IMG/VR virus record: IMGVR_UViG_3300047496_000172
Coordinates: 1-64,000 of that record
Length of the DNA: 64,000 nt
Origin: a virus
Reading direction: 5' to 3' (one strand)
Under the pieces are notes generated by a model. It made no database searches and was not told where the DNA came from. It worked only from the letters and a program-made list of their open reading frames with translations. Each line of letters starts with the position of its first letter. The first letter of the stretch is position 1. Below are positions 1 through 64,000 of the stretch, in pieces. The translations under genes and the position numbers were made by a program.

Positions 1-1092
1 GGTGATTGGTGGGTATTGAACCCTCAACGAGGCCGCTCAAATAATTCGGCGGTTGTGGTTCGGCATAGGGTTGATGAAGAAGTATTTTTTGATTTATGGA
101 AAAAAATAGAATTATCCGGTTCAGGAGAACCAGGATTCTTTTTCACAAACGATGCCGATTGGGGATTGAATCCTTGTGCTGAAATTAGCTTACGAGCTTT
201 TCAATTTTGTAATCTCTGCACAATTCATGCAGGAAATATTGAAAGCCAAGAAGATTTTAACGCTCGTGCGAAAGCGGCAGCTTTTATAGGAACACTACAA
301 GCTTCATACACAAATTTTCATTATCTTCGTGATATATGGAAAAAGACAACCGAAAAGGAAGCTTTGATCGGAATTTCTATGACTGGAGTAGCTTCTGGCG
401 GCGTATTAGAATTAGATATTAAAGAAGCTGCCAAAATTGTCAAAGATGAAAATCAAAGAGTGGCAAATATTATTGGTATAAAGCCAGCCGCGCGCACTAC
501 AACGGTAAAACCAGAAGGAACTTCTAGTTTAGTTTTAGGAACATCTTCTGGTATACACGCTTGGCACAACGATTATTATGTACGTAGATTAAGAGTTGGA
601 AAAGATGAGCCAATATATACATATCTCATAAATAATCATCCTGAAATTATTGAAGACGAATATTTTAAACCTCATCAGCAAGCGGTTATTTCTATTCCAC
701 AAAAAGCTCCAAATGGTGCTATTACAAGACAAGAGACAGCACTTGATCTTTTGAAAAGAGTAATAACCATCAATAAAAATTGGATTGTACCGGGTCACCG
801 TAAAGGGGTTAATAAAAATAATGTATCTACAACCGTAACGATTAAGCCAAACGAATGGGATAGTGTAGGAGAATGGATGTGGGCAAATCGAGATAATTTT
901 ACCGCTCTTTCTGTTTTACCATACTCAGATCATAGTTATATCCAAGCACCGTTTGAAGATATATCAGAAATCGATTATAATAATGCCGTAAAAAGTTTAC
1001 ATTCTATAAACTTGGACAATATAATTGAAGTCGATGATAATACCGTATTAGCAGATAATTTAGCCTGCTCAAATGGGGGATGCGAGCTTTAA
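1..1092 (+). CDS. Ribonucleotide reductase, probably class II (cobalamin-dependent), C-terminal part
   Basis: Reduces ribonucleotides to deoxyribonucleotides for phage DNA synthesis. The reading frame is open from base 1, so the N-terminal part lies outside the window. Visible signatures are NPCAEI followed by FCNLC in the catalytic barrel, the GTSSLVLGTSSGIHAWH stretch typical of monomeric adenosylcobalamin-dependent reductases, and a C-terminal redox tail ACSNGGCEL with two cysteines that would re-reduce the active site. Two glutaredoxin genes follow directly and are plausible electron donors. Assignment as a reductase is firm. Class II rather than class I rests on the local motifs and on no small-subunit gene being seen here. 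Confidence 0.85.
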   Translation, partial: GDWWVLNPQRGRSNNSAVVVRHRVDEEVFFDLWKKIELSGSGEPGFFFTNDADWGLNPCAEISLRAFQFCNLCTIHAGNIESQEDFNARAKAAAFIGTLQASYTNFHYLRDIWKKTTEKEALIGISMTGVASGGVLELDIKEAAKIVKDENQRVANIIGIKPAARTTTVKPEGTSSLVLGTSSGIHAWHNDYYVRRLRVGKDEPIYTYLINNHPEIIEDEYFKPHQQAVISIPQKAPNGAITRQETALDLLKRVITINKNWIVPGHRKGVNKNNVSTTVTIKPNEWDSVGEWMWANRDNFTALSVLPYSDHSYIQAPFEDISEIDYNNAVKSLHSINLDNIIEVDDNTVLADNLACSNGGCEL

Positions 1093-1120
1093 TTTTAACA
1101 TCTAATTGAAAGAAAATGAA

Positions 1121-1366
1121 ATGAACGCTGAAATTTATTCAAAAGACAACTGCACTTATTGCACCATGGCCAAGAAACTTTTTGAAAAGGAAAATATTTC
1201 CTACATAGAAGTTAATGCCGTTGAAAACCGGGAATATTTATTCGAAAGAGTTACCAAAGAAACCGGATTTCCACCGAAAACAGTTCCTCAAATATGGATT
1301 GATGACAAATATATTGGAGGATTTTCTCATTTACAAGAATGGATAAAGGCTCCGTGGGAGCGATAG
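1121..1366 (+). CDS. Glutaredoxin (CTYC)
   Basis: Small thiol-disulfide oxidoreductase of about 81 residues with the redox motif CTYC near the N-terminus, the cis-proline motif TVPQIWID and the glutathione-site GG of YIGGF. The start at MNAEIY matches the second glutaredoxin at 1673; an upstream in-frame ATG at 1106 is less likely. It sits just downstream of the ribonucleotide reductase gene and probably supplies it with electrons (inference). The two glutaredoxins are close paralogues, so this looks like a tandem duplication with a small unknown gene between the copies. Confidence 0.9.
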   Translation: MNAEIYSKDNCTYCTMAKKLFEKENISYIEVNAVENREYLFERVTKETGFPPKTVPQIWIDDKYIGGFSHLQEWIKAPWER

Positions 1367-1372
1367 ACTCCG

Positions 1373-1663
1373 ATGATTAACAAAAAAATCGAGTTCATCA
1401 TGAATTTGATTACCGAAACTCGGAAAATAAAAACTGATCTTGGAATAGCCAACAAAATAATTCCTGGATTGTATATAACTCCTTCCGAAAAATGGCAATT
1501 AGACATTATAAACGAAATGATGGATCAAATAAAGGCCATGTGTAAAGTTAATGATATTATAATAGTACCTAACCATTTGTGTGTAGACGAAAATTTTATT
1601 AACGACCACATCAATGTATTCATGTCATCATCTTCAGATAAACCATTAATTAAAATATTTTAA
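1373..1663 (+). CDS. Hypothetical protein between two glutaredoxins
   Basis: Unrecognised 96-residue protein, fairly rich in charged residues, with no signal peptide, membrane span or known motif visible. It lies 6 nt after one glutaredoxin and 9 nt before the next, on the same strand, so it is probably co-transcribed with the reductase group. An internal ATG at 1400 is an alternative start. No function can be assigned. Confidence 0.6.
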   Translation: MINKKIEFIMNLITETRKIKTDLGIANKIIPGLYITPSEKWQLDIINEMMDQIKAMCKVNDIIIVPNHLCVDENFINDHINVFMSSSSDKPLIKIF

Positions 1664-1672
1664 GAAAGAAAA

Positions 1673-1945
1673 ATGAACGCTGAAATTTATACGAAATCAA
1701 TTTGTCCATACTGCACCAGAGCTAAAAGAATTTTTGAAAAAGAAAATATTTCCTACACAGAAATTAACGCAGTTGAAAATTTAGAAGAATTAAAAACGAA
1801 GGTGATTGCCGCTATCGGGTCTCCACCTCAAAAAGTTCCTCAAATTTGGATTGATGAAAAATATATTGGGGGTTACGACCAATTGGTGTCATGGGTTGAA
1901 AAAATGAAAACACCGCTGATTGAAAATTCTTTATCGACCATATAA
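1673..1945 (+). CDS. Glutaredoxin (CPYC)
   Basis: Second glutaredoxin, 90 residues, with the classical CPYC dithiol motif, the cis-proline segment KVPQIWID and YIGGY. It is strongly similar over its length to the copy at 1121 and begins with the same MNAEIY. An AAGAAAG ribosome-binding stretch precedes the ATG. The likely role is dithiol supply to the adjacent ribonucleotide reductase. The two copies carry different residues between the catalytic cysteines (TY and PY), which may mean different redox potentials. Confidence 0.92.
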   Translation: MNAEIYTKSICPYCTRAKRIFEKENISYTEINAVENLEELKTKVIAAIGSPPQKVPQIWIDEKYIGGYDQLVSWVEKMKTPLIENSLSTI

Positions 1946-2064
1946 ACGTTTCATAAACAGCCAAAAAATATTTTTCGAATCTGGTTGACGAACCCGAAGT
2001 TTTAGGCGTATGTTTATGGCCTGGATCAATTCGATCCAAACTTTAACCAGGATTAACGAAATAC

Positions 2065-2760
2065 ATGTCGATTTTCGATAAGATTCACGACGAACTTTTT
2101 GAAAGTGATCCAAAAACTAAACAAGTAGTCAAGCCGGTAACAGTACCGCCTATCGCTACTTCTCCATCTCCGATCACACCTTATAATTTTGGTACAGATA
2201 CCGCGCCAGTAGTTGGCGGGGCTCCAGCGGCTCCGGTGTATGCTCCTTCTACGGGCGGCACAATTAACCCAGATGCCATGAAGGCCGTTACAGATGGCGT
2301 CTTTGTTCCAATAAACGGGCGGCCTTCACGTTATGTGATTTTCTCAAAGATTTATGAGACGGTTGGTCACAATCCACAAACTGCTCTTATGACCATGCAA
2401 GCTATGGACCCATCCATTACCGCCAAAACAATTTTGGATGATATCAGTTCTCACCTATCTTTGCTTGATCAAGTTACCGCAAGCGCGGAAGCCACATTCA
2501 TTCGTGTGGCTACTGAACGTCTGGGTGGCGCCGATCAAAAGATCAAGGAATTGACTACGCTTAACGAACAAGCGCAAGCAGAAATTGCTCGTCATCAAAA
2601 AGAAACAGGTGAACGCATCGGGCAAATTTCTCAATTACAAAATGAGCGCGCAACAGACGAAGCTCAAATTGGGCAAGCTAAAGCTGCGGCCATTGCTGCT
2701 GAAGGAGTTGTGAAGTCGCAACTTTTGACGGCACAAACAATCCTGTCAACTATTCAATAA
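2065..2760 (+). CDS. Coiled-coil protein with Pro/Ala-rich N-terminus
   Basis: Unrecognised 231-residue protein. Residues about 20-75 are rich in Pro, Ala, Thr and Gly (low complexity). Residues 80-140 form a mixed helical segment and residues about 145-231 a strongly predicted Glu/Gln/Ala coiled coil. No signal peptide or membrane span is visible. It is followed 12 nt later by a membrane/coiled-coil protein and then by the binding-protein/OmpA fusion, so the three may form one envelope-associated assembly (inference from context only). Confidence 0.75.
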   Translation: MSIFDKIHDELFESDPKTKQVVKPVTVPPIATSPSPITPYNFGTDTAPVVGGAPAAPVYAPSTGGTINPDAMKAVTDGVFVPINGRPSRYVIFSKIYETVGHNPQTALMTMQAMDPSITAKTILDDISSHLSLLDQVTASAEATFIRVATERLGGADQKIKELTTLNEQAQAEIARHQKETGERIGQISQLQNERATDEAQIGQAKAAAIAAEGVVKSQLLTAQTILSTIQ

Positions 2761-2772
2761 GGAACTCATTTA

Positions 2773-3768
2773 ATGAGCAATGAAGTTACCGAGTGGCATC
2801 CGCCACAGGAAAAGATTATCCATGGCGTTGTTCAATGGAGCCTGATTGGCGTCGGCATTGTTGCGGCTGCATTCGCAGTTAAGACGTTTGTTCCAACTAT
2901 TCGTGATGCAGTAGCTCTTCTTACCGATCTTTTAACCAATTTGTGGCATGGTGGCATCGCCATAATGGCATGTTTGACTTTGTATATCATCTATGTACAA
3001 GTTTTCACTAAAAAGGGAAAAATCAACGCTCTGTTCGCGCAAGCATATTCAAGTGCTATTCATCAACTGACACTTGAACTCCTGAACGTTGATCCCATGT
3101 CACCTCTGAAAGATAATTTGGTTGCTGTTCAATTAAAGAAGGCAAATTTTGATGAACAATTTGCCAAATTTGATGGTCAAATTTCTGCATTTAAGATGCA
3201 AGAAGATGATTTGCGAGCACAATCAGATAAAGCCGAAAAGATGGCAAAGGCTGCGCATGGCCAAGGCAATGATATAAAAATGAACCAACTTCTTTATCAA
3301 GCTGGCAGCACTAAAAGTGCCGCCGATGATATCGAGAAAATGCGTATGCGTTTGGTTCCTGTGCGCGCCATCATTGTTCGGCTTCAAAGTGAAGCGGCAG
3401 ATATTATCTGGAAACTTGGAATTGACATCCAAACTACCGAAAAAAAGTGGAATGCTGCTAATGCTTTGACTGGTCTCGAAAAGTCGGCTCGTAGTATTAT
3501 GTCTTCCTCTGACAAGAGTGGATTGGCTGCTGAAGCGCAGAATATTATCAATACCAAGTATTCTGTTGCCATTGGTCGCCTAGCAAATCTGGAAACTACC
3601 GCTATGCCACTGTTGGATTCTGCCGATCTTGAAAAGGCCACTTATAGCCAAGAATATCTCGACAAATGGAATGCTGAAGCCGCGCCTATGATCACGGCCC
3701 AAGTTATTCCAATGTCGCAAACCCTTCCTGCTCCGTCTTCTTTTGATGCTCTATTGACAAAGAGATAA
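2773..3768 (+). CDS. Membrane-anchored coiled-coil protein
   Basis: Protein of 331 residues with two hydrophobic segments near the N-terminus (about residues 22-42 and 58-78) followed by a long cytoplasmic-type helical region with coiled-coil character (about 110-300). The family is not recognised. An AGGA ribosome-binding site precedes the ATG. It lies between the coiled-coil gene at 2065 and the exported binding-protein/OmpA fusion at 3846, which suggests a role at the inner membrane within the same system. Confidence 0.75.
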   Translation: MSNEVTEWHPPQEKIIHGVVQWSLIGVGIVAAAFAVKTFVPTIRDAVALLTDLLTNLWHGGIAIMACLTLYIIYVQVFTKKGKINALFAQAYSSAIHQLTLELLNVDPMSPLKDNLVAVQLKKANFDEQFAKFDGQISAFKMQEDDLRAQSDKAEKMAKAAHGQGNDIKMNQLLYQAGSTKSAADDIEKMRMRLVPVRAIIVRLQSEAADIIWKLGIDIQTTEKKWNAANALTGLEKSARSIMSSSDKSGLAAEAQNIINTKYSVAIGRLANLETTAMPLLDSADLEKATYSQEYLDKWNAEAAPMITAQVIPMSQTLPAPSSFDALLTKR

Positions 3769-3845
3769 AAAACTAGCTTAGCTACGAACTAACGCAAGAA
3801 CCTTTCCACACATTCACACACAAAAACAGGAGATAAAAGGTCATC

Positions 3846-5627
3846 ATGGCCGGATTAAAGACTCGATATAAGGTTGCTTTAGGTGCTGTCGGCTTGGGAG
3901 TTTCCCTTTTTGCAGGCCATGCCGCACTAAAAGCAGGCTTTCTTCCCTCAGTAGCCAAAATGGTTGCTGTTGTACCCGACAAGGTGAATATCGCTACCCT
4001 TGGTGGCAATATTCAAAAGCAGCCATCTCAAAACTATGAGCTTCCTGCGGCGCCGGAAGCGGGGGCTCCAACTCGAACCCTTCTGGTTATTCCGTGGCAA
4101 GCGGACGGTTCGATTATTCTTGCGAACAATGGTGTCGGCAACGATTGCAGCGGTTCTCTGATGCAAAAGTTTGCAGGCGCCTGTCTAGTCATCGGTCGCC
4201 AAGATGACTACGGAAAGATGGCTGACGCTATCTTGAAGTTTGCTACCGATTTTTCCTCTGGAAATCCTAATCCTGGTGGTGCTGCCTACATCTCGATCAT
4301 GGGCGGCGGCGAAGCGGCTTGGCTTGCGGGGCTCAAGCCTCAAATGGACAAGCTCGGCCTGCACCTGAAGGTGTTCGGTGTTACTGGCTTCTCCTATGGG
4401 GAAGACAAGTGCATGGGGCCTGATTTGGGTGGCGATCCGAACAAGGCCAAGGGTGCTCTGATTGCGGCCAGCCCGCGAGACGGAGATTGGGACGTTTGCT
4501 TGAAGTGGGCGTCAGATAATAATATTCCGGTAAACTCTGACAGCACAATTTATGATCCCGGCGCGATTAATTTCGTGGATACAGACGGCTTCCAAACGGC
4601 GGATGACAAGTTCATTACCGGCGCCTGCGAAGATCGGGACGAAGCTAAGGGCGGCGTAAAGACCGGCAAGCGCGTGCATGTCTGCGTCAACGGTGTTGCA
4701 ACGTGGACACCCGGTGACGTGACGGTCATGCAAAAGAAGGGTGGTATTGTGACTTGGGCTTCAACGAAGCTCTATGATCAGCAAATGCCAGCCGTTCTCA
4801 TCGGTATCAAGGAAGAAATGGATAAGCATCCTGCCTTTGTGACGGGTATGCTCCGTGCGACTGACCGTGCGTCATTCCAAATTCGGACTACTCCGGATGG
4901 CGTTCACCGTATGGCCGTGGCGGAAGCCAAGGTCTTTGGGACTGCCGGTGGTGACGAAGCTGATCCCGCGTATTGGGAAAAGTATTTCGTCGGATATGAT
5001 TCGCCCGATGGCAAGGTTCGTCTCGGTGGTTCGCGTGTTTCGACCTTGGCCGAAGTTCGAGATTTCATGGGAATGACTCCTGGCACCTTCAATATCTACA
5101 AGGGCGTGTATGAAGTCTTTGGCGGCTACGATGTGAAGTATTATCCTACGACGGTTCCTTCGGTTCCGAAGTTCGAAGATATTATGGACACCAGCTATAT
5201 TTCGGCGGCTCTTGCTGGCGTGAATATGTCTGCGCCGACGACTACGGATTTTGCCACGGCAAAGACCATCACGTCTCCGGTCTCTACCAAGGCGGTTCAC
5301 ATCGAATTCGATACTGGTAAGGCGACTATTCGGCCTTCGTCGCGGCCCCAACTGCTTGATATTGCCAACATGGCGGCGCAAACCAATCTGATCATTCGAA
5401 TCAGCGGTTTCACTGACAATACGGGCGATCCCGATGCGAACGTAGCTCTGTCTCGGGCTCGCGCTAAGGCCGTTGCTGATGCTCTGACGAAGATGGGTGC
5501 GCTCACCTTCGGCGGGAACCGGATCGAACCGCCGCGTGGTTACGGTGCGGATCAACCGGTAGCCGATAACTCGACCCCGGAAGGCCGCGCTGCTAACCGG
5601 CGTGTGGAAATCGTCCTCGGTCAATAA
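3846..5627 (+). CDS. Periplasmic substrate-binding-like protein fused to an OmpA peptidoglycan-binding domain
   Basis: Protein of 593 residues. An N-terminal hydrophobic segment (about residues 12-32) looks like an uncleaved signal anchor or signal peptide. Residues about 70-460 resemble an ABC-transporter periplasmic binding protein of the nitrate/taurine kind, with a W-x-PGD segment and a downstream helical repeat. Residues about 480-593 are a clear OmpA C-terminal domain: IEFDTG, GFTDNTG, LSRARA, and the closing NRRVEIVLG. The OmpA part would hold it on peptidoglycan. The codon third positions are richer in G/C than in the neighbours. A strong terminator follows, and an ABC permease and ATPase lie downstream. 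The OmpA assignment is firm; the binding-protein fold is moderately supported. Confidence 0.75.
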   Translation: MAGLKTRYKVALGAVGLGVSLFAGHAALKAGFLPSVAKMVAVVPDKVNIATLGGNIQKQPSQNYELPAAPEAGAPTRTLLVIPWQADGSIILANNGVGNDCSGSLMQKFAGACLVIGRQDDYGKMADAILKFATDFSSGNPNPGGAAYISIMGGGEAAWLAGLKPQMDKLGLHLKVFGVTGFSYGEDKCMGPDLGGDPNKAKGALIAASPRDGDWDVCLKWASDNNIPVNSDSTIYDPGAINFVDTDGFQTADDKFITGACEDRDEAKGGVKTGKRVHVCVNGVATWTPGDVTVMQKKGGIVTWASTKLYDQQMPAVLIGIKEEMDKHPAFVTGMLRATDRASFQIRTTPDGVHRMAVAEAKVFGTAGGDEADPAYWEKYFVGYDSPDGKVRLGGSRVSTLAEVRDFMGMTPGTFNIYKGVYEVFGGYDVKYYPTTVPSVPKFEDIMDTSYISAALAGVNMSAPTTTDFATAKTITSPVSTKAVHIEFDTGKATIRPSSRPQLLDIANMAAQTNLIIRISGFTDNTGDPDANVALSRARAKAVADALTKMGALTFGGNRIEPPRGYGADQPVADNSTPEGRAANRRVEIVLGQ

Positions 5628-5634
5628 TGGAATA

Positions 5635-5667
5635 GGGAGGCGTCGAAACGCCTCCCGACTTCTTTTG
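5635..5667 (+). terminator. Rho-independent terminator after the OmpA fusion gene
   Basis: A GGGAGGCGT stem closes on ACGCCTCCC around a CGAA tetraloop and is followed by a T-rich tail. It lies 8 nt after the stop codon and separates the binding-protein/OmpA gene from the permease gene. Confidence 0.9.
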
Positions 5668-5675
5668 TAAAAATA

Positions 5676-6521
5676 ATGAACCTACAAATTGTCCACAATC
5701 CGACTGAAACATCCAAGAATCTTTTCGGAAAACTTTTCGAGCCGCGAGCCAAAGTTTCGGCAATTACTAATTGGACACTATTTGTTGGGTGGCTTTTGTT
5801 CACCATTTTTTGTTGGCAAATTGTTATTCCACATATGTCTAAACTGGTTCCGATGCCTTCTGAAGTCATGCATTCATTTGCGACACTTTGGAAGCAAGGT
5901 CTGATTGTCAATCTTTCCAGCGGTAACGGTGGAAATATGGTGGCCAGCATTATTACCAGCCTGAGTGCGATTTTTATCGCAATGATCCTGGGTCTCAGCC
6001 TGTCTTATCTTTCAACAATTTCATTTTTTTCCGCACCTGTCAGAGCCATTGGGAGTGGTCGTGTTCTCAGTTTAACGGGTATGACCTTCATTTTCGTTTT
6101 GGCCACGCCTAACGGTTTTTGGTTGAAAGTCGCAACCTTGACGTTCTCAATTGTTGTCTTTTTGATTAACAGTATGCTTCAAGTTATTGATGATATCCCA
6201 GAATCTAAGTTTGATCATGCTCGCACATTAGGTCTTTCAAAAATTCAAGTGTTGTATGAGGTTGTCATTCGTGGAACATTGGCTTCAGCATTTGATATTA
6301 TTCGAATGAATGCCGCCATGGCTTATATGATGTTGGCGGCGGTCGAAGCTAATTCTCGTTCAGATGGTGGTATTGGTATTGTGTTAATCGAACTGGCTAG
6401 ACAATCAAATTATGCCGGTATCTTCGCCGTCCAATTGATGATATTTGTTGTCGGTATGGGTCAAGATCAACTTATTCAGTTCGTAAAAAATACAGTGTGC
6501 CCATACACCAAAACGAAATAA
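5676..6521 (+). CDS. ABC transporter permease, nitrate/sulfonate/taurine type
   Basis: Integral membrane permease of 281 residues with about six hydrophobic segments. The cytoplasmic EAA-type loop (ARTLGLSKIQVLYEVVIRG), which docks onto the ATPase, is well preserved at about residues 187-206. It is 11 nt upstream of the ATPase gene, so the pair should be translated together. The exported binding protein at 3846 is the likely third component. An ABC importer is not a normal part of T4-type genomes. The substrate cannot be read from the sequence. Confidence 0.85.
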   Translation: MNLQIVHNPTETSKNLFGKLFEPRAKVSAITNWTLFVGWLLFTIFCWQIVIPHMSKLVPMPSEVMHSFATLWKQGLIVNLSSGNGGNMVASIITSLSAIFIAMILGLSLSYLSTISFFSAPVRAIGSGRVLSLTGMTFIFVLATPNGFWLKVATLTFSIVVFLINSMLQVIDDIPESKFDHARTLGLSKIQVLYEVVIRGTLASAFDIIRMNAAMAYMMLAAVEANSRSDGGIGIVLIELARQSNYAGIFAVQLMIFVVGMGQDQLIQFVKNTVCPYTKTK

Positions 6522-6532
6522 GGAGAATTTAA

Positions 6533-8395
6533 ATGGAAACCGGATATGAATATTCTTTCGGCAAGTCTCTCCTTGATGTTAAGGGCCTCTCTGTAAAATT
6601 TAAAAATAAAAATGGCGACGAAACTGTCGTTCTCCGAGACGTAAATTTCGATATAAAAAATATTACACGTCCTGGTAGAAAGCAAGGTCAAGTTGATGCT
6701 CTTCTGGCGCCCAGTGGTTGTGGAAAATGTTTTGCCAAAGGCACTATGATATTGATGCATGATGGTTCAATCAAACCAGTTGAAAATGTATCTGTTGGTG
6801 ATAAAGTTATGGGACCTGATAGCAAAGCAAGAAATGTTACAAGTCTTGGTAATGGTTTTGAGAAAATGTATAAAATCAAACCCGTAAAAGGAGAATCATT
6901 TACTGTAAATGGTTCTCATATATTACATTTATCATATAATTCAGATCATAATAAAATGAGAAATAATGAAACAGTAGATATATCAGTAAATGATTATTTG
7001 TTAAAATCAAATAATTTTAAAAATCTGACAAAATTAAAAAGAACAGGAGTCGATTTTCCAAGCCAAAAAGTAGAGCTTTCGGCATATATGCTTGGCCTTT
7101 GGTTAGCTGATGGAAATTCAGATTGTTTTAGGATAACGAATGAAGACGCTGAAATAGTTGACCATATTATCGAATTTGCCAATATATATGATCTTAAAGT
7201 TAGTCCATATGTGCCTAATATCTATGGACTAACTGCTGGACATGATAGGACAAAATCACCAACCTCATTTTTACATAGATTGAACTTATTGAATAACAAA
7301 CATATACCATCTTGCTATCTAATAAATGATAGAAATACCAGATTAGAGCTTTTAGCTGGTTTGCTAGATGGTGATGGACATTTACATGGAAATTGTTTTG
7401 AAATAATTACCAAATTTTCAGAATTAGCGAAAAATATTTTGTTTCTCTCGCGTTCTTTGGGTTTAGCTGCATATAGCAAGCCTTGCGTAAAAACCATGAA
7501 AAGAAAAGATGGTAGTGTGTTTTCCGGCAATTATTTTCGAATCGGTATTTCAGGAAATACTGATGAAATTCCGGTTAAAATAAATGCAAAACGAGCAAAA
7601 CCTAGGAAACAAATTAAAAATGTGCTTAGAGTAGGATTTGAAATTATACCCGAAGGAATAGGTGAATATTTTGGTTTTACTATTGATGAAGACCATTTAT
7701 TTCTTTTAGCAGATTTTACAATAACTCATAACACAACCCTCTTCCGCGCCATTTCTGGCCTAGACAAAATACAAACAGGTTCCGTTGATATATGCATAAA
7801 TGGTGATGATACGATGGTTCCTGTGCATGTTGGTCTTGTTGGTGTTGTGGCACAAGATTATCCATTATTCAATCATATGACGGTTATGGGAAATCTTTTA
7901 AAGGCGGCCACAATCAAAAATAAAAATAAAGACTCTGCTAAAGAAATTGTAATGAAATATTTGGAACTTTTCCAGTTGGTTGATAAAATCAACCATTATC
8001 CTCATCAACTGTCGGGTGGTCAGCGTCAAAGGGTGGCCATTATTCAACAAATGGTTTGCGATAATCATCTTTTGCTGATGGATGAACCGTTTTCAGGTTT
8101 GGATATTCTCATGAAAGAAGAAGTTCAACACATGATTTGCGGTGTGGCTTCGCAAAATGATTTGAACTCTGTCATCATCACAACGCACGATATTCAAAGT
8201 GCTATTGCTGTAGCCGATACGATCCTGCTTCTTGGACATGAGCGGGATGCTGCCGGGAATGTTGTGCCTGGGGCCTTTGTCAAGTATACTTACAACTTGA
8301 TTGATATGGGTCTTAGCTGGCGTCCGGACGTTGCCGAATTACCCGCTTTTACCGCTTTAGAAAAAGAAATCAAAGCTAGATTCAAAGAGCTTTGA
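6533..8395 (+). CDS. ABC transporter ATPase interrupted by an intein
   Basis: Precursor of 620 residues. Removal of residues 66-400 leaves a 285-residue ATPase with Walker A (PSGCGK plus TT), Q-loop region, signature LSGGQRQRVA, Walker B LLLMDEP and switch histidine ITTHD. The intein sits between the Walker A lysine and the first threonine, so the precursor cannot bind ATP until protein splicing occurs. A GGAG ribosome-binding site precedes the ATG, and the gene follows the permease by 11 nt. Family membership (nitrate/sulfonate/taurine importer ATPases) and the intein are both clear. Confidence 0.93.
   Translation: METGYEYSFGKSLLDVKGLSVKFKNKNGDETVVLRDVNFDIKNITRPGRKQGQVDALLAPSGCGKCFAKGTMILMHDGSIKPVENVSVGDKVMGPDSKARNVTSLGNGFEKMYKIKPVKGESFTVNGSHILHLSYNSDHNKMRNNETVDISVNDYLLKSNNFKNLTKLKRTGVDFPSQKVELSAYMLGLWLADGNSDCFRITNEDAEIVDHIIEFANIYDLKVSPYVPNIYGLTAGHDRTKSPTSFLHRLNLLNNKHIPSCYLINDRNTRLELLAGLLDGDGHLHGNCFEIITKFSELAKNILFLSRSLGLAAYSKPCVKTMKRKDGSVFSGNYFRIGISGNTDEIPVKINAKRAKPRKQIKNVLRVGFEIIPEGIGEYFGFTIDEDHLFLLADFTITHNTTLFRAISGLDKIQTGSVDICINGDDTMVPVHVGLVGVVAQDYPLFNHMTVMGNLLKAATIKNKNKDSAKEIVMKYLELFQLVDKINHYPHQLSGGQRQRVAIIQQMVCDNHLLLMDEPFSGLDILMKEEVQHMICGVASQNDLNSVIITTHDIQSAIAVADTILLLGHERDAAGNVVPGAFVKYTYNLIDMGLSWRPDVAELPAFTALEKEIKARFKEL
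6728..7732 (+). mobile_element. Intein with LAGLIDADG homing endonuclease inside the ABC ATPase
   Basis: Insert of 335 codons. It starts with Cys1 (CFAKGTMI, block A), followed by an HxxD-less but otherwise Hint-like block around NGSH, and ends with a hydrophobic block and THN. The next residue is Thr, a valid +1 nucleophile. Two dodecapeptides, LGLWLADGN and LAGLLDGDGH, mark a DOD-type homing endonuclease in the middle. The insertion point, GCGK/TT of the P-loop, is a classic intein site because the DNA there is highly conserved. The insert is more AT-rich than the flanking exteins, consistent with independent acquisition. Confidence 0.92.
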
Positions 8396-8430
8396 TTATT
8401 TAATTTTTAAATCACAAACGGAGAATTGAC

Positions 8431-8615
8431 ATGACTTTTTCGGAAAACTAAACTTAGCTCACCAATATCGTCGTCTTAGCATGAGGGATGGTTGGAAATA
8501 TACCCAACAAAGTCCAGATTGCTGGGTAAAAACTGAAGAAAGATGCCCTGATCCAGTAGATGCCGGATACTGGATTTTGGCTGCATGGGACGTTCTGGTT
8601 TCGACTTGGCTTTGA
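8431..8615 (+). pseudogene. Small gene broken by a T-run frameshift
   Basis: A GGAG ribosome-binding site and ATG at 8431 open a frame that stops after six codons. One extra T in the T5 run at 8436-8440 would join it to a long open frame ending at 8615 and give a 61-residue protein rich in Trp and Asp. The downstream frame has no good start of its own. This is either a real inactivation, frameshift expression or an assembly error. Function unknown. Confidence 0.5.
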
Positions 8616-8630
8616 GTTCATTCATAATCC

Positions 8631-8658
8631 TTGACTTAATTTTGTTTTTCTGTATTCT
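8631..8658 (+). promoter_or_regulatory. Host-type promoter for the DUF488-like gene
   Basis: TTGACT and TATTCT separated by 16 nt, 28 nt upstream of the GTG start at 8686, with an AGGAG ribosome-binding site in the leader. Confidence 0.7.
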
Positions 8659-8685
8659 CAATCAACCTCAAACTAGGAGAATGTT

Positions 8686-9048
8686 GTGAAAACTTTCTAC
8701 ACTTCGAACTATGATCGTAACGGTAAGAATGAAGCTGCCGTGGCGATTAGTGTTCCCTCGCTTGTTCCGGCTGATTATACCGGCATTCGCGATGCTAATC
8801 TGGCGCCGTCTCAAGAACTTTTAGACGAATATCATGATAAACATATCGACCATGACACCTACACCGCGCATTATACCGCGCTTCTGGATAGTCGTGGTAT
8901 CACTCCTCAATCTATCGTTTGTCAATTCAATGAAGGAACTGTTTTCATTTGTTTTGACTATGAAGACGGTGATGAAAGCATTTGCCATCGCTTTATTTTG
9001 GCCGATTGGTTGAATGCTTCGGGTTTGGCTTCCGTCAAAGAAGTCTGA
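8686..9048 (+). CDS. DUF488-like protein
   Basis: Protein of 120 residues beginning with GTG behind AGGAGAATGTT. The C-terminal part VFICFDYEDGDESICHRFI, followed by LADWL, resembles the DUF488 signature in which a Cys-His-Arg motif follows an acidic stretch. DUF488 proteins are small, widespread and common in phages, but their chemistry is not established. It has its own host-type promoter and is followed by a perfect hairpin, so it is probably a single-gene transcription unit. Confidence 0.7.
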   Translation: MKTFYTSNYDRNGKNEAAVAISVPSLVPADYTGIRDANLAPSQELLDEYHDKHIDHDTYTAHYTALLDSRGITPQSIVCQFNEGTVFICFDYEDGDESICHRFILADWLNASGLASVKEV

Positions 9049-9051
9049 CTT

Positions 9052-9085
9052 AGATTGGGGTTGGACTTTCGTCCAACCCCAATCT
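9052..9085 (+). terminator. 15-bp perfect hairpin, probable terminator
   Basis: AGATTGGGGTTGGAC pairs perfectly with GTCCAACCCCAATCT around a TTTC loop, 4 nt after the stop codon of the DUF488-like gene. There is no long T tract, so it may also act as an RNA-stabilising or processing hairpin. Confidence 0.7.
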
Positions 9086-9099
9086 CTATAGGTTTTGAA

Positions 9100-9378
9100 A
9101 TGTCACTAGACGAAACTGTTAAGCGTATTCATTCAATCGCTAACGAAGCGCAACTAGACCTTCAAGCTAGTGCCTATATTCAATTGGCTGACGTATATAA
9201 ATTACTAAATGCAATTACAGATATGCGAGAAACATTGATCGGTGCTGCCGCACAATTCGCAAAGTATGAATCTTATCATCTGGCAAAACCGACTCCCGAT
9301 ATCAAGAAAGTTGAAACTAATACGATCTGGAAAACTGCATGCACTAAAGCTGCCGATCTAGACCCGAAATGTAAATAA
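9100..9378 (+). CDS. Hypothetical helical protein
   Basis: Unrecognised 92-residue, mainly helical protein. The ATG at 9100 is preferred over an upstream TTG that would place the start inside the hairpin at 9052-9085. No motif or membrane segment is visible. It is followed at once by a frameshifted small gene. Confidence 0.6.
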   Translation: MSLDETVKRIHSIANEAQLDLQASAYIQLADVYKLLNAITDMRETLIGAAAQFAKYESYHLAKPTPDIKKVETNTIWKTACTKAADLDPKCK

Positions 9379-9380
9379 AT

Positions 9381-9660
9381 ATGTTTAAAAGACTTTCTTG
9401 CTTTAAACAAGCAGTATCCGGATTTGCTTCTTGCCGGTATTATGATGAACTATTAGAAATACAATTAGGCGAAAGTCGTCAAAAAAAACGAATCTGGTGA
9501 ATGGAAACCGAATTGGGTAGTATCTATTACTGATCAAGATGATTGGATTATGAACAAAGGTCATTCTGATTATAATGAGGCGTTAGAGCTTTTTATCATT
9601 ATCTGCCAAATGGAAAAAATCGACATAGATGACTGTTTAAATCTTGGCTTGGAATTTTGA
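9381..9660 (+). pseudogene. Small gene broken in an A8 run
   Basis: ATG at 9381 opens a 39-codon frame that stops just after a run of eight A at 9481-9488. Removing one A joins it to a downstream open frame ending at 9660 and gives a 92-residue protein with a coherent Asp/Glu-rich C-terminal half. A8 is a classic slippage site for polymerases and for sequencing. Function unknown. Confidence 0.5.
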
Positions 9661-9663
9661 AAC

Positions 9664-9861
9664 GTGAACGAAGCCGATAAAATCTTTACAAATAATTGGT
9701 GGTCTGCTCTCCTAAAAGATGAAGAGCGGCTTCAAAAATGGCTGATCAAACTCGAAACCACTGAACGCCAAGGTTTTGATGACAATATTGATGCTATTGA
9801 AAATTACGCTCAAGACAATCTTCCCGCTAAAACAATTCTCCACGCGACTGCGAACTGTTAA
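9664..9861 (+). CDS. Hypothetical protein
   Basis: Unrecognised 65-residue acidic protein with a GTG start 3 nt after the preceding stop, implying coupled translation. Trp-rich near the N-terminus (NNWWSALL). No known motif. Confidence 0.5.
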   Translation: MNEADKIFTNNWWSALLKDEERLQKWLIKLETTERQGFDDNIDAIENYAQDNLPAKTILHATANC

Positions 9862-9882
9862 AATTTTTGCAAGCATGTCTGC

Positions 9883-10206
9883 GTGACGAAGTTCGTCCCA
9901 GGCGATCCATCTTGGAAAGAACAGCCCGCTCCAATTCCTTCTAATTATTGGGAGGAAATGTATAAAGGAATTGTAGACCTATCCTCTTGTGCAGCGGCTT
10001 TTGCGTTGGGAGAAGGTCTCGCCGCTGAACGTTTTGAAGTCCTTCAAGCCCATCCAGAAACGCCCTCAGATATTAAATGGTTTTTGGATAACGCTCTTCC
10101 TGATGAACAGCACCATCAAAGAATATTTCTCAAATTGGCTGGTGATGCTATGGATAAAATGCTAATACGGCATCTTTCAGCCGTAGAAAACTTGAAGAAG
10201 AAATGA
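9883..10206 (+). CDS. Hypothetical protein, possibly ferritin-like
   Basis: Protein of 107 residues starting at GTG. The pattern GEGLAAERF, then about 30 residues later DEQHHQRIF, resembles the paired Glu/ExxH metal-ligand helices of ferritin-like di-iron proteins. The chain is short for that fold, so this is tentative. It overlaps the next gene by 4 nt (ATGA). Confidence 0.5.
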   Translation: MTKFVPGDPSWKEQPAPIPSNYWEEMYKGIVDLSSCAAAFALGEGLAAERFEVLQAHPETPSDIKWFLDNALPDEQHHQRIFLKLAGDAMDKMLIRHLSAVENLKKK

Positions 10207-10805
10207 CCACCAAAATCGTTTATAATTCGAAAAAATATCAAAAACCAGATGAACCGCATCCCACTTTGGGCGAAGGATTTTGGCTTTCGTTTCCTCTTGG
10301 TGATGACGGTTCTCCGGTCATGCCTTTTCCCAGAGTTTATTTTAGGTTGGATGGAACGAAAGATTTTCTAAACGAAAGCGATATTGATTCCAAGTTCGCA
10401 AAAATTTTGTGCAACTTAATTACTAATGAACTTCTATCTTATTTGAACCTGATTGATTTAGAGATTGAATACAGCCCCATACCACCAGAATATATGAACG
10501 AGTTAGCTATTCTTGTTCATGAGAAGAAAATTTCGTCTAAGACGGCCAAAGAAGTTTTTCAATTAATGACGGAAAGCTTTCTGTCACCAAAACAAATTGT
10601 GGCTGATAGAAATCTGGAAATCGACACCAACACTGGCGAACTTGAAAAATTCATTGAAGAATTGGTTGCCAGTAATCCGAAACAGGTCGAAGCTTGCAAG
10701 TTGAAGCCGCAAGCGATTGGCTGGTTTATCGGTCAAATTATGAAGAACTTCAAGAATTCTGATCCAACTCAGATCAGAGAATTGCTGATGGAAAAACTTG
10801 TCTAA
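10203..10805 (+). CDS. GatB/YqeY-domain protein
   Basis: Protein of 200 residues. The C-terminal half (about residues 95-200) fits the GatB/YqeY tail domain: KISSKTAKEVFQLM, a later segment with NP-x-QV, GxxMK and the closing LLMEKL. That domain contacts tRNA in glutamine/asparagine amidotransferases and occurs in stand-alone YqeY proteins. The N-terminal 90 residues are unrecognised. Start overlaps the previous stop by 4 nt. A translation-linked role is possible. Confidence 0.65.
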   Translation: MTTKIVYNSKKYQKPDEPHPTLGEGFWLSFPLGDDGSPVMPFPRVYFRLDGTKDFLNESDIDSKFAKILCNLITNELLSYLNLIDLEIEYSPIPPEYMNELAILVHEKKISSKTAKEVFQLMTESFLSPKQIVADRNLEIDTNTGELEKFIEELVASNPKQVEACKLKPQAIGWFIGQIMKNFKNSDPTQIRELLMEKLV

Positions 10806-11094
10806 AATATTATATGATTGGGAAACTTACGTTCCAGATATGAAGTTCCTTCATATAAGTGAAGGTGTAAAACGTTACATTGATAATGTAGAGTTAGACT
10901 ACCAAGTCACTATACATTATACTCACCCATTATTGATGGTAAATAAAAGTAAATCAATTTATAGTTATTATTTTGGTCCAGAAATAAAAGAATGGATTAA
11001 AGGAAAAAAGTATAGTGTTTCTTCTCAAGGCTATAATTGTCAAATAAGAATGACAAAACAGGACATGGCACTCTTTCGATTATTTTTCTGTTAG
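10798..11094 (+). CDS. Small protein of the F-[KR]-[LM]-x-W/F family
   Basis: Protein of 98 residues ending in a variant (MALFRLFFC) of the C-terminal signature shared by many small proteins in this window. It begins with TTG overlapping the previous gene; an ATG at 10837 is an alternative start. It converges on the minus-strand gene at 11091 with a 4-nt overlap of ends. Function unknown. Confidence 0.55.
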   Translation: MSKILYDWETYVPDMKFLHISEGVKRYIDNVELDYQVTIHYTHPLLMVNKSKSIYSYYFGPEIKEWIKGKKYSVSSQGYNCQIRMTKQDMALFRLFFC

Positions 11095-11267
11095 AACTTA
11101 CGAAGAAGATTATCCGCGCGCTTTCCTGCTTGCCCTCTTGCCAAACTAAACAGTTGATTTTTCGTAGCCTTACGCTTAGGTCGTGGATTATAATTTCCAG
11201 CTATAGCATCGCGTGTTTTCGCAAAGTTGCGTCTTACATCTTTAAAACCACCTACAATTATTTGCAT
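11091..11267 (-). CDS. Small basic protein
   Basis: Protein of 58 residues with many Arg and Lys, so nucleic-acid binding is plausible. The ATG at 11267 has a GAGGAG ribosome-binding site and its own host-type promoter upstream; a longer frame starting at 11381 would run through that promoter and is rejected. No recognised domain. Confidence 0.65.
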   Translation of the reverse strand: MQIIVGGFKDVRRNFAKTRDAIAGNYNPRPKRKATKNQLFSLARGQAGKRADNLLRKF

Positions 11268-11292
11268 GACGTACTCCTCTATTAGTATAGAA

Positions 11293-11320
11293 ATACTATC
11301 ACAATTTATATAGTTGTAAA
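11293..11320 (-). promoter_or_regulatory. Host-type promoter for the small basic protein
   Basis: On the minus strand TTTACA and TAGTAT are separated by 16 nt, about 26 nt upstream of the ATG at 11267. Confidence 0.6.
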
Positions 11321-11334
11321 GCAATATTTGGGGG

Positions 11335-11622
11335 TCAAAGCCAAAAAAGTTTGAATAAAATAAAATCACGATCATCGTCATATTCTAATAAAAAATATAA
11401 TATGAGATTATCATCTCGAACGTTAATTGAGGTTTCTAGCTTTATATTAAACTTACCATATATATTATAATCTATCCATTGTTGGATATCGTCTATCCAT
11501 TGTATCGGATAGTATTTAATGATAGCATTAACCTTATCATATTTTTCAAATAATAAATCTTCTATGACCATATCATTACTAAATTTTACTAAAGAAGAAA
11601 TGTTTGGAAGATATCTATACAT
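11335..11622 (-). CDS. Small protein of the F-K-L-x-W family
   Basis: Protein of 95 residues rich in Ile, Tyr and Asp, ending in DFILFKLFWL, which matches the recurrent C-terminal signature. The ATG overlaps the end of the SLOG-like gene by 8 nt, so the two are probably co-translated. Function unknown. Confidence 0.6.
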   Translation of the reverse strand: MYRYLPNISSLVKFSNDMVIEDLLFEKYDKVNAIIKYYPIQWIDDIQQWIDYNIYGKFNIKLETSINVRDDNLILYFLLEYDDDRDFILFKLFWL

Positions 11623-12163
11623 ATTTCATTAATTTTCGAATAGCCAATTTTCCATTGTTGGACAAATCTCTACTTCCAATTCCGGCCCAAATACCATGAG
11701 GCATAGGCGGCTGATCTATTTTAACCCATTGGTTATCCCACATGAACCAAGCATCTTCTACTTGATCAAACACGTAGCATTCGCTTGGCTCATCGTTATG
11801 CCGATCTAACCACATCGAAATCGCCCAACCGGTTCCACCCTGAACCAAACCATCCTTGATAGTGGCTACGGCGTAGACGCGCTCGGCATCTTTTACCTGA
11901 TACCAATTACGCCGAAGAAGATTTCTAACGAAGAGGCTCTTGGGAGGAAACCATCGTTTAATTCTTTTACTGGCGGCCATACATGCCTCGTCAGCGGCTT
12001 CTAGTTGATCTTTGGACAGTATTATGACTTCTACATCTGGGGCCTGTGTCCGATGCCCAGCAAACGAAAAATGAACAACAGAATGGCCAGCCATTCCAGC
12101 GGTCATACCCCATTGAAGGTCTGCTCCTGATGCTCCTCCTGATAACAATACATTATCGTTCAT
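11615..12163 (-). CDS. SLOG-fold nucleotide-binding-like protein
   Basis: Protein of 182 residues. The N-terminal SGGASGADLQWGM followed by GHSVVHFSF is the Rossmann-like SLOG signature (Gly-Gly-x-x-Gly-Ala-Asp). A second SLOG-like motif GIGSRDL appears near residue 165. Such proteins bind or hydrolyse NAD-derived or other nucleotide ligands and are common in phages and defence systems. It lies 6 nt downstream of the gene at 12170 on the minus strand. The exact ligand cannot be told. Confidence 0.7.
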   Translation of the reverse strand: MNDNVLLSGGASGADLQWGMTAGMAGHSVVHFSFAGHRTQAPDVEVIILSKDQLEAADEACMAASKRIKRWFPPKSLFVRNLLRRNWYQVKDAERVYAVATIKDGLVQGGTGWAISMWLDRHNDEPSECYVFDQVEDAWFMWDNQWVKIDQPPMPHGIWAGIGSRDLSNNGKLAIRKLMKYV

Positions 12164-12169
12164 TGCTCA

Positions 12170-12412
12170 TTATTCATCTTCAATAAAATTGTTTGTAACA
12201 TCCAAACGAGAAGTCCAGTCTAAATCTTGTTGGTTATCAATATACTTGAACACTTTTATGTCATCAAATGAAAAACAATCACCAGTATGTCCGCCACCAA
12301 GAATATTCTTATAAAAACTATCCAACCAAGAAGCACATTCATGCTTTACTGTGAACAGTCTTATGACTACATCACCTTTCTGTATGGACCAAATAGTATT
12401 TGACCTAGCCAT
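12170..12412 (-). CDS. Hypothetical protein
   Basis: Unrecognised 80-residue protein with an acidic C-terminus. The start is 4 nt after the stop of the gene at 12416. Part of a tight minus-strand string of small genes from about 13.1 to 11.3 kb. No motif visible. Confidence 0.55.
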   Translation of the reverse strand: MARSNTIWSIQKGDVVIRLFTVKHECASWLDSFYKNILGGGHTGDCFSFDDIKVFKYIDNQQDLDWTSRLDVTNNFIEDE

Positions 12413-12415
12413 TAT

Positions 12416-12721
12416 TTATTCCTCCAATTGCAATGGTGACATTTTCTTCTTCATTTCCAAAACATCTAAGCTATCTCTGTTAAGTGAGAAATCGTTCCAT
12501 CGCAATTTAAATAACAAATCAATATTATTATAATCAGTAATTGTAATTACTCCAATGATAAAAACGGGATTCTTATTTATTAGTGTAGGAAATTTTTCCA
12601 AAATTGTCTTAGGATTTACGTAACTAAATGTTGTTGACATTACATAATATTTTGAACAATTTTTTACTGCCCATGCTTTAATGTCATCATAAACATCCAT
12701 GACGAAATAAAATGTAATCAT
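12416..12721 (-). CDS. Small protein with an internal F-K-L-R-W signature
   Basis: Protein of 101 residues. The segment IDLLFKLRWND matches the family signature, but about 25 further residues follow it, so it is either an extended member or has a fused tail. The ATG at 12721 overlaps the stop of the preceding gene. Function unknown. Confidence 0.55.
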   Translation of the reverse strand: MITFYFVMDVYDDIKAWAVKNCSKYYVMSTTFSYVNPKTILEKFPTLINKNPVFIIGVITITDYNNIDLLFKLRWNDFSLNRDSLDVLEMKKKMSPLQLEE

Positions 12722-13008
12722 AACTTCAACTTTCGACGTGGTTCTCTGTAAGGATATCCAACATTCAATGCCCCTGTTCGAAATAAATCCGAACAAGATT
12801 GCATTTGCGATTGACGACGGAACAACTCAATGGCCGAATGTGATATCATACGAATTCGCCATTGAACATCATATGTGCGATAAAAAGGATAATAGCACTT
12901 GCTGAAAATAACAGGAAGCGTGCCATAAACGCGCTTCGCAGCATCTCCATACCTACGTGTATGGAATCTATGTATAATATTCCCCTTCATCTTCATCATC
13001 ATCATCAT
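12718..13008 (-). CDS. Hypothetical basic protein
   Basis: Frame of up to 96 residues rich in Arg, Tyr and Ser. It begins inside a run of ATG codons that also encodes the acidic tail of the preceding frameshifted gene, so the exact start is uncertain. The end overlaps the next ATG by 4 nt, as in neighbouring real genes. Confidence 0.45.
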   Translation of the reverse strand: MMMMMKMKGNIIHRFHTRRYGDAAKRVYGTLPVIFSKCYYPFYRTYDVQWRIRMISHSAIELFRRQSQMQSCSDLFRTGALNVGYPYREPRRKLKL

Positions 13009-13143
13009 CTTCTTCTCTAAAAAACTGCTCTACTGTCGTTTTCTTAATTTCAAACTTAGGGGTTTAGTCCAAGCTCCATCCCAAGTATCCAATGGACTTA
13101 TTTTATTCCAAAGATTATGCGAATTGCAGCGAGGACAAGGCAT
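12968..13143 (-). pseudogene. Zinc-ribbon-like small gene with a frame break
   Basis: ATG at 13143 follows AAAGGAG. The first frame encodes MPCPRCNSHNLW and stops early at 13030. One extra base at the AAACCCC stretch (13059-13065) would join it to an open frame with an acidic tail of consecutive Asp residues, giving about 58 residues. The CPRC pair suggests half of a zinc ribbon. Homopolymer-type lesion. Confidence 0.45.
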
Positions 13144-13166
13144 TTGTAGTCTCCTTTATTCTGTTT

Positions 13167-13541
13167 TTAATGAAAAAGATTTGATTTTTTGAACTCAATG
13201 ATTTCTTCAAGAAACTTCGAACCTTTTTCTAGCATGAAAAACTTAGTAAGATCAGCCATTGATTCTGCTTCAGGATCAGCCATTTTTCTGTTTAAATGCA
13301 TCATTCGATCCCATACATCCAAATATTTATCCAGTGCTTCTAACATTTTTGAGATATCTCGAATGTTATGTTCATCAAGTAATCTTCTAGATATCGGAAG
13401 AAGAATACCTAATTTTGTAGGATAGTTTTTAAAAGCCTCTGTCATAACTGTTCGCATTTGCTCATGTGCTTCAGTTCGAAGTTCTTCACACAAAACAGCA
13501 TGCGTTCTATCAAAAACACTTGGAGTAGATATTGTATTCAT
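13167..13541 (-). CDS. Hypothetical helical protein
   Basis: Protein of about 124 residues, predominantly helical, starting at MNTIST. A longer frame would overlap the proteasome-like gene upstream and is less likely. No recognised domain. It follows the proteasome-like gene by 13 nt and is probably in the same transcript. Confidence 0.6.
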   Translation of the reverse strand: MNTISTPSVFDRTHAVLCEELRTEAHEQMRTVMTEAFKNYPTKLGILLPISRRLLDEHNIRDISKMLEALDKYLDVWDRMMHLNRKMADPEAESMADLTKFFMLEKGSKFLEEIIEFKKSNLFH

Positions 13542-13554
13542 TGATTTTTGCCTT

Positions 13555-14094
13555 TCAAATGTTAACAAAGTTAAAGGGTTCAGATACGCCGCCACTAAAG
13601 TTAGCTGCGGCTGATAAAGCTTGCTCTATACGCCATTCAGGCTTCAACGTTTTGTCCATGTCGGTTGTATGAAGAGAACCAAGCGCATATGCCTCTCCAC
13701 ATCCTATGGCCATGTATCCACACAAATTTTCGCCCACTTGGAAGTCTCTCTGTATATTAAAAAGTCGTCCACGTCCACCAACTAAAAAAGAGCCGCCATG
13801 CTCCTGGCTGGATTCAATCGAAGTGTATGCACCTTCCTTGAATACGGCTCTCAATGATGGGATAAATGTTTTCACCATATAAACCATCAAATCATCATAC
13901 TCTACTTCGGGCGGATCAAAATCATACTGTAATATTTGACCCATTCGAAAAGAACTTGAAAAGCCAAACACAAATTCACCATTATAAAATACCTTCTTAT
14001 CTTTTCTAATTACTTTGTCTAAACCCGAAATACCACAAGAGTCGCCACCAATATGAACTCTTCCTTTGGAAGCCACACCAACAATGCATGTCAT
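13555..14094 (-). CDS. Proteasome/HslV-like Ntn hydrolase
   Basis: Protein of 179 residues beginning MTCIVGV. If the phage or host methionine aminopeptidase removes Met1, Thr2 becomes the N-terminal nucleophile, as in proteasome beta subunits and HslV. GGDSCG at about residue 17 fits the conserved acidic position, and a Lys near 33 is in the expected place. The length matches HslV. No ATPase partner is adjacent. A protease role in head maturation or host takeover is possible but not shown. Confidence 0.75.
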   Translation of the reverse strand: MTCIVGVASKGRVHIGGDSCGISGLDKVIRKDKKVFYNGEFVFGFSSSFRMGQILQYDFDPPEVEYDDLMVYMVKTFIPSLRAVFKEGAYTSIESSQEHGGSFLVGGRGRLFNIQRDFQVGENLCGYMAIGCGEAYALGSLHTTDMDKTLKPEWRIEQALSAAANFSGGVSEPFNFVNI

Positions 14095-14112
14095 ATATTA
14101 TTTCTTTCTATT

Positions 14113-14199
14113 TTACAGGCATATACGAGCCACTTCCGCATGTAAATGCATGACAGTTAAGTCGTTATTTATCACATGATCAATACAACCAACACTTAT
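14113..14199 (-). pseudogene. Orphan C-terminal fragment of a dNMP kinase
   Basis: Immediately after the homing endonuclease, an open frame without a start encodes CIDHVINNDLTVMHLHAEV and a few more residues before a stop. This closely resembles the C-terminus of phage deoxynucleoside monophosphate kinases. The intact-looking kinase gene upstream ends in its own, different version of the same motif (FNYVLINN). The fragment is probably the original 3' end of the kinase gene displaced by the endonuclease insertion. Confidence 0.6.
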
Positions 14200-14974
14200 T
14201 TACGAATGGTTCTATTTTAGACCATTTACGTTGTAAGCCTCTTCCTTTATATATTTTTTTATATAAAGCAACTGCACTTTTACCACTAAAAACGATTTCA
14301 TATAAATTTGGTATATTTTTGTGATTTCTGATAGAACAAGGTAAATCTGTCCAAACGCCAATAAAGTCTATAATTTCTTTTGAGGCCAACAGATTAATTA
14401 ATACATTTTTTTGTTCTTTTGAAGAAAAATAAATACAACCATCACCGTCAATTAATCCTACTAACCATTGTGATATCAAAGTATCATCTCCTTTAATACA
14501 CTCTGGAACTCGATTAACTTTGGATTTCCTCGGAAAAATTTCCCATAGTTTCATATCTTCAATTATATAAGGATTGTTTATAACACAAGAATATTTAATC
14601 TTTCCATTTGATTTCTGTGAACGATAGTATAATGGTTTAGTTGAACCAACAAATTGTTTTAGCCCATTTACTAATTCATAATCTAAACAACTTAGTTCCA
14701 ATACATAACTTTCAGATTTCCCACTTTTCTTAATACAACCATCTGCGCTAATAACACCAGCCCAATAAGCCGTTTCTTCCGTTGGAGTTAAAAATATATT
14801 TTCATTACTACATGAATATTTTTGGTTACCTATTGGTAACGGAATCATATATGAAGATGCCCACCAAACAATTTTATCTCTACTACAATTCCATTGTTGA
14901 GCTAACAAAGTTGGACTGTTATTCTTAAGCCCGTCAATTAAATCATTTCTTGATGGCACATTTTTTTTAGTCAA
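14180..14974 (-). CDS. Free-standing LAGLIDADG homing endonuclease
   Basis: Protein of 264 residues with two dodecapeptide motifs, WAGVISADGC and LVGLIDGDGC, each carrying the catalytic Asp. The N-terminal 60 residues may contain a helix-turn-helix-like DNA-binding segment. It starts with TTG and has no clear ribosome-binding site. It sits between the dNMP kinase gene and an orphan kinase C-terminus, the usual footprint of a homing event. I did not find convincing intron core elements, so it is called free-standing, though an intron cannot be excluded. Confidence 0.88.
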   Translation of the reverse strand: MTKKNVPSRNDLIDGLKNNSPTLLAQQWNCSRDKIVWWASSYMIPLPIGNQKYSCSNENIFLTPTEETAYWAGVISADGCIKKSGKSESYVLELSCLDYELVNGLKQFVGSTKPLYYRSQKSNGKIKYSCVINNPYIIEDMKLWEIFPRKSKVNRVPECIKGDDTLISQWLVGLIDGDGCIYFSSKEQKNVLINLLASKEIIDFIGVWTDLPCSIRNHKNIPNLYEIVFSGKSAVALYKKIYKGRGLQRKWSKIEPFVNKCWLY

Positions 14975-15025
14975 TTTTTTGTTTAAATTATTGATGAATA
15001 GTCTAAAACTATATAATATCTATGA

Positions 15026-15574
15026 TTAATTTGTATTGTTTATAAGAACATAATTAAAATCGGTTCGAAGTAAAGAAGTTTCACTTTCATGATTTGAATA
15101 ATCCCAATTTGAAGGTCTAAATAAATAAATACATATTCCTCCCATTTCTTCTATCATTTCTCTTTCATTGGAAAATCTTATATCATCAAAAAAACATTTC
15201 TCTAAATTTGCTATTCTTTCTTTAGTTTTTCTAATATGAATATTAGAATCGTGTTTTCTAAGCACATCTGTTCCAACAAATTGAAGCATCTCTCTTATAT
15301 TTTTTAATTTTTTATTTACCACAAAATTTAAATCTAGATTTGCTAAATCTGATAATTCCATACATTTGTCAATATTCCACAAACAATGAACATCAAATAT
15401 TTTTTCTTTTTCTAATGCATCATAAAATTTTTCAATGTTTATATTGAAAAGCTTTGAGCAAGTTTCTTTTAAAAAATCAGCAAAACTTACCCTAATATAT
15501 CCACAAGATAGTAATTCTTTACCAATGGTCGTTTTTCCACTACCCTTACGACCAGCGATGCCTATTAATTTCAT
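15026..15574 (-). CDS. Deoxynucleoside monophosphate kinase-like protein
   Basis: Protein of 182 residues starting MKLIGIAGRKGSGKTT, a P-loop kinase Walker A. The IREMLQFVGTDVLR segment is characteristic of phage dNMP kinases (T4 gp1-like), which phosphorylate dNMPs to dNDPs. A short upstream extension of the frame is ignored. The C-terminus, DFNYVLINNTN then stop, is shorter than usual; a second copy of this region lies beyond the homing endonuclease. It may still be active because the catalytic parts are complete. Confidence 0.82.
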   Translation of the reverse strand: MKLIGIAGRKGSGKTTIGKELLSCGYIRVSFADFLKETCSKLFNINIEKFYDALEKEKIFDVHCLWNIDKCMELSDLANLDLNFVVNKKLKNIREMLQFVGTDVLRKHDSNIHIRKTKERIANLEKCFFDDIRFSNEREMIEEMGGICIYLFRPSNWDYSNHESETSLLRTDFNYVLINNTN

Positions 15575-15631
15575 AAAGAAGAATATCCACAGATTATTCC
15601 TCATATTACCGTAAACGCGATCTCTACGTCA

Positions 15632-15960
15632 TTATTTTTCGAACTCGTAGAACATTTTCATAAAAACGAAATCTTTGTAATCTACCGTGCAAATGAAGTC
15701 CCAAACATGCGAATTACGTTCACTTAGTTCATAGGTGAATGCTGCACTTTTGTATTGTTCTTTAAACATATTTTTACCAAAGAGTTATTACGAGACGCGT
15801 TCGGCGATAAGACGTGTAAATACCAATCTCTAATGAATACTTTGAAAATTGCGAAATCCCCCTCATACCGTTTGAAGTAAAAAATGGCAAGAGAAGCCGT
15901 AACTTCATCAGATGATAAAGTCGATCCATTAGAATCAAAACTTATCGCAATTTCTTTCAT
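15632..15960 (-). pseudogene. Frame-broken small protein of the K-M-F-Y type
   Basis: The first frame (from ATG 15960, overlapping the previous stop) runs to about codon 63. One extra A in the A5 run at 15771-15775 would join it to a second frame ending in DFVFMKMFYEFEK, a variant of the recurrent F-K-M signature. Alternatively an ATG just after the run begins a separate short gene. Function unknown. Confidence 0.45.
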
Positions 15961-16133
15961 GTTAAATCTTTATTACTATAACCTTCGTCCCAAAGTTGAT
16001 CTAAATGATCGTCTTTGTCACCTAAATATACGAACCAAGATTGTATTTCTTCGGCTGTGCCTGACGGATTAGATACAAAAATTTTCTTTACTTCCAAACA
16101 CTTTTCACATTTGGCGAAATACCAAGTCTTCAT
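15957..16133 (-). CDS. Hypothetical protein with a CxxC pair
   Basis: Protein of 58 residues. MKTWYFAKCEKCLEVK suggests a half zinc ribbon near the N-terminus; the rest is acidic. The ATG overlaps the stop of methionine aminopeptidase by 4 nt, so translation is coupled. Function unknown. Confidence 0.6.
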   Translation of the reverse strand: MKTWYFAKCEKCLEVKKIFVSNPSGTAEEIQSWFVYLGDKDDHLDQLWDEGYSNKDLT

Positions 16134-16879
16134 ATTGTAAAAATCTCGTATCCAGTTTCCGTAACACCAATTGAATGCTCCCACTGAGCACTTAATGTTT
16201 TGTCCTTAGTGACAGCCGTCCAACCATCACTAAGAATCTTCGTATCTGGCTTTCCAATATTGATCATCGGCTCAATAGTGAAGAACATTCCTGGAACAAA
16301 CGGTATTCCTTTGTAATCTGCATGTGGCATGAAGTGTAAAATTTGAGGATCATCATGGAAAACTCTTCCAACACCATGACCAACAAAAGTTTCAACCACC
16401 GAAAACCCATTTTTATGAGCATGATCTTCAATTGCTTTAGCAATATCACCCGTAAAACCACCCGGCTTTACCTGTTCAATTGCCAAATATAAACATTCTC
16501 GGGTAACATCGATCAATTTCTTAGCCTTGGCATTAATCGAACCAACTGCATACATTCGACTATGGTCGCCGTGCCAGCCATCAAGGATGACCGTATAATC
16601 AATATTGGCGATGTCGCCCTCGCGTAAAATCTTGGCACCAGGAATGCCATGACAGACCACATGATTGACGCTGATGCACAACGTCTTTGGATATCCTTTG
16701 TAGCCAAGACAAGCGGGAATACCATTATTTGCAAGCATGAACTCTCTTGCTAAGTTGTCAAGAGTTTCTGTTGCCACGCCTGGAACCACGAATTGTGTCA
16801 GATAGTCAGCGCATTGCGCTGCAAGCTTTCCAGCAGCACGCATGCCATTCCAATCTGCTTCATCTGTATGAATAATCAT
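16130..16879 (-). CDS. map: Methionine aminopeptidase, type I
   Basis: Removes N-terminal Met from nascent proteins. The 249-residue length and all metal ligands fit: Asp in NIDYTVILDG, Asp in GDHSR, His in FVGHGVGR, Glu in FTIEPMI and Glu in QWEHSIGV. HHxx-type substrate residues at CHGIPG are present. A GATAAATA box ends 4 nt before the ATG, so the gene looks late-expressed with little or no leader. The proteasome-like protein nearby needs Met removal to expose its Thr, which may link the two (inference). Confidence 0.93.
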   Translation of the reverse strand: MIIHTDEADWNGMRAAGKLAAQCADYLTQFVVPGVATETLDNLAREFMLANNGIPACLGYKGYPKTLCISVNHVVCHGIPGAKILREGDIANIDYTVILDGWHGDHSRMYAVGSINAKAKKLIDVTRECLYLAIEQVKPGGFTGDIAKAIEDHAHKNGFSVVETFVGHGVGRVFHDDPQILHFMPHADYKGIPFVPGMFFTIEPMINIGKPDTKILSDGWTAVTKDKTLSAQWEHSIGVTETGYEIFTI

Positions 16880-16883
16880 TGAT

Positions 16884-16891
16884 TATTTATC
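16884..16891 (-). promoter_or_regulatory. Late-type box for methionine aminopeptidase
   Basis: GATAAATA on the minus strand, ending 4 nt before the ATG at 16879. Same arrangement as in the other late-box genes of the window. Confidence 0.6.
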
Positions 16892-18212
16892 AATCAACCA
16901 AGCCGCCAGTCTTCTTTTCCAGATCAAAATTAGCTTCGATGAAGTCAATAACTTCTGCCGCTGGCGTGTTTCGATTGAAAACAATATTCGGGCCATGATT
17001 ATCGAGCATTACGGCATGAATATCATTAGAATATGGGCGAAGATTACGGCTGGTGTTGGCTCCGCAATTGTGCGATCCACATTCGTATTCCATCTGTGAA
17101 GCAATGTTCACAAAGTCTCGTGGATTTTCCTTAAGAGGAACGTGGGCATGCACGATGCAATCAAGTTCCGGATGCTCACGGAAAACAATTCGCTGCGATT
17201 GTCCACCAACAGATGGTTTCGCGCCGTGAGCGATGACCTTTGTATCATCTTCGTATTCAACCAACACCAATCCTTCGTCAGAAAGATTGTTGAAATTTCT
17301 CTTACGCTTCGACGTAAGGACGCGTCCTTCATCTAGCTTAACGGCGAAGTGACCAGCCGTTACACCACGGAAAGGTTTGTATGCGCCGCGATTGATACAA
17401 TGATTCACAACTTTACGAAGATTATCAGGAATCAAATCTGAATCCCAAGGAACCGATGTGCCTTCGTCAATAACAGTGGATCGAGTGAAGGTATTGGTAG
17501 AACGAGCCAAAACCATCTTGACTAGACCGTCAAGCATTTCATCACGATTGGTAGTCTCGAAATAGCGGGTTTCTTCGGGAGCTACAATCATGTTGTTACG
17601 AGTTACAGTATCATTGGCTACCACTAAATTAACACTATCGCGTTTTAGTGCATTCAGAGCTATTTTATACTGTTCGTCCGAAGTTGCACCAGTAGTGGTT
17701 TTGAAGGCAACCACGAAAATATCTTTGCGAACCTTTCGAATGCTGCCTACCAATTTATCGGCTGGAACAAGTTTCATTTCTTGATTGCCGTCAGAAGTCT
17801 TAAGGCGGATATCATGTGACCCAGACAAGGTAATCTTCTTTTTATTGGAAAAAGTAGAATTTTCTGGATCGTTCTCTAAAATAAAACCATTATAATCACA
17901 GAGAGCAGCATTCAAAATGATGACGCGGGTTTCCGGATCAGCAATGAGAGTATTGAGTAAAGCCGCAACATCATCATTTGTCACCAACTTACTTGTTGGA
18001 TCAGCCATCTTGGTCAAATGAAGATAATAATCATTGGCCCAAACCATTTCATCCCAACCACCTTGCGGATCAGTATTTGCTTTACCGGGATCATTGCTCG
18101 CAAACTTGTGCGCCAACTCACGAGCAGTTGTTCCAAACGCAGGAGCGGCCAACGCCAAATGATTGCGAACATGCGATAGTGTGCCTCCTCCAATAATGTG
18201 AATTTTACTCAT
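16890..18212 (-). CDS. CoaB-like domain fused to a class II aldolase/adducin-like domain
   Basis: Protein of 440 residues starting MSKIHIIGGGT. Residues about 1-245 resemble the phosphopantothenoylcysteine synthetase (CoaB/DFP) fold: glycine-rich start, ILNAALCDYNG, a basic loop and the typical NLVVANDT. Residues about 255-440 resemble class II aldolases: ...GHFAVKL, HAHVPL with metal-type histidines, and HAVMLDNHGPNIV. The fusion is not a normal CoA enzyme, and no CoaC-like decarboxylase motif was seen. It follows the Pth2-like gene by 25 nt. The substrate is unknown. Confidence 0.7.
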   Translation of the reverse strand: MSKIHIIGGGTLSHVRNHLALAAPAFGTTARELAHKFASNDPGKANTDPQGGWDEMVWANDYYLHLTKMADPTSKLVTNDDVAALLNTLIADPETRVIILNAALCDYNGFILENDPENSTFSNKKKITLSGSHDIRLKTSDGNQEMKLVPADKLVGSIRKVRKDIFVVAFKTTTGATSDEQYKIALNALKRDSVNLVVANDTVTRNNMIVAPEETRYFETTNRDEMLDGLVKMVLARSTNTFTRSTVIDEGTSVPWDSDLIPDNLRKVVNHCINRGAYKPFRGVTAGHFAVKLDEGRVLTSKRKRNFNNLSDEGLVLVEYEDDTKVIAHGAKPSVGGQSQRIVFREHPELDCIVHAHVPLKENPRDFVNIASQMEYECGSHNCGANTSRNLRPYSNDIHAVMLDNHGPNIVFNRNTPAAEVIDFIEANFDLEKKTGGLVD

Positions 18213-18237
18213 TGAGTTTTCCTTTCGCAAATATCTA

Positions 18238-18870
18238 TTACTCCGATCCATACAAATGAAAACGAGACAACAGAGACTTCAATTCACCGTTTCTACCAAA
18301 AACATACCCGCAGGTATCAATAGAAAGCGAGTGAAAAGTTTCACCGTCCTTGATTTTATAATCGGGATCATTGACGATACCCACATGAAAACCATTCTTC
18401 TTGGCGGTAGCAACCGTCTCGTGCATTTCTTGTTCGTTGACTGACAAAACAATACCTGTTCCGAAACCTGCGCCAGTTTCGTCTTCCCAATCCTTCAGTA
18501 ATTCGCGGCGAACATCATCAAGAGGCATACAAAATTGAAGTTCAAAAACCATTTGGTTAGCTGCATGCATGGCTTGAGCACATGCGCGGCCACTATTAAG
18601 ACTTTCCATGTCATTTCGCATCAAAATGTATTGGCGCGGCTGGATCATTAGCATGTAATGATCCAATGCTTTTTCGAGAGATTCATAATCTACAGGAGAA
18701 TTGAGTATGGAATTCGCGCGGATGCTTGCCAGAAAATTATCAATGGCGATATCCAAACCATAATACTCTTCTTCGGAAGAGATTTTAGATTGAATAACTG
18801 TTGTCAGCCAACCTTCATAATGACTTCTACGCGTGGGCACATAGTAGGAAATATCTTCTTTCGTCAGCAT
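18238..18870 (-). CDS. Peptidyl-tRNA hydrolase, Pth2-like
   Basis: Protein of 210 residues. From about residue 78, QYILMRNDMESLNSGRACA followed by QAMHAA is the Pth2 signature (basic, then Ala-Gln-x-x-HA), and the second half matches the Pth2 sheet with a GTGIVLSVNE strand, a helix and a late IVNDP loop. Pth2 enzymes release tRNA from stalled peptidyl-tRNA. The first 75 residues are an extension not found in cellular Pth2. Own host-type promoter upstream. Confidence 0.7.
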   Translation of the reverse strand: MLTKEDISYYVPTRRSHYEGWLTTVIQSKISSEEEYYGLDIAIDNFLASIRANSILNSPVDYESLEKALDHYMLMIQPRQYILMRNDMESLNSGRACAQAMHAANQMVFELQFCMPLDDVRRELLKDWEDETGAGFGTGIVLSVNEQEMHETVATAKKNGFHVGIVNDPDYKIKDGETFHSLSIDTCGYVFGRNGELKSLLSRFHLYGSE

Positions 18871-18895
18871 AAAATGATCTCCTTTATTCTAAATC

Positions 18896-18923
18896 ATTAT
18901 AGACTATTTTTATTTATTGTCAA
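18896..18923 (-). promoter_or_regulatory. Host-type promoter for the Pth2-like gene
   Basis: On the minus strand TTGACA and TATAAT are separated by 16 nt, with AGGAG in the leader before the ATG at 18870. Both hexamers are perfect consensus. Confidence 0.85.
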
Positions 18924-19170
18924 GGTCAGATTTAGACATTTTCAAAAACACACAAAAACGTTTCCATTCGCTCTGAATCAAAGGATTAGTCTTAATTTCC
19001 TCGTGATATTGCATAATTAGTTGTATTTCTGGAATGTCTTCCAACGCAAAATATTGATGAATAGCTTGTGTCATCAAATCCCCTTTACTAATTTTCTTTC
19101 GAAAAGATTTTATCCGAAGTTTATCATCATCGGTGTTATCCAAATAGAGCGTTCGTAAAACCCGGCCCAT
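18910..19170 (-). CDS. Hypothetical protein
   Basis: Protein of 86 residues rich in Lys, Asp and Leu, starting at MGRVLR. A longer frame overlaps the upstream gene for about 100 nt and is not preferred. No motif recognised. Its 3' end overlaps the promoter of the Pth2-like gene. Confidence 0.5.
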   Translation of the reverse strand: MGRVLRTLYLDNTDDDKLRIKSFRKKISKGDLMTQAIHQYFALEDIPEIQLIMQYHEEIKTNPLIQSEWKRFCVFLKMSKSDLDNK

Positions 19171-19177
19171 TCTGCAA

Positions 19178-19384
19178 TTATAGTTCTTTTTTAAGAAAAC
19201 TGCCCGTTTGAAGTTCAGTCCAACCAAGGTCTTCATCGATCTCGGCTCCATTTTTACGTGAAAATGTCCACCAACCACAGATAATATGGTCTTCGGTAAG
19301 TTCCGTAACTTGCAGCCGCATTGGAATGGAGCCTGCCAGAAGACGCGTCACAACATCTCCAACTTCAATATGCTCAAACATCAC
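19178..19384 (-). CDS. Hypothetical protein
   Basis: Unrecognised 68-residue protein of mixed beta character (GDVVTRLLAG, ITGWW-like strand). Start overlaps the preceding stop by 4 nt. Confidence 0.55.
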   Translation of the reverse strand: MMFEHIEVGDVVTRLLAGSIPMRLQVTELTEDHIICGWWTFSRKNGAEIDEDLGWTELQTGSFLKKEL

Positions 19385-19614
19385 ATTTTTCTCACATCTA
19401 GATATAAAGGTTCTAATTGTTGGTTTTTATTCGGATTGTCAACTAATATTTTCCATTTTATCCCAAGATCGACAACAAGGCCGCCAACATTGCATCCCCA
19501 CGGATAAATCCACCATCCGAAAAATCCCCAACAATCAAAAATAAATGCCAGTTCACATAAAAAATATGAAAACCAATCTAAGGTATCATATACAAAAAAC
19601 TTAATTTTCATCAT
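19381..19614 (-). CDS. Hypothetical Trp-rich membrane-like protein
   Basis: Protein of about 77 residues with a hydrophobic, aromatic central segment (WFSYFLCELAFIFDCWGFF), probably one membrane span, and a polar C-terminus. Starts at one of two adjacent ATG codons. Function unknown. Confidence 0.5.
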   Translation of the reverse strand: MMKIKFFVYDTLDWFSYFLCELAFIFDCWGFFGWWIYPWGCNVGGLVVDLGIKWKILVDNPNKNQQLEPLYLDVRKM

Positions 19615-19691
19615 TTTAAACCGCGCACCACTCCGCTTTAAGCATGCAAAAGATATCCGAAAAATAATTTTCGTCAAGTTTCAAAAACATG

Positions 19692-19720
19692 TTGACATAA
19701 AAATCATCAGCGAGTATAAA
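19692..19720 (+). promoter_or_regulatory. Strong host-type promoter before the tRNA cluster
   Basis: TTGACA and TATAAA are separated by 17 nt. It drives the micro-ORF at 19728 and presumably the tRNA genes. The -10 region extends into TATAAATA (19715-19722), so it also contains a perfect late-type box. Confidence 0.8.
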
Positions 19721-19722
19721 TA
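19715..19722 (+). promoter_or_regulatory. Late-type box before the micro-ORF
   Basis: TATAAATA ends 5 nt before the ATG at 19728. It is a perfect match to the T4 late consensus and overlaps the -10 of the host-type promoter. Confidence 0.55.
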
Positions 19723-19727
19723 AGATT

Positions 19728-19859
19728 ATGACTTACGCACTCAACATCTCCCGCACCGGTTCGGCCTTCGGCCAGGATCGTGGAGATATGGGCGGTCGCG
19801 GCGAACGAGAACTTCGCGCCGGGGCCATTTGTCGTGCGGATGGCGGAACCCAAGTCTAA
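19728..19859 (+). CDS. GC-rich 43-residue micro-ORF
   Basis: Open frame encoding a Gly/Arg-rich peptide (starts MTYALNISRTGSAF, ends GGTQV). It starts 5 nt after TATAAATA, exactly as in other late-box genes, and has no ribosome-binding site, so the mRNA could be leaderless. The stretch is clearly more GC-rich than the surrounding AT-rich DNA. It may encode a peptide or be part of a structured tRNA-operon leader. Confidence 0.5.
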   Translation: MTYALNISRTGSAFGQDRGDMGGRGERELRAGAICRADGGTQV

Positions 19860-19943
19860 GGTTCCCCCTTCTCCCAAAGACAATTTGCTCCCGGCGACTG
19901 GTTAATTACCAGCACGGATGACTCTATCCAAAATCAAAATAAT

Positions 19944-20019
19944 GGTCGTGTTTCAATCTGGTTGATTGTATTCCGCTGTCTACGGAACAAGGCTGGTTCG
20001 ATTCCTGTCACGACCGCCA
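19944..20019 (+). tRNA. tRNA-Asp(GTC)
   Basis: Acceptor GGTCGTG pairs perfectly with CACGACC; CCA is encoded. The anticodon stem TTCCG/CGGAA closes a loop CTGTCTA with anticodon GTC. The T-loop is TTCGATT with one T-T mismatch in the stem, and the D-arm is irregular. Confidence 0.88.
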
Positions 20020-20027
20020 TTTTTGAT

Positions 20028-20103
20028 GCGGGTATGATGTTTAATGGTAGCATGTGCGATTGCCTGTCACACTGATTCGGTTCGAGTCCGAATATCCGCT
20101 CCA
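20028..20103 (+). tRNA. tRNA-Gly(GCC)
   Basis: Acceptor GCGGG TA pairs perfectly with TATCCGC; CCA is encoded. The anticodon loop TTGCCTG gives GCC, T-stem TTCGG/CCGAA with loop TTCGAGT, and D-loop with AATGGTA. There is one mismatch in the anticodon stem. Only 8 nt separate it from tRNA-Asp. Confidence 0.92.
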
Positions 20104-20136
20104 TTGATTTTGGATAGAGTCATCCGTGCTCCGTTT

Positions 20137-20211
20137 GGAGCCTTCGTATATCAGCGAATACATCTGACCTTCACTCAGAAAAGGCCGGGGCAGCACCGGT
20201 AGGCTCTTCCA
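20137..20211 (+). tRNA. tRNA-Glu(TTC) with aberrant T-loop
   Basis: Acceptor GGAGCCT pairs with AGGCTCT (one G-T pair); CCA is encoded. D-stem GTAT/ATAC and anticodon stem TCTGA/TCAGA are perfect. The anticodon is TTC, but position 33 is C rather than T, and the T-loop is GGCAGCA rather than TTCxAxx, although its stem pairs fully. Either a divergent functional tRNA or a decayed one. Confidence 0.7.
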
Positions 20212-20213
20212 AT

Positions 20214-20288
20214 GCTCCCTTCGTCTAATGGTAGGACAACAGATTCTCAGTCTGAAAACATTTCGGTTCGATTCCGATAATACTCTTC
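20214..20288 (+). pseudogene. tRNA-Glu(CTC)-like sequence with unpaired acceptor
   Basis: The D-arm (TCGTCTAATGGTAGGACA), an anticodon loop TTCTCAG (CTC) and a normal T-loop TTCGATT are present in order. The 5' acceptor GCTCCCT does not pair with the 3' side AATACTC and no CCA follows. It looks like a broken tRNA gene next to the intact-acceptor tRNA-Glu. Confidence 0.55.
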
Positions 20289-20537
20289 CTAACACCACCT
20301 CATCTTAAAGTGAATGGCATCTTCAACATGAGTGAAGCAATAAACCGTATATAATGAAATGATATACCAACTCCATCCTCTATCGATTGTTGGGACCGGG
20401 ACGTCAATCGGCCAAAAATCTTCTCCTATATTTTCTCTGCACCATAATTTTTCTTGATGTTGAAAAACTGTATTTTCGTTTTTTATTTTAACTATATTTG
20501 GAGCAATTTGGTGTAAAAAATCAATATTCATACTCAT
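20289..20537 (-). CDS. Small protein of the WC...FKMRW family
   Basis: Protein of 82 residues with both family motifs: LWCRENIGEDFWP in the middle and VEDAIHFKMRWC at the end. Closest to the pair at 21366 and 21654. The ATG overlaps the stop of the neighbouring family member at 20534. Function unknown. Confidence 0.75.
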   Translation of the reverse strand: MSMNIDFLHQIAPNIVKIKNENTVFQHQEKLWCRENIGEDFWPIDVPVPTIDRGWSWYIISLYTVYCFTHVEDAIHFKMRWC

Positions 20538-20935
20538 CCGTGCCATCGCAGTTTAAATAAAATTGCCGATTTGATGTCTACAAAATAAAAAATTATTTTT
20601 TCATTGGCAAAAATAAAAGTCCATTTTCCTTCAAGTTTATCTGCATATATCGGCAACGATACCTTTTCATTTGGCCAGAAATCTCTTCCAATCTTATAGG
20701 TTTTACACCATTTTTTGAAAAAAGGTTCAACGCCACCCTTTCCATTAGGAATAGTTTTAATATTTTGATCATTTTCAGAGAACACGATTTCATGCAAATC
20801 ATATTTTTCCTTCAATATATCAATATGTTTAAATATTAAACCAGTTTTGTCGTTATCATAGTATCCAGTGGCTGATTTGTTCGCGCAGATTTTGTTGTAA
20901 TTTTTGAAACTCCTCGGCATCTCTAGCAGGATCAA
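20534..20935 (-). CDS. Small protein of the WC...FKLRW family
   Basis: Protein of 133 residues. The C-terminal 70 residues carry KWCKTYKIGRDFWP and IKSAILFKLRWHG; the N-terminal 60 residues are specific to this copy. Start overlaps the WGR gene stop by 4 nt. Function unknown. Confidence 0.72.
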   Translation of the reverse strand: MILLEMPRSFKNYNKICANKSATGYYDNDKTGLIFKHIDILKEKYDLHEIVFSENDQNIKTIPNGKGGVEPFFKKWCKTYKIGRDFWPNEKVSLPIYADKLEGKWTFIFANEKIIFYFVDIKSAILFKLRWHG

Positions 20936-21267
20936 TCTTCATCAACTTTATGCCTGAAATTATCAAATAACTTAGCGAGGGTTAGCTGTCGTTCGAATTC
21001 GGCATAAAAACCAGGAACTAACTGTTCAATATTATTAATCGGAATTTCCTTGTACGCACCATTTTTACGAGGCGAACATTTTTCATTTGCTTTTCGTTGC
21101 AAATCGTGAGCAGTAGAATAGTTTAATTCATGTTTTTGGAAGGCAAATTTCTTGCCTCTTCGCCCCCAAAAATTATAAAGTTGATTGTCCCCCATAGACA
21201 CATAGCCCCAAACCTTGTCGTGATTGGCTTCGGAACAATGTCCAAAAAATTCAATTTTGTATGCCAT
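20932..21267 (-). CDS. WGR-domain protein
   Basis: Protein of 111 residues. LYNFWGRRGKKFAFQKH is the WGR motif, here with the flanking strands of the small WGR domain known from PARPs and bacterial regulators, which binds nucleic acid or ADP-ribose-linked partners. A C-terminal helix follows. Overlaps the next family gene by 4 nt. The role in the phage is unknown. Confidence 0.78.
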   Translation of the reverse strand: MAYKIEFFGHCSEANHDKVWGYVSMGDNQLYNFWGRRGKKFAFQKHELNYSTAHDLQRKANEKCSPRKNGAYKEIPINNIEQLVPGFYAEFERQLTLAKLFDNFRHKVDED

Positions 21268-21365
21268 CTTCTTTCCCTATGATGGAATAAACTCTATCGA
21301 TCAACTTTTCGATTGTCAACCAAAAATAGGAATGATATATCCACACGTTAAAATGAGATGGTCTA

Positions 21366-21653
21366 ATGTTTAGCGTGAATCCACAGATAATAGCAGATTT
21401 ACAGAAAGTTGCGGCCTATGGGGTTGTGATAAAAAAATCTGAAAATTCTGTATTCATATATGACAAATGTCGATTATGGTGTGAAGAAAATATAGGAGAA
21501 AAAGATTTCTGGCCATCGAGTAGCGAAGATATGACTGTTCCAGAAACAATATCTGGTAGAGCGTGGACTTGGTATTATAACCAAGAAGGTGCTATTACTT
21601 TTTATTTTACCAACGTGGAAGATGCTATCCACTTCAAAATGAGATGGCTATAA
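21366..21653 (+). CDS. Small protein of the WC...FKMRW family (tandem copy 1)
   Basis: Protein of 95 residues with LWCEENIGEKDFWP, a central GRAWTWYY and terminal VEDAIHFKMRWL. It ends 0 nt before the start of its close paralogue at 21654. Opposite strand to the copies at 20289-20935. Function unknown. Confidence 0.78.
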   Translation: MFSVNPQIIADLQKVAAYGVVIKKSENSVFIYDKCRLWCEENIGEKDFWPSSSEDMTVPETISGRAWTWYYNQEGAITFYFTNVEDAIHFKMRWL

Positions 21654-21935
21654 ATGAGTGAAGAACTTACACATAATAATTTGCAAAAAATTGCTCCTTT
21701 TGTAATTAACGCCCATATATTCTTCAGCGTAAACAATCCACATTTTTATCGTGATTGTCAAACATGGTGCGAAGAAACCATAGGAAAAGACTTTTGGCCA
21801 GCAGGTAGCTCAAAAATACCAAAAAATTTATCTGGTAGAGCTTGGACTTGGTATAACCATCCCAATTCCAATTCTATTGATTTCTATTTTACCAACGTTG
21901 AAGACGCTATCCACTTCAAAATGAGATGGTGTTAA
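21654..21935 (+). CDS. Small protein of the WC...FKMRW family (tandem copy 2)
   Basis: Protein of 93 residues, clearly duplicated from the preceding gene: TWCEETIGKDFWP, SGRAWTWY and VEDAIHFKMRWC. Converges on the zinc-ribbon gene with a 4-nt overlap of ends. Function unknown. Confidence 0.78.
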   Translation: MSEELTHNNLQKIAPFVINAHIFFSVNNPHFYRDCQTWCEETIGKDFWPAGSSKIPKNLSGRAWTWYNHPNSNSIDFYFTNVEDAIHFKMRWC

Positions 21936-22597
21936 AACCCACTTTCCGCACTATCTGCGCATATATCACATTGATATCCTTGGCGGACATCCGCTGGGGT
22001 TAACATATTTTCTCGACCACATGTTGGACAAGGACAATTACGAGGATTCATATTGCTCGCAGCACGTAAGGCACTTCGGCCGCCGGGATCAGCAAAATCT
22101 ATATCTTCTGGATCGTCAGGAAATTCTTCATCATCAAAATACCCATCGTCATCGTAATTATCAAAATACCCTTCATCAACTACTTCTTCATCGACAACAT
22201 GCTCATGTTTTCCACAAACATAATCAACAACATTGCCGCCTTCAAAATCCGTTCCACTATGAAGATCAAAATTTATGGAGTAATATGGGTCCTCTGGTTC
22301 CCCGTTTTGATCCCTTTTAATGTCTTGAACATGATATGGAAGAATACTTTCTCTCCATTTATCCGCTTCTAAAAGTTCATCTGGTTCTAACCCAGAAGAA
22401 TCACCGTTTACAAGATAGCTCGCCCAATAAGCAGGGCCAGTAAAAACAGCAAAATCAGGTTCGTCTGATGATTCAACTAAAGTTTGAGTTTTACCCCAAC
22501 TTTTAAAAGAAGAAAATACATCAACATTTTCTTTTAATGTTTTCGTAGGAACTTTTTTATAATCAAGCAGATTTATAATCTTACGCATATCAGTCAT
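21932..22597 (-). CDS. Acidic protein with C-terminal zinc ribbon
   Basis: Protein of 221 residues starting MTDMRK behind GGAG. Residues about 125-180 are strongly acidic (Asp/Glu/Tyr-rich). The C-terminus holds two cysteine pairs, NCPCPTCG and QCDIC, a zinc ribbon. An ATAAATA box lies about 23 nt upstream, so a late promoter with a normal leader is possible. Function unknown. Confidence 0.65.
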   Translation of the reverse strand: MTDMRKIINLLDYKKVPTKTLKENVDVFSSFKSWGKTQTLVESSDEPDFAVFTGPAYWASYLVNGDSSGLEPDELLEADKWRESILPYHVQDIKRDQNGEPEDPYYSINFDLHSGTDFEGGNVVDYVCGKHEHVVDEEVVDEGYFDNYDDDGYFDDEEFPDDPEDIDFADPGGRSALRAASNMNPRNCPCPTCGRENMLTPADVRQGYQCDICADSAESGF

Positions 22598-22724
22598 GGG
22601 AATCTCCAATTATCCCATGTATTTATTACAAAGCTAAGTTTCACTCAAAATTAGCGATTACACTTTCCATGTATAGATGAGTAACCAAATTTTCCTGGAA
22701 TGGTTACACTTTCACGTGTTCGTT

Positions 22725-22943
22725 TCATTGTTCGTCATACTTATAAAGTTTAACGGCATATTCAACACCATCTGGGTGTTTAATCATACCTTTCTTAACG
22801 TCACAATTGACATATTGAATGCCTACTCGTTCCATCCATATGCTAAGACTTTCGTCTTGTTCGTCCAGGCCTTCAAACCAATCAAGAAAAGCTTTCGCTT
22901 GCTCTTGAGTTTCAAAACCCGAAAAAATAGCTTTGAACGACAT
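22725..22943 (-). CDS. Hypothetical acidic protein
   Basis: Protein of 72 residues, acidic, starting MSFKAIFSGFETQEQA with an alpha/beta pattern reminiscent of small ferredoxin-like folds. A GGAGACGAGAA ribosome-binding stretch precedes the ATG. No family recognised. Confidence 0.6.
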   Translation of the reverse strand: MSFKAIFSGFETQEQAKAFLDWFEGLDEQDESLSIWMERVGIQYVNCDVKKGMIKHPDGVEYAVKLYKYDEQ

Positions 22944-23022
22944 TTCTCGTCTCCTAAATTTCTTCTGAGCTTAAATCAAGACATTCTTGACAAACTCGAT
23001 CATATTTCAATTATATTATTTG

Positions 23023-24108
23023 TCAAGAACCAAAACCCATCATTTTCAAAAATGCTTCTAATCCTGGAACCTTACTGAACATAGACCTAATATGTGGCTG
23101 TTTCAACATTTCCTTGAAGTATTCCTTATTCCCAATAAGATATTTAATAGATTCTCCGGTATCTTCGTAATTAAATTTCATTCCACCGTCAGGCATAATA
23201 TCTGGCTTATGACCACCAAAAACAGAATCAGGAATAGTTGCTATAATGGCTTTAATAAAAAGACCGGCCCCCGGAAGTTTATGCGGAGCAATCATGCCAC
23301 ATTTTTTAGATATCGCAGCCAGCGCCGCCGAAACTGCTCCCCAAATGGGACCACCTTCTGCTTGAAGTTCAGCAAAGCCTTTCAGAACCGATCTAAAATC
23401 ACCAGCCGTAGCTACCAACTTTTTCATTCCCGATGCTTGAACCCGGACAGCGACGAAACCTTTTTCATCCCCATAGAACGTCCAATCTCTGGCGCGAGAC
23501 ATAAGCTTATCGTAACCCCAACTTGACCCCGTTTCCTTTTCATAACTCGTCTTGAAAATGTGATAGAAAGATTGAAGGTCATGCACGTCCCGAATGTGAT
23601 AGGATTCATCTAACTTTTTCTCATCAATAGATGCTGACCAATTCTTTTTTATCGGAGAAAATTTTTCTGGACCAAGTTTAATATTACCTTCATACGGTTC
23701 TATATCAGACAACTTCAAATCTTTTGGAAGTCCATCATAAGAAATAGTTATATGAGCCGACAATTTTGAGTAATCGCTAGTAGCACCAAATTTATCTATG
23801 AATTCATGCCAACGATCATCCAATTCTTTACTCTCAAAAGTTAGAACTACGGCATCTTTATCGTCACCAAATAATTTTATGGTCCGTTTTCCCCCTTTGA
23901 TGATAAGTTTTTCTTTATTTTCTTCTATTTCATTCCAATCTATTTTAGTTTTAGAATAAACAATCGTTACATGCATATCATCAGAGACACAAGATGTAAA
24001 ACCTTGTTCCTTTGCCCATTTCACAATATCTTTACCATTCAAAATATCACGCTTACAATAAAGCGTTTCCATTTTGATTGTTTCTTCAAATAATTCAATA
24101 ATTTTCAT
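23023..24108 (-). CDS. 2H-phosphoesterase-like protein with capsid-targeting-like leader
   Basis: Protein of 361 residues. Leader MKIIELFEE fits a T4-like capsid-targeting peptide with an L-F-E cleavage site. Residues about 15-165 carry two H-x-[TS] motifs, MHVTIVYS and AHITISYD, with LYCKRDILNG upstream, which matches phage 2H phosphoesterases related to the anti-CBASS nuclease Acb1. Residues about 170-361 form a second domain (GDEKGFVAVR, FGGHKPDI) I recall only as a phage-specific module. The ATG overlaps the ART-like gene by 14 nt. A cyclic-oligonucleotide substrate is inferred, not shown. Confidence 0.7.
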   Translation of the reverse strand: MKIIELFEETIKMETLYCKRDILNGKDIVKWAKEQGFTSCVSDDMHVTIVYSKTKIDWNEIEENKEKLIIKGGKRTIKLFGDDKDAVVLTFESKELDDRWHEFIDKFGATSDYSKLSAHITISYDGLPKDLKLSDIEPYEGNIKLGPEKFSPIKKNWSASIDEKKLDESYHIRDVHDLQSFYHIFKTSYEKETGSSWGYDKLMSRARDWTFYGDEKGFVAVRVQASGMKKLVATAGDFRSVLKGFAELQAEGGPIWGAVSAALAAISKKCGMIAPHKLPGAGLFIKAIIATIPDSVFGGHKPDIMPDGGMKFNYEDTGESIKYLIGNKEYFKEMLKQPHIRSMFSKVPGLEAFLKMMGFGS

Positions 24109-25678
24109 AACTCTTTCTAATCACGTGCTTTATATCTGCAACGAGATATTCTTTATCGCGAGTTGATAACTTTTCGTATATATTTAGTTCATCTTCTAAT
24201 TTATAGTCTAAATATCCATTGAATGATAATCCGCTGTTAACTGCTAACCATCCAACAAATCTCTTCCAAACATCGTCACCATAAAATTTAGGACGATACC
24301 AAGTTTCGCTACCATCTTGGCGAACCCAAAGCTGCTCTGCGTTTGATAACGATTCTAGAAAATAAGTCAAAGTATCTCTGGAACAACCACGATTATAAAA
24401 ATCATATACTTCATTATTGTTACCATAAGAAATCACTTGATCATTTATTTCTAATCTAACTGAAACGTTAAAGTAAGTCTTATAAATATTATAGTATACT
24501 ATAGACGTTACTTTTATACCATCCACATTTTTTTCATATAAACCTCTAATTCTCATAGAGGCATACTTTTTATCGTCTCTATATAACTCATTAGAGACAT
24601 CAGTATTCCATTTTACTGTTGCGTTAGGTTCAAAAAATCTATCTTCTCCTAATTTAATTGCTTGATCTTGGGATATTATAGGCTCAAACAACAAATCAGA
24701 TTTTAGAGCAACAACGTTTTCTATACGATTTTCGATATATTCTATTAAATGTTCAATAGACATCTCACGCATCATTTTAGATGGAATACCAAAACTATCA
24801 GTTGACCTACCATAAATAAAATCGACATGTAATCCGGAATCCCATTTGTCATTGTACTCCATTCGAAATTTTTTATCATCGATTTCGAATAACAAAATAG
24901 GGCGTTTCTTATCCCATTTGATATAACCTTTATATTGTTCAGCAAGTAGTTTCATGATGTTGAGTACAGCGACTTTCCACTCTTCCCAATTTGACTGATC
25001 CGCAAACGACGATACCTCCTTTCGCTTTGTATGGACATTACTATCAACAATCTTGATAATTTTAGTATTCAATACCAATATTTGATGAGGTTCATAGTTA
25101 TAGATAACGGAATTATTATCATCGTAAATATATGCTATGTTTTTCAGAGATTGAGCCCATGACATGATTTTATTCTTTTGCATAAGATAACAAAAAGTCC
25201 AAAGAGCACTTGCTGGACTATCTGGCTTAAAATGTGCAGGAAATGTTAGTTCAGCCTTATAGTGATTACCCTTCAAATTTTCAGTTGGAAGAAACAATTC
25301 TCCATTATCATAACGATCAACTTGAGCCCAAATATCAGCCCAACCATTCATTTTAGATACGCGATTAAAATCATCCCAATTAAATGATGATAGAACTATA
25401 CCTGGACTACTGAAATCTATACTAACAATAAAATAGTAAGGAAATTTTACTCCAAACTGATTACCACTTTTTACGCGGTCGCTATCATTATGGAGAAGCC
25501 AATTTGTTGGATAAAAATATATCCCATGGGGATCATTGTGGTGCTTCTTGGGATTTATTCCAAGCTTAGGAATATGAGAAAAATGAATGAACTTACCGGG
25601 ATATTTTTTAAGAACTGGAATGATAGGACTTTTGTCATACCAATTCAATTCGGTCAAAATTTCCATAAATTCGCGCAT
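24095..25678 (-). CDS. ART-like protein 1 with capsid-targeting-like leader
   Basis: Protein of 527 residues. Leader MREFMEILTELNW ends in L-T-E. Residues about 25-200 share a pattern with the protein at 33622: HFSHIPKLGINPKK, then PHGIYFYPTNWLL, which resembles ADP-ribosyltransferase-fold polyvalent proteins of phages. The remaining 300 residues are unrecognised. A GATAAATA box ends 5 nt before the ATG. The catalytic Arg/Ser/Glu set cannot be fixed by eye, so ADP-ribosylation is a hypothesis. Confidence 0.55.
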   Translation of the reverse strand: MREFMEILTELNWYDKSPIIPVLKKYPGKFIHFSHIPKLGINPKKHHNDPHGIYFYPTNWLLHNDSDRVKSGNQFGVKFPYYFIVSIDFSSPGIVLSSFNWDDFNRVSKMNGWADIWAQVDRYDNGELFLPTENLKGNHYKAELTFPAHFKPDSPASALWTFCYLMQKNKIMSWAQSLKNIAYIYDDNNSVIYNYEPHQILVLNTKIIKIVDSNVHTKRKEVSSFADQSNWEEWKVAVLNIMKLLAEQYKGYIKWDKKRPILLFEIDDKKFRMEYNDKWDSGLHVDFIYGRSTDSFGIPSKMMREMSIEHLIEYIENRIENVVALKSDLLFEPIISQDQAIKLGEDRFFEPNATVKWNTDVSNELYRDDKKYASMRIRGLYEKNVDGIKVTSIVYYNIYKTYFNVSVRLEINDQVISYGNNNEVYDFYNRGCSRDTLTYFLESLSNAEQLWVRQDGSETWYRPKFYGDDVWKRFVGWLAVNSGLSFNGYLDYKLEDELNIYEKLSTRDKEYLVADIKHVIRKSYENY

Positions 25679-25683
25679 TCGGG

Positions 25684-25691
25684 TATTTATC
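25684..25691 (-). promoter_or_regulatory. Late-type box for ART-like protein 1
   Basis: GATAAATA on the minus strand ends 5 nt before the ATG at 25678. Confidence 0.65.
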
Positions 25692-26058
25692 GATAAACTG
25701 TTAACCCAACAACTTTTTCAAAAATACATTTGTGTCTATGATAGAATCTTATCACACCCTCTGCCGAGTTTTCATAATAAAGTGGAATTCCAAATATAGT
25801 TCCAAAATATGTACCAATAAATACATTCATATTAGAAAAATTCATCTCGTGCGTATAGTAATATGGCGTATCATTAATATTAGATTGTTTTCTAAGTATA
25901 TTATAAACAAAAAAGGATATAGTTATATATTCAAAAAAATTATTCTCTGATATTTTGTTTTTAATAATATTTAATATCTCTTCTTCTTTCATGAAGATTT
26001 CTTTCGAAGTCAGTAGGATGGATTGAGATTGATGAACTCTCCTAACTACTTTTTTCAT
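25687..26058 (-). CDS. Hypothetical protein
   Basis: Protein of about 123 residues rich in Ile, Asn and Tyr. The ATG at 26058 overlaps the stop of the family gene at 26055. An internal start at MKEEEIL is also possible. Unrecognised. Confidence 0.5.
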   Translation of the reverse strand: MKKVVRRVHQSQSILLTSKEIFMKEEEILNIIKNKISENNFFEYITISFFVYNILRKQSNINDTPYYYTHEMNFSNMNVFIGTYFGTIFGIPLYYENSAEGVIRFYHRHKCIFEKVVGLTVYR

Positions 26059-26276
26059 GACCATTTCATTTTGAAATAAATCATATCAGTAATACTATCG
26101 AATTCTACAAAATTGTTTTCATAAGAAGCGCGATATTCAGTCTTTAAAACATCTTCAATCAGCTTTTTACCTTCTATTGTAGAATTTTTGTTTATTTCTT
26201 TAACGAAATTTATCCAAAAGAATGAACAAGCATGAAGCGTTGTCGCTAATTTGAAACCTATACGTTCGTCATTCAT
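26055..26276 (-). CDS. Small protein of the FKMKW family
   Basis: Protein of 73 residues ending in ITDMIYFKMKWS. The N-terminal WC motif is replaced by a HACSFFWINF stretch, so it is a divergent member. Overlaps the macro-domain gene. Function unknown. Confidence 0.6.
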   Translation of the reverse strand: MNDERIGFKLATTLHACSFFWINFVKEINKNSTIEGKKLIEDVLKTEYRASYENNFVEFDSITDMIYFKMKWS

Positions 26277-26730
26277 ATGGAATCTGTGCTCCATTCAAAT
26301 ATACGACCGGCTGGAAGTTGGTCGATTCTTCTTCGATAATTTGACTGATAATTTTCCACGAACCATTTGCTAACCCTGCGCCAATAAGAGGAAACGCAAT
26401 CGGGTCAGGAATGATCCGATTCATCTCTTTAACGGCAATACGGATAGCGTCATAGGCCACATAGACAATATTTGGGTTTCGACCATAATATTTTTGAGAA
26501 ATGACATTTAACAGCACTCTTCCATCGCAATCCACTGGAATTATTTGACCTAATTCAAGATGATTGCCTTGATCAACATAAATTTTATGGTATTCGTCAA
26601 AAACATGCGGCCACTTTTCTCTAATAATCTTGGCCAGACCGCTATTTTGAACGCCGCGTGAATTGCAACCTTGCACAAAATAATGTTCATTACATTCTAG
26701 CAAATCACCGGATTTATAAACGATTTTCAT
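26269..26730 (-). CDS. Macro-domain protein
   Basis: Protein of 153 residues, the size of a single macro domain. The N-terminal GDLLECNEHYFVQGCNSRG and the later PLIGAGLANGSW loop are the ADP-ribose-binding signatures. Such domains remove ADP-ribose from proteins or hydrolyse ADP-ribose-1''-phosphate, the latter fitting the phage RNA ligase and tRNA repair. The macro domain lies in the same neighbourhood as WGR, SLOG and ART-like genes. Confidence 0.85.
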   Translation of the reverse strand: MKIVYKSGDLLECNEHYFVQGCNSRGVQNSGLAKIIREKWPHVFDEYHKIYVDQGNHLELGQIIPVDCDGRVLLNVISQKYYGRNPNIVYVAYDAIRIAVKEMNRIIPDPIAFPLIGAGLANGSWKIISQIIEEESTNFQPVVYLNGAQIPYE

Positions 26731-27317
26731 AATCTTCGCATTTCATGATAATCATAAACATCCGTAGCATCCTCACCATATTGCATTTTAGCATAGATCA
26801 AATCTTCTTCCGACGAAAGAAGAAGAAATGTATAGACACTATTGACTCTAAAACCTAAAGAAGAAGTTTTCGGATTTATCCTTCTTACACCATGTCCAAT
26901 CTTACATTTTGTAGCTATACCTAACGGTTTTTCATGATGATTTTCAGCTATTAGAATATATTTGAACACATATCCGGATTTAACTGAATTTTTTATAAAA
27001 GAAATTTCGTCATTTCTATTCAATTTCCAGTAAGGTTCATTAAAAACCTTGTAAACAAATTCCTTAAAATATGTAAAATCAAACGCCGTATTAGGATATC
27101 GAACAACCTCATGAATTTCTATTTCGAGTATTTCAATAATTGGCCAATTCCCTTGAGATAATAAACTATATCTTTCAAGGGTAGGTAATGGATTTTTGGC
27201 AAACAATTGAGGACGTTTAGTAAATTTCGGATAAGGACCACTAGAACTCCAATTCCAATCATATCCTATGAAATCTTCCCCCGTTTGGGCATTACACACA
27301 CGAAAATATTTTGTCAT
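26727..27317 (-). CDS. Hypothetical protein with an AKMQY motif
   Basis: Protein of 196 residues. The segment EEDLIYAKMQYGEDA near residue 175 resembles the F-K-M-x-W signature but is followed by 18 further residues. Host-type promoter upstream. The N-terminal VCNAQTGEDFIGYDW is not assigned. Confidence 0.6.
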   Translation of the reverse strand: MTKYFRVCNAQTGEDFIGYDWNWSSSGPYPKFTKRPQLFAKNPLPTLERYSLLSQGNWPIIEILEIEIHEVVRYPNTAFDFTYFKEFVYKVFNEPYWKLNRNDEISFIKNSVKSGYVFKYILIAENHHEKPLGIATKCKIGHGVRRINPKTSSLGFRVNSVYTFLLLSSEEDLIYAKMQYGEDATDVYDYHEMRRL

Positions 27318-27324
27318 ACCTTTT

Positions 27325-27352
27325 TATATCGAACGGCATCCTATTTTGTCAA
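27325..27352 (-). promoter_or_regulatory. Host-type promoter for the 27317-25687 gene string
   Basis: On the minus strand TTGACA and GATATA are separated by 16 nt, 8 nt before the ATG at 27317. Confidence 0.5.
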
Positions 27353-27357
27353 GTTCG

Positions 27358-28701
27358 TTAAAGGCGCAACCTCCAATAACCAGGGCCATAAACACCATCA
27401 AGTGCGAGCATCCATTCACTGCCCGTCCACTTAAGTTGCCGCCCACTTTGTAAGTTTACGACATATTGCGGCGGGCTACCAAAAGCCGAGAAACTAACAA
27501 CCCATCTTGATAGCGATACATTATACTGAATTATGTCTCCATATCTAGCTGATAATGTTCCCCAGGCAACACTATTTCCTATATCATGCACAAGTAAATA
27601 TCTTTGACCATCTACCGCCGCTGGTAAACTACCATCTCCTGGATAATTTAAAACTGGATTGATAATCGCGTTCACTGCTGGTAAAGTATTAGCTGGAAGC
27701 GTTGAAGGATCAATTTGCCATAATAAATTTAAAGCATTTGAAGGATCAATTTGAAACGTTCCCGTTACGCCTGGACCATTTATATCTGTCGTAGTCAGCA
27801 AAGTTAATTCACTTGACGATGGGCGCAATTCACCATATTGTTTTAAGAACGTACTCCATACATAGGCATTACCGGTAGGATCAGTTTGTCCTTCTTTTTG
27901 AATATATGTTATAACTCCGTTTGAAACTGATATGTGTTGTTCTTCTGGAGTAACAATAATTTGAACATAAGTATTCCCGGCATGAGAATCATAAATTAAT
28001 CCTGGAACGCGTGCAGTATCGTTTATGTTCGTAATGATTTGGTTAATTATTTTTTGTTGTTTTATTTTTGCTGGTGGAGAAAGCCAAATTGGAATACGTA
28101 AAGTTATCGTCATAACATCAATTTCATCAGACGTTCCTATTGGAATAGAACGAGAAGAATAATTTATATCTTCAACATAGGCTGTAGTTAAAGCCGACCA
28201 GTCAAGTGCATTTTGGCTATTTTGTATGTCAAAAGAAGGATATATTGCTGTAAGAATTTGTTCACTCAACTGATATTTTTGACTTAAATTTGAAGTCCAA
28301 ATATCAATTTGAATTTTCATTTCAAATGGTAAAGGCATAATCCGATCAACCGTATATCTACGACCATCGTTCTCAGTATAGATATTATTGACAATTTCTC
28401 GTTCCACCACTTGACGAGAATCTACATAGCTTCTGTTCTGCAATCTATCTGGAGTACCAGTTAAAGCAGTTTGCCAAACGGTAATCATTGGAACCGTCAA
28501 TAATGTATTTTCCGATTGATTTCGCATGATATTAGCTACAACTCTATTAGTAGTAGCCATTCGACATGGAACGAGCATTTCTACCGGAGGATTCCCTCCA
28601 CTACTACCGGTTTTATATTGAAAACCAGAAAATCCGCGTATTATCTGCTCAAGAAATCGTTCTTGCTGGCGATCATAAAAATAATCTATATGTTGTATCA
28701 T
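27358..28701 (-). CDS. Tail sheath stabiliser/completion protein, T4 gp15-like
   Basis: Protein of 447 residues. The N-terminal DYFYDRQQERFLEQIIRGFS, the MPLPFEMKIQIDIWTSN strand and the later DINYSSRSIPIG with TITLRIPIWLSPP follow the order and spacing of T4 gp15, which caps the tail tube and sheath. The C-terminal 170 residues are an extra domain compared with T4. A CATAAATA box ends 5 nt before the ATG, typical of the late genes here. Confidence 0.8.
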   Translation of the reverse strand: MIQHIDYFYDRQQERFLEQIIRGFSGFQYKTGSSGGNPPVEMLVPCRMATTNRVVANIMRNQSENTLLTVPMITVWQTALTGTPDRLQNRSYVDSRQVVEREIVNNIYTENDGRRYTVDRIMPLPFEMKIQIDIWTSNLSQKYQLSEQILTAIYPSFDIQNSQNALDWSALTTAYVEDINYSSRSIPIGTSDEIDVMTITLRIPIWLSPPAKIKQQKIINQIITNINDTARVPGLIYDSHAGNTYVQIIVTPEEQHISVSNGVITYIQKEGQTDPTGNAYVWSTFLKQYGELRPSSSELTLLTTTDINGPGVTGTFQIDPSNALNLLWQIDPSTLPANTLPAVNAIINPVLNYPGDGSLPAAVDGQRYLLVHDIGNSVAWGTLSARYGDIIQYNVSLSRWVVSFSAFGSPPQYVVNLQSGRQLKWTGSEWMLALDGVYGPGYWRLRL

Positions 28702-28706
28702 AGTGC

Positions 28707-28714
28707 TATTTATG
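28707..28714 (-). promoter_or_regulatory. Late-type box for the gp15-like gene
   Basis: CATAAATA on the minus strand ends 5 nt before the ATG at 28701. Confidence 0.7.
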
Positions 28715-28759
28715 TAAAAAAATATTGAAAGAAACGATCATCATCCGTCATAATAAATT

Positions 28760-29407
28760 ATGAAAAAAACTAAACCATTAGCCAACCGCGCCGCAAAGCG
28801 TATGAACAACAACTATACCGGAACGGTGTTAAAAGTATCACCAAATTATAACCAAAATAATTCGCCAAATAACGCCGTTGGTTCGTGTAGTAATAGTGGA
28901 TCACAATATGGCGGCAAAAACACAACAATATCTCCTAACAAAAAATATTTAGCTATGGTAGTACAAAGAGTACATGGTGGATGGGGCTATGTAAGAACAA
29001 ATACGCATTGTTTAGATGTAACATCAGAACCCATATTATACTTAGAAGAATACGGAAATGAACTTATTGAATTATGGAAACGAGTGGTTATAGATAACGC
29101 AATCCCGTGGGAAGATAGTGTTCGGTATGAAACTTTGCGAATTGTTAAATATTCTTCTAATATTGAAGATAAGACTTTAGAATTACTTGGTGATTTTGAT
29201 CAAGCAAATGAGATTATTAGGCGTTCTGCGGTGTCGAAACTCACTGCGATGGAATCTAAATTGTTAGGATTAGATTTTCACAAAACCAAACAAATAATGA
29301 TGTCTAATTCTGAGTTTGATATTAGTGCTAAACAAACATTAAATACTTTAAGTAAAACTTCTGCGCATTTGACATTAGAATTACAATTAAAAGACCTAAT
29401 TAACTAA
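28760..29407 (+). CDS. Hypothetical protein inside the structural region
   Basis: Protein of 215 residues on the plus strand within a minus-strand structural block. The N-terminus is basic and Asn-rich (low complexity to about residue 55), followed by a helical domain. It has no ribosome-binding site; an AATAAATT sequence abuts the ATG. A DNA-packaging or head role is possible but no motif supports it. Confidence 0.6.
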   Translation: MKKTKPLANRAAKRMNNNYTGTVLKVSPNYNQNNSPNNAVGSCSNSGSQYGGKNTTISPNKKYLAMVVQRVHGGWGYVRTNTHCLDVTSEPILYLEEYGNELIELWKRVVIDNAIPWEDSVRYETLRIVKYSSNIEDKTLELLGDFDQANEIIRRSAVSKLTAMESKLLGLDFHKTKQIMMSNSEFDISAKQTLNTLSKTSAHLTLELQLKDLIN

Positions 29408-29949
29408 ATTCTTTGAATAGTAAATAAACTATTTGTTTTTGATACAGTTGGTTGACCTTCTACAACTGTAAAAGGAATATTTCCTACATTTCTGTTTCGT
29501 TTCTGACGACATGCTTCGATATATTCTGATTTTGTCGCGGAACGAATAAATCGAGAATTATTGAAACGTTTATCGATATTCCGAGAAAAAATTGTATCAA
29601 TCCAAACCCCGCCGGATGCTGGAAACCACACCAAGGCCCCAGGCTTCATTTCTAGGCCGCCTCTATCTAAAGAGATATATCCATCATCCAAATACTCACG
29701 AATGGTTCCAGCCTCATCAGGAATATAAGAATCAATAATATTAGCGGCAATGAACGATTCCATCTTCTTATAATTTATTTCATCATTTCGTTGCTTTTTA
29801 AGTTTTTTTAAAGCTAACCGATACCATGGAAGAGGTACTTGAACGGTTTCTAAATAATCGTCAGATATAGAACCTATATTATCAACTAAAAGACGAATAT
29901 CTGGTTTTCTTGTGGCTTCATAAAGCAATAAATCTATTTGTGATCTCAT
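29404..29949 (-). CDS. Hypothetical structural-region protein
   Basis: Protein of 181 residues directly after the gp14-like gene (start overlaps its stop by a few nt). Central GALVWFPASGGVWIDTIF suggests a beta-rich fold. No T4 counterpart recognised. Probably a tail or head-completion protein by position. Confidence 0.6.
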   Translation of the reverse strand: MRSQIDLLLYEATRKPDIRLLVDNIGSISDDYLETVQVPLPWYRLALKKLKKQRNDEINYKKMESFIAANIIDSYIPDEAGTIREYLDDGYISLDRGGLEMKPGALVWFPASGGVWIDTIFSRNIDKRFNNSRFIRSATKSEYIEACRQKRNRNVGNIPFTVVEGQPTVSKTNSLFTIQRI

Positions 29950-29950
29950 A

Positions 29951-31228
29951 TTAATCAAATGCTACTGCATTCCCAACCGCTTCTATAGTACCATAAGAAT
30001 TTGCAAAAGACATTCCACCCGCAGACACATTACTAATATCAGTGATTGATCCAACACCGGAGAACAATACTAATCCGGCACTTTCTGCTTCTCCGTCATC
30101 TTCTATATCACCAATAGCCGGAATAATATCCGCCATAGCAGGTTGCGTTAAAGTTATACCACCATAATTTTTATTAATGGCAACCGCATTCGAAAGACCT
30201 TGCTTTTGTGGAATTACAGTACCATCTGAAAATTCAGTATTATTATCGTTATTGATAAAATCATGAAGTAGACGATTTGCAACCGACCATTCTTGTTGAC
30301 GGCGGTCAAATTCTTGTATTTGCCAGCCATTTATAACTCGTTTGAAAAGAGTTGCTGGAGAATAATCAGTTCTTAAAAAATAATCTCCAACGGTTGGTGA
30401 TCCTGGGAAAGAGGTTCCTTGAGACAAAAGTTGACCATTAGGTGGAATGCCATCTGAAGCAAATACCCATGGATATTCTGAGCCCAATTCTGTTCCTGGC
30501 ATAATCCAAAATTGTTGCGTTTCAAAATAGCGATATTTAAAATTAGCAACCGCTGCATCTACAACAGAATTATTGATGCCTTGCTCAGTAGCAAGCGTGG
30601 ACATAAGACTTCCCAGAGTCCCTACATCATTCAGTCCAAACGGATCAGTGGCTTGTTGATTTAGAATATCAGCAAATTCCTGACTTGCAGTCATGGGAGA
30701 ACATTTAATTCGCCAAATATGTTGGAACCAAGTAGAAGAATAACCATCAGTAGCCCAGCTACCTTCATCTACAACAAAAAATGCATTGATGGCGGGAGCA
30801 TCACCTGGAATTTGATCGTCTCTACGGTGAGGAAGTTCAATAACATCTCCAGCAATAATACGACGACCGCACGCAGCAACCATATCATTTAAATGTATTT
30901 CTAAAAATAAAGTATCATCCGTAAGAAAAATACCAAATTGTTTCATATCAAAACTTATATCTTGTACGTTATAAGTTCCTCTTAATTCTCTAATGCATGG
31001 ATCATATTTACGATCTCTGTTTTCAAGAAATAACGTATCTTGAATACTCGAAATACCGCCAGCCATAATCGCTCCATTAGCGGCCGCTTGATCATAAACT
31101 CCCGCATACAAATGGACATATACCGCTGTTCCAGAAACATACATGAACCGAGAAATATTTTTATCCATGAAATTATAATTTTTACCGTGGCGAGCATTAA
31201 CACCATGCCATAAAGCCAATTTAGGCAT
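29951..31228 (-). CDS. Neck protein, T4 gp14-like
   Basis: Protein of 425 residues. The middle part follows T4 gp14: FGIFLTDDTLFLEIHL, an IIAGDVIELPHRRD turn, then AFFVVDEGSW and a later HIWRIKCSPM. gp14 connects the portal vertex to the tail. The second half is Gly/Ala-rich and longer than in T4. The ATG overlaps the end of the J-domain gene. The gp13- and gp15-like genes are within 4 kb, which supports the assignment. Confidence 0.65.
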   Translation of the reverse strand: MPKLALWHGVNARHGKNYNFMDKNISRFMYVSGTAVYVHLYAGVYDQAAANGAIMAGGISSIQDTLFLENRDRKYDPCIRELRGTYNVQDISFDMKQFGIFLTDDTLFLEIHLNDMVAACGRRIIAGDVIELPHRRDDQIPGDAPAINAFFVVDEGSWATDGYSSTWFQHIWRIKCSPMTASQEFADILNQQATDPFGLNDVGTLGSLMSTLATEQGINNSVVDAAVANFKYRYFETQQFWIMPGTELGSEYPWVFASDGIPPNGQLLSQGTSFPGSPTVGDYFLRTDYSPATLFKRVINGWQIQEFDRRQQEWSVANRLLHDFINNDNNTEFSDGTVIPQKQGLSNAVAINKNYGGITLTQPAMADIIPAIGDIEDDGEAESAGLVLFSGVGSITDISNVSAGGMSFANSYGTIEAVGNAVAFD

Positions 31229-31871
31229 GTTGTCCACCGCTAATCTTATCTAATAATTCTGGTAATTTTCGAACAAATTGTTGATCGTTTCCAGGATTCA
31301 AATTAAACGAGTCATGCTCAAACATTATTGGAGGATGGCTCATTTTTCCATCCAAATATATCAACTCTAATTCTGTAGTCATATGATGGTATTTAGAATG
31401 AACAAAGATAGCCCTGCAATTAAACAAACGATCTTCCCAAATTTTCATAGCTTCTACCATTTCATCGAATATCTCTGGACATCCAAATACAGTGATACAA
31501 TTTCTGAAAAAATAACCATCAAAATTCCAAATAGTATATTCGGCTCTTCCTTTTTTACCAAGAGATAATTCATCCATCTTTTCTTGAAAGTAATCCGAAT
31601 GATGAAAATTCTTACCAAATGTCGATTTTTTAGGAATTGATACTTGAGGATTAGCTTTTGTCAAAATATCGGTAGCATCACTTATTTCTTTGAAAATTTC
31701 AGAATTTCCACCCATATCGGGATGGTGCTTTCTAGCAAATTCCTTAAATTTCTGCTTAATTTGCTCTGGCGTTTTATTCCTTGCATCGTATCCGTATTTT
31801 CGAAATACCGCTATAGCTTGAGGCACAGAGGTTGCCTCCATAACAATGTTGATAAAATCACGAATATTCAT
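31221..31871 (-). CDS. J-domain protein with capsid-targeting-like leader
   Basis: Protein of 216 residues. The leader MNIRDFINIVMEA matches the T4 capsid-targeting pattern with V-M-E before Ala. A J-domain follows (about residues 20-80) with the invariant HPD in FARKHHPDMGGN, so it could recruit host DnaK. The C-terminal 130 residues are unrecognised. A GATAAATA box ends 5 nt before the ATG, so it is a late gene. Packaging and delivery with the DNA is inferred. Confidence 0.75.
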   Translation of the reverse strand: MNIRDFINIVMEATSVPQAIAVFRKYGYDARNKTPEQIKQKFKEFARKHHPDMGGNSEIFKEISDATDILTKANPQVSIPKKSTFGKNFHHSDYFQEKMDELSLGKKGRAEYTIWNFDGYFFRNCITVFGCPEIFDEMVEAMKIWEDRLFNCRAIFVHSKYHHMTTELELIYLDGKMSHPPIMFEHDSFNLNPGNDQQFVRKLPELLDKISGGQHA

Positions 31872-31876
31872 TTGAT

Positions 31877-31884
31877 TATTTATC
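31877..31884 (-). promoter_or_regulatory. Late-type box for the J-domain gene
   Basis: GATAAATA on the minus strand ends 5 nt before the ATG at 31871. Confidence 0.7.
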
Positions 31885-31887
31885 TAG

Positions 31888-31915
31888 TTGACAAAAGATT
31901 TTAATGAAGTAAAAT
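31888..31915 (+). promoter_or_regulatory. Host-type promoter for the RMF/AT-hook gene
   Basis: TTGACA and TAAAAT separated by 16 nt, 27 nt before the ATG at 31943, with GAAGGAGAA as ribosome-binding site. Divergent from the J-domain late box. Confidence 0.75.
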
Positions 31916-31942
31916 ATCTTCAATAATCGAAGGAGAAATCTG

Positions 31943-32377
31943 ATGCATAGTCAAATTTGGATGGATGGCTACAATTATTTGATGGCGCGGACGGCCAATC
32001 CTTATCCTCGTGACTCGGTGGAACATCGCGATTGGTTCGACGGTTGGACGCATCGTTTTCGTGGCATTCCGATTGATGAACCGCTTCCCCAAGACCTTTT
32101 TGATGAATATTGTGGAATTAGCGACGACGAACTTATTCGCCGTCACGCCATAGCGCGTCAAGCTCACGCAATGGCAGACGAAGCTGCCTTTGAAAATAGA
32201 GGCGAGATTCCCGAAGGAGAGATCATTCTTGCTGGTCCTGCACCAAAACGTGGGCGGCCTCCGGGTTCAAAAAACAAAACTATCGGAAATGGGAACAGCC
32301 TCTCTATGATTCCTACGGCTACCGGTCAAAAGCGGCGTGGGCGCCCGCCGGGTTCAAAAAATAAAAAGAAGGGTTGA
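31943..32377 (+). CDS. RMF/CrpP-like domain plus two AT-hooks
   Basis: Protein of 144 residues. Residues 5-42 (DGYNYLMARTANPYP, then HRDWFDGW) fit the ribosome modulation factor/CrpP pattern of G...A..G..NPY...W..GW. The C-terminal part has two RGRPPGSKNK repeats, canonical AT-hooks that bind the minor groove of AT-rich DNA. The combination could couple ribosome or RNA binding to DNA. A strong terminator follows. Confidence 0.72.
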   Translation: MHSQIWMDGYNYLMARTANPYPRDSVEHRDWFDGWTHRFRGIPIDEPLPQDLFDEYCGISDDELIRRHAIARQAHAMADEAAFENRGEIPEGEIILAGPAPKRGRPPGSKNKTIGNGNSLSMIPTATGQKRRGRPPGSKNKKKG

Positions 32378-32441
32378 CAGTTCCAACCTGCCTCTTTATA
32401 GAGAGGATACTCCTTTTGGAGCGGATGGCTTAAATGTCATT

Positions 32442-32493
32442 CTAAAGCTACTGATGCCAGTCGCCCCCCAACTGTGCATCGGTAGCTTTTTTA
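32442..32493 (+). terminator. Rho-independent terminator
   Basis: AAAGCTACTGATGC pairs with GCATCGGTAGCTTT and is followed by a T run. It lies 65 nt downstream of the RMF/AT-hook gene and overlaps the end of the convergent gene at 32491. Confidence 0.85.
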
Positions 32494-32982
32494 ATTTTGC
32501 ATTACCATGTTTATATCGTCAATATAAGCATCCCCATTTACTGGAAATAATATCATTAGACCGTCATTGACGGTAAATCCTATTGGAAAATCTATAAATA
32601 TTCTGGCAAATATAGGATTTTGTTTAGCTCTTAACCAATCAGAGTGATTTAATTTAACCAATTCATCTAAACTATTTTCAGATGCTATACCATTCCCCCA
32701 AAATAAAACGTGTTCAGTATTTGCCCAACCTTGCATTGTATTTTCCGGAAAATTAACACCAAACAAATTTCCAGCATCATTGACCAGATCGCCATGCGTG
32801 GAATGCCAGTGATTTCCCATAAGCATATGACGATCACCCACAATGATCCTTGCTTGTTCGCTTTCAAACGTTTTTATAAACGAATTGAACTGATGCCGCG
32901 TTGGATCAAGAATGATAGGCGTTTTACCTCCATCTCTTAATTCAATCATCTCTACCTTTTCTAATAACTCTATGAAGCGCAT
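32491..32982 (-). CDS. Hypothetical protein with capsid-targeting-like leader
   Basis: Protein of 163 residues. The leader MRFIELLEKVE has the L-L-E cleavage pattern. The rest contains HWHSTHGDLVNDAGN and a VLFWGNG segment but no family I recognise. A GATAAATT box ends 5 nt before the ATG, a one-base variant of the late box. Probably a packaged head protein (inference). Confidence 0.6.
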   Translation of the reverse strand: MRFIELLEKVEMIELRDGGKTPIILDPTRHQFNSFIKTFESEQARIIVGDRHMLMGNHWHSTHGDLVNDAGNLFGVNFPENTMQGWANTEHVLFWGNGIASENSLDELVKLNHSDWLRAKQNPIFARIFIDFPIGFTVNDGLMILFPVNGDAYIDDINMVMQN

Positions 32983-32987
32983 ACATT

Positions 32988-32995
32988 AATTTATC
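32988..32995 (-). promoter_or_regulatory. Variant late-type box (GATAAATT)
   Basis: GATAAATT on the minus strand ends 5 nt before the ATG at 32982. Confidence 0.5.
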
Positions 32996-33009
32996 CAAGA
33001 ATCTAAATA

Positions 33010-33037
33010 TTGACTTGAAGTTGGATTTGATTCTAAT
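33010..33037 (+). promoter_or_regulatory. Host-type promoter before the gene-free 33-kb region
   Basis: TTGACT and TCTAAT separated by 16 nt. No coding frame follows for about 570 nt, so the promoter would transcribe the structured region 33044-33580. Confidence 0.6.
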
Positions 33038-33043
33038 ATCACA

Positions 33044-33580
33044 AAATTAAGGTAAGCGTCGTTGTCAATACTTTGAGGACATCGATAAGTAAAATCATTC
33101 AGGGGCTATTGGTTCGCGGTTCCCCAACGCAAAACGAGTAGGACTGAGTTATCAGTCTTCATGAGACAGGATGAGTCGCAGAGGCAGACATTTGAGGCGG
33201 ACTGTGCTCTTAGAAGCGCGTCATCAAAGTAATGGCACCTCTCCGGTGTATAGCTCCGGAAAATTTGCACAAAAATGAGGGAGGAATCTGTGATAATTCA
33301 GAACCTCCCGGATACAATTTGTTCCTCAAAATGCAGATTGTATTGCTTGAAATTTTTATTTCATAACCGTTCAGATAATAAAAACTACTGAAGACGCAAG
33401 GCTTTAAAATAGCCCCGAGTCTAATATTTACCGTGAGTTTTATCGAGATTGGGTAGTCATATGCTGGTTGTCGGTGAACCCCCAGCTTCCGAGAAGTCGG
33501 ATCGCTACTTTTTGAGAATGCCGAATAAACGCATTAAATCTCTCCTTGTTAATTCTTTTATTAGGATTAACAGGGAGGGA
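33044..33580 (+). ncRNA. Candidate large structured RNA
   Basis: No frame of useful length is open on either strand. Successive local helices are visible: GACTGA/TCAGTC at about 33141, TCCGG/CCGGA at 33243, GGGAGG/CCTCCC with an inner TCTG/CAGA at 33279-33309, ATACAAT/ATTGTAT at 33312, GGCT/AGCC at 33400, CTGG/CCAG at 33464, TCCGA/TCGGA at 33488, and a 13-bp stem at 33541-33578. A host-type promoter precedes it. Size and setting recall large ornate phage RNAs such as ROOL and GOLLD, but I cannot match it to either. Confidence 0.55.
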
Positions 33581-33609
33581 GAAAGATAATACCTCATTCC
33601 GCATGTATA

Positions 33610-33617
33610 TATAAATA
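33610..33617 (+). promoter_or_regulatory. Late-type box for ART-like protein 2
   Basis: TATAAATA, a perfect T4 late consensus, ends 4 nt before the ATG at 33622. Confidence 0.75.
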
Positions 33618-33621
33618 TAAT

Positions 33622-34818
33622 ATGGATATTTTTGAGTTATTTGATTCGCCAGTTCAGACTAATCTGAAGCCAATAAAACGTAAAGCTTATAAAAAATTTC
33701 TTGCTGGAGAACGCGAAGACAATTTCCCTAAGAAATTCGTTAGAAGATTCAAAGTAGATAATAAATCATATGTTATATATGTTAACAACATTGACTTAAA
33801 TAGTTATGATATACAATATGCTTTAGTTACAAACAGAAAAGAATTTGATTTAAATTATTCTCCAACTAATGATAATAATAAAAAACATACTTTAGAAGTT
33901 TTTCATCATGTGGCCGCATACTTAAAGTTTTTCTTCTCTAAATTGAAACCCAATAAAAAATATACCATCACTTTTGGTGGAACGGTTTCGGATCAGCAAG
34001 ATTTATACAGAATCGCTGTTAGATATCTCAAAAGAATAGTTCCACCAGGATATGAAATAACATCTGATGATCGTAAGGTAACTATTACAAATAAAAACAC
34101 AATGGTTGAAACTACTTTGACTGAATTACGAAGAAATCCTGAATTAAATAAAAAACTCACGGTATTTGAACAACTCAGTAAATATGCTGGACAAAAAGAT
34201 GTGTTCGTATCTTTTACTGAAAATGTAGGAAGAATGAGTCATCCAACTGATTGGTCCCTGGATATGAAACAAAAGTCTTCAAATACTCATGGTCATAAAA
34301 TTGGTATAAATCCAAGATCAAATTGGAAATATGCTCCTTATGGGATTTTTGCTTATCCTATAGATTATGTCTTATCACAAAAGGGGGACATGCCGTTCGC
34401 GGCAGGAAGACCTTATCTTTATGTGTTTAAAGCTATAGGCAATTTTATTGATATAGATGCCTATAGTTATGATGATTTAGAACGAGATTCAGAAAAATTG
34501 CCTATGTTTGGTATTAATAGAAATGAATTTTTGAAGAACGCTATCGGGTTACCGGCAAAATATTTGTTTTTTAATTGTTTACGCAAACTTGTTACTAAAG
34601 AAAGTAAAAGTCGTTATTCTTCTACTACTATAGACACAATAGCATGGTCTAAATTAATCAGACAATTAGGTTATGATGGTATATTAGATTATGGTGGATA
34701 TAATATAACTCCAGATATAAAGGCACAAGCAGTATTTTTTACAATAAAAAGTATTAAGCCATTAGAGGTGATAGATAACAAAACTCACTGGCTTGGCCGC
34801 AATGGTGTAGATAAATAA
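33622..34818 (+). CDS. ART-like protein 2 with capsid-targeting-like leader
   Basis: Protein of 398 residues. Leader MDIFELFDSP resembles the T4 Alt leader as I recall it and has I-F-E. An N-terminal domain to about residue 185 is unrecognised. Residues about 190-390 align with the N-terminal domain of the protein at 24095: GHKIGINPRSNW, then PYGIFAYPIDYVL, and end with a YDGILDYGG segment. The pattern suggests an ADP-ribosyltransferase-like fold. Late box directly upstream. Probably a packaged protein delivered at infection (inference). Confidence 0.55.
   Translation: MDIFELFDSPVQTNLKPIKRKAYKKFLAGEREDNFPKKFVRRFKVDNKSYVIYVNNIDLNSYDIQYALVTNRKEFDLNYSPTNDNNKKHTLEVFHHVAAYLKFFFSKLKPNKKYTITFGGTVSDQQDLYRIAVRYLKRIVPPGYEITSDDRKVTITNKNTMVETTLTELRRNPELNKKLTVFEQLSKYAGQKDVFVSFTENVGRMSHPTDWSLDMKQKSSNTHGHKIGINPRSNWKYAPYGIFAYPIDYVLSQKGDMPFAAGRPYLYVFKAIGNFIDIDAYSYDDLERDSEKLPMFGINRNEFLKNAIGLPAKYLFFNCLRKLVTKESKSRYSSTTIDTIAWSKLIRQLGYDGILDYGGYNITPDIKAQAVFFTIKSIKPLEVIDNKTHWLGRNGVDK
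34810..34817 (+). promoter_or_regulatory. Late-type box for the gp13-like gene
   Basis: GATAAATA ends 5 nt before the ATG at 34823, inside the end of the preceding gene. Confidence 0.7.
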
Positions 34819-34822
34819 AAAT

Positions 34823-35584
34823 ATGAATACTCAAACGCCTCGTCAAAAACTTATAAGTCAAATACATACGGCTTTAGGTGGTAATATGCTTGAAATTGAT
34901 CTTGAGCCATCGGATTATGATTATGCTGTTGATGTGACTCTAGATCGTTATCGCCAAAGATCAGGAAATTCTATAGAAGAATCCTTTATATTTTTGGATG
35001 TACAACCGGAAGTTTTTGTTTATACGCTTCCACAATGTGTACAAGAAGTTAAATCAGTTTATAGAAATGTTATTGGAAATTCTGGAGGAACAGCTATTGA
35101 TCCATTTTCCTTAGGATTTACAAATAATCTTTATCTTTTGCAAAATCCCGGTGGAATGGGTGGTTCTGGCGCAGGCCAATTAGCGACATATGATTATGCC
35201 ATGCAATTCCAAAATTTAGCCGCAAAAATGTTTGGTAGAGACGTAACTTTTACTTGGGATACATTTTCTAAAAGATTGACATTTCATCGTAAGTTCGTCG
35301 CGGTTGAACAAATTGCTTTACATGTTTATAACGAACGTCCAGAAGAAATTTTAATTCAAGACGTCTATTCACGACCTTGGATTCGTAGTATGGCAATCGC
35401 ACAAGCAAAAATGCTGCTAGGTCAAGCACGTTCTACCTATGGTTCAATCGCTGGTCCACAAGGCGGAATAACACTCAATGGCGATTCGTTGAAAACAGAG
35501 GCTCAAGCCGATATGGACAAATTAGAAGAAGAATTGAAAAACCTTATAGACCAACGCGAAGGATATGGCTTCGTAGTGGGCTAA
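34823..35584 (+). CDS. Neck protein, T4 gp13-like
   Basis: Protein of 253 residues. The pattern RQKLISQIHTALGGNMLEID, then DYDYAVDVTLDRYRQR, matches gp13-type neck proteins of T4-like phages (helix, 'LG.P..EI....D...D.A...Y'), followed by the expected beta strand and a QEVKSVYRNVI segment. gp13 with gp14 completes the head for tail attachment. Late box immediately upstream, no ribosome-binding site. Confidence 0.75.
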   Translation: MNTQTPRQKLISQIHTALGGNMLEIDLEPSDYDYAVDVTLDRYRQRSGNSIEESFIFLDVQPEVFVYTLPQCVQEVKSVYRNVIGNSGGTAIDPFSLGFTNNLYLLQNPGGMGGSGAGQLATYDYAMQFQNLAAKMFGRDVTFTWDTFSKRLTFHRKFVAVEQIALHVYNERPEEILIQDVYSRPWIRSMAIAQAKMLLGQARSTYGSIAGPQGGITLNGDSLKTEAQADMDKLEEELKNLIDQREGYGFVVG

Positions 35585-35588
35585 ACCA

Positions 35589-36372
35589 ATGAAGACCAAA
35601 ACAAAGATGTTGGCATATATTAAATAGTTTATACACGCGCCCTTTATGCCCGGTTACTGGACAGGAAGTTTCTTGGTTTGAAAATAGATATCTTGGTCAT
35701 ATTTCATTGAAGGCATCTAGAGCTAACCCAAAAGTTCTATCTAAATGTGTAGAAACATATAAACAACGATCTGGACATGATGGACATTGGTCGTCCAATC
35801 CAAAAGTAAAAGAGAAAAAACTAAAAACATTTTATTCTACGATGGCTACTCATCTTCCTCAGGATTGGGCGAAATCTCGATCAAAAGATAGTGCATGGTA
35901 TGAAGGAGTTCAAAAAGCTTGGACCGAAGAAAAACGAGAGGAAACGGGACTAAAATCCAAAGAACATTTTTCTAGTATGACATTAGAAGAAAAACAACAT
36001 TTTATTCAAAACTGTAAAAATGTTTGGACAAAAGAAAAACGACACGCTCATTCATTAAGAATGAGAAAACCTTACTCTGTTGCCAGAGAATATTATTTAG
36101 AAGTCATTTTTTGGACGAATTATTATTGGAATACGAAACAGGAAACTATTAACCCGAACAATTTTGAACGAAGCTATTGGAAATATCAATTAGATCACAT
36201 ATACACTATTCGTGATGGTTTTCGGAATGATATTCCTGCTAAAATCATAGGCCATTGGACAAATCTTCAAATGCTACCTCGGGTAGAGAATAAGTCAAAA
36301 GGTGGTAATTCCACGAGATTACTCGAAGAAACTCTGGATTTATATATGAGAAACATAGATGATATCACTTGA
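35589..36372 (+). pseudogene. HNH homing-type endonuclease with a 5' frame break
   Basis: The main frame (about 220 residues from a weak TTG at 35707) ends in a clear HNH module: YQLDHIYTIRDGF, then HWTNLQMLPRVENKSKG. Upstream of 35707 the same frame continues with CPVTGQEVSWFENRY, typical of such enzymes, but lacks a start. An ATG at 35589 is joined to it if one A is removed near 35623. It is inserted right after the gp13-like gene, a usual place for homing genes. Confidence 0.72.
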
Positions 36373-36652
36373 AGAATTGAAAATATTTAATCCTAACATA
36401 TCTTTTTGGATTAGAAATAATGAAACCAATTGGTTTCCGCACACTCATCAACCAAAAACTTTTGAACATGTAGTAATGATTGAACATACATATGAGGAAG
36501 ATATTAATGCCGCCGCCATTTCTTTGAAAATGGAAAATTGGTGCAAATATAATTGTGTAGATGAGTGGACTAGCTATTATTTTTATAGCAATTTTGTTTT
36601 TTCATTCAAAAACAAAAGAGACGCTACTTTGTTTAAGATGTTTCACGCATGA
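36359..36652 (+). CDS. Small protein of the WC...FKMF family
   Basis: Protein of 97 residues with NWCKYNCVDEW and terminal RDATLFKMFHA. Start overlaps the HNH gene by 14 nt; its end overlaps the next family member by 4 nt. Function unknown. Confidence 0.7.
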   Translation: MISLEELKIFNPNISFWIRNNETNWFPHTHQPKTFEHVVMIEHTYEEDINAAAISLKMENWCKYNCVDEWTSYYFYSNFVFSFKNKRDATLFKMFHA

Positions 36653-36903
36653 CTTATTTTTTTAATGATGAAACATTAGAATGGCATTGGGATGCCAGCC
36701 AATCAGATTACAAATATAAAATATTTTTAAGAAGAACTTTCTTGGAAGAAAATATGGATAATTTCTATAGTATAAAATTATGGTGTGAAGTTAATTCAAA
36801 GAAATGGCAGATAACTTGGAATGTTTTAATTAATACTGATTTTTATGTCGTTTCGTTTCCAGATAAAAAAGAGGCTACTTTATTCAAATTATTTTTCGGA
36901 TAA
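36649..36903 (+). CDS. Small protein of the WC...FKLFF family
   Basis: Protein of 84 residues with LWCEVNSKKWQ and terminal KEATLFKLFFG. Tandem paralogue of the gene at 36359. Function unknown. Confidence 0.7.
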   Translation: MTYFFNDETLEWHWDASQSDYKYKIFLRRTFLEENMDNFYSIKLWCEVNSKKWQITWNVLINTDFYVVSFPDKKEATLFKLFFG

Positions 36904-36908
36904 TTGAT

Positions 36909-36916
36909 CATAAATA
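36909..36916 (+). promoter_or_regulatory. Late-type box for the fibre-module gene
   Basis: CATAAATA ends 5 nt before the ATG at 36922. Confidence 0.7.
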
Positions 36917-36921
36917 CACCT

Positions 36922-37293
36922 ATGAGTCAAGTTTTAACATATTCTAATCATGATGGTGGATTAGTTCGAGAATTACAGATTCCTGGTCCTGTTATGTCTG
37001 GTGTAATTGAATATGATGCTTTTGAGGTAAATGATAATCCTTTTGGTTATACGCCAGTGCAATCGGGCACTTTACGATTCATGGGCGATCACATTTCCTC
37101 TTTAATTCAGGATAACAATATTGTCATCTCTGATACGGTTTTGGGTTTTTCTATTTCTTCATTATTAGATAAACCTTCTTATATAGAAGGGGATTATGAG
37201 CAATATTTCAATATAAGTGTTTCAAATAATAGCAACACGGTAGTTCTATTCATGAGAAAAACGGTAATAACGATAACATCTACCCCTTTCTAA
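36922..37293 (+). CDS. Tail-fibre-like module protein
   Basis: Protein of 123 residues, beta-rich. Its C-terminal part KPSYIEGDYEQYFNISVSNN plus VLFMRK is repeated in the degraded gene at 55321 and resembles the ends of the fibre proteins at 52200 and 53012. The reading frame beyond the stop stays coding-like in another frame, but the conserved ending shows that the stop is real. Late box upstream. Confidence 0.65.
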   Translation: MSQVLTYSNHDGGLVRELQIPGPVMSGVIEYDAFEVNDNPFGYTPVQSGTLRFMGDHISSLIQDNNIVISDTVLGFSISSLLDKPSYIEGDYEQYFNISVSNNSNTVVLFMRKTVITITSTPF

Positions 37294-37451
37294 TGTTGGA
37301 GACATTAGAGGGTTCTTCAGATCAACAAGATTATTCTGCCCCGCTTACCAACATAACAAGCATGAATGCAACATTTACTATTCCATTCACCAGCATGGTT
37401 CAAGGAGGCGACGCTAATAATGCGGCCTTTTTTGATTGGAGATGGTTTAGG
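37293..37451 (+). CDS. Small fibre-module fragment
   Basis: Frame of 52 residues starting at ATG that overlaps the preceding stop (TAATG). The segment DYSAPLTNITSMNATFTIPF resembles the repeated YSGPI...IP...AKFEYH strand of the fibre proteins at 52200 and 53012. Probably a remnant or a coupled small structural gene. Confidence 0.45.
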
Positions 37452-37515
37452 CGCGACGAGCGAACTTAGTGTGGACTTGACTTCTTTTTCGGTTTGGAAA
37501 CTTTCATAATATAGG

Positions 37516-37543
37516 TTGACAGTATGTTGAACTATGTTATCTT
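37516..37543 (+). promoter_or_regulatory. Host-type promoter for the UPF0114 gene
   Basis: TTGACA and TATCTT separated by 16 nt. The leader to the ATG at 37666 is about 115 nt and has AGGAG. The leader also holds a short frame from 37546 that I do not call. Confidence 0.7.
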
Positions 37544-37665
37544 GGATGCATAATCATCATTCGGATAAGGGAAATCTTCCTACTCCGATTCATATTGATG
37601 AAAACGATTTTCGTAACGCTGATATTATGTCAAGTGCGCCATGATCACTTTTAATAGGAGACAAC

Positions 37666-38244
37666 ATGCAATCGAATAAGGTCGTCAAGAGAATTGAAAA
37701 AACGGTTTTTGCCGTTAGATGGATGCTTATGCCGCTCTATGCAGGGCTGGTTGTAGCTCTTGGCTTGTATATCGCGCATTTCATTCATGAAGTTGTCGAT
37801 ATGTGCGACAATTTTCTCTACAACTACAGTCAACAAAATGTGCTGATGCTTTTTTGTCTTGAACTGGTCGATATGGTGCTGATCAGTCAGCTTATCGTGA
37901 TGACCATCCAGGGTGGATTTTCTATCTTCGTCAAGGAATTCGACTATACTTTGACCGGCCGCCCCCGTTGGTTGAATGCCAGTTTTGGATCATCCGAGCA
38001 AAAGATCAAGCTTGGGATGAGTATCATGGGGATCATGGTTGTCCACTTTCTGAAAGATTTCATTGAATCAAAGCCTCTTCAGACCGAATTGATGAACCAA
38101 CAGGTCATTCTTTTGGTTTGCGTAACCGGGGCAACTTTGGCTTTCTGTCTCTTTAATATTCTGATGCATCTTCCGATGCTGTCTCATCATGATCCGGAGC
38201 CGGTTCATACTTCTGAAAATGACCACGATACGGCTCATAAATAA
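37666..38244 (+). CDS. UPF0114 (YqhA-like) membrane protein
   Basis: Integral membrane protein of 192 residues with about four spans. The start RIEKTVFAVRWMLMPLYAGL and the internal GRPRWL are typical of UPF0114. Family function is not established, though it is linked to membrane stress in bacteria. The C-terminus is a His/Asp-rich polar tail. It precedes the TerD-like gene, another stress-type function. Confidence 0.85.
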   Translation: MQSNKVVKRIEKTVFAVRWMLMPLYAGLVVALGLYIAHFIHEVVDMCDNFLYNYSQQNVLMLFCLELVDMVLISQLIVMTIQGGFSIFVKEFDYTLTGRPRWLNASFGSSEQKIKLGMSIMGIMVVHFLKDFIESKPLQTELMNQQVILLVCVTGATLAFCLFNILMHLPMLSHHDPEPVHTSENDHDTAHK

Positions 38245-38268
38245 TTTTAGAAAAAGAAGAAAAAATTG

Positions 38269-38296
38269 TTGACATATGTTCCATAAAGGCTTACAA
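38269..38296 (+). promoter_or_regulatory. Host-type promoter for a micro-gene
   Basis: TTGACA and TTACAA separated by 16 nt, 19 nt before the ATG at 38315. Confidence 0.6.
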
Positions 38297-38314
38297 GTTA
38301 AATCGAAATGACGC

Positions 38315-38419
38315 ATGGATGTGCTTCCTTCTATTTTACTTTTGGAAAAAAATAGCTGTCCGATTTGTCATTTCATAAATGATTATTGTGAATTAAAAAC
38401 TAAAGTTTTGATATACTAA
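38315..38419 (+). CDS. 34-residue CxxC microprotein
   Basis: Encodes MDVLPSILLLEKNSCPICHF followed by NDYCELKTKVLIY. Three cysteines (CPIC plus one) suggest metal binding. It is bracketed exactly by its own promoter and a strong terminator whose stem begins at the stop codon, so it is a self-contained transcription unit. There is no clear Shine-Dalgarno sequence. Function unknown. Confidence 0.6.
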   Translation: MDVLPSILLLEKNSCPICHFINDYCELKTKVLIY

Positions 38420-38446
38420 GGCCGCGTTTGTCGCGGCCTTTTTTAT
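38418..38446 (+). terminator. Rho-independent terminator
   Basis: AAGGCCGCG pairs with CGCGGCCTT and is followed by TTTT. Directly at the end of the micro-gene. Confidence 0.92.
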
Positions 38447-38472
38447 AGAAGATAGAATGTGAGGGATTGATT

Positions 38473-40599
38473 ATGAAAGAATTAATTCAATTATTCTCGA
38501 TGGTGAACGTGGATTTCCCATCTGAGGTTCCTCACGTCCAGCCGAAGAATGTTTCTGCTTTCACGTTGGAAGTGGCTTCACTGGGCTACACGATGGACTC
38601 CGTTCTTATCTCTGCAATTTCTGGTTTGAATGATCAGTCGTTCAACAAAGTTCGTAAGGAACTTTTGAATACGCTTATTGATATAACGGGCTCAAACGCC
38701 AAGACTTCTAATGTGTTGTTTAACAAATTTCCATATGAAATTCCGTATCATCATGCCTATCTTATGGATAGAATTTTCAGTTATTTTGATAATATTTTTG
38801 ATATCAAACCAAATGATTATACGACCCTTTCATGTGGACATTTCGTAGATAATTCCAGATTTGATCTGAATGATTTTGGGGCTTGCCCTATTTGTCAGCA
38901 TCAAGTGGAAGGATTGGAATCTGTTGAAAATATCCAACACGAGTTTTCCAATATCACGCCCCTCAAGGTTCTAACTCTTGCAAATAAGAGACGCGTCGTA
39001 TCGTCGCTGTTGGCAAGAAATAGTTCATTGTCAGCCGTTGAAAAATCATTTCTCAACAAGTCTAAGGATGTATCTGGAGTTAAGAGACCGGATAAAGTTT
39101 ATCGTGAAAATTTGCCGTTTGTTCATGTTTATTTTAATGATGCGGTTTATACCGCGTCCCTGCTATCTGGAGCCACGGATGTACTGCGTATAGCTACGTA
39201 TATGTCTGATGAAAATGCTGATCTATCTTTGAAGGATAACGTTAAATTTAAATTTTCGACTTCTAAGAAGAAGCAACTTCTTATCCTTCTGGAAGGTCTT
39301 TCTTCATTAGAAGAAGACATGATGCGTCATCGTGAAAAGTGGCTACGGATCGGCGAAAAGTTAAATCCTAATACCGCTGAAAATAAGAAACGGTTCCCTA
39401 AGGTTTCTGAAGCTTTCAACAATCTTCGTAATAACGAAAAAAACATAACGACCTTCAATAGAACCGTGGAAACGGCTATTCGATCACATCGTTATGATGA
39501 TAATTTTTTGGCTACGCTGCAATCTCGTCCTTCTGAATTCATTCGTAGACTGGATACGCTTTTGCGTTATGCTGCGATTAAGGATTCAACCTTGGTTCTT
39601 TCGGCGTTGTCAAAGACTATTAAGGATGTTCCCACGCGTCTCCTTTTTGATACACTAAAGTATTTCGAATATCGATCTAATAATTTTGGCGAAGATCGCA
39701 TGTTCTTCCCTAAGGGCGCCTCTAACAAAGTTAAGATCATTCCTGAAAATAGAAAATCTATTTCACCGGACATTTTGATTACTTTGTTTGATGTATTTGA
39801 AAACGAAATTATGTCGCGTTTCAAGCGTGATATTTCGTTGAATGCGACGATCAACAATGATCTGAAGAATATGCTTTTGCCTTTTAATCGTAGGGGAGAT
39901 TCCTCTACGAATACAGATGTTATGAAAGGTTCTCGGTATTCTGTAAATCCAGAAGCCAAAGTTGTTCGCATGTTCATCTATTGGAAGTATGACACGGATA
40001 TTGATTTGTCTATGCTATGTCTTAATGACAAATTTGTTTATGTGGATCAAGTCTCCTTCACTAATACGGCATCGTCAGGAATTGTTCATTCGGGCGATAT
40101 TCAGCGTGCAATTAATGGTGGTTCTGAGTATATTGATTTTGATATTGACAAGCTACTATCTCGTAATATCAGATATGCATTGATGTCAATCATTTCATAT
40201 CGAGGATTGATGTTTAAGGCCATTCCAGAATGTTTTGCTGGTTTTATGGAACGCGATAGTTTGCGCTCTGGTGCAAAATATGAACCGCAAAGCATTGCGT
40301 TAAAGTTCGACGTCAATTCTGAATCGACTACACATTCTCCAATTATCTTTGATTTGTTGACTAAAGAATTTATCTTTGCAGATATTTCTGGCGGGAGATC
40401 ATCACATGGGTCTATGTTTTCGGATCATGGGAAATTTGCCAAGTTGGTCAAAAACCTTTTGACGCTTCCTGATCGTAAGCCCACTGCGTATGATGTTATG
40501 AGGCTTTTCGCTAAGGCTAATCATGATGCGTCGGCAAAAAAAGCAGAGATTTCTTCTTCAAATATTACTATGGAAGAAGTGTTGAAAATCATAGAATGA
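38473..40599 (+). CDS. Large protein with C-terminal TerD-like domain
   Basis: Protein of 708 residues. An N-terminal CGHFVDNSRFD...CPICQH segment (about residues 120-145) looks like a zinc finger. Residues about 345-480 follow a pattern seen in large TerD-family proteins: FIRRLDTLLR and MFFPKGASNK. Residues about 495-640 resemble TerD: YDTDIDLSMLCL, VHSGDI, YIDFDIDKLL and a FAGFMERD end. TerD proteins act in tellurite and phage-type stress systems and bind calcium. The acidic Asp positions for calcium are only partly kept. Start MKELIQ follows GAGGGA. Confidence 0.65.
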   Translation: MKELIQLFSMVNVDFPSEVPHVQPKNVSAFTLEVASLGYTMDSVLISAISGLNDQSFNKVRKELLNTLIDITGSNAKTSNVLFNKFPYEIPYHHAYLMDRIFSYFDNIFDIKPNDYTTLSCGHFVDNSRFDLNDFGACPICQHQVEGLESVENIQHEFSNITPLKVLTLANKRRVVSSLLARNSSLSAVEKSFLNKSKDVSGVKRPDKVYRENLPFVHVYFNDAVYTASLLSGATDVLRIATYMSDENADLSLKDNVKFKFSTSKKKQLLILLEGLSSLEEDMMRHREKWLRIGEKLNPNTAENKKRFPKVSEAFNNLRNNEKNITTFNRTVETAIRSHRYDDNFLATLQSRPSEFIRRLDTLLRYAAIKDSTLVLSALSKTIKDVPTRLLFDTLKYFEYRSNNFGEDRMFFPKGASNKVKIIPENRKSISPDILITLFDVFENEIMSRFKRDISLNATINNDLKNMLLPFNRRGDSSTNTDVMKGSRYSVNPEAKVVRMFIYWKYDTDIDLSMLCLNDKFVYVDQVSFTNTASSGIVHSGDIQRAINGGSEYIDFDIDKLLSRNIRYALMSIISYRGLMFKAIPECFAGFMERDSLRSGAKYEPQSIALKFDVNSESTTHSPIIFDLLTKEFIFADISGGRSSHGSMFSDHGKFAKLVKNLLTLPDRKPTAYDVMRLFAKANHDASAKKAEISSSNITMEEVLKIIE

Positions 40600-40980
40600 T
40601 TAAGAAAATATAGAAATAATTTTTCTTTTTATGCTGGCGGTATCCCAACCATTAGCAAATGCTTTTTCTACATTTTCTAACGCGGTTGATAGTTCTAATT
40701 TTTGAGTTTTGAGATACCGACGAACATCAAAAGCATTCTGCGGTGGTATGCTCAACGCTAAAACCAAAAATATATACGAAACATTACTTGGATTTGGTAC
40801 TTCTACTTTATTAGCGATAATGCTGGCGACCGCTCTAATAACTCTATGAGGAAGAATGAACATTGTAGCGTCTTGATCGTAGCCTTCAATATTTCTAAGG
40901 TCATAATCGTTTGTAAGAGATGCTATCGATTTTAGCATCGATAATCGAATTGTATTTTCAAATATATCGGTGATAAACAT
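40600..40980 (-). CDS. Hypothetical protein with capsid-targeting-like leader
   Basis: Protein of 126 residues, leader MFITDIFENT with I-F-E. The rest is mainly helical with no known motif. The ATG overlaps the stop of the zinc peptidase gene by one base, so the two are in one transcript. Possibly a packaged head protein. Confidence 0.6.
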   Translation of the reverse strand: MFITDIFENTIRLSMLKSIASLTNDYDLRNIEGYDQDATMFILPHRVIRAVASIIANKVEVPNPSNVSYIFLVLALSIPPQNAFDVRRYLKTQKLELSTALENVEKAFANGWDTASIKRKIISIFS

Positions 40981-42176
40981 TATCGATTAAGCTCTGCTTT
41001 AACAATGGCTAAATATTTTTTTGGATTATCAAAGGAATTATTTCCAAATTTGTTCTGAATATACATACCTTTTTCAAAAAGCTTTCCGTATTTTCCTACC
41101 CAAGATAAAAGGGTTTTTTTGGCGTCATCAGACGGATAAAGCCAGTTTAATGACATATAATTAGCCCAAGTTGATACCTGAATCCATCCATTATCAACGG
41201 CGGCTTCTAGTGCCATATTTTTTACTTCCCATCCATCATCCTCATGTTCTTCGCCATCGTCTAAATCAAAATGTTTCAATGCTATATCGGCATGATGTAA
41301 ATTTTGTTCATGATCGCACTCTAATATTTCTCCATTTTCTGTAATCCAAAATCCTCCTTTGGTATCGTTCAATCCTTCTGTGAGACCTTCAGACATCAAT
41401 TGACCGGTATCCATAATATTTGGATATTTTTCTTTCAACCATTCCCAAAGTTTGTAGAGACGTTTGTCGAAACGTTTTTTGGTTTCGGCTGTCATATGGT
41501 TCCGAAAATCTTCTCTGAAATCTATTAGAAAGTTTTTCTTGAAATCCTCGAACGTTCTTAACTTTCGTTTAGCCCCAATGCTTTTATCTATTATCAATTC
41601 TTTCATTACCGAATGCATTCCTTGTTGAAAAAATGCATTGAATTCTTTTGGACTGTTAAAATATTCTGTATTATTTTTTAGTTTTGGGCTTGAAAAGCCA
41701 TACGGAGCATTGCGATCAGATGTTTTTTGTCGTTTAGCATCAAAATAATGAATAAGCTCATGAACAATAGACGATCTATGACTGTCCGAAGTTTTCCATA
41801 TTAATTCTGTCTCATCGGCGATATCTTCCAATTTTATAGATGGTTTTGGCACAAATACTACTGTATATTCTATTCCATCGGTGTAGATCGCGGTAGTTAT
41901 ATATGCTTTGATGTTTCGAGAAGAATCATAAGACGGTCCTAAACCGATAAACAAATCCTTGTATTCTTGTGGTAACCCCAACTCTAATGCGCTAACAGCA
42001 TACACTTTGAAGTCATGATTTTTAGCATGTAGTGTTTTTCTACCCATTATCATTTTTATGGGTTTCTCTTCATTATTATCATGCATCCATTTGAAAAATT
42101 TGTAACATATCATCTCTGCTTTACGCAAAGATAAAATATCACTTTCGGCACTTTCAAAAATGTCATAGAGATTCAT
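40980..42176 (-). CDS. HEXXH zinc peptidase with capsid-targeting-like leader
   Basis: Protein of 398 residues. Leader MNLYDIFESAES ends in I-F-E before Ser. The zincin signature SSIVHELIHYFDAKR is at about residues 135-149; a third ligand cannot be fixed by eye. The C-terminal half has an acidic stretch and a Trp-rich end. AATAAATA ends 4 nt before the ATG, so it is late-expressed. It may be an internal head protease or a protease delivered to the host (inference). Confidence 0.7.
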   Translation of the reverse strand: MNLYDIFESAESDILSLRKAEMICYKFFKWMHDNNEEKPIKMIMGRKTLHAKNHDFKVYAVSALELGLPQEYKDLFIGLGPSYDSSRNIKAYITTAIYTDGIEYTVVFVPKPSIKLEDIADETELIWKTSDSHRSSIVHELIHYFDAKRQKTSDRNAPYGFSSPKLKNNTEYFNSPKEFNAFFQQGMHSVMKELIIDKSIGAKRKLRTFEDFKKNFLIDFREDFRNHMTAETKKRFDKRLYKLWEWLKEKYPNIMDTGQLMSEGLTEGLNDTKGGFWITENGEILECDHEQNLHHADIALKHFDLDDGEEHEDDGWEVKNMALEAAVDNGWIQVSTWANYMSLNWLYPSDDAKKTLLSWVGKYGKLFEKGMYIQNKFGNNSFDNPKKYLAIVKAELNR

Positions 42177-42180
42177 CGGT

Positions 42181-42188
42181 TATTTATT
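42181..42188 (-). promoter_or_regulatory. Late-type box for the zinc peptidase gene
   Basis: AATAAATA on the minus strand ends 4 nt before the ATG at 42176. Confidence 0.65.
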
Positions 42189-42191
42189 CGA

Positions 42192-42219
42192 TTGACAACA
42201 AATGAAAAACTGATATGAT
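42192..42219 (+). promoter_or_regulatory. Host-type promoter for the DNA ligase gene
   Basis: TTGACA and TATGAT separated by 16 nt, 24 nt before the ATG at 42244, with GAAAGG in the leader. Divergent from the zinc peptidase late box. Confidence 0.8.
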
Positions 42220-42243
42220 GAAATCTTCCGGTAGAAAGGCTTT

Positions 42244-44214
42244 ATGATGATTAATACTATTCAACTTGCTCGTATGATGATTTCTGGTGATATGGAGCCA
42301 GATGAAAATATTATTGTTGGCGTTCTTTCTGACGCATCAAGCCTTTATCATAATGGTGAACAAAGTTTCTTTAGCGACGCGGAATATGATGTTCTCGAAC
42401 GGTTTCTGAAAACCATTAATCCCAATAATCCATTTTTGGCTCAAACGGGTTCGGACGTTCGTGGAGGAAAGGTTAAGCTTCCCCATGTAATGGCAGGTCT
42501 GGATCAAGTGCATGAAGGCGACACCGAGAAGTGGATTATCGCTAATGGTTGGCAAAATCAAGAATTCGTCGTGTCCGATAAGGAAGATGGCACTTCCGGT
42601 CTTCTGATTTATGGTAAGGGTCCGAGGGCGGCTCCTTTTACGGCTGCTTATTCTCGCGGTAATGGAACTGAAGGCGCCGACATTTCACGCCACGTTCGAC
42701 GCATGGGAAATGTTCCCCGGACTATGCCTTACCCTTGTGTCGTTCGAGTTGAATTCATTCTTCAAGAAACAATCTTCATTGAGTTGATGAAAACCGCCGA
42801 AAAACATTATGAAAACTCTCGCGGTTATCTTGCTGGACGAATGAACAAAGAAGATGCTGGCCAAGATTTCTATGATGTCGTTGATGTTGTTGCTACCTCT
42901 CTGGTAGAACCGGGATTGAACAAAATTGACCAGCTACATTTTTTAGAGGATAATGGGTTTCAAATTACGCCGTTTATTACGGCGAAAGGCTATGAACTAA
43001 CTGAAAAAATGCTTAGCGATTATCTGAAAGTGCGCCGAACAGCATCTATTTCTCGCGGAGATACAGTATATCTAAATCACGAAGGTCATGCTATTGATGG
43101 CATAGTTATTACGCTAAATGACTATGCACTTGGCCAAAGTCTAACTCGTAAGAGTAGTTCTCTATGCCCCATGTATGCTAAGAAATACAAGGAAGGTGCG
43201 GAAGAAAATCAAGCGATCACTACCGTTGTAAAGGTTCACTGGAAAGCTTCCAAAACAAGCTATCTTAAGCCTCGGGTTGAAGTTGTTCCAGTTCGGGTAG
43301 GTGGCGTAACGATTACTTTTGCTACCGGATTTAACGCAAAGTATATCATTGATAATGGAATTGGTCCTGGAGCCAAAATTCGTCTGGTTCGCAGCGGTGA
43401 CGTTATCCCGTTCATTACTGATGTTCTTGAAAGTGTCGAACCGTCCCTTCCGGACGAATCAGAATATGGAGAAACGGCTTGGAATGAAACAAACGTCGAT
43501 CTCTATGTTGTGAATTCGGAAAACAATGAAGAAATCATTATCAATAGATTGATTAGTGTCTTCACCTCTCTTGATGCACCGAACCTTAAGGAAGGTAGTA
43601 TCAAGGCTTTGTATGAAGCTGGCTATACAACGGCGGCTTCGATTATCAAGGCCACGGAACGCCAACTGGTATCGGTTATCGGCCAAAATGGCAGCAAGAT
43701 TTATGAAGGGCTGAAGGCCAAGCTGAATCCAATCCATTTGGGTAAGCTGGCTGGCGCCTCGCAGATTTTTGGTCGTGGTATTGGCCGAAGGACCATGATC
43801 AAACTGGTCGATACGGTTGCTTTAGAAACAACCGATGATTGGCTAAATCTAGTTCCTTCTACTATTGTATGTATTGAAGGTTTTGAAGATATAACCGCAC
43901 AAAAAATCTACGATAAAATTCCAGCTTTTATAGATTTTCTAAAAGAAATCGACGGATATTACACCTTGGAAACGTCAAAGACAGCTTCAAGTGCTGATCT
44001 AGCCGGGCATGTCGTGGTTTTCACTGGCGTTCGTGATGCGGCTCTTGAAGCTATTATCATTGACAAGGGTGGCACAATTGGGAGTAGTGTCAGTAAGAAG
44101 ACTACCCATTTGGTTTGCCTGGACCCTGCCAGCAATTCAGGCAAGATTCAGAAGGCAAAGGATTTTGGCATCAATGTATTGACATTAGAAACAGCCCGAA
44201 CACAGTGGGGATAA
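42244..44214 (+). CDS. ligA: NAD+-dependent DNA ligase
   Basis: Protein of 656 residues that seals nicks in DNA using NAD+. The nucleophilic lysine lies in KEDGTSG, followed by SRGNGTEGADIS. An OB-fold region and helix-hairpin-helix repeats (ALYEAGYTTAASI; GRGIGRRTMIKL) follow, and a C-terminal BRCT domain (about residues 580-656, GHVVVFTGVRD). The four-cysteine zinc finger normally between OB-fold and HhH is missing: that stretch has no cysteines. T4 itself uses an ATP-dependent ligase. Confidence 0.92.
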   Translation: MMINTIQLARMMISGDMEPDENIIVGVLSDASSLYHNGEQSFFSDAEYDVLERFLKTINPNNPFLAQTGSDVRGGKVKLPHVMAGLDQVHEGDTEKWIIANGWQNQEFVVSDKEDGTSGLLIYGKGPRAAPFTAAYSRGNGTEGADISRHVRRMGNVPRTMPYPCVVRVEFILQETIFIELMKTAEKHYENSRGYLAGRMNKEDAGQDFYDVVDVVATSLVEPGLNKIDQLHFLEDNGFQITPFITAKGYELTEKMLSDYLKVRRTASISRGDTVYLNHEGHAIDGIVITLNDYALGQSLTRKSSSLCPMYAKKYKEGAEENQAITTVVKVHWKASKTSYLKPRVEVVPVRVGGVTITFATGFNAKYIIDNGIGPGAKIRLVRSGDVIPFITDVLESVEPSLPDESEYGETAWNETNVDLYVVNSENNEEIIINRLISVFTSLDAPNLKEGSIKALYEAGYTTAASIIKATERQLVSVIGQNGSKIYEGLKAKLNPIHLGKLAGASQIFGRGIGRRTMIKLVDTVALETTDDWLNLVPSTIVCIEGFEDITAQKIYDKIPAFIDFLKEIDGYYTLETSKTASSADLAGHVVVFTGVRDAALEAIIIDKGGTIGSSVSKKTTHLVCLDPASNSGKIQKAKDFGINVLTLETARTQWG

Positions 44215-44215
44215 T

Positions 44216-44479
44216 TCATCCCCACCATAATTTGAATAAAGTCGCGCTATTTTTGTCGGTGAAATACATTTTTGGTGCAAGTTTTTCAATTTTTGCATCC
44301 CAATAAGATATAAATGTGCATAGCCATTCTTCATTTAATAAATTGTTTTCGCACCATTCTATAGCATCTAGAACATAATCTTGGTATGTAACGGAATATA
44401 TAAACTGCGCTGGAATATCAGCTTCTATGAACTCAGTTGATTCAAAGTCTTTATATCCAGGTATGTCATAATATCGCAT
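44216..44479 (-). CDS. Small protein of the WC...FKLWW family
   Basis: Protein of 87 residues with EWCENNLLNEEW and terminal NSATLFKLWWG. Adjacent to its paralogue at 44481. Function unknown. Confidence 0.72.
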   Translation of the reverse strand: MRYYDIPGYKDFESTEFIEADIPAQFIYSVTYQDYVLDAIEWCENNLLNEEWLCTFISYWDAKIEKLAPKMYFTDKNSATLFKLWWG

Positions 44480-44480
44480 A

Positions 44481-44699
44481 TTATCTCCAAAACATTTTGA
44501 ATAAAGTCGCCGATTTTTTATTCGTAAAATTCATAATAAGTAAATTTAATTCGGGCCAATCATAATTTTGTTCCGTATAATAACCCCATTCATCGTTGTT
44601 TAAATTATCAACACACCATTCGTATGCTCTAATGTAATCAGTTGCATTGAATTTGACTTCTATTGGATGTGTCGGCGGCGGCGGCGTGTCGTAGTTCAT
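44481..44699 (-). CDS. Small protein of the WC...FKMFW family
   Basis: Protein of 72 residues with EWCVDNLNNDEWG and terminal KSATLFKMFWR, and a proline run near the N-terminus. Overlaps the preceding gene by 62 nt. Function unknown. Confidence 0.7.
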   Translation of the reverse strand: MNYDTPPPPTHPIEVKFNATDYIRAYEWCVDNLNNDEWGYYTEQNYDWPELNLLIMNFTNKKSATLFKMFWR

Positions 44700-44835
44700 A
44701 CGATGTTATCCTTCTAGCGGCTTCTCTTAAAATATGTTCGCGAGGATGACAACCTTCTTTTGCACAGGCGTTAGCATGCTGGACGACCATATCTAAAAAA
44801 TCTTTTGTAGATAAACTGCTCATAAATTCGTTCAT
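44638..44835 (-). CDS. Hypothetical protein
   Basis: Protein of 65 residues, helical, with an ATG behind GGAAAATATA. Overlaps the following family gene in another frame for 62 nt, which is unusual, so the end may be wrong. Unrecognised. Confidence 0.45.
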   Translation of the reverse strand: MNEFMSSLSTKDFLDMVVQHANACAKEGCHPREHILREAARRITSYELRHAAAADTSNRSQIQCN

Positions 44836-44921
44836 TATATTTTCCTTAGATATATGAAATTATTAGATAAAATGGAAAAAATAGTCAATATTTATCACCA
44901 TAACAAAGAGGTTAAATCATC

Positions 44922-44950
44922 TTGACAATATTGAAATTTTGATATAAATA
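44922..44950 (+). promoter_or_regulatory. Promoter for the PEP-CTERM-like gene
   Basis: TTGACA followed at 17 nt by TAAATA, within GATATAAATATA. It carries both a host-type -35 and a late-type box. The leader to the ATG at 44990 has AAAAGGA. Confidence 0.65.
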
Positions 44951-44989
44951 TACTTTTCAGTTTTGAAACGGTGTTAAAAAGGATTTATC

Positions 44990-45640
44990 ATGAAGTTTGG
45001 TTTTCTCGCGGGCATTCTTGCTCTTACAATCGCAAGCTCTGCCAGAGCGGTAGTTATTACGGATGTTGAATTTGCTGGTCCAGGACCGATTTACATCATT
45101 TCGGATAACGTTCCCGGTTATGGTGCTGATACTTTTTATGATGATGCCTTGGTTTTGACGGCATTGGATGGCACCAAGTATTATGTGAACTGTGATGATT
45201 TGGTTCACAACATTACTATTGGTTCAGGTCAACATATTGACTACACTGTTGGAAAGGTCGATTCCAACTTTCGTGGCGGTGTTTACACGGTTGCTCAAAT
45301 TGGCGAAATGGCATACCTGGACAAGGTACTGAACCAAATCATCATTAAGGGTGGTCCAAACGAAGCGGTTGATTTGGCTGCTGAACAGGCTGCAAGTTGG
45401 ATTGTAAGTAATCCGGATGTAACATTTTCTGTCGATCCGGTGATTCAATCTCGCACGGATTATTATATTAAGTCCGCAGAAGGCAAGACTGGCACAATTG
45501 CCCAATTTACTGATCTTGGTAACGGTGCGCAGGGACAAACGCTAGGCGCCGTTCCTGAAATTTCAACTTGGGTTATGATACTGGTTGGCTTTGGGGGTGT
45601 TGGTGTAGCCCTTCGCAAGCGTCGGGCGACTCTGATTTAA
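44990..45640 (+). CDS. Exported protein with PEPxxWA-CTERM-like tail
   Basis: Protein of 216 residues. A cleavable signal peptide (MKFGFLAGILALTIASSARA) is followed by a beta-rich exported domain. The C-terminus VPEISTWVMILVGFGGVG plus a run of basic residues fits the PEPxxWA-CTERM sorting signal: a PE..W motif, a hydrophobic span and an Arg/Lys cluster. Hosts with exosortase cleave this and anchor or secrete the protein. PEPxxWA signals are typical of sphingomonads and related alphaproteobacteria. The third residue is Ile rather than Pro. Confidence 0.8.
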   Translation: MKFGFLAGILALTIASSARAVVITDVEFAGPGPIYIISDNVPGYGADTFYDDALVLTALDGTKYYVNCDDLVHNITIGSGQHIDYTVGKVDSNFRGGVYTVAQIGEMAYLDKVLNQIIIKGGPNEAVDLAAEQAASWIVSNPDVTFSVDPVIQSRTDYYIKSAEGKTGTIAQFTDLGNGAQGQTLGAVPEISTWVMILVGFGGVGVALRKRRATLI

Positions 45641-45650
45641 ATCAGAGTCT
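45629..45650. terminator. Palindrome at a convergent gene end
   Basis: GACTCTGATTTAAATCAGAGTC is a perfect 22-bp palindrome containing the stop codon of the PEP-CTERM-like gene, between convergent genes. It could serve as a bidirectional hairpin, though without a T tract. Confidence 0.5.
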
Positions 45651-45675
45651 CCGATTGCGGAAATAAAGAGGTTCG

Positions 45676-46227
45676 TCATCTATGATGATCTTGAGAAACA
45701 AAATCAGGCAAAGTTTTCATTTTTTCTCTAATTTCCCGTAAGGTTATAGGAGAATAATTCCAGCAATCTACGCCAACATCAATCTGTTGTTTGTTTTGGG
45801 AAGCCCCACCATGTGAATGTCCAAATAATTGAACGGCACCTTTGTGGCATTTATTAAATATAGCAAATTTAAAATGGCACAAGACAATTTTTTGATTTTG
45901 GTCGATAATCTCCAAATAAGGTTGAACCGATGCCCAGCGATAAGATTCGATTGTCGTTGGACCATCGTGATTTCCGGTAATCAAATGTAATTCTTTTCCT
46001 TGAAGACGAGAAAGAATGGCGTTTGGATTTGCTTTGTGTCTCCCCAACAAAACATCTCCAAGGACATAAACGCGATCATCATCACTGACAACATTATTCC
46101 AATTTTTGATTAATGCTTCGTCATGTTCTTCAATGGTCTGGAAGGGCCTGTTGCAAAATTTTAAAATATTTCGCTCTGAACTTGTGTAATGTCCGTAATG
46201 AGGATCGCTTGTATAAAATGTTTTCAT
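45676..46227 (-). CDS. Calcineurin-like metallophosphoesterase
   Basis: Protein of 183 residues with the complete motif set: SDPHYGH (Asp/His), VYVLGDVLL, ITGNHD, LCHF and LFGHSHG. These coordinate two metals in phosphoesterases. Phage relatives act on nucleotides or RNA ends. It lies in the same neighbourhood as the RNA ligase. A TTGACA -35 with a weak -10 lies upstream. Confidence 0.88.
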   Translation of the reverse strand: MKTFYTSDPHYGHYTSSERNILKFCNRPFQTIEEHDEALIKNWNNVVSDDDRVYVLGDVLLGRHKANPNAILSRLQGKELHLITGNHDGPTTIESYRWASVQPYLEIIDQNQKIVLCHFKFAIFNKCHKGAVQLFGHSHGGASQNKQQIDVGVDCWNYSPITLREIREKMKTLPDFVSQDHHR

Positions 46228-46299
46228 CATATCCATTTACACAAAATTATTTTTCTTGTCAACTATTGATTATTTAAAAAATTATGATATTGTACAGAA

Positions 46300-46620
46300 A
46301 TGTATTACCGAGAACCCATATTTCCGCAAACGGTAAAACCAGTATATCTGGTTAAAAATATATTTAGACCTATTGGTGGTGTTGATCTCAATAAAAAACA
46401 ACCTAATCATGTAAGTCGTTCTAAAATAAGCCGTCGTCATAAATTTCCAGAGTTGGTTATCCTTGAAAGTAGAGCGACGCTTGATCCACCTATCAATAAA
46501 AATAGAGCGTCTTGTCGCTATTACTCGGTCAAAGGTAGTGGACGAGACTGGGACTACGATGAACTTATCCATTCAAAAGAATACGCTTATGCTTGGCTGA
46601 ATTATTATAGGTCTTGGTAA
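46300..46620 (+). CDS. Hypothetical protein, tandem family A copy 1
   Basis: Protein of 106 residues, basic. Shares NxxRA..RYYSVKGSGRDW and a following YDELI with the gene at 46788. The motif may be a small nucleic-acid-binding fold, but no known family is recognised. Confidence 0.65.
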   Translation: MYYREPIFPQTVKPVYLVKNIFRPIGGVDLNKKQPNHVSRSKISRRHKFPELVILESRATLDPPINKNRASCRYYSVKGSGRDWDYDELIHSKEYAYAWLNYYRSW

Positions 46621-46621
46621 C

Positions 46622-46777
46622 GTGATCGATTTAATTTTTTATTTGCTTCTATATCTGCTTTATTTCATTAGCCTTCGATTGGCTAAACTGCGAAATAGTG
46701 CCACATGCAAAATAATCACGGAAGCTATTTTATTTATAGGCTTAATTACTTTTCTTTTCACGCCAATGAAAATTTAA
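46622..46777 (+). CDS. Small two-span membrane protein
   Basis: GTG-started frame of 51 residues 1 nt after the preceding stop, with two hydrophobic segments separated by a short Arg/Lys-containing loop. Sits between the two family A copies. Function unknown. Confidence 0.5.
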   Translation: MIDLIFYLLLYLLYFISLRLAKLRNSATCKIITEAILFIGLITFLFTPMKI

Positions 46778-46787
46778 GAGAGATAAA

Positions 46788-47117
46788 ATGCGTAAAAGAT
46801 ATCATAAAAGACGGAGATATCAAATTTTCCCGCAGAGGATTAGCCCTGTATATATAATTAAGTTTGGAAAATATGGTAGATACATACCGCATATCGAAAA
46901 ATCTTACGCAAAATTGGATGAACCGATCAATGGTAATCGCGCCAATTACAGATACTATTCTGTAAAAGGGGATGGCGGCGATTGGGCTTATGACGATTTG
47001 ATTCTAACAAAATCCCAATCCATATTAGCGTTGGCCCATTACCGGTTGCATAATATTCATGCTAGGTTTATAGATTACGAGAAGAACAGCTTGAAAATTG
47101 GAGATCATTCAGCATAG
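46788..47117 (+). CDS. Hypothetical protein, tandem family A copy 2
   Basis: Protein of 109 residues with a strongly basic N-terminus (RKRYHKRRR) and the shared RYYSVKGDGGDWAYDDLI motif. GAGAGA precedes the ATG. Converges with the RNA ligase gene (13-nt overlap of ends). Confidence 0.65.
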   Translation: MRKRYHKRRRYQIFPQRISPVYIIKFGKYGRYIPHIEKSYAKLDEPINGNRANYRYYSVKGDGGDWAYDDLILTKSQSILALAHYRLHNIHARFIDYEKNSLKIGDHSA

Positions 47118-47710
47118 TTTTCCCAGCTATCAGCATATATTCCTTTAAGTTTTTCCAAATATGCGCGCGTTTTTATTTTAACCATAAAGTCTTCGCCCTT
47201 GCAAACGACGCCTTCTTCAACCGGATATTTTCCAGCCCGAACATCTTCTATGAATTCGGAAGTTAGCTCGCCTTCATAAATTATTTCCGGACACCACTTA
47301 AAATCGCAGAATATATTCATAAATTTTTTAACAGGGATGAAACCTTTCTTGAACACGAATATGTCCAATAGTTTCAACTGTTTTTCTTCTCCGTCAATAT
47401 GAGAGCCAGCAAAACTACCTTCTCCAAAGAATTCGGTGAATGCCGTTATACGCTGGCACTTCTTATCCATAGATAAAATCATATCTTTAATGGTTTCTGC
47501 TGGACCATTGAGAAATAATGGAATGGCTTCATTGTAAATCAGCGTCGTATGATCAAAAAGTTGATGCCGCGTGCCAAACTTATGCCAACCTTTTTTAGGA
47601 GACCACTCCCAGCGAAGTGAACTCCCATCATATTTATATTGAGCAATAATCGGTTTTCCTAAATACTGAAAAGCTATTTTAGAACCCGGTATAGATGGAT
47701 ATTGTTGCAT
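47105..47710 (-). CDS. RNA ligase (T4 Rnl2-like family)
   Basis: Protein of 201 residues. The nucleotidyltransferase motifs are complete: I (QYKYDGSS with the adenylated Lys), III (AFTEFFGEG), IV (EEGVVCKG) and V (MVKIKT). The length matches a minimal catalytic core. RNA ligases repair host-cleaved tRNAs; a tRNA-Thr gene lies 190 nt away and an ADP-ribose-1''-phosphatase-type macro protein is at 26269. Confidence 0.88.
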   Translation of the reverse strand: MQQYPSIPGSKIAFQYLGKPIIAQYKYDGSSLRWEWSPKKGWHKFGTRHQLFDHTTLIYNEAIPLFLNGPAETIKDMILSMDKKCQRITAFTEFFGEGSFAGSHIDGEEKQLKLLDIFVFKKGFIPVKKFMNIFCDFKWCPEIIYEGELTSEFIEDVRAGKYPVEEGVVCKGEDFMVKIKTRAYLEKLKGIYADSWENYAE

Positions 47711-47899
47711 AACCGCCTCAAACTTTAGATAAATACTATTAACAAACTAATTGAAAAATATAATCTGTAATCATTGACACGAACAAATGCCTATCTAAAT
47801 AGATTAATAAGTCTATATAAGGGAAAGATTATGACAAAATATAGATGCGATATTTGAAAAACAAATAGGTGATGAAGTTTGTAATCGTTTAGATTAATT

Positions 47900-47973
47900 T
47901 GGTGCCGATAGTAAGAATCGAACTTACATCTCCATATTACGAGTATGGCCGTCTACCACTGACATATACCGGC
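47900..47973 (-). tRNA. tRNA-Thr(CGT)
   Basis: On the minus strand: acceptor GCCGGTA pairs with TATCGGC (one G-T), CCA is encoded, D-stem TGTC/GACG, anticodon stem CCATA/TATGG around CTCGTAA (anticodon CGT), T-arm GTAAG TTCGATT CTTAC. Fully canonical. It reads ACG codons. Confidence 0.95.
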
Positions 47974-48051
47974 TTCTTGTTCGCCTAGCTCAAACCGTCA
48001 GGCGATGCTGGTCGTTCGCGTCAATGTTAGGACGTTGATCATAAAAACTAT

Positions 48052-48294
48052 TTAGCTGACTTTTTTCTTATTGCCAAACCATTTTAGACGAATATACCAA
48101 AAATAATAAAATAGAGTGGCGATAGGTCGAGTGAAAGGTCTTCCATAGAAAGTCCATTCTGGTGTTTTCATGTAGGCATCCATTCGAAGTTTTCCTTCTT
48201 CAATAGGAATGATTTTACCCAGACCTTCTCCTTGTAGAATAGTTATCTTCTTACCATTTTCGTAACGAATTATTTCCTTAACCATAGTTGACAT
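48052..48294 (-). CDS. Hypothetical protein
   Basis: Protein of 80 residues with a hydrophobic aromatic segment near the end (FYYFWYIRLKWFG) and a lysine tail. Possibly membrane-associated. Unrecognised. Confidence 0.5.
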   Translation of the reverse strand: MSTMVKEIIRYENGKKITILQGEGLGKIIPIEEGKLRMDAYMKTPEWTFYGRPFTRPIATLFYYFWYIRLKWFGNKKKVS

Positions 48295-48370
48295 TCCGCA
48301 ATTTTGTGTTAATGTTAGTTTACCATAGCAAAAAAGGTTTTACAATGCCATTTCGACGGAGAGAAATATA

Positions 48371-49159
48371 ATGTCTAAAGTGACCTGGATTCTTGAACGC
48401 GATGTTTTCGCGGAAGTTTGCTTCAATGAAATGATCGATCATTTCAAGGCGAACGATATTCCTTATCGTGTCGTCAGGATCATTCCATTTATTCATGAAA
48501 TTGAAGGAAAGGTTCCGCAGGTTTCCGATCCGGTTGTCGTCTATGGCAGCATCGGTGTGCAAACCCTGGCTCAACGCCATGGATGGGTTCCTGGCGTATG
48601 GACTAATGACAATTTCGCATCTGGTGGTTCGACCGAGATTTCTGATCTTCTGGTAAACGGTTCTTTTGAAATTATGAAGTTGAGCGAAGTCGCCGACAAG
48701 GTAATGCTCGATGAATTTTTCATCAAACCCAATAGCGACAACAAAGAATTCGCTGGAATGGTTATTACTCGCGAAGAATTTGGTGTTTGGCATGCTAAGA
48801 TGCTCGACATCAACTATTTGGAAACCGATGACTTTGATGTTATCGTGGCGCCATATCGAAAGCTTGGTTGCGAATGGCGAGTGGTCGTAGTGAATGGAAA
48901 GATCAGTTCAGCATCGATCTATCGGCAATACGGTATCGTCAAGCCAGAACGTCATATTATTCCAGAAGTGGAAAGCATTGTAATGGAAGCGCATAGCCGA
49001 TTTGTGCCCGCACCAGTATATGTAGTAGACGTAGCACAGGTCGGAGATGAATACAAAATCATCGAATATAACACCTTCAATTCAGCCGGTCTGTATGCTT
49101 GTGATGTTGGAAAGATCATCGATGACATTAACGCTTTCCTTTTAGATCAAGCTCAATGA
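48371..49159 (+). CDS. ATP-grasp protein (DUF4343-like)
   Basis: Protein of 262 residues. The ATP-grasp layout is visible: FFIKPNSDNKEFAG with the nucleotide-binding Lys, a WRVVVVNGK strand, and the metal-site segment EYKIIEYNTFNSAGLY with Glu and Asn ligands. Such enzymes ligate a carboxylate to an amine or thiol. DUF4343-type proteins are frequent in phages. Substrate unknown. Confidence 0.8.
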   Translation: MSKVTWILERDVFAEVCFNEMIDHFKANDIPYRVVRIIPFIHEIEGKVPQVSDPVVVYGSIGVQTLAQRHGWVPGVWTNDNFASGGSTEISDLLVNGSFEIMKLSEVADKVMLDEFFIKPNSDNKEFAGMVITREEFGVWHAKMLDINYLETDDFDVIVAPYRKLGCEWRVVVVNGKISSASIYRQYGIVKPERHIIPEVESIVMEAHSRFVPAPVYVVDVAQVGDEYKIIEYNTFNSAGLYACDVGKIIDDINAFLLDQAQ

Positions 49160-49166
49160 TCTAAAT

Positions 49167-49382
49167 ATGCTCATGATAAAGTGGTCACCATTGCTGGTTT
49201 TTGGACCTATCACCGCTTTGCTGGTGGCGATGGTGATCATTCATTGGAGCAAGAAAAATTATGGTCAAGCCATGATTTATGCCACTATACTTTCTTTTTG
49301 GGTAATTTTTGAATTGCCCTTAGTTGGATGGATGGCAATACATCTTCATCAACAATTAGCTGGTCTTTTTCATTGGAGCTAA
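49167..49382 (+). CDS. Small membrane protein
   Basis: Protein of 71 residues with two to three hydrophobic spans and little else. The start is 7 nt after the ATP-grasp gene. Its end converges with the release-factor gene. Holin-like size and shape, but no specific motif. Confidence 0.6.
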   Translation: MLMIKWSPLLVFGPITALLVAMVIIHWSKKNYGQAMIYATILSFWVIFELPLVGWMAIHLHQQLAGLFHWS

Positions 49383-49383
49383 A

Positions 49384-50079
49384 TTACCAAACTTGATCCA
49401 TATACCCTTTCATGAATTTTTTAGCTGACATAGACTTTCCTTTTTCGTGATTTACAACGGTATCATCTTGAAATCTTAGCGTAAAATTTTTATCAGATCG
49501 CATTCCACTACCGACTTGGTTTTTTCTATCTTTTGCGATAGCGGAATATTTTTCTGAATTACTTCTTTCGTCGAGTGTTTTTATGATCGCTTCTTTTGCG
49601 TCTCGTAGATTAGATATTCTTTCTCTTCCTTGTCTTGCTTCTATAATACCAGTTGGTATATGAATTAATCGACAAGAGTTGGGGTGACGATTTCGATGTT
49701 GGCCGCCATTTCCGGTTCCAGAGAACCATTCCACGCGAAAATCGTCATCAGATCGTTTTGAATAAATGTCTGAAGTTGTTGTTTCAGGATTTATGACAGC
49801 ACAAGTTATAGTTGAGGAATGAACGCGTCCTCGTTTTTCAGTAGGAGAAACACGCTGGGTTCTTATTCCACCAGAACCATTATGTAAAATTTCGAGATCG
49901 GCGCCAATAATTTCGATTGCAACTTCGGCATACCCTGCATCAGATGGGCGTTCTCTGACGATGCGGGACTTTCAACCTTTACGAGTCGCCAGCTTTAAAT
50001 AAGCCTTCATCAAATCAGCACAAAACATACTCGCGTCGAGTCCGCCTTCACCTGATCGTAATTCCACAATGCGAATCAT
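49384..50079 (-). CDS. Peptide chain release factor with an in-frame UGA at a Trp position
   Basis: The frame from ATG 50079 (behind AGGAG) is 231 codons with one in-frame TGA at codon 36 (49972-49974). Both sides belong to one class I release factor: VELRSGEGGLDA before it, then SGGIRTQRVSPTEKRGR, GTGNGGQHRNRHPNSCRL and a basic C-terminus. GGQ is the peptide-release motif; SPT occupies the stop-recognition position between RF1 (PxT) and RF2 (SPF). Domain 1 is absent. The TGA sits where homologues have Trp (RKG-W-K). Readthrough, recoding or mutation are all possible. Confidence 0.85.
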
Positions 50080-50185
50080 AATAAAATCTCCTTCGTATTT
50101 TTATTTAGCATTATAGGTTGACTTTTGTCAAGAAATTAGTTAAAAAATAATATGACAACCTTCCGGCAAACCATGGATTTTTTAA

Positions 50186-50623
50186 ATGGACAGTAATATT
50201 ACATACGAAGAGTTTGAAGAACTCTGCCGTGAAGCTATTCGCGATAAAGAAAAAGCGTATTGGTTAGCTGAAGAAGGTAATTTGAATCGATACAATCCTA
50301 CTGTCGATCTTCAATATTATACTGAAGGTAGATGGTCTACTGGCGGCCAGGGTGGCGGTAGTTGCTGGGATGAAGGTGAATCTCATTACTACGCGTTAGA
50401 AGGTGAGCAAGAGCCAAAGGACGAATATCTATCCTTGTTTTTGTTAAAAATCGTTCCAGAATTGACTTACGCGCAATTTGTAAATCTTGAAAAATCTGAA
50501 TTTTTTGAGTATTCTACGGAATATCAAAACGAATATTACGGAAATTATACGACATATGGTATTCGTAAGTTCAACTTACGAACTCTCTATGATGTTTTAA
50601 AACAGATGTCTGTAAATGGATAG
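50186..50623 (+). CDS. Hypothetical protein, tandem family B copy 1
   Basis: Protein of 145 residues starting MDSNITYEEFE, with GGQGGGSCWDEG and a late YYGNYTTYGIRKF. Strongly paralogous to the next gene. Acidic overall. The function is unknown. Confidence 0.7.
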   Translation: MDSNITYEEFEELCREAIRDKEKAYWLAEEGNLNRYNPTVDLQYYTEGRWSTGGQGGGSCWDEGESHYYALEGEQEPKDEYLSLFLLKIVPELTYAQFVNLEKSEFFEYSTEYQNEYYGNYTTYGIRKFNLRTLYDVLKQMSVNG

Positions 50624-51050
50624 CAATACGACATACGAAGAATTCGAGAACAAAGTCAGAGATGTTATTATCTCTGTCCATAAGCCGCAAATCTGCGTCA
50701 GAGATAATAAGGCCAAGGTTGGATACAAATACATTCCAGATACGAAATTTGATATTAACACTTATCTAACGCTTAAATGGGAAATTGGTGGAGCCAGGGG
50801 CGGAAATTGTTGGGGTGATGATGCTTGCCAATATACCAGCTATACAGAAGAACCCGATTTTACTTTATTGGATAGCATCTTAGAAGCAATTGTTCCTGAT
50901 ATTTCTTTTTTGAAATACAAATCAATCGTTTCGCAAGTTATCATAAGAAAAAGTGGGACTGATATGGAGTATTATGGAAATTATACTGATTATAAGACCA
51001 AAACTCTTGATCTTCAAAAACTTTATTATTTGTTGTTTGGTGACCAATGA
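50616..51050 (+). CDS. Hypothetical protein, tandem family B copy 2
   Basis: Protein of 144 residues starting MDSNTTYEEFE, with GGARGGNCWGDD and YYGNYTDYKTK in the same places as copy 1. It overlaps copy 1 by 8 nt and the P-loop gene by 4 nt, so the three are one translational unit. Confidence 0.7.
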   Translation: MDSNTTYEEFENKVRDVIISVHKPQICVRDNKAKVGYKYIPDTKFDINTYLTLKWEIGGARGGNCWGDDACQYTSYTEEPDFTLLDSILEAIVPDISFLKYKSIVSQVIIRKSGTDMEYYGNYTDYKTKTLDLQKLYYLLFGDQ

Positions 51051-51442
51051 TCGAAGTAAAAGTTCTGGTAGGATTGCCTGGATCGGGTAAATCTTACTAT
51101 GCCAACACGATTGTTGATGCTGAGACAACCATCATTGATGATTTGAATAGAAATCTGACGGCATTAGAAGAATTCAAAAATAATCCTACGTCAAAATTGA
51201 TCATTACTGATCCCTCAGCTTCACTATCATCTCCTGATAAAATAAAAGAAAAGGTTATTCAATGGCTCGGTGAAGATGCGACAGTTGATATCTTCGCATT
51301 TGAAAATGATTTAGAAGCTTGCTGGGCTAATGTCGTTCGGCGAAATGATGGTCGGATCATATCTAAACCCTACATGAAATCGTTGAGTAAGTTTTACGAT
51401 CCAGCCATATTTGATAAAATTTTACCTGTTTATCGACCTTAA
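51047..51442 (+). CDS. P-loop kinase-like protein
   Basis: Protein of 131 residues. VLVGLPGSGKSYYA is a Walker A of the polynucleotide-kinase/zeta-toxin type; IIDD and VVRR-N could act as Walker B and lid arginines. Too short for a full kinase-phosphatase, so it may phosphorylate a small or nucleic-acid 5' end substrate. Co-translated with family B genes. Confidence 0.75.
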   Translation: MIEVKVLVGLPGSGKSYYANTIVDAETTIIDDLNRNLTALEEFKNNPTSKLIITDPSASLSSPDKIKEKVIQWLGEDATVDIFAFENDLEACWANVVRRNDGRIISKPYMKSLSKFYDPAIFDKILPVYRP

Positions 51443-52200
51443 AGTTTGATCAATCCATTTAATGTTACTATATTAGTAGCCGAAGCGGGGTCTGTCCCAA
51501 ATACTATTTGGTTATAACCACCAAACCCAAGAAATCCACTAGATTTAGCGACGCTATAATATGGTAAAAAATTAATACCATCTCCTGGCCATCCTATGTA
51601 TATATTTGTTCCATTATCATGAAGTTGATACCAAGTTGGAACATACATAAAATCGCCACCTGTTGCCAAATCATATGAATTTAGACTTGTAGGATTATCG
51701 TATTTTTTATGAACTACTCGATTGTTAGTTTGTGGGGCGATACCTTCTATTTTACCGGAAACACTGTCACACCATCCAATCATCATTAGCGGACCACCAT
51801 CACCACTGGTGCTAATAAAATTCACAAGAAAATTGACTGTATAAGGTGGAGTTGGTGCTGTCATAGCTAATAAATGTAATCCATCATTAGAATTTCCTAT
51901 TATGCTTACACCAGGAAGACCCGCAGTAGCATTTGCGGTAGATTGGTTTATCCAGCCTATATCAAAAGTAGCAAGATTAGGAACAGGAATGCCAGCAGCA
52001 ACGTTTGCTATTGCGGCATTGGTATAACTTTCAGAAGTAGCAATAGCATAAGTCACTTGAGTATTAGTATAGTTGGTTGCTGCCAAATTTATTTGATCAG
52101 GCGTGATTTTCACATTCACGCCGCCTTGGACACCAGCCAAGTATTCACCACCGCCTAGAGTTGATGCATTCGCAAATGCTGAAATTTTTGTGTTAGCCAT
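51439..52200 (-). CDS. Tail fibre protein
   Basis: Protein of 253 residues. N-terminal KISAFANASTLGGGEYLAG followed by VKITPDQI is a common anchor motif of phage tail fibres; the rest is a beta-rich Gly/Asn/Thr region of receptor-binding type. First of five minus-strand fibre genes. The start is adjacent to the end of the gene at 52200. Confidence 0.75.
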   Translation of the reverse strand: MANTKISAFANASTLGGGEYLAGVQGGVNVKITPDQINLAATNYTNTQVTYAIATSESYTNAAIANVAAGIPVPNLATFDIGWINQSTANATAGLPGVSIIGNSNDGLHLLAMTAPTPPYTVNFLVNFISTSGDGGPLMMIGWCDSVSGKIEGIAPQTNNRVVHKKYDNPTSLNSYDLATGGDFMYVPTWYQLHDNGTNIYIGWPGDGINFLPYYSVAKSSGFLGFGGYNQIVFGTDPASATNIVTLNGLIKL

Positions 52201-52964
52201 TATGTTACCTCTAATTCAATATATCCAGAACCATCTTCAAGTTCATATTCGCCACTACCATCCTCCAATTCCATTCCAAATGATTCTAAGCTTGGAGCAA
52301 TAGGAGTCCCATACAATCCTATATTTACCTTCCTCAAAAATAAATTAACATCTGAAACGGTATTGTTGGTGACACCCAACATGTAATACGGTCCATCTTT
52401 GTCTTGACTCAATGCACTAATTGAAAAAGTTAAACTATCGACATCGATGATGGTATTCTGAGTATCTTGAATAACGGTTGAATTTCCTGCGGCCATTACT
52501 TGAACAACACCGGATTTTGTTGGTGAACTACCATCTATGTAAAAACCATGATATTCAAATTTTGCAGAAATTATATTTCCATCTAAACGAGTTGGAATGG
52601 CAAGAGTGTTACTATAATCTGAAAAAAGAATAGGACCACTATACAAACCCGGAATAACCGTAGGGACGAAGAAATCGTTTCTATTTTGATCCATATAAAA
52701 TTGATTAAATAGTTGCTGATTTACTGGACTTGCTTCGGTCAAAACTTCAATATTTTGATACGGAAAAGTCGTTCTCTGATAGTTTATATCTCCAACATTT
52801 GGAGTATGGCCTATAAACATTCTACCAGTGTCGGTCGAAAATGCAGGCTCTCCGACCGCCAAGGGTTTATTAAAAACGGGTGGAGAGGTTGAAATGGGTG
52901 AGCCAGGAAGTAAACTCTCTTTACCTCTTCTGAATTTTATTTTTCCAACCAAAATTATAGACAT
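52200..52964 (-). CDS. Tail fibre protein with Mtd-like N-terminal module
   Basis: Protein of 254 residues. FRRGKESLLPG, then LAVGEPAFSTDTGRMFIGHT is a module known from tail tip and fibre proteins. Beta-sandwich strands follow, and the C-terminus has a tandem (M)ELEDGSGxYELEDGSGYIELE repeat. A CATAAATA box ends 4 nt before the ATG. Confidence 0.75.
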   Translation of the reverse strand: MSIILVGKIKFRRGKESLLPGSPISTSPPVFNKPLAVGEPAFSTDTGRMFIGHTPNVGDINYQRTTFPYQNIEVLTEASPVNQQLFNQFYMDQNRNDFFVPTVIPGLYSGPILFSDYSNTLAIPTRLDGNIISAKFEYHGFYIDGSSPTKSGVVQVMAAGNSTVIQDTQNTIIDVDSLTFSISALSQDKDGPYYMLGVTNNTVSDVNLFLRKVNIGLYGTPIAPSLESFGMELEDGSGEYELEDGSGYIELEVT

Positions 52965-52968
52965 AGTG

Positions 52969-52976
52969 TATTTATG
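52969..52976 (-). promoter_or_regulatory. Late-type box for fibre genes
   Basis: CATAAATA on the minus strand ends 4 nt before the ATG at 52964. Confidence 0.7.
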
Positions 52977-53011
52977 ATTGTTTAAATTTTATCATTAAAT
53001 ATAGAGGTAGT

Positions 53012-54040
53012 TCACGATATTACTATTCGTCTCATATATAGACTTATGTTGTTTAAAGTTAAATTTAAGATGTTCAACATATAATATGTGCCGCCTCCAT
53101 CAGATTGAGCAGAACCTACTGAAAATTGTAAACTCGTGCTTCCATTCAATAAATTAAAGTCAGATACAGAACTTTGATCGTATTGATTGGCTAAAATTCG
53201 TAAAGTGCCATTTTCCAATGGTGAATATGTCGAGCCTATAACTTTGAAAGCATGGTATTCGAATGCGGCAGAAACATTCGCTCCATAAATTTTGGAAGGA
53301 ATAACTGGAATATCTGTTACATCGGAATATGTTATTGGGCCATTATAGTTTCCAGTTATTACAGTTGGAGGGAAAAAGGCATCTTGATTTTGATTTCTTA
53401 CGAAATGATCGAATAATTCCTTCATTCTTGGAGAAGTCTCGGTCAAAACTTCTATATTTTGATATGGAAAAACAAGACGATGATAATCTACATCGCCGGG
53501 TTTAGGGGTATGACCTATAAGGACTCGACTGGTATCCGTGGTGAAAGCCAATTCCCCGACATCCAAACTTTTTGGGAAAACTATTGGAGGAAATCCCTTT
53601 GGAACTCCTGGTAATTCTGCCTCGGTTCCTCTGCGAAATTGAGTTGATTTTACCGTAATTTGATTGGCGACGATGTTGTTTACGACTTGTGATATACCTG
53701 AACCAAAAACCGTAGAAACTCCGTGAGATGATCCTACTCCGGAATCATGAATAACAGTAGCATTAGCATCTCCTGATGCTACAGCAACACCATTACTTGT
53801 TCCATTAGCAAATTGATAGGTATTTAAAATTACATAAGCAACAACTTTTGAAATTCTTGTGAAGTCAGGTTGAAATCCGGTTGCAACATAGCCAACAGAT
53901 TTATAAACGTGAATTTGTTCGTTATTACCATCAGGCGTAGTTACGGTATACCCTACAACTTTAGGGACTGTTAAAGTATTTGATTGCGCTCCTTGGGCAG
54001 CATAACTTACTATTTTTGATGTTGAAATATAATCTACCAC
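53012..54040 (-). CDS. Tail fibre protein with Mtd-like module
   Basis: Protein of 342 residues with a GTG start behind AAAGGA. The N-terminal 130 residues contain three VxxYxx repeats of Lys/Val/Tyr strands. Residues about 133-342 are paralogous to the protein at 52200: FRRGTEAELPG, LDVGELAFTTDTSRVLIGHT, VFPYQNIEVLTE. Confidence 0.75.
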   Translation of the reverse strand: MVDYISTSKIVSYAAQGAQSNTLTVPKVVGYTVTTPDGNNEQIHVYKSVGYVATGFQPDFTRISKVVAYVILNTYQFANGTSNGVAVASGDANATVIHDSGVGSSHGVSTVFGSGISQVVNNIVANQITVKSTQFRRGTEAELPGVPKGFPPIVFPKSLDVGELAFTTDTSRVLIGHTPKPGDVDYHRLVFPYQNIEVLTETSPRMKELFDHFVRNQNQDAFFPPTVITGNYNGPITYSDVTDIPVIPSKIYGANVSAAFEYHAFKVIGSTYSPLENGTLRILANQYDQSSVSDFNLLNGSTSLQFSVGSAQSDGGGTYYMLNILNLTLNNISLYMRRIVIS

Positions 54041-54049
54041 AATAATCCT

Positions 54050-54268
54050 TTAAGCTATGCTTTTTACTCCATATAATCCAGCAAGATCATCAGCTTGCCA
54101 AGCTACATTGGTATTTGGATTAATATTCCATACATTTTCTGTTGCTCTATAATCAGAACCTAAAGGAACAGAATTAGAAGTATATTCTGTTCCACCTTCG
54201 TAAATAGTATTATCAGATGGAACAAATGCTCCCATTTCACCGCCAGCAAAAATTATTGTATTAGGCAT
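54050..54268 (-). CDS. Short fibre paralogue, internal-deletion form of the next gene
   Basis: Protein of 72 residues. Its first 20 residues (MPNTIIFAGGEMG) and last 48 (NVWNINPNTNVAWQA) match the two ends of the 326-residue protein at 54287, with about 250 residues missing in between. It has its own AAAGGAAAG ribosome-binding site. Likely a recombination product. Confidence 0.7.
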   Translation of the reverse strand: MPNTIIFAGGEMGAFVPSDNTIYEGGTEYTSNSVPLGSDYRATENVWNINPNTNVAWQADDLAGLYGVKSIA

Positions 54269-54286
54269 ATATTCCTTTCTTTCCTT

Positions 54287-55267
54287 TTAGGCGACACTTA
54301 CTACGCCATAATATAATCCAGCAAGATCAGAAGCTTGCCAAGCTACATTAGTATTTGGATTAATATTCCAAACATTTCCATTAGCTCTAAAATCAGTTCC
54401 TAAATCTACAGAATTTGAAGTATATTCTGTTCCTCCAACATTTAATTCTAATTGAAGATGCTGTGGACCATCTACACCACAACTTGCTCTTGCCGTGACA
54501 GCCACGGCGATTATCTCACCATTCACTGACCCAGGTTGAGAAAAATTAGAAGTCAATCCTGCGGTATTTGCGGAAATATAATTAGTATCATTGTAACTAA
54601 TTTCATTTACATCAGTATAAGTTCCATTCCATTGATCTGTTAAGCCATTAGCTGTAATAGGAATAGTGGATAATTTATAGCCAATCGTAGATTGTGTTGC
54701 TATTATAAGTTGGCTCCATTCTATCCACTGCCAATAACCGTCCTGAGGAACACCGTAAAGAAATATTTTAGATATGTTTGTTCCCGTAATATTAGCGGTA
54801 TCGGTAGTCAGCAATGTTCCTTGAGAATAGAAAGAAGCCGCGCCGCTTGAACCCAGAGTTATATGGAAATCAAAATTTCCGCGACCAATTCCACGTTTAT
54901 ATGCTACATAACAAGAAGAACCAATTTGCACCCAAGATGATCCATTCCACCAAAACATCGCGATATAACTAAAAGAATCTGTATTAATAGCAAATACTGG
55001 ATTGTCAGAATCATCAACAAAAACTAGAGAATTTACGTTACTGCCGCCGCCCTGGACTGATACGGATAATTCACAATGAAACCAAAAATCTGTTAAATTT
55101 TCAAATTTATATGAACGTAAAAATGATGATGTGGCACCTTGTAGCCGCAATGCACATCTTGCATACGCGCTATCATAGCTAGCATCTGAAACCGCTTCAT
55201 ATGAACTGCTATCAGATGGAACGAAATTTCCCATTTCAGCACCGGCAAATATTATTGTATTAGGCAT
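54287..55267 (-). CDS. Tail fibre/receptor-binding-like protein
   Basis: Protein of 326 residues starting MPNTIIFAGAEMG. The middle part resembles a lectin-like jelly-roll (FWFHCELSV, FHITLGSSGAASFYS). The end NVWNINPNTNVAWQA is shared with the short paralogue. GGAG precedes the ATG and an ATAAATA box lies about 28 nt upstream, giving a leadered transcript. Confidence 0.7.
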   Translation of the reverse strand: MPNTIIFAGAEMGNFVPSDSSSYEAVSDASYDSAYARCALRLQGATSSFLRSYKFENLTDFWFHCELSVSVQGGGSNVNSLVFVDDSDNPVFAINTDSFSYIAMFWWNGSSWVQIGSSCYVAYKRGIGRGNFDFHITLGSSGAASFYSQGTLLTTDTANITGTNISKIFLYGVPQDGYWQWIEWSQLIIATQSTIGYKLSTIPITANGLTDQWNGTYTDVNEISYNDTNYISANTAGLTSNFSQPGSVNGEIIAVAVTARASCGVDGPQHLQLELNVGGTEYTSNSVDLGTDFRANGNVWNINPNTNVAWQASDLAGLYYGVVSVA

Positions 55268-55320
55268 ATCACAACTCCATTAATAGTGTGTTATGTATTT
55301 ATGTGTATCTCTACAATTTA

Positions 55321-55510
55321 TTAGGATACTGTTGGCGTGGTAATTATAGTTTTACGCATAAAAATAATTACAGTATTTCCATTATTTGAAACGTTTATGT
55401 TGAAATATTGATCATATATTCCTTCTATATATGAAGGTTTACTACATCAATCCAATTTGCCAGAAGCCCATAATATAGACGTCAAAACCATCCATCATAA
55501 CTATAGCCAT
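55321..55510 (-). pseudogene. Degraded fibre-module gene
   Basis: An ATAAATA box, GGAG and ATG (55510) open a 22-codon frame that stops at 55442. Beyond it, in another frame, KPSYIEGIYDQYFNINVSNN plus FMRKT matches the end of the gene at 36922. Upstream parts of that gene are missing, so this is a decayed copy. Confidence 0.6.
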
Positions 55511-55543
55511 AATAATACTCCAAAAATATAAGGTATTTATCCG

Positions 55544-56623
55544 TTATAATGGAGGCGCGGAATCAGCGTTTGGTATAGATGCGTTAGAATAATAGGTTGG
55601 GTTTGTATTACCATCAACATAGGGATATATTGCTAATAGTTGATAATATGATCCTTCTAAATTATTACCGGCTGTCGTATTAAAATCTGGCGTTTGTTCA
55701 GGTAGAATTTGAAATTGAAACAAAGATGAAATAGGATCGCTTGGTCCCCAATTTACGGGGGTTGCACCGTTTACGGAAAAAAATGTGTCTCCTGTAGTAG
55801 AATTATATCCTAAAACAGTTCTAAAAACGGTTGTATTGGCTACTGATTGTGGATTGAAACCATTTCTAGTTAATCGAAAGGATGCAAGACAATTACCTTG
55901 AGACGATCTTCCTTGAGAGGTTATGACTAGATTATTACCGCCTCCCATAAATAAATCCCATTCAGCCGTGTTAGAATAATCAGGTCCACCAAACCATTGA
56001 TTATTGGTTATTTGGCAAACAAGCGTAAAACTACAATTTAACATGTATTCGGTTATAAAATCTTGTAAAAGAGTAGTTCCTAATATACCATTACCTTCGA
56101 AATTAACATCTGCTAATGTTCCTGATGGATTTAATACTGCGGCACCAATAGCAAAACCATTTGCGGTTTCTGAAAGATTCCATGTTGTCTGATTTCCACC
56201 ATAAAATCCAGAATTAGCGACAGGTGGTATAAAGAAATCGCTCATTGCATAAGTAGAACCATTAGCGGTATATACTCTGGATACTGAATTACAATAAAGT
56301 TCAGGCTCTATGGTTGGCGGCCCTGGTGGAGAAGGGGATGCCCCATCTATGAAAATTGGATTATAAAAAGCCGTGCGATCTTGATTTCTTACTTGCTGAC
56401 TAAAAATTTCTCTATTTCTTGGAGAAACTTCGGTAAGAATTTCGATTGCGGTTTGTGGAAATCGATCTCTATCAAAGTTTATATTGCCTGAGGAAGGATC
56501 GTGACCAATAACCAATCTTGCGGTATCGGTGGAAAACGCCATTTCACTTGAATTCAAAGAAGTAGTGACGACATTTGCTTGAACATCACTTTTCAATTTT
56601 ATTCTATTTGTTGAAATAATCAT
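55544..56623 (-). CDS. Tail fibre protein with Mtd-like module and lectin-like domain
   Basis: Protein of 359 residues starting MIISTNRIKLKSD. EMAFSTDTARLVIGHDPSSG and TAIEILTEVSPRNRE match the modules at 52200 and 53012. A proline-rich hinge (SPSPPGPP) leads to a beta-rich C-terminal domain. The late box CATAAATA lies 1 nt before an upstream ATG (56644), but AAGGGAA favours the start at 56623. Confidence 0.72.
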   Translation of the reverse strand: MIISTNRIKLKSDVQANVVTTSLNSSEMAFSTDTARLVIGHDPSSGNINFDRDRFPQTAIEILTEVSPRNREIFSQQVRNQDRTAFYNPIFIDGASPSPPGPPTIEPELYCNSVSRVYTANGSTYAMSDFFIPPVANSGFYGGNQTTWNLSETANGFAIGAAVLNPSGTLADVNFEGNGILGTTLLQDFITEYMLNCSFTLVCQITNNQWFGGPDYSNTAEWDLFMGGGNNLVITSQGRSSQGNCLASFRLTRNGFNPQSVANTTVFRTVLGYNSTTGDTFFSVNGATPVNWGPSDPISSLFQFQILPEQTPDFNTTAGNNLEGSYYQLLAIYPYVDGNTNPTYYSNASIPNADSAPPL

Positions 56624-56660
56624 CGAGCCATTCCCTTGTTTCATATATTTATGAAATAGC

Positions 56661-56688
56661 TTGACGAATGAAATTTTTGTTGTATAAA
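56661..56688 (+). promoter_or_regulatory. Host-type promoter
   Basis: TTGACG and TATAAA separated by 16 nt, 32 nt before the ATG at 56720; GAAGGAGA in the leader. Confidence 0.75.
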
Positions 56689-56719
56689 TTAAAACTTGAT
56701 AAGAAGGAGACTCATATTA

Positions 56720-56977
56720 ATGTCTGAAAAGGTTGAATGGTTCGATTTGAATGACGCTCCTAAGGACGGAACATATGTTCGTCTTCGCATTTCGGCGATG
56801 ACCACGATTTTGGATGATCATCCTGGAAGATTTCATTTCAAGACAGTCAAGGCTCGGTGGAGTCCTGGCAAAAGTGTTGATCCAAATGCTCAATGGTGGT
56901 CGCCACATTGGACCAGTGTAGATGGGAGTTGCTTCTACGATCTTCCAGAAAATTGGCGACCGATGACTTCGGCTTGA
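56720..56977 (+). CDS. DUF551-like small protein
   Basis: Protein of 85 residues. WFDLNDAPKDGTYVRLRI resembles the APKDGT signature of DUF551-like phage proteins. A W..W..H segment follows. Function unknown. Starts at MSEKVE behind GGAGA. Confidence 0.65.
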   Translation: MSEKVEWFDLNDAPKDGTYVRLRISAMTTILDDHPGRFHFKTVKARWSPGKSVDPNAQWWSPHWTSVDGSCFYDLPENWRPMTSA

Positions 56978-57001
56978 CAGCCTTTATATTTGTGATAAAG
57001 T
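56974..57001 (+). promoter_or_regulatory. Host-type promoter
   Basis: TTGACA overlaps the stop codon of the preceding gene; TAAAGT follows after 16 nt. Drives the gene at 57035 (AAGGAG leader). Confidence 0.6.
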
Positions 57002-57034
57002 AGTTTCATAAATTAGAGCATAAGGAGTTAAACT

Positions 57035-57604
57035 ATGAAGGCGAAGATCGAACGAACCGTTTCTCCCGAATATAGCCATCGCCAGACCGAATATCGCGGT
57101 TTTGGGATCGTTCCTAAGAATGATTTCGGCCAAAGTGGATATCTTGTTCATGGTCATATGGTCACCGAAGGCTATATCGTGACGGAAAATGGTTGTAATG
57201 CCCTTCCAGGCGCCATGTGGGTGCTGACGGTCCAACAAGCCAAGGATGCGATTGATGATTTGCTCAAGGCTCGCGAAGATGGCAATAGCGGAAGTGAACA
57301 TCCTTTCCATAAGCGAAATCGCCTTCGCCGTTCGCTGAACAGTCGTTCGCTCGAACTGTTTGAAGCGGTCATCCATCATCTGGAAGAAACCTATGATGCG
57401 ACTGGTGGCCCTTCTCCGGAACTGGCCAAGGTTCTTCTTGGAATCATCGATGATTGCGATACGCGCACCACGATTACTCGGCGGATTGGGGAGTATGATC
57501 CGCAAATGATTGATATTTTCGCTCAGTATGGTCTCACTGGTTATCCGAGTTTGGGCGAAGGTCTTCGTTTTCTTAAAATTGATAACAATGGCGATGGAGA
57601 ATAA
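57035..57604 (+). CDS. Hypothetical protein
   Basis: Unrecognised 189-residue protein. The first half is beta-rich (YRGFGIVPKNDFGQSGY), the second helical and basic. First gene of a group of small plus-strand genes (57035-58061) with short gaps. Confidence 0.6.
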   Translation: MKAKIERTVSPEYSHRQTEYRGFGIVPKNDFGQSGYLVHGHMVTEGYIVTENGCNALPGAMWVLTVQQAKDAIDDLLKAREDGNSGSEHPFHKRNRLRRSLNSRSLELFEAVIHHLEETYDATGGPSPELAKVLLGIIDDCDTRTTITRRIGEYDPQMIDIFAQYGLTGYPSLGEGLRFLKIDNNGDGE

Positions 57605-57606
57605 AT

Positions 57607-57891
57607 ATGGCCACTCCTAAGGGTATTCTCGTCATTCTTATTGATCCTGAAGGTAAAGTTTGGGGTAAAGGCGCGGACTTTGACACCTTTAAGGGTGGAG
57701 ATTCGAACCTTAAGACGGCTCAAGAAAGACGTGCCAATATAGCGTTGGCTAAGGATTTTTTCCACAACACTTGTTCGCCTGTTGTCGGGGATATTCTTGC
57801 GAACGATTTTCAAGGATCGCAAATCATTCGGAGAATTCTGGAAAAGGGTTGGCGACTGGACACTACGGAGATTGGTTATGAGGAGAATTAA
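57607..57891 (+). CDS. Hypothetical protein
   Basis: Unrecognised 94-residue protein 2 nt after the previous gene. GILVILIDPEGKVWGKG suggests a beta hairpin start. Co-translated with its neighbours. Confidence 0.55.
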   Translation: MATPKGILVILIDPEGKVWGKGADFDTFKGGDSNLKTAQERRANIALAKDFFHNTCSPVVGDILANDFQGSQIIRRILEKGWRLDTTEIGYEEN

Positions 57892-57893
57892 AA

Positions 57894-58061
57894 ATGATGT
57901 ATGATGATTTGCCGGATGTACCGGATTTATTTTTTGTAAGTTTTGAAAATGATGATCCAGACATTGGATTTTTCCTTCAATTTTTTGGTGAAACGGCTGA
58001 TGCAACGTTGGATGGTATTTCGTTCATGGTTGATGCTGAAAAATTGATGGCATCATTTTAG
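57894..58061 (+). CDS. Small acidic protein
   Basis: Frame of 55 residues, very acidic, starting MMYDDLPDVPDLFF, 2 nt after the previous stop and behind GAGGAG. Phage DNA-mimic proteins can be this acidic, but no such function is shown. Confidence 0.55.
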   Translation: MMYDDLPDVPDLFFVSFENDDPDIGFFLQFFGETADATLDGISFMVDAEKLMASF

Positions 58062-58074
58062 TAAACGAAGATAA

Positions 58075-58103
58075 TTGACACAAAAATATTTTAAATTTAT
58101 GAT
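58075..58103 (+). promoter_or_regulatory. Host-type promoter
   Basis: TTGACA and TATGAT separated by 17 nt, 23 nt before the ATG at 58127, with GAAAGG in the leader. Confidence 0.8.
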
Positions 58104-58126
58104 CTGAATCTAACGAAAGGGATTTT

Positions 58127-58186
58127 ATGAAAACGTTCGGATATTTTATGGTAGTCACTCTTATTATTGCGGCAATTCCACAATAA
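58127..58186 (+). CDS. 19-residue hydrophobic leader peptide
   Basis: Encodes MKTFGYFMVVTLIIAAIPQ. The stop TAA overlaps the next ATG (TAATG), so it may serve translational coupling, or be a tiny membrane peptide. Good ribosome-binding site. Confidence 0.5.
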   Translation: MKTFGYFMVVTLIIAAIPQ

Positions 58187-58515
58187 TGGACGCTTTGCGT
58201 AAAGCGGCACTTCTGACCCTAGAAGGGTTGGATGTGCCGAATACAAAGCAATATACTAATATTGCTGGTTATGATATTCAAATTAGAACTGAATGGGCCT
58301 TCACTAATCTTGTTTGGATGAAACAAACATGTATAGATAATATTGAAACTTTTCCAATTGATAAAATAAATCGTTGGATTGGTTTCATACAAGGTGCCCT
58401 TGCTGCTCAAGGTATGCTTAATGTGTCCCAAGAGCGAGATCGCACTCGACCATTTTTTCATGCAGCGTATAAAGAATTGGAAATAAATATTCCAGATACC
58501 TTGACTAAACCTTAG
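58186..58515 (+). CDS. Hypothetical protein
   Basis: Protein of 109 residues, helical. WIGFIQGALAAQGM followed by basic residues recalls small phage proteins of unknown function. Coupled to the leader peptide. Confidence 0.6.
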   Translation: MDALRKAALLTLEGLDVPNTKQYTNIAGYDIQIRTEWAFTNLVWMKQTCIDNIETFPIDKINRWIGFIQGALAAQGMLNVSQERDRTRPFFHAAYKELEINIPDTLTKP

Positions 58516-58581
58516 CTTATGTTAATATAAGTTTCCTATCCATTTGAGAGGAAATAATATGTTAAAATTTGGTAAGCGATA

Positions 58582-58701
58582 ATGGAACAGTCAGATATGC
58601 TCGCGAAATATAAACGCGAAAAAGAATCGGCTTATCGCAATTTTCGTCTTAATAAACGGTTCATGGCATTTGATATGATAAAAATGAAAGGCGAACGATA
58701 A
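58582..58701 (+). CDS. Small basic protein behind a seven-codon leader
   Basis: Frame of 39 residues rich in Lys, Arg and Met. It is preceded by AGGAAATA and a seven-codon frame (MLKFGKR, 58559) whose stop overlaps the ATG. Function unknown. Confidence 0.45.
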   Translation: MEQSDMLAKYKREKESAYRNFRLNKRFMAFDMIKMKGER

Positions 58702-58744
58702 TTCGTCAGTGGTTCAGAGATCGATTGAAAAATCTAAAAACTGC

Positions 58745-58773
58745 TTGACTTAACCTGATTTTTTTCGTAGATA
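58745..58773 (+). promoter_or_regulatory. Promoter of a small-RNA unit
   Basis: TTGACT and TAGATA separated by 17 nt. No start codon with a usable frame follows before the terminator. Confidence 0.75.
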
Positions 58774-58779
58774 AAAGAG

Positions 58780-58915
58780 GCCGGTCTTATGACTTAACAG
58801 AGACCTAAAATAAGTTAGTCCGGTTTTCCAAGGGTTCCGAGAAACCCGATGCTGTTGTTAGAAATAGTAACCATTCTTAAAAAAGCCCTCGACGTTGCCA
58901 ACGTCGAGGGCTTGA
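58780..58915 (+). ncRNA. Small RNA of about 135 nt
   Basis: The unit is bounded by a good promoter and a perfect 14-bp terminator-like hairpin. Inside, CCGG/CCGG and ACTTA/TAAGT can pair around an A-rich loop, GGGTT/AACCC forms a second hairpin, and GGTCT/AGACC offers an alternative first stem. No coding frame fits. Target unknown. Confidence 0.65.
58883..58913 (+). terminator. 14-bp terminator-like hairpin
   Basis: AAGCCCTCGACGTT pairs perfectly with AACGTCGAGGGCTT around GCC. The two final T bases form the -35 (TTGACT) of the next promoter. Confidence 0.8.
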
Positions 58916-58939
58916 CTATAATTAAATGTCAATTATAAT
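58912..58939 (+). promoter_or_regulatory. Host-type promoter for the HD-domain gene
   Basis: TTGACT and TATAAT separated by 16 nt, 23 nt before the ATG at 58963, with AAAGGAGA. Confidence 0.85.
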
Positions 58940-58962
58940 GATCATAATAAAGGAGATTTATT

Positions 58963-59580
58963 ATGAAATTTGAAAAACAACTTCTTGTTCTGCGCTCACA
59001 CCTTATCGGAGCCAAATATTATAATGCTTTGTCCGCAATGGAATTCGCGGCGAAATATCACACTGGTATGCGTAAAGATGGTGTGACTCATGAATTTTCA
59101 CACCAAACGAGCATCGCCCTTCATGCGCTGACCCTTCCCGATCTCATGTTCCGCGAAGAAGTCATCGCGACGATTTTCCTGCATGATGTGCGTGAAGATT
59201 ACGGGATCACAGACACCGAAGTTCGAAACCTCTTCAATGATGAAAAGTTCGCAGAGCGTGTTGCTCAAGCTGTTGAACGGATGACTAAAGAATTCCGTGG
59301 TGTGAAATGTGATGAAGAAGAACTCTTCGCCATCATGGCTACCGATCCTATTGCCAGTATCGCCAAAGGTTGCGACAGAGTCCACAACTTCCAATCAATG
59401 GTTGGTGTGTTCACGAAGACCAAGCAACAGTCTTATATTGCGGAATGTAAGGCTCTTTTCTTCCCGATGCTTAAGACTGCTCGTAGAAACTTTCCACACC
59501 AAGTCATGGCTTATGAAAATATCAAGCATACTCTTCGAAGCCAAATCGAACTGATTGAAGCTATGCATGAGCATATGTAA
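58963..59580 (+). CDS. HD-domain hydrolase related to (p)ppGpp hydrolases
   Basis: Protein of 205 residues, like a small alarmone hydrolase. The expected motifs are present in order: KYHTGMRKDGVTHEFSHQ (His and Arg/Lys site), FLHDVREDYG (HD metal site plus ED), and KGCDRVHNFQSM (D...N). No synthetase, TGS or ACT domain follows. It may remove (p)ppGpp during infection and so block the stringent response or related defence signals (inference). Confidence 0.8.
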   Translation: MKFEKQLLVLRSHLIGAKYYNALSAMEFAAKYHTGMRKDGVTHEFSHQTSIALHALTLPDLMFREEVIATIFLHDVREDYGITDTEVRNLFNDEKFAERVAQAVERMTKEFRGVKCDEEELFAIMATDPIASIAKGCDRVHNFQSMVGVFTKTKQQSYIAECKALFFPMLKTARRNFPHQVMAYENIKHTLRSQIELIEAMHEHM

Positions 59581-59867
59581 TGAAAATAATGTTAGAACTC
59601 AGAATGAATAGAATCAATGTTGCGTTCGGTAACGGCAAATATTTACCTAATGGGTTGCCATTTGTTTTTAGTATAGAAGCTGATATTTTGGAAGTATTGC
59701 CTTGGCTTGTGGAACATGCTGGCCAAGAATTTCATACCCACGCTGCTTTTGAAGAGCGCGGATGGAGAATGCATTGGGTCGATTATGGAAAGGATCATGG
59801 TTATAATGCGCTATATTTTACACATGATGTTGATCTAATTCATTTTAAGATGCGATGGGTAGGTTAA
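59580..59867 (+). CDS. Small protein of the FKMRW family
   Basis: Protein of 95 residues ending in DVDLIHFKMRWVG. Start overlaps the HD gene stop (TAATG). The N-terminal WC motif is replaced by LPWLVEHAGQEF. Function unknown. Confidence 0.65.
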   Translation: MKIMLELRMNRINVAFGNGKYLPNGLPFVFSIEADILEVLPWLVEHAGQEFHTHAAFEERGWRMHWVDYGKDHGYNALYFTHDVDLIHFKMRWVG

Positions 59868-59878
59868 AAAATAATAGA

Positions 59879-59906
59879 TTGACAAACTAAAAAAATTTGT
59901 TATACC
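59879..59906 (+). promoter_or_regulatory. Host-type promoter for the PspA-like cassette
   Basis: TTGACA and TATACC separated by 16 nt, 37 nt before the ATG at 59943. Confidence 0.65.
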
Positions 59907-59942
59907 AATTTTATCATTAGAACTTAACCAAAGGATATGAAT

Positions 59943-60710
59943 ATGGGTTTTTTCAGTGCGCTTCTGGGTGCAGAAGCGAAGCATGCTGTGCGAGCCGTAA
60001 GTGATCAGATCGTAGCGATGGACCCTTCGACAGCTTCGGCGGCCCAATTGCAAACGATGGAACAAGACCTTGATCGGGTCGGCAGGGAACTGGCCAAGTT
60101 CCAAGCGGAAGCTCTCCGCGAAAATGGCGAAGTCATTAAGATTCAAACTCAATATGATCGTCTTGTAGCCGCCGCCGCAAAGATGACTGCGGATTATGAC
60201 GCGGAAACAGATGAAACTCGCAAGACAGGTTTGGGCATGAGCCTTTCGGGCCTCATGGAAACCTGCGAAAAGCTAAAGTCCGATCTTGCTACGGAAGCCC
60301 AACACAAGGCGGATGCTGACGCTCTGGTTGCTGAAACTGAATCGATCTACAAGGCCAAGGGCGCCGATGTTCTCACCGCCAGAAAGAACCTTGAAAGTGC
60401 GGCACGCGATATGGCCCGCGCTCAAGTTGAGAAGGAACATACCGGTATGATGGCGGAAAATGCCGCGCGTGTTGCCGGTCTTCGAAATAACGAAATCGAC
60501 GGTCTGCATGGTGCGCTCGATGCCATGGCCCGCAAGACGGCGGACGCTAAGGCGGTGGCGGAAGCCAATCGTCTCAAGGTCCAAGTATTGTCACATGTTG
60601 ACGCTGGTAGCGTTGACGACCCCAACGTGAAAGCGGCCTTGGCTGCTGTCTCGGGTGCTCCCAGCACGCAATCCTTTGCGGATCGTCTGGCTGCGCTGAA
60701 GTCCAAGTAA
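59943..60710 (+). CDS. PspA/IM30-like coiled-coil protein
   Basis: Protein of 255 residues, nearly all coiled coil, starting MGFFSALLGAEA with an amphipathic N-terminal helix as in PspA/YjfJ. Such proteins bind stressed inner membranes. ATG 59943 is preferred over 59937 because of the AAGGA spacing. GC-rich codons compared with neighbours. In E. coli the PspA-like yjfJ sits in one operon with DUF1190 and GspS-like genes, as here. Confidence 0.78.
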   Translation: MGFFSALLGAEAKHAVRAVSDQIVAMDPSTASAAQLQTMEQDLDRVGRELAKFQAEALRENGEVIKIQTQYDRLVAAAAKMTADYDAETDETRKTGLGMSLSGLMETCEKLKSDLATEAQHKADADALVAETESIYKAKGADVLTARKNLESAARDMARAQVEKEHTGMMAENAARVAGLRNNEIDGLHGALDAMARKTADAKAVAEANRLKVQVLSHVDAGSVDDPNVKAALAAVSGAPSTQSFADRLAALKSK

Positions 60711-60746
60711 ACCATCATCACTTAACAGAAAAGGAATTACATTAAA

Positions 60747-61514
60747 ATGATTAAGCGTAGTTTTATCGGTATTCTAGCAGTGGTGGGCATGCTTGCCTCC
60801 GCTTGTAGCCCGCAACCTCAACAGGTTTATCAGCAACCCGTCGCCGTTTCACAAGTCCAGCAAGTTCAGGCTCCACAGCCAAAGCTCTACAATTCGGTTC
60901 AAGACTGTCAGTCTGACCAGACGAACGTCAACCCTCAACTGTGCGCTACGGCTTTTGCTCAATCTCAAGCCCAACTGACACATTATAATTCATATGCTTC
61001 TTGTTCGGCATATGGCTACAACGACTGCGTTGATCATGGTGGCTGGTTTGGTCCTATGATGACGGGCTTCATGCTCGGCGCCATGACCAACGGTTATTAC
61101 GGTTCGCCGGTCTATGTTCTCCATGGTGGCTACTATGGCGGCGGTTATTACGGACATGCTCTGAATTATGGAGCCCCAATTCGTGTCGGCGGCCATTATG
61201 TTCTCTCCCATGATGTTGTGGTTCATCAACACGTCTATGTGTCTCAACATGCGGCGCCAGCGGCTGTCGTAACTCGCGCCGGGTTCGGCGGTTCTCAGGT
61301 TGCCTCGGTTTCTGCGCCCCGTCCCTCTGTCGCGGCTCCTTCGGCGGCGGCGACTGTTCAACGCGGCGGGTTCGGCGGCGGCTTTGGTGGGGCGACGACG
61401 GTTAACAGCGGCTATCATGCTTCTCCTGCCTATGCGTCTTCTTATCGATCTTCGTCTTCGGGTTCATCCTATCACTCCTCGTTTTCTTCTAGCGGAAGCA
61501 GCCGTCGTCGTTAA
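60747..61514 (+). CDS. DUF1190/YgiB-like lipoprotein
   Basis: Protein of 255 residues with a lipobox (LASAC) at the end of a signal peptide. LYNSVQDCQSDQTNVNPQLC, then the MMTGFMLGAM hydrophobic stretch, and TRAGFGG/QRGGFGG repeats match E. coli YgiB as I recall it. The C-terminus is Ser/Tyr-rich with a basic end. Membrane-anchored, probably periplasmic. The gene is followed by a strong terminator, yet the GspS-like gene starts just after it. Confidence 0.8.
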   Translation: MIKRSFIGILAVVGMLASACSPQPQQVYQQPVAVSQVQQVQAPQPKLYNSVQDCQSDQTNVNPQLCATAFAQSQAQLTHYNSYASCSAYGYNDCVDHGGWFGPMMTGFMLGAMTNGYYGSPVYVLHGGYYGGGYYGHALNYGAPIRVGGHYVLSHDVVVHQHVYVSQHAAPAAVVTRAGFGGSQVASVSAPRPSVAAPSAAATVQRGGFGGGFGGATTVNSGYHASPAYASSYRSSSSGSSYHSSFSSSGSSRRR

Positions 61515-61521
61515 GAATCTA

Positions 61522-61551
61522 GGCGGGCAAGTCCCGCCTTCTTTCTTTTTT
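61522..61551 (+). terminator. Rho-independent terminator
   Basis: GGCGGG pairs with CCCGCC around CAAGT, followed by TTCTTTCTTTTTT. It lies 8 nt after the DUF1190-like gene and likely only attenuates into the next gene. Confidence 0.9.
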
Positions 61552-61568
61552 ACTGAAGGAAAAAACAA

Positions 61569-62786
61569 ATGAAGCGAATTACACTCACTCCCCGTCCTAC
61601 TTGGCAGAACAATGTTCAAGCTGTTGGATTTAATTGGCATACGCCAAATTTCAATCCATATTGGAATGAAGCCGCTGCCTACCAATTTACCGCCGCCGAA
61701 ATTGAGTCTATTAGACAAGCAACGGTAGATGTTAATGGTATGATGCTCGATACTATCGATGCCATTATTACCAGCCGGTCCCTTCCCATTTTTGGTTATT
61801 CCGATGATCTCATTGCAGTAATTGAAAAGAGTTGGGCAGAAACTGAAGAACCTACCATGTTCGGTCGTTTCGACTTTGCTGTAAATGGAAACGATATCAA
61901 GCTTCTCGACTATAACGGTGATTATCCCAGCACTTTTGTTGAAGCTGGCGCCGTCCAAGCGGCTTGGAAGGATGAAGTTTTTCCAGAATTGTCACAATTC
62001 AATGATATTCATGCAGCGACAGTCGATGTTTTTCGTGATATCGCCAATACTCTTCGCGGTCAGCTTCGAACGGATGGTGCTCCTGATTTCCGAAATGTTT
62101 ATATCGGCGGCATGTCTCCAGATGTAGAAATCGACGGTGTTGCGGCATATCTCCAACGTGTCGCTCAAGAAGGCGGTCTCGCGACTCGATTCATTTCCTT
62201 TTCGGATATTGGCCGCGCCGTAGAAAATTTCTATGATGAAGATGATGATCTTTATGAGGTTGTTACTTTTGTCGATCTCCAAAATCAGCCGATTACCAAT
62301 CTGATTCATCTTGCGCCTCTTAACTGGATGTTGGCTGGTACTTTCGGGCCTGACTTGATCAACCAAGTTGTGCAAGGTCGGATTCGTCTGATCGAACCGG
62401 CATGGAAGATTTTGGCTTCAAATAAGCGTCTCATGGTCGAAATGTGGAATCGAAATGCCTTTCATCCAAATCTTCTGAAGACTTCAACCATTGTCGAACC
62501 GGAATTTCCACTTCTTGGATATGTGTCAAAGCCCGTCACCGGTCAAGGTGGACAGAACGTAACGATCTTTGGCCCCAATAACCAAATCGTAGATCAAACC
62601 CAAGGTGATTTAGCCAGCGAACAAATGATCTATCAAGAGCGCGCCAATTTGTCCGAAACCGATGGCAACTTTGCCGTCGTTAATTCTTGGTGGATCGGTG
62701 GTCAAAGCGTTGGTTTGGGTATTCATGAGGCATCCGTGCCTATTATTGATGCATCCGGAACATTTGTTCCACATGTTATTGTCTAA
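61569..62786 (+). CDS. Glutathionylspermidine synthase-like ATP-grasp protein (YgiC family)
   Basis: Protein of 405 residues. NPYWNEAAAYQFTAAEI at the N-terminus, DFAVNGNDIKLLDYNGDYP and the late FPLLGYVSKPVTGQGGQNV region with the ATP-grasp Lys and metal-binding Glu/Asn fit the GspS/YgiC fold. YgiC-type proteins are thought to make an amide bond, but their substrate is not known. The pairing with a DUF1190 lipoprotein mirrors bacterial ygiBC. Confidence 0.85.
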   Translation: MKRITLTPRPTWQNNVQAVGFNWHTPNFNPYWNEAAAYQFTAAEIESIRQATVDVNGMMLDTIDAIITSRSLPIFGYSDDLIAVIEKSWAETEEPTMFGRFDFAVNGNDIKLLDYNGDYPSTFVEAGAVQAAWKDEVFPELSQFNDIHAATVDVFRDIANTLRGQLRTDGAPDFRNVYIGGMSPDVEIDGVAAYLQRVAQEGGLATRFISFSDIGRAVENFYDEDDDLYEVVTFVDLQNQPITNLIHLAPLNWMLAGTFGPDLINQVVQGRIRLIEPAWKILASNKRLMVEMWNRNAFHPNLLKTSTIVEPEFPLLGYVSKPVTGQGGQNVTIFGPNNQIVDQTQGDLASEQMIYQERANLSETDGNFAVVNSWWIGGQSVGLGIHEASVPIIDASGTFVPHVIV

Positions 62787-62797
62787 AGGAGGGAAAT

Positions 62798-62842
62798 ATG
62801 TATGTAAATGATTTGGCCAATACAAAGGACCAAGTGATTTAA
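62798..62842 (+). CDS. 14-residue ORF
   Basis: A very good ribosome-binding site (AAAGGAGGG) precedes ATG and 14 codons. The same frame stays open after the stop up to the terminator, so this may be a truncated gene with a premature TAA. Low confidence. Confidence 0.3.
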   Translation: MYVNDLANTKDQVI

Positions 62843-62920
62843 GTTCCTACCGAAGGCGGTCTGCTGATTTTGGAGGCTGGACATAAACCCAAGTATCCAA
62901 TTTATGGATGTTCGAAATTA

Positions 62921-62946
62921 GGGAGCCTTTTGGCTCCCTTTTTTGT
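62921..62946 (+). terminator. Rho-independent terminator
   Basis: GGGAGCC pairs with GGCTCCC around TTTT and is followed by six T. Ends the PspA/DUF1190/GspS-like cassette. Confidence 0.95.
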
Positions 62947-63057
62947 ATTTTTAGAAATAGACTTTTTGATCTCCATTGCGGTAATATTAAAAATTACCAC
63001 AATAAGCATTATGTTAATTATTAACTAAATACTTTTTGAACATATGGAGACAAATGT

Positions 63058-64000
63058 ATGACTACTAATTTGTTTGATTTCTTTAAAGAAAACTTTGCTA
63101 AGACCAAAGTAGAATATCTCGGGTTAGAAGAGTATCTTACCATTTGTAAGAATGATCATTTAGCTTATGCCACTGCTGCCGAGAGAATGGTACATGCTAT
63201 TGGAAAACCGGTTAGCATAGATACATCTAACGATCCAAGATTATCTCGTATTTTTATGAATCGAACAATAAAAATTTATCCATCTTTCAAAGATTTTTAT
63301 GGGATGGAAGATACGATTGAGCGCGTCGTATCATTTTTCAAACATTCAGCCCAAGGTTTGGAAGAACGTAAACAAATCCTTTATTTGCTTGGTCCAGTAG
63401 GGGGCGGAAAGTCTTCCTTGGCGGAACGTTTGAAGGCTCTTATGGAAGCGTATCCTATATACGTTTTGTGTGCTGGTGAAGAACTAAGTCCAGTGTTTGA
63501 GACTCCTTTGGGTCTTTTTCCTGGTGAACGTTACGCCGAGATCATTAAGGATCAATATGGTATTGATTCTCGTTATCTGAACAATATTTTGAGTCCATGG
63601 GCGGTAAAACGTTTAAAAGAATTTGATGGTGATATCTCTAAATTTCGTGTTGCCAAAATCATTCCTTCTCGGTTGGAACAAATCGCTATTTGTAAAACTG
63701 AACCCGGCGATGAAAATAATCAGGATATATCCTGTTTAGTTGGGAAGACTGATATTCGCAAACTTGAATATTTCAGCCAAAATGATCCGGATGCCTATTC
63801 TTTTTCTGGTGCGCTCTGCCGCGCTAACCAAGGGCTAATGGAATTTGTAGAAATGTTCAAGGCTCCGATCAAAGTTCTTCACCCATTATTGACCGCCACC
63901 CAGGAAGGCAATTACGTAGGAACTGAAGCCATTAGCGCAATTCCTTTTAACGGGATTATCCTGGCACACAGTAATATGAGCGAATGGTTAACTTTCAAAA
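63058..64000 (+). CDS. prkA: PrkA-type serine protein kinase, N-terminal part
   Basis: The frame runs from ATG 63058 to the end of the window (314 codons). It follows the PrkA/YeaG layout: EYLGLEEYL start, a Walker A YLLGPVGGGKSSL at about residues 110-122, PLGLFPGE, and SFSGALCRANQGLMEF leading to FNGIILAHSNMSEW in the AAA core. PrkA kinases act in bacterial stress and sporulation with YeaH/YhbH and SpoVR partners, which might lie beyond the window. GGAGACAAATGT precedes the ATG. Confidence 0.9.
   Translation, partial: MTTNLFDFFKENFAKTKVEYLGLEEYLTICKNDHLAYATAAERMVHAIGKPVSIDTSNDPRLSRIFMNRTIKIYPSFKDFYGMEDTIERVVSFFKHSAQGLEERKQILYLLGPVGGGKSSLAERLKALMEAYPIYVLCAGEELSPVFETPLGLFPGERYAEIIKDQYGIDSRYLNNILSPWAVKRLKEFDGDISKFRVAKIIPSRLEQIAICKTEPGDENNQDISCLVGKTDIRKLEYFSQNDPDAYSFSGALCRANQGLMEFVEMFKAPIKVLHPLLTATQEGNYVGTEAISAIPFNGIILAHSNMSEWLTFK

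What the first reader, a model, noticed from the sequence alone, without database searches (positions are those of the whole stretch)
23023..42176. Seven proteins share a capsid-targeting-like leader with an [ILV]-x-E cleavage site: a possible set of injected effectors
N-termini MKIIELFEE (23023-24108), MREFMEILTE (24095-25678), MNIRDFINIVMEA (31221-31871), MRFIELLEK (32491-32982), MDIFELFDS (33622-34818), MFITDIFEN (40600-40980) and MNLYDIFES (40980-42176) precede unrelated domains: 2H phosphoesterase, two ART-like proteins, a J-domain, a HEXXH peptidase and two unknowns. T4 packages Alt and internal proteins with a short leader that the gp21 protease removes after [IL]-x-E. Five of the seven have a late box. 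The shared leader on unrelated enzymes points to co-packaging in the head and delivery with the DNA.
Basis: partly seen in the sequence, partly recalled or inferred. Interest (0 to 1): 0.85.

Follow-up and report, generated by a model that had tools for sequence, protein, structure and literature searches.

The report
Jumbo-phage capsid-targeting tags on effectors
This giant phage puts the same short removable address tag on the front of many unrelated enzymes, including one related to enzymes that silence a bacterial immune alarm, most likely so that they are packed into the virus head and delivered with the DNA at the moment of infection.

Summary
All seven ORFs exist. Six of the seven leaders end in [ILV]-x-E (33622-34818 has LFD). 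Four have an exact late box, one a one-mismatch box, and two sit behind a boxed leader gene. It is not chance: the phage's remaining 42 kb adds three late-boxed leaders, and a 415-kb relative carries about 30. There, leaders mark 18 of 52 late-box genes against 24 of 490 others (p=1.7e-9). Unrelated bodies share near-identical leaders. In the peptidase family, leader residues M1, L3 and E8 are invariant at 25-28% overall identity. Complete relatives have a gp21-type protease, and the capsid protein of 72 relatives carries the matching L-x-E site. In Atu_ph07 the leader genes cluster in a block rich in virion proteins by mass spectrometry. Best reading: T4-style capsid-targeting propeptides on an unusually large injected set, including an Acb1-family (anti-CBASS) protein. 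Virion location is inferred; PA5oct mass-spectrometry flags show no enrichment; the own-genome protease is unseen because the record is a fragment. Bonus: late promoters sit 4-5 nt before ATG, implying leaderless late mRNAs.

The parts
24095..25678 (-).
   Evidence: ORF and leader; late box 5 nt before ATG; homologue in the 415-kb relative has its own leader MADIRKFMDMLSE; no Pfam or PHROG hit
25684..25691 (-). Late box GATAAATA, 5 nt before the ATG of 24095-25678
23023..24108 (-). Leader protein MKIIELFE|E..., Acb1 (anti-CBASS) domain at residues 15-159 plus a conserved C-terminal domain (about 166-360); overlaps the end of 24095-25678
   Evidence: PF23474 E=7.2e-33; leader and body conserved in the 415-kb relative, MKIEDLFE|A; two HxT motifs present
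31221..31871 (-). Leader protein MNIRDFINIVME|A..., J-domain with HPD motif
   Evidence: PF00226 E=1.8e-7, above cut-off; late box 5 nt before ATG
31877..31884 (-). Late box GATAAATA of 31221-31871
32491..32982 (-). Leader protein MRFIELLE|K..., 163 aa, unknown body; start less certain
   Evidence: one-mismatch box GATAAATT 5 nt before ATG; no family hit
32988..32995 (-). Imperfect late box GATAAATT of 32491-32982
33610..33617 (+). Late box TATAAATA of 33622-34818
33622..34818 (+). Leader protein MDIFELFD|S... (D instead of E), 398 aa; about 150 extra residues lie between the leader and the domain shared with relatives
   Evidence: alignment with the relative, whose leader MRLVELFN directly precedes the shared domain
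40980..42176 (-). Leader protein MNLYDIFE|S..., putative HExxH metallopeptidase (HELIH)
   Evidence: homologues in SCTP-2 and a 484-kb phage keep leader residues M1, L3, E8 and H139, E140, H143, E178 at 25-28% identity; no solved relative
42181..42188 (-). Late box AATAAATA of 40980-42176
40600..40980 (-). Leader protein MFITDIFE|N..., 126 aa, unknown body; second gene of the operon with 40980-42176; start less certain
   Evidence: no own box; no family hit
29404..29949 (-). Doubtful further candidate MRSQIDLLLYE|ATRKP..., neck-region gene
   Evidence: ATG start; similar N-terminus in one relative (MTRSLKELLLFE|ATRKP) but the conservation runs on into the body, and the 415-kb relative differs

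Best explanation
The shared N-terminus is a capsid-targeting propeptide of the T4 kind. These genes are expressed late from their own T4-like late promoters. The 8-13-residue hydrophobic leader carries each protein into the prohead core. The gp21-type (S77) head protease then cuts after [L/I/V]-x-E, and the mature proteins stay with the packaged DNA and leave with it into the next host. The cargo is a take-over and counter-defence kit: Acb1 (predicted to degrade cyclic-nucleotide alarm signals), a J-domain protein, a putative metallopeptidase, and in relatives ADP-ribosyltransferases, a Nudix and a GNAT protein. Shown by sequence: the leader, its modularity, its link to late promoters, and the matching protease and capsid site in relatives. 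Inferred: head packaging (about 0.85), cleavage (about 0.75), injection (about 0.7), Acb1 acting on arrival (about 0.6).
For: Leaders are enriched on late-box genes in two genomes (p=0.0013 and 1.7e-9). Unrelated bodies share leaders, including proteins next to the S77 protease in Atu_ph07 and Phosso. The leader stays N-terminal despite about 150 inserted residues and is as conserved as the HExxH residues in a distant family. S77 protease in three complete relatives and L-x-E|[ASNT] in 72 capsid proteins. The gp67-position protein, detected in PA5oct virions, has the same leader and site. The Atu_ph07 leader cluster lies in the virion-protein block CDS 31-76 (PMC6102473). The closest Acb1 relatives are portal C-terminal domains, so virion delivery of Acb1 appears twice independently. 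T4 internal proteins are known diverse defence proteins sharing only such a leader, with cleavage at L/I-x-E (PMC3012670, PMC9026906).
Against: No virion data for this phage. Protease not seen in its own record, a fragment. PA5oct mass-spectrometry-flagged proteins are not enriched for leaders (10/93 against 17/237, p=0.2). 33622-34818 lacks the E. The leader matrix misses T4 Alt and IPI. Collapsing the Atu_ph07 paralogues leaves only p=0.05.
Confidence: 0.8

Rival explanations
1. Head-core role only: the leader brings proteins into the prohead core, where they serve assembly or remain as structural parts and are never delivered into the host.
For: Some leader proteins sit in the head operon beside protease and portal, and T4 gp67, gp68 and gp22 behave like this (PMC9026906).
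Against: Most cargo look like enzymes of host take-over or counter-defence: Acb1, J-domain, ART-PolyVal, Nudix, GNAT. They are accessory, variable between relatives, and scattered over the genome.
Confidence: 0.1
2. The leader targets a different place, such as the tail, baseplate or inner membrane, and the E is incidental.
For: The leader is short and hydrophobic, like a membrane anchor or assembly helix, and PA5oct virion flags do not follow it.
Against: Late-boxed tail and neck genes lack the leader. The x-E is conserved and matches the capsid cleavage site. The leader occurs on proteins beside the head protease.
Confidence: 0.05
3. The shared N-terminus only reflects translation of leaderless late mRNAs, which would favour certain first codons.
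For: Leader genes and late-box genes overlap strongly in this clade, and the mRNAs look leaderless.
Against: Other late-box genes have no leader. Atu_ph07 genes with ordinary ribosome-binding sites have it too, and so do SCTP-2 and the 484-kb phage. Selection on codons would not fix [ILV]-x-E.
Confidence: 0.03
4. Chance similarity picked out by eye.
For: The pattern [ILV]-x-E is short and common, and the rule used here was written after seeing the finding.
Against: The same rule holds in an independent genome (p=1.7e-9), and a matrix trained there finds 15 leaders in Atu_ph07 against 1.1 expected. Homologues at 25-28% identity keep the leader.
Confidence: 0.01

Closest known systems
T4 capsid targeting sequences (IPI, IPII, IPIII, Alt) processed by gp21
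   Same: About 10-residue hydrophobic N-terminal leader on otherwise unrelated late proteins; cleavage rule L/I-x-E; cargo of counter-defence proteins and an ADP-ribosyltransferase (PMC3012670, PMC9026906)
   Different: T4 has four such cargo proteins; here at least ten in a 106-kb fragment and about 30 in a relative. Cargo includes Acb1, J-domain and peptidase. Leaders differ in sequence and the genes have probable leaderless late promoters. Packaging not yet shown.
Phage head-packaged ARTs and polyvalent proteins (Iyer, Aravind and co-workers)
   Same: Prediction that ARTs, Nudix and similar enzymes are packaged in heads of contractile-tailed phages and injected (PMC9503650, PMC5512222)
   Different: There the inference rests mainly on gene neighbourhood and domain fusion; here on a removable N-terminal tag shared by separate proteins.
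Acb1 anti-CBASS nuclease (T4 57B; portal-Acb1 fusions of Rhizobium, Pseudomonas and Synechococcus phages)
   Same: Same domain family (PF23474) with two HxT motifs
   Different: T4 57B has no [ILV]-x-E leader; relatives of this copy are portal C-terminal domains; here it is a separate protein with a leader and an extra C-terminal domain.
SPN3US / phiKZ ejection proteins with prohead protease processing
   Same: Giant phages that package many proteins cut by a gp21-like protease
   Different: A different phage lineage with different propeptides and cargo (virion RNA polymerase, inner body).

Membership tests
T4-type capsid targeting sequence | Short N-terminal leader shared by proteins with unrelated bodies | tested here: met
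   Seven in the window, three more in the contig, about 30 in a relative; unrelated bodies
T4-type capsid targeting sequence | Ends in an L/I-x-E protease site | tested here: met
   Six of seven in the window; 33622-34818 has LFD
T4-type capsid targeting sequence | Late expression together with head proteins | tested here: met
   Late boxes on four exactly, one imperfect, two in operon behind a boxed gene; enrichment p=0.0013 and 1.7e-9. Promoter inferred from sequence only.
T4-type capsid targeting sequence | gp21-type S77 protease in the same phage with matching specificity | tested here: inconclusive
   Absent from the 106-kb fragment and from the relative's record, which also lacks intact portal and capsid genes; present in three complete relatives with L-x-E capsid sites
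T4-type capsid targeting sequence | Protein found in the virion | tested here: inconclusive
   Atu_ph07 leader cluster lies in the MS-confirmed virion block; PA5oct gp333 detected; PA5oct overall not enriched
T4-type capsid targeting sequence | Leader sufficient for packaging and removed on maturation | not testable with these tools
   Needs a reporter fusion and N-terminal proteomics
Acb1 (PF23474), protein 23023-24108 | Domain score above the curated cut-off | tested here: met
   113.8 bits against a cut-off of 27
Acb1 (PF23474), protein 23023-24108 | Two catalytic HxT motifs | tested here: met
   HVT and HIT present; the relative has HVT and HVS
Acb1 (PF23474), protein 23023-24108 | Cleaves CBASS cyclic nucleotides | not testable with these tools
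   Needs an enzyme assay
J-domain (PF00226), protein 31221-31871 | Domain above cut-off with HPD motif | tested here: met
   31.6 bits against 27.8; HPD in KHHPDMGG
ADP-ribosyltransferase, proteins 24095-25678 and 33622-34818 | Match to an ART family | tested here: not met
   No Pfam or PHROG ART hit for them or their homologues; structure model unusable
HExxH metallopeptidase, protein 40980-42176 | HExxH conserved in homologues with a candidate third ligand | tested here: met
   H139, E140, H143 and E178 invariant in four distant homologues; no named family or solved relative

The most novel reading that the evidence does not exclude
Jumbo phages of this clade carry a sequence-readable 'injectome': dozens of unrelated effectors, including a pre-made Acb1 anti-CBASS enzyme, are addressed to the head by one family of removable leaders and expressed from late promoters that make leaderless mRNAs, so the full delivered set can be listed from genome sequence alone.
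Probability: 0.6. Interest if true: 0.85.

Novelty: new variant of a known kind. Interest (0 to 1): 0.72.

Why it matters
Which proteins giant phages deliver with their DNA is mostly unknown because virion proteomes are hard to interpret. A leader that can be read from sequence, matching a protease site conserved in the capsid protein, would list the delivered set for a whole clade and point directly at the first-minute counter-defence and take-over functions. A virion-borne Acb1 would mean that CBASS could be disarmed before any phage gene is expressed. The leaders are also candidate tags for loading proteins into very large capsids.

Tried and rejected
AlphaFold models of 33622-34818 and 40980-42176 had mean pLDDT 43 and 39 and were not used. 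PA5oct mass-spectrometry flags as a test of leader enrichment gave a null result, kept as evidence against. The leader matrix on T4 recovered five of ten known processed head proteins in the top 19 but not Alt or IPI. Search for the head protease in the own contig and the 415-kb relative was negative and uninformative; that record holds only a capsid-gene fragment fused into another ORF. Scans of viral contigs with the single proteins 23023-24108 and 24095-25678 found nothing; an alignment for Acb1 worked. The genome-contig scan for Acb1 relatives found none. 2065-2760 (MSIFDKIHDELFES) was considered as a leader and dropped, because its homologue has a different N-terminus. 29404-29949 is kept only as doubtful. 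A late sigma factor like T4 gp55 was not found in either genome with simple searches, though Atu_ph07 has one. Supplementary tables of the Atu_ph07 paper could not be opened, so individual leader proteins there could not be checked against the virion list.
Full report
WHAT THE SEQUENCE IS. The window is the first 64 kb of a 106,578-bp viral record that is a fragment. It carries T4-like neck and tail genes: gp15-type sheath stabiliser 27358-28701, head-tail adaptor 34823-35584, and neck protein 29951-31237. The neck protein links it to jumbo phages: Atu_ph07 44%, Sinorhizobium Phosso 41%, PA5oct 36%, Salicola SCTP-2 35%, and in viral contigs to a 415-kb record (here called G1, 66%) and a 49-kb contig (64%).

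THE OBSERVATION. All seven ORFs are real open frames with the quoted N-termini. Six end in [ILV]-x-E; 33622-34818 has D. Four have an exact late box 4-5 nt before the ATG, 32491 has a one-mismatch box, and 23023 and 40600 follow a boxed leader gene. The rest of the record adds 68963-69478, 75001-75534 and 86353-86892, all boxed. The starts of 32491 and 40600 are the least certain.

MORE THAN CHANCE. A fixed rule (E at residue 7-14, hydrophobic at E-2, hydrophobic core, no P/G/C) marks 6 of 17 late-box genes and 6 of 111 others in this record (p=0.0013). In G1, a different genome at 55% GC, it marks 18 of 52 against 24 of 490 (p=1.7e-9). The rule was written after seeing the finding; G1 is the independent replication. 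A matrix trained on G1 leaders finds 15 in Atu_ph07 against 1.1 expected. In T4 it ranks gp68, gp21, gp24, IPIII and IPII in the top 19 of 261 (p=2e-4) but misses Alt and IPI.

MODULARITY. Atu_ph07 gp206 (MSIRKFLNIINE|SY) and Phosso 329 (MSGPDLRKFMNILNE|SF) sit beside the S77 head protease. Nearly the same leader fronts a protein of G1 (MSIRQFMNIIVE|SY) and the J-domain protein here (MNIRDFINIVME|A). In the 33622-34818 family the leader stays at the N-terminus although in this phage about 150 extra residues separate it from the shared domain. G1's Nudix protein (MRIHDLFE|A) has a PA5oct homologue annotated without a leader. Both Acb1 copies keep MKIxxLFE. The HExxH protein has homologues in SCTP-2 (MKLEQLFE|D) and in a 484-kb uncultured phage (MKLSNLLFE|D). 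At 25-28% identity the invariant residues include M1, L3, E8 and the HExxH histidines and glutamate. In the 484-kb phage it stands in a run of leader genes, two of which carry LWRGT / LYRGR motifs reminiscent of ADP-ribosyltransferases (inference by eye).

PROTEASE AND SITE. S77 proteases are present in Atu_ph07, Phosso and PA5oct and in hundreds of viral contigs. In 72 major capsid proteins of the clade the propeptide boundary shows L at P3 in 68, E at P1 in 66, a variable P2 and mostly A/S/N/T at P1'. This matches the L/I-x-E rule of T4 gp21 (PMC9026906). The small gene after the portal, in the position of T4 gp67, carries a leader with the same site: PA5oct gp333 MKINDIITE|GYYNP (found in virions by ESI-MS/MS), Atu_ph07 MKLTELFNPLTE|SYYDP, Phosso ...HLSE|GFIDP. 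Neither this record nor G1 shows the protease, but G1 also lacks intact portal and capsid genes, so the absence carries little weight.

VIRION LINK. Atu_ph07 gp053-gp063 are consecutive genes that nearly all begin M[RK]Wx[QD]L[TN]E. Their leaders are 66% identical and their bodies 27%. They lie in CDS 31-76, where 29 of 46 products were found in virions though only two were predicted structural (PMC6102473). The list of individual proteins was not available, and collapsing the paralogues leaves marginal enrichment (p=0.05). In PA5oct, flagged proteins are not enriched (10/93 against 17/237, p=0.2).

ACB1. Protein 23023-24108 is Acb1 (PF23474, E=7e-33), with both HxT motifs, the domain starting right after the leader (residues 15-159). 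Its closest relatives in phages and viral contigs mostly align from about residue 15, and nearly all are C-terminal domains of long ORFs. In Rhizobium phage RHEph04 the ORF is portal (PF06381, 43-388) plus Acb1 (462-607). Two unrelated arrangements, portal fusion and leader, thus both appear to place Acb1 in the virion (inference). The conserved C-terminal domain recurs in a 737-aa protein of a 735-kb phage, fused to a domain that by eye resembles that of 24095-25678.

LATE PROMOTERS. In G1, 45 ATG-started ORFs begin 4 or 5 nt after TAAATA, against 1.2 when box positions are shifted; in this record 15 against 0.8. None of the 45 and one of the 15 has a Shine-Dalgarno-like motif, against 180 of 470 genes overall in G1. 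If the box is at -13 to -6 as in T4 (established knowledge, from memory), transcripts begin on the ATG: leaderless late mRNAs. Atu_ph07 shows no such spacing. The literature search listed no paper joining leaderless mRNAs and the TATAAATA late promoter.

MECHANISM AND LIMITS. Shown: a shared, modular, conserved leader linked to late promoters and matching the clade's head-protease site. Inferred: entry into the prohead core, cleavage, retention, injection, and Acb1 action on arrival.

NOVELTY. Capsid targeting sequences and injected ARTs are known (PMC3012670, PMC9026906, PMC9503650), and it was suggested that the leader lets T4-like phages load diverse proteins. New here are the scale, the cargo (Acb1 above all), the spread over several jumbo lineages, and the tie to probable leaderless late transcripts. 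Hence: new variant of a known kind.

Noticed in passing
window 25684-25691, 28707-28714, 31877-31884, 33610-33617, 34810-34817, 42181-42188; 415-kb relative L015-L035: TAAATA late boxes lie 4-5 nt before the ATG (15 genes here, 45 in the relative, against about 1 by chance) with almost no Shine-Dalgarno motif, implying leaderless late mRNAs. Atu_ph07 does not show this spacing.
   Followed up: partly
L155:1115-2962; L158-L184: The nearest relatives of this Acb1 domain are C-terminal domains of long ORFs, shown as a portal fusion in RHEph04: a virion-borne anti-CBASS domain in other phages.
   Followed up: partly
L073:23485-34593 (Atu_ph07 gp053-gp063): A run of eleven adjacent leader genes with mostly YRGM/YRGI motifs, by eye like ADP-ribosyltransferases; leaders 66% identical, bodies 27%.
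   Followed up: partly
L156:2360-4573: A 737-aa protein of a 735-kb phage carries the C-terminal domain of 23023-24108 fused to a domain resembling 24095-25678, which here are two overlapping neighbouring genes.
   Followed up: no
window 26269-26730 (-): Macro domain protein (PF01661, E=2.8e-5), an ADP-ribose-related enzyme, next to the leader genes but without a leader.
   Followed up: no
contig 63058-68913 (L001:58-5913): Three adjacent genes that from memory resemble the bacterial PrkA - YeaH - SpoVR trio; the third appears to hold an intein. The first has a similar gene in the 415-kb relative at 319209.
   Followed up: no
window 6533-8395 and 3846-6521: An apparent ABC-transporter set (OmpA-like substrate protein, permease, ATPase) in a phage; the ATPase looks interrupted by an intein.
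   Followed up: no
415-kb relative 252032-252463 (L027:12032-12463): A fragment of a capsid gene is fused into another small ORF while intact capsid, portal and protease genes are missing from the record, so the record is incomplete or misassembled.
   Followed up: partly
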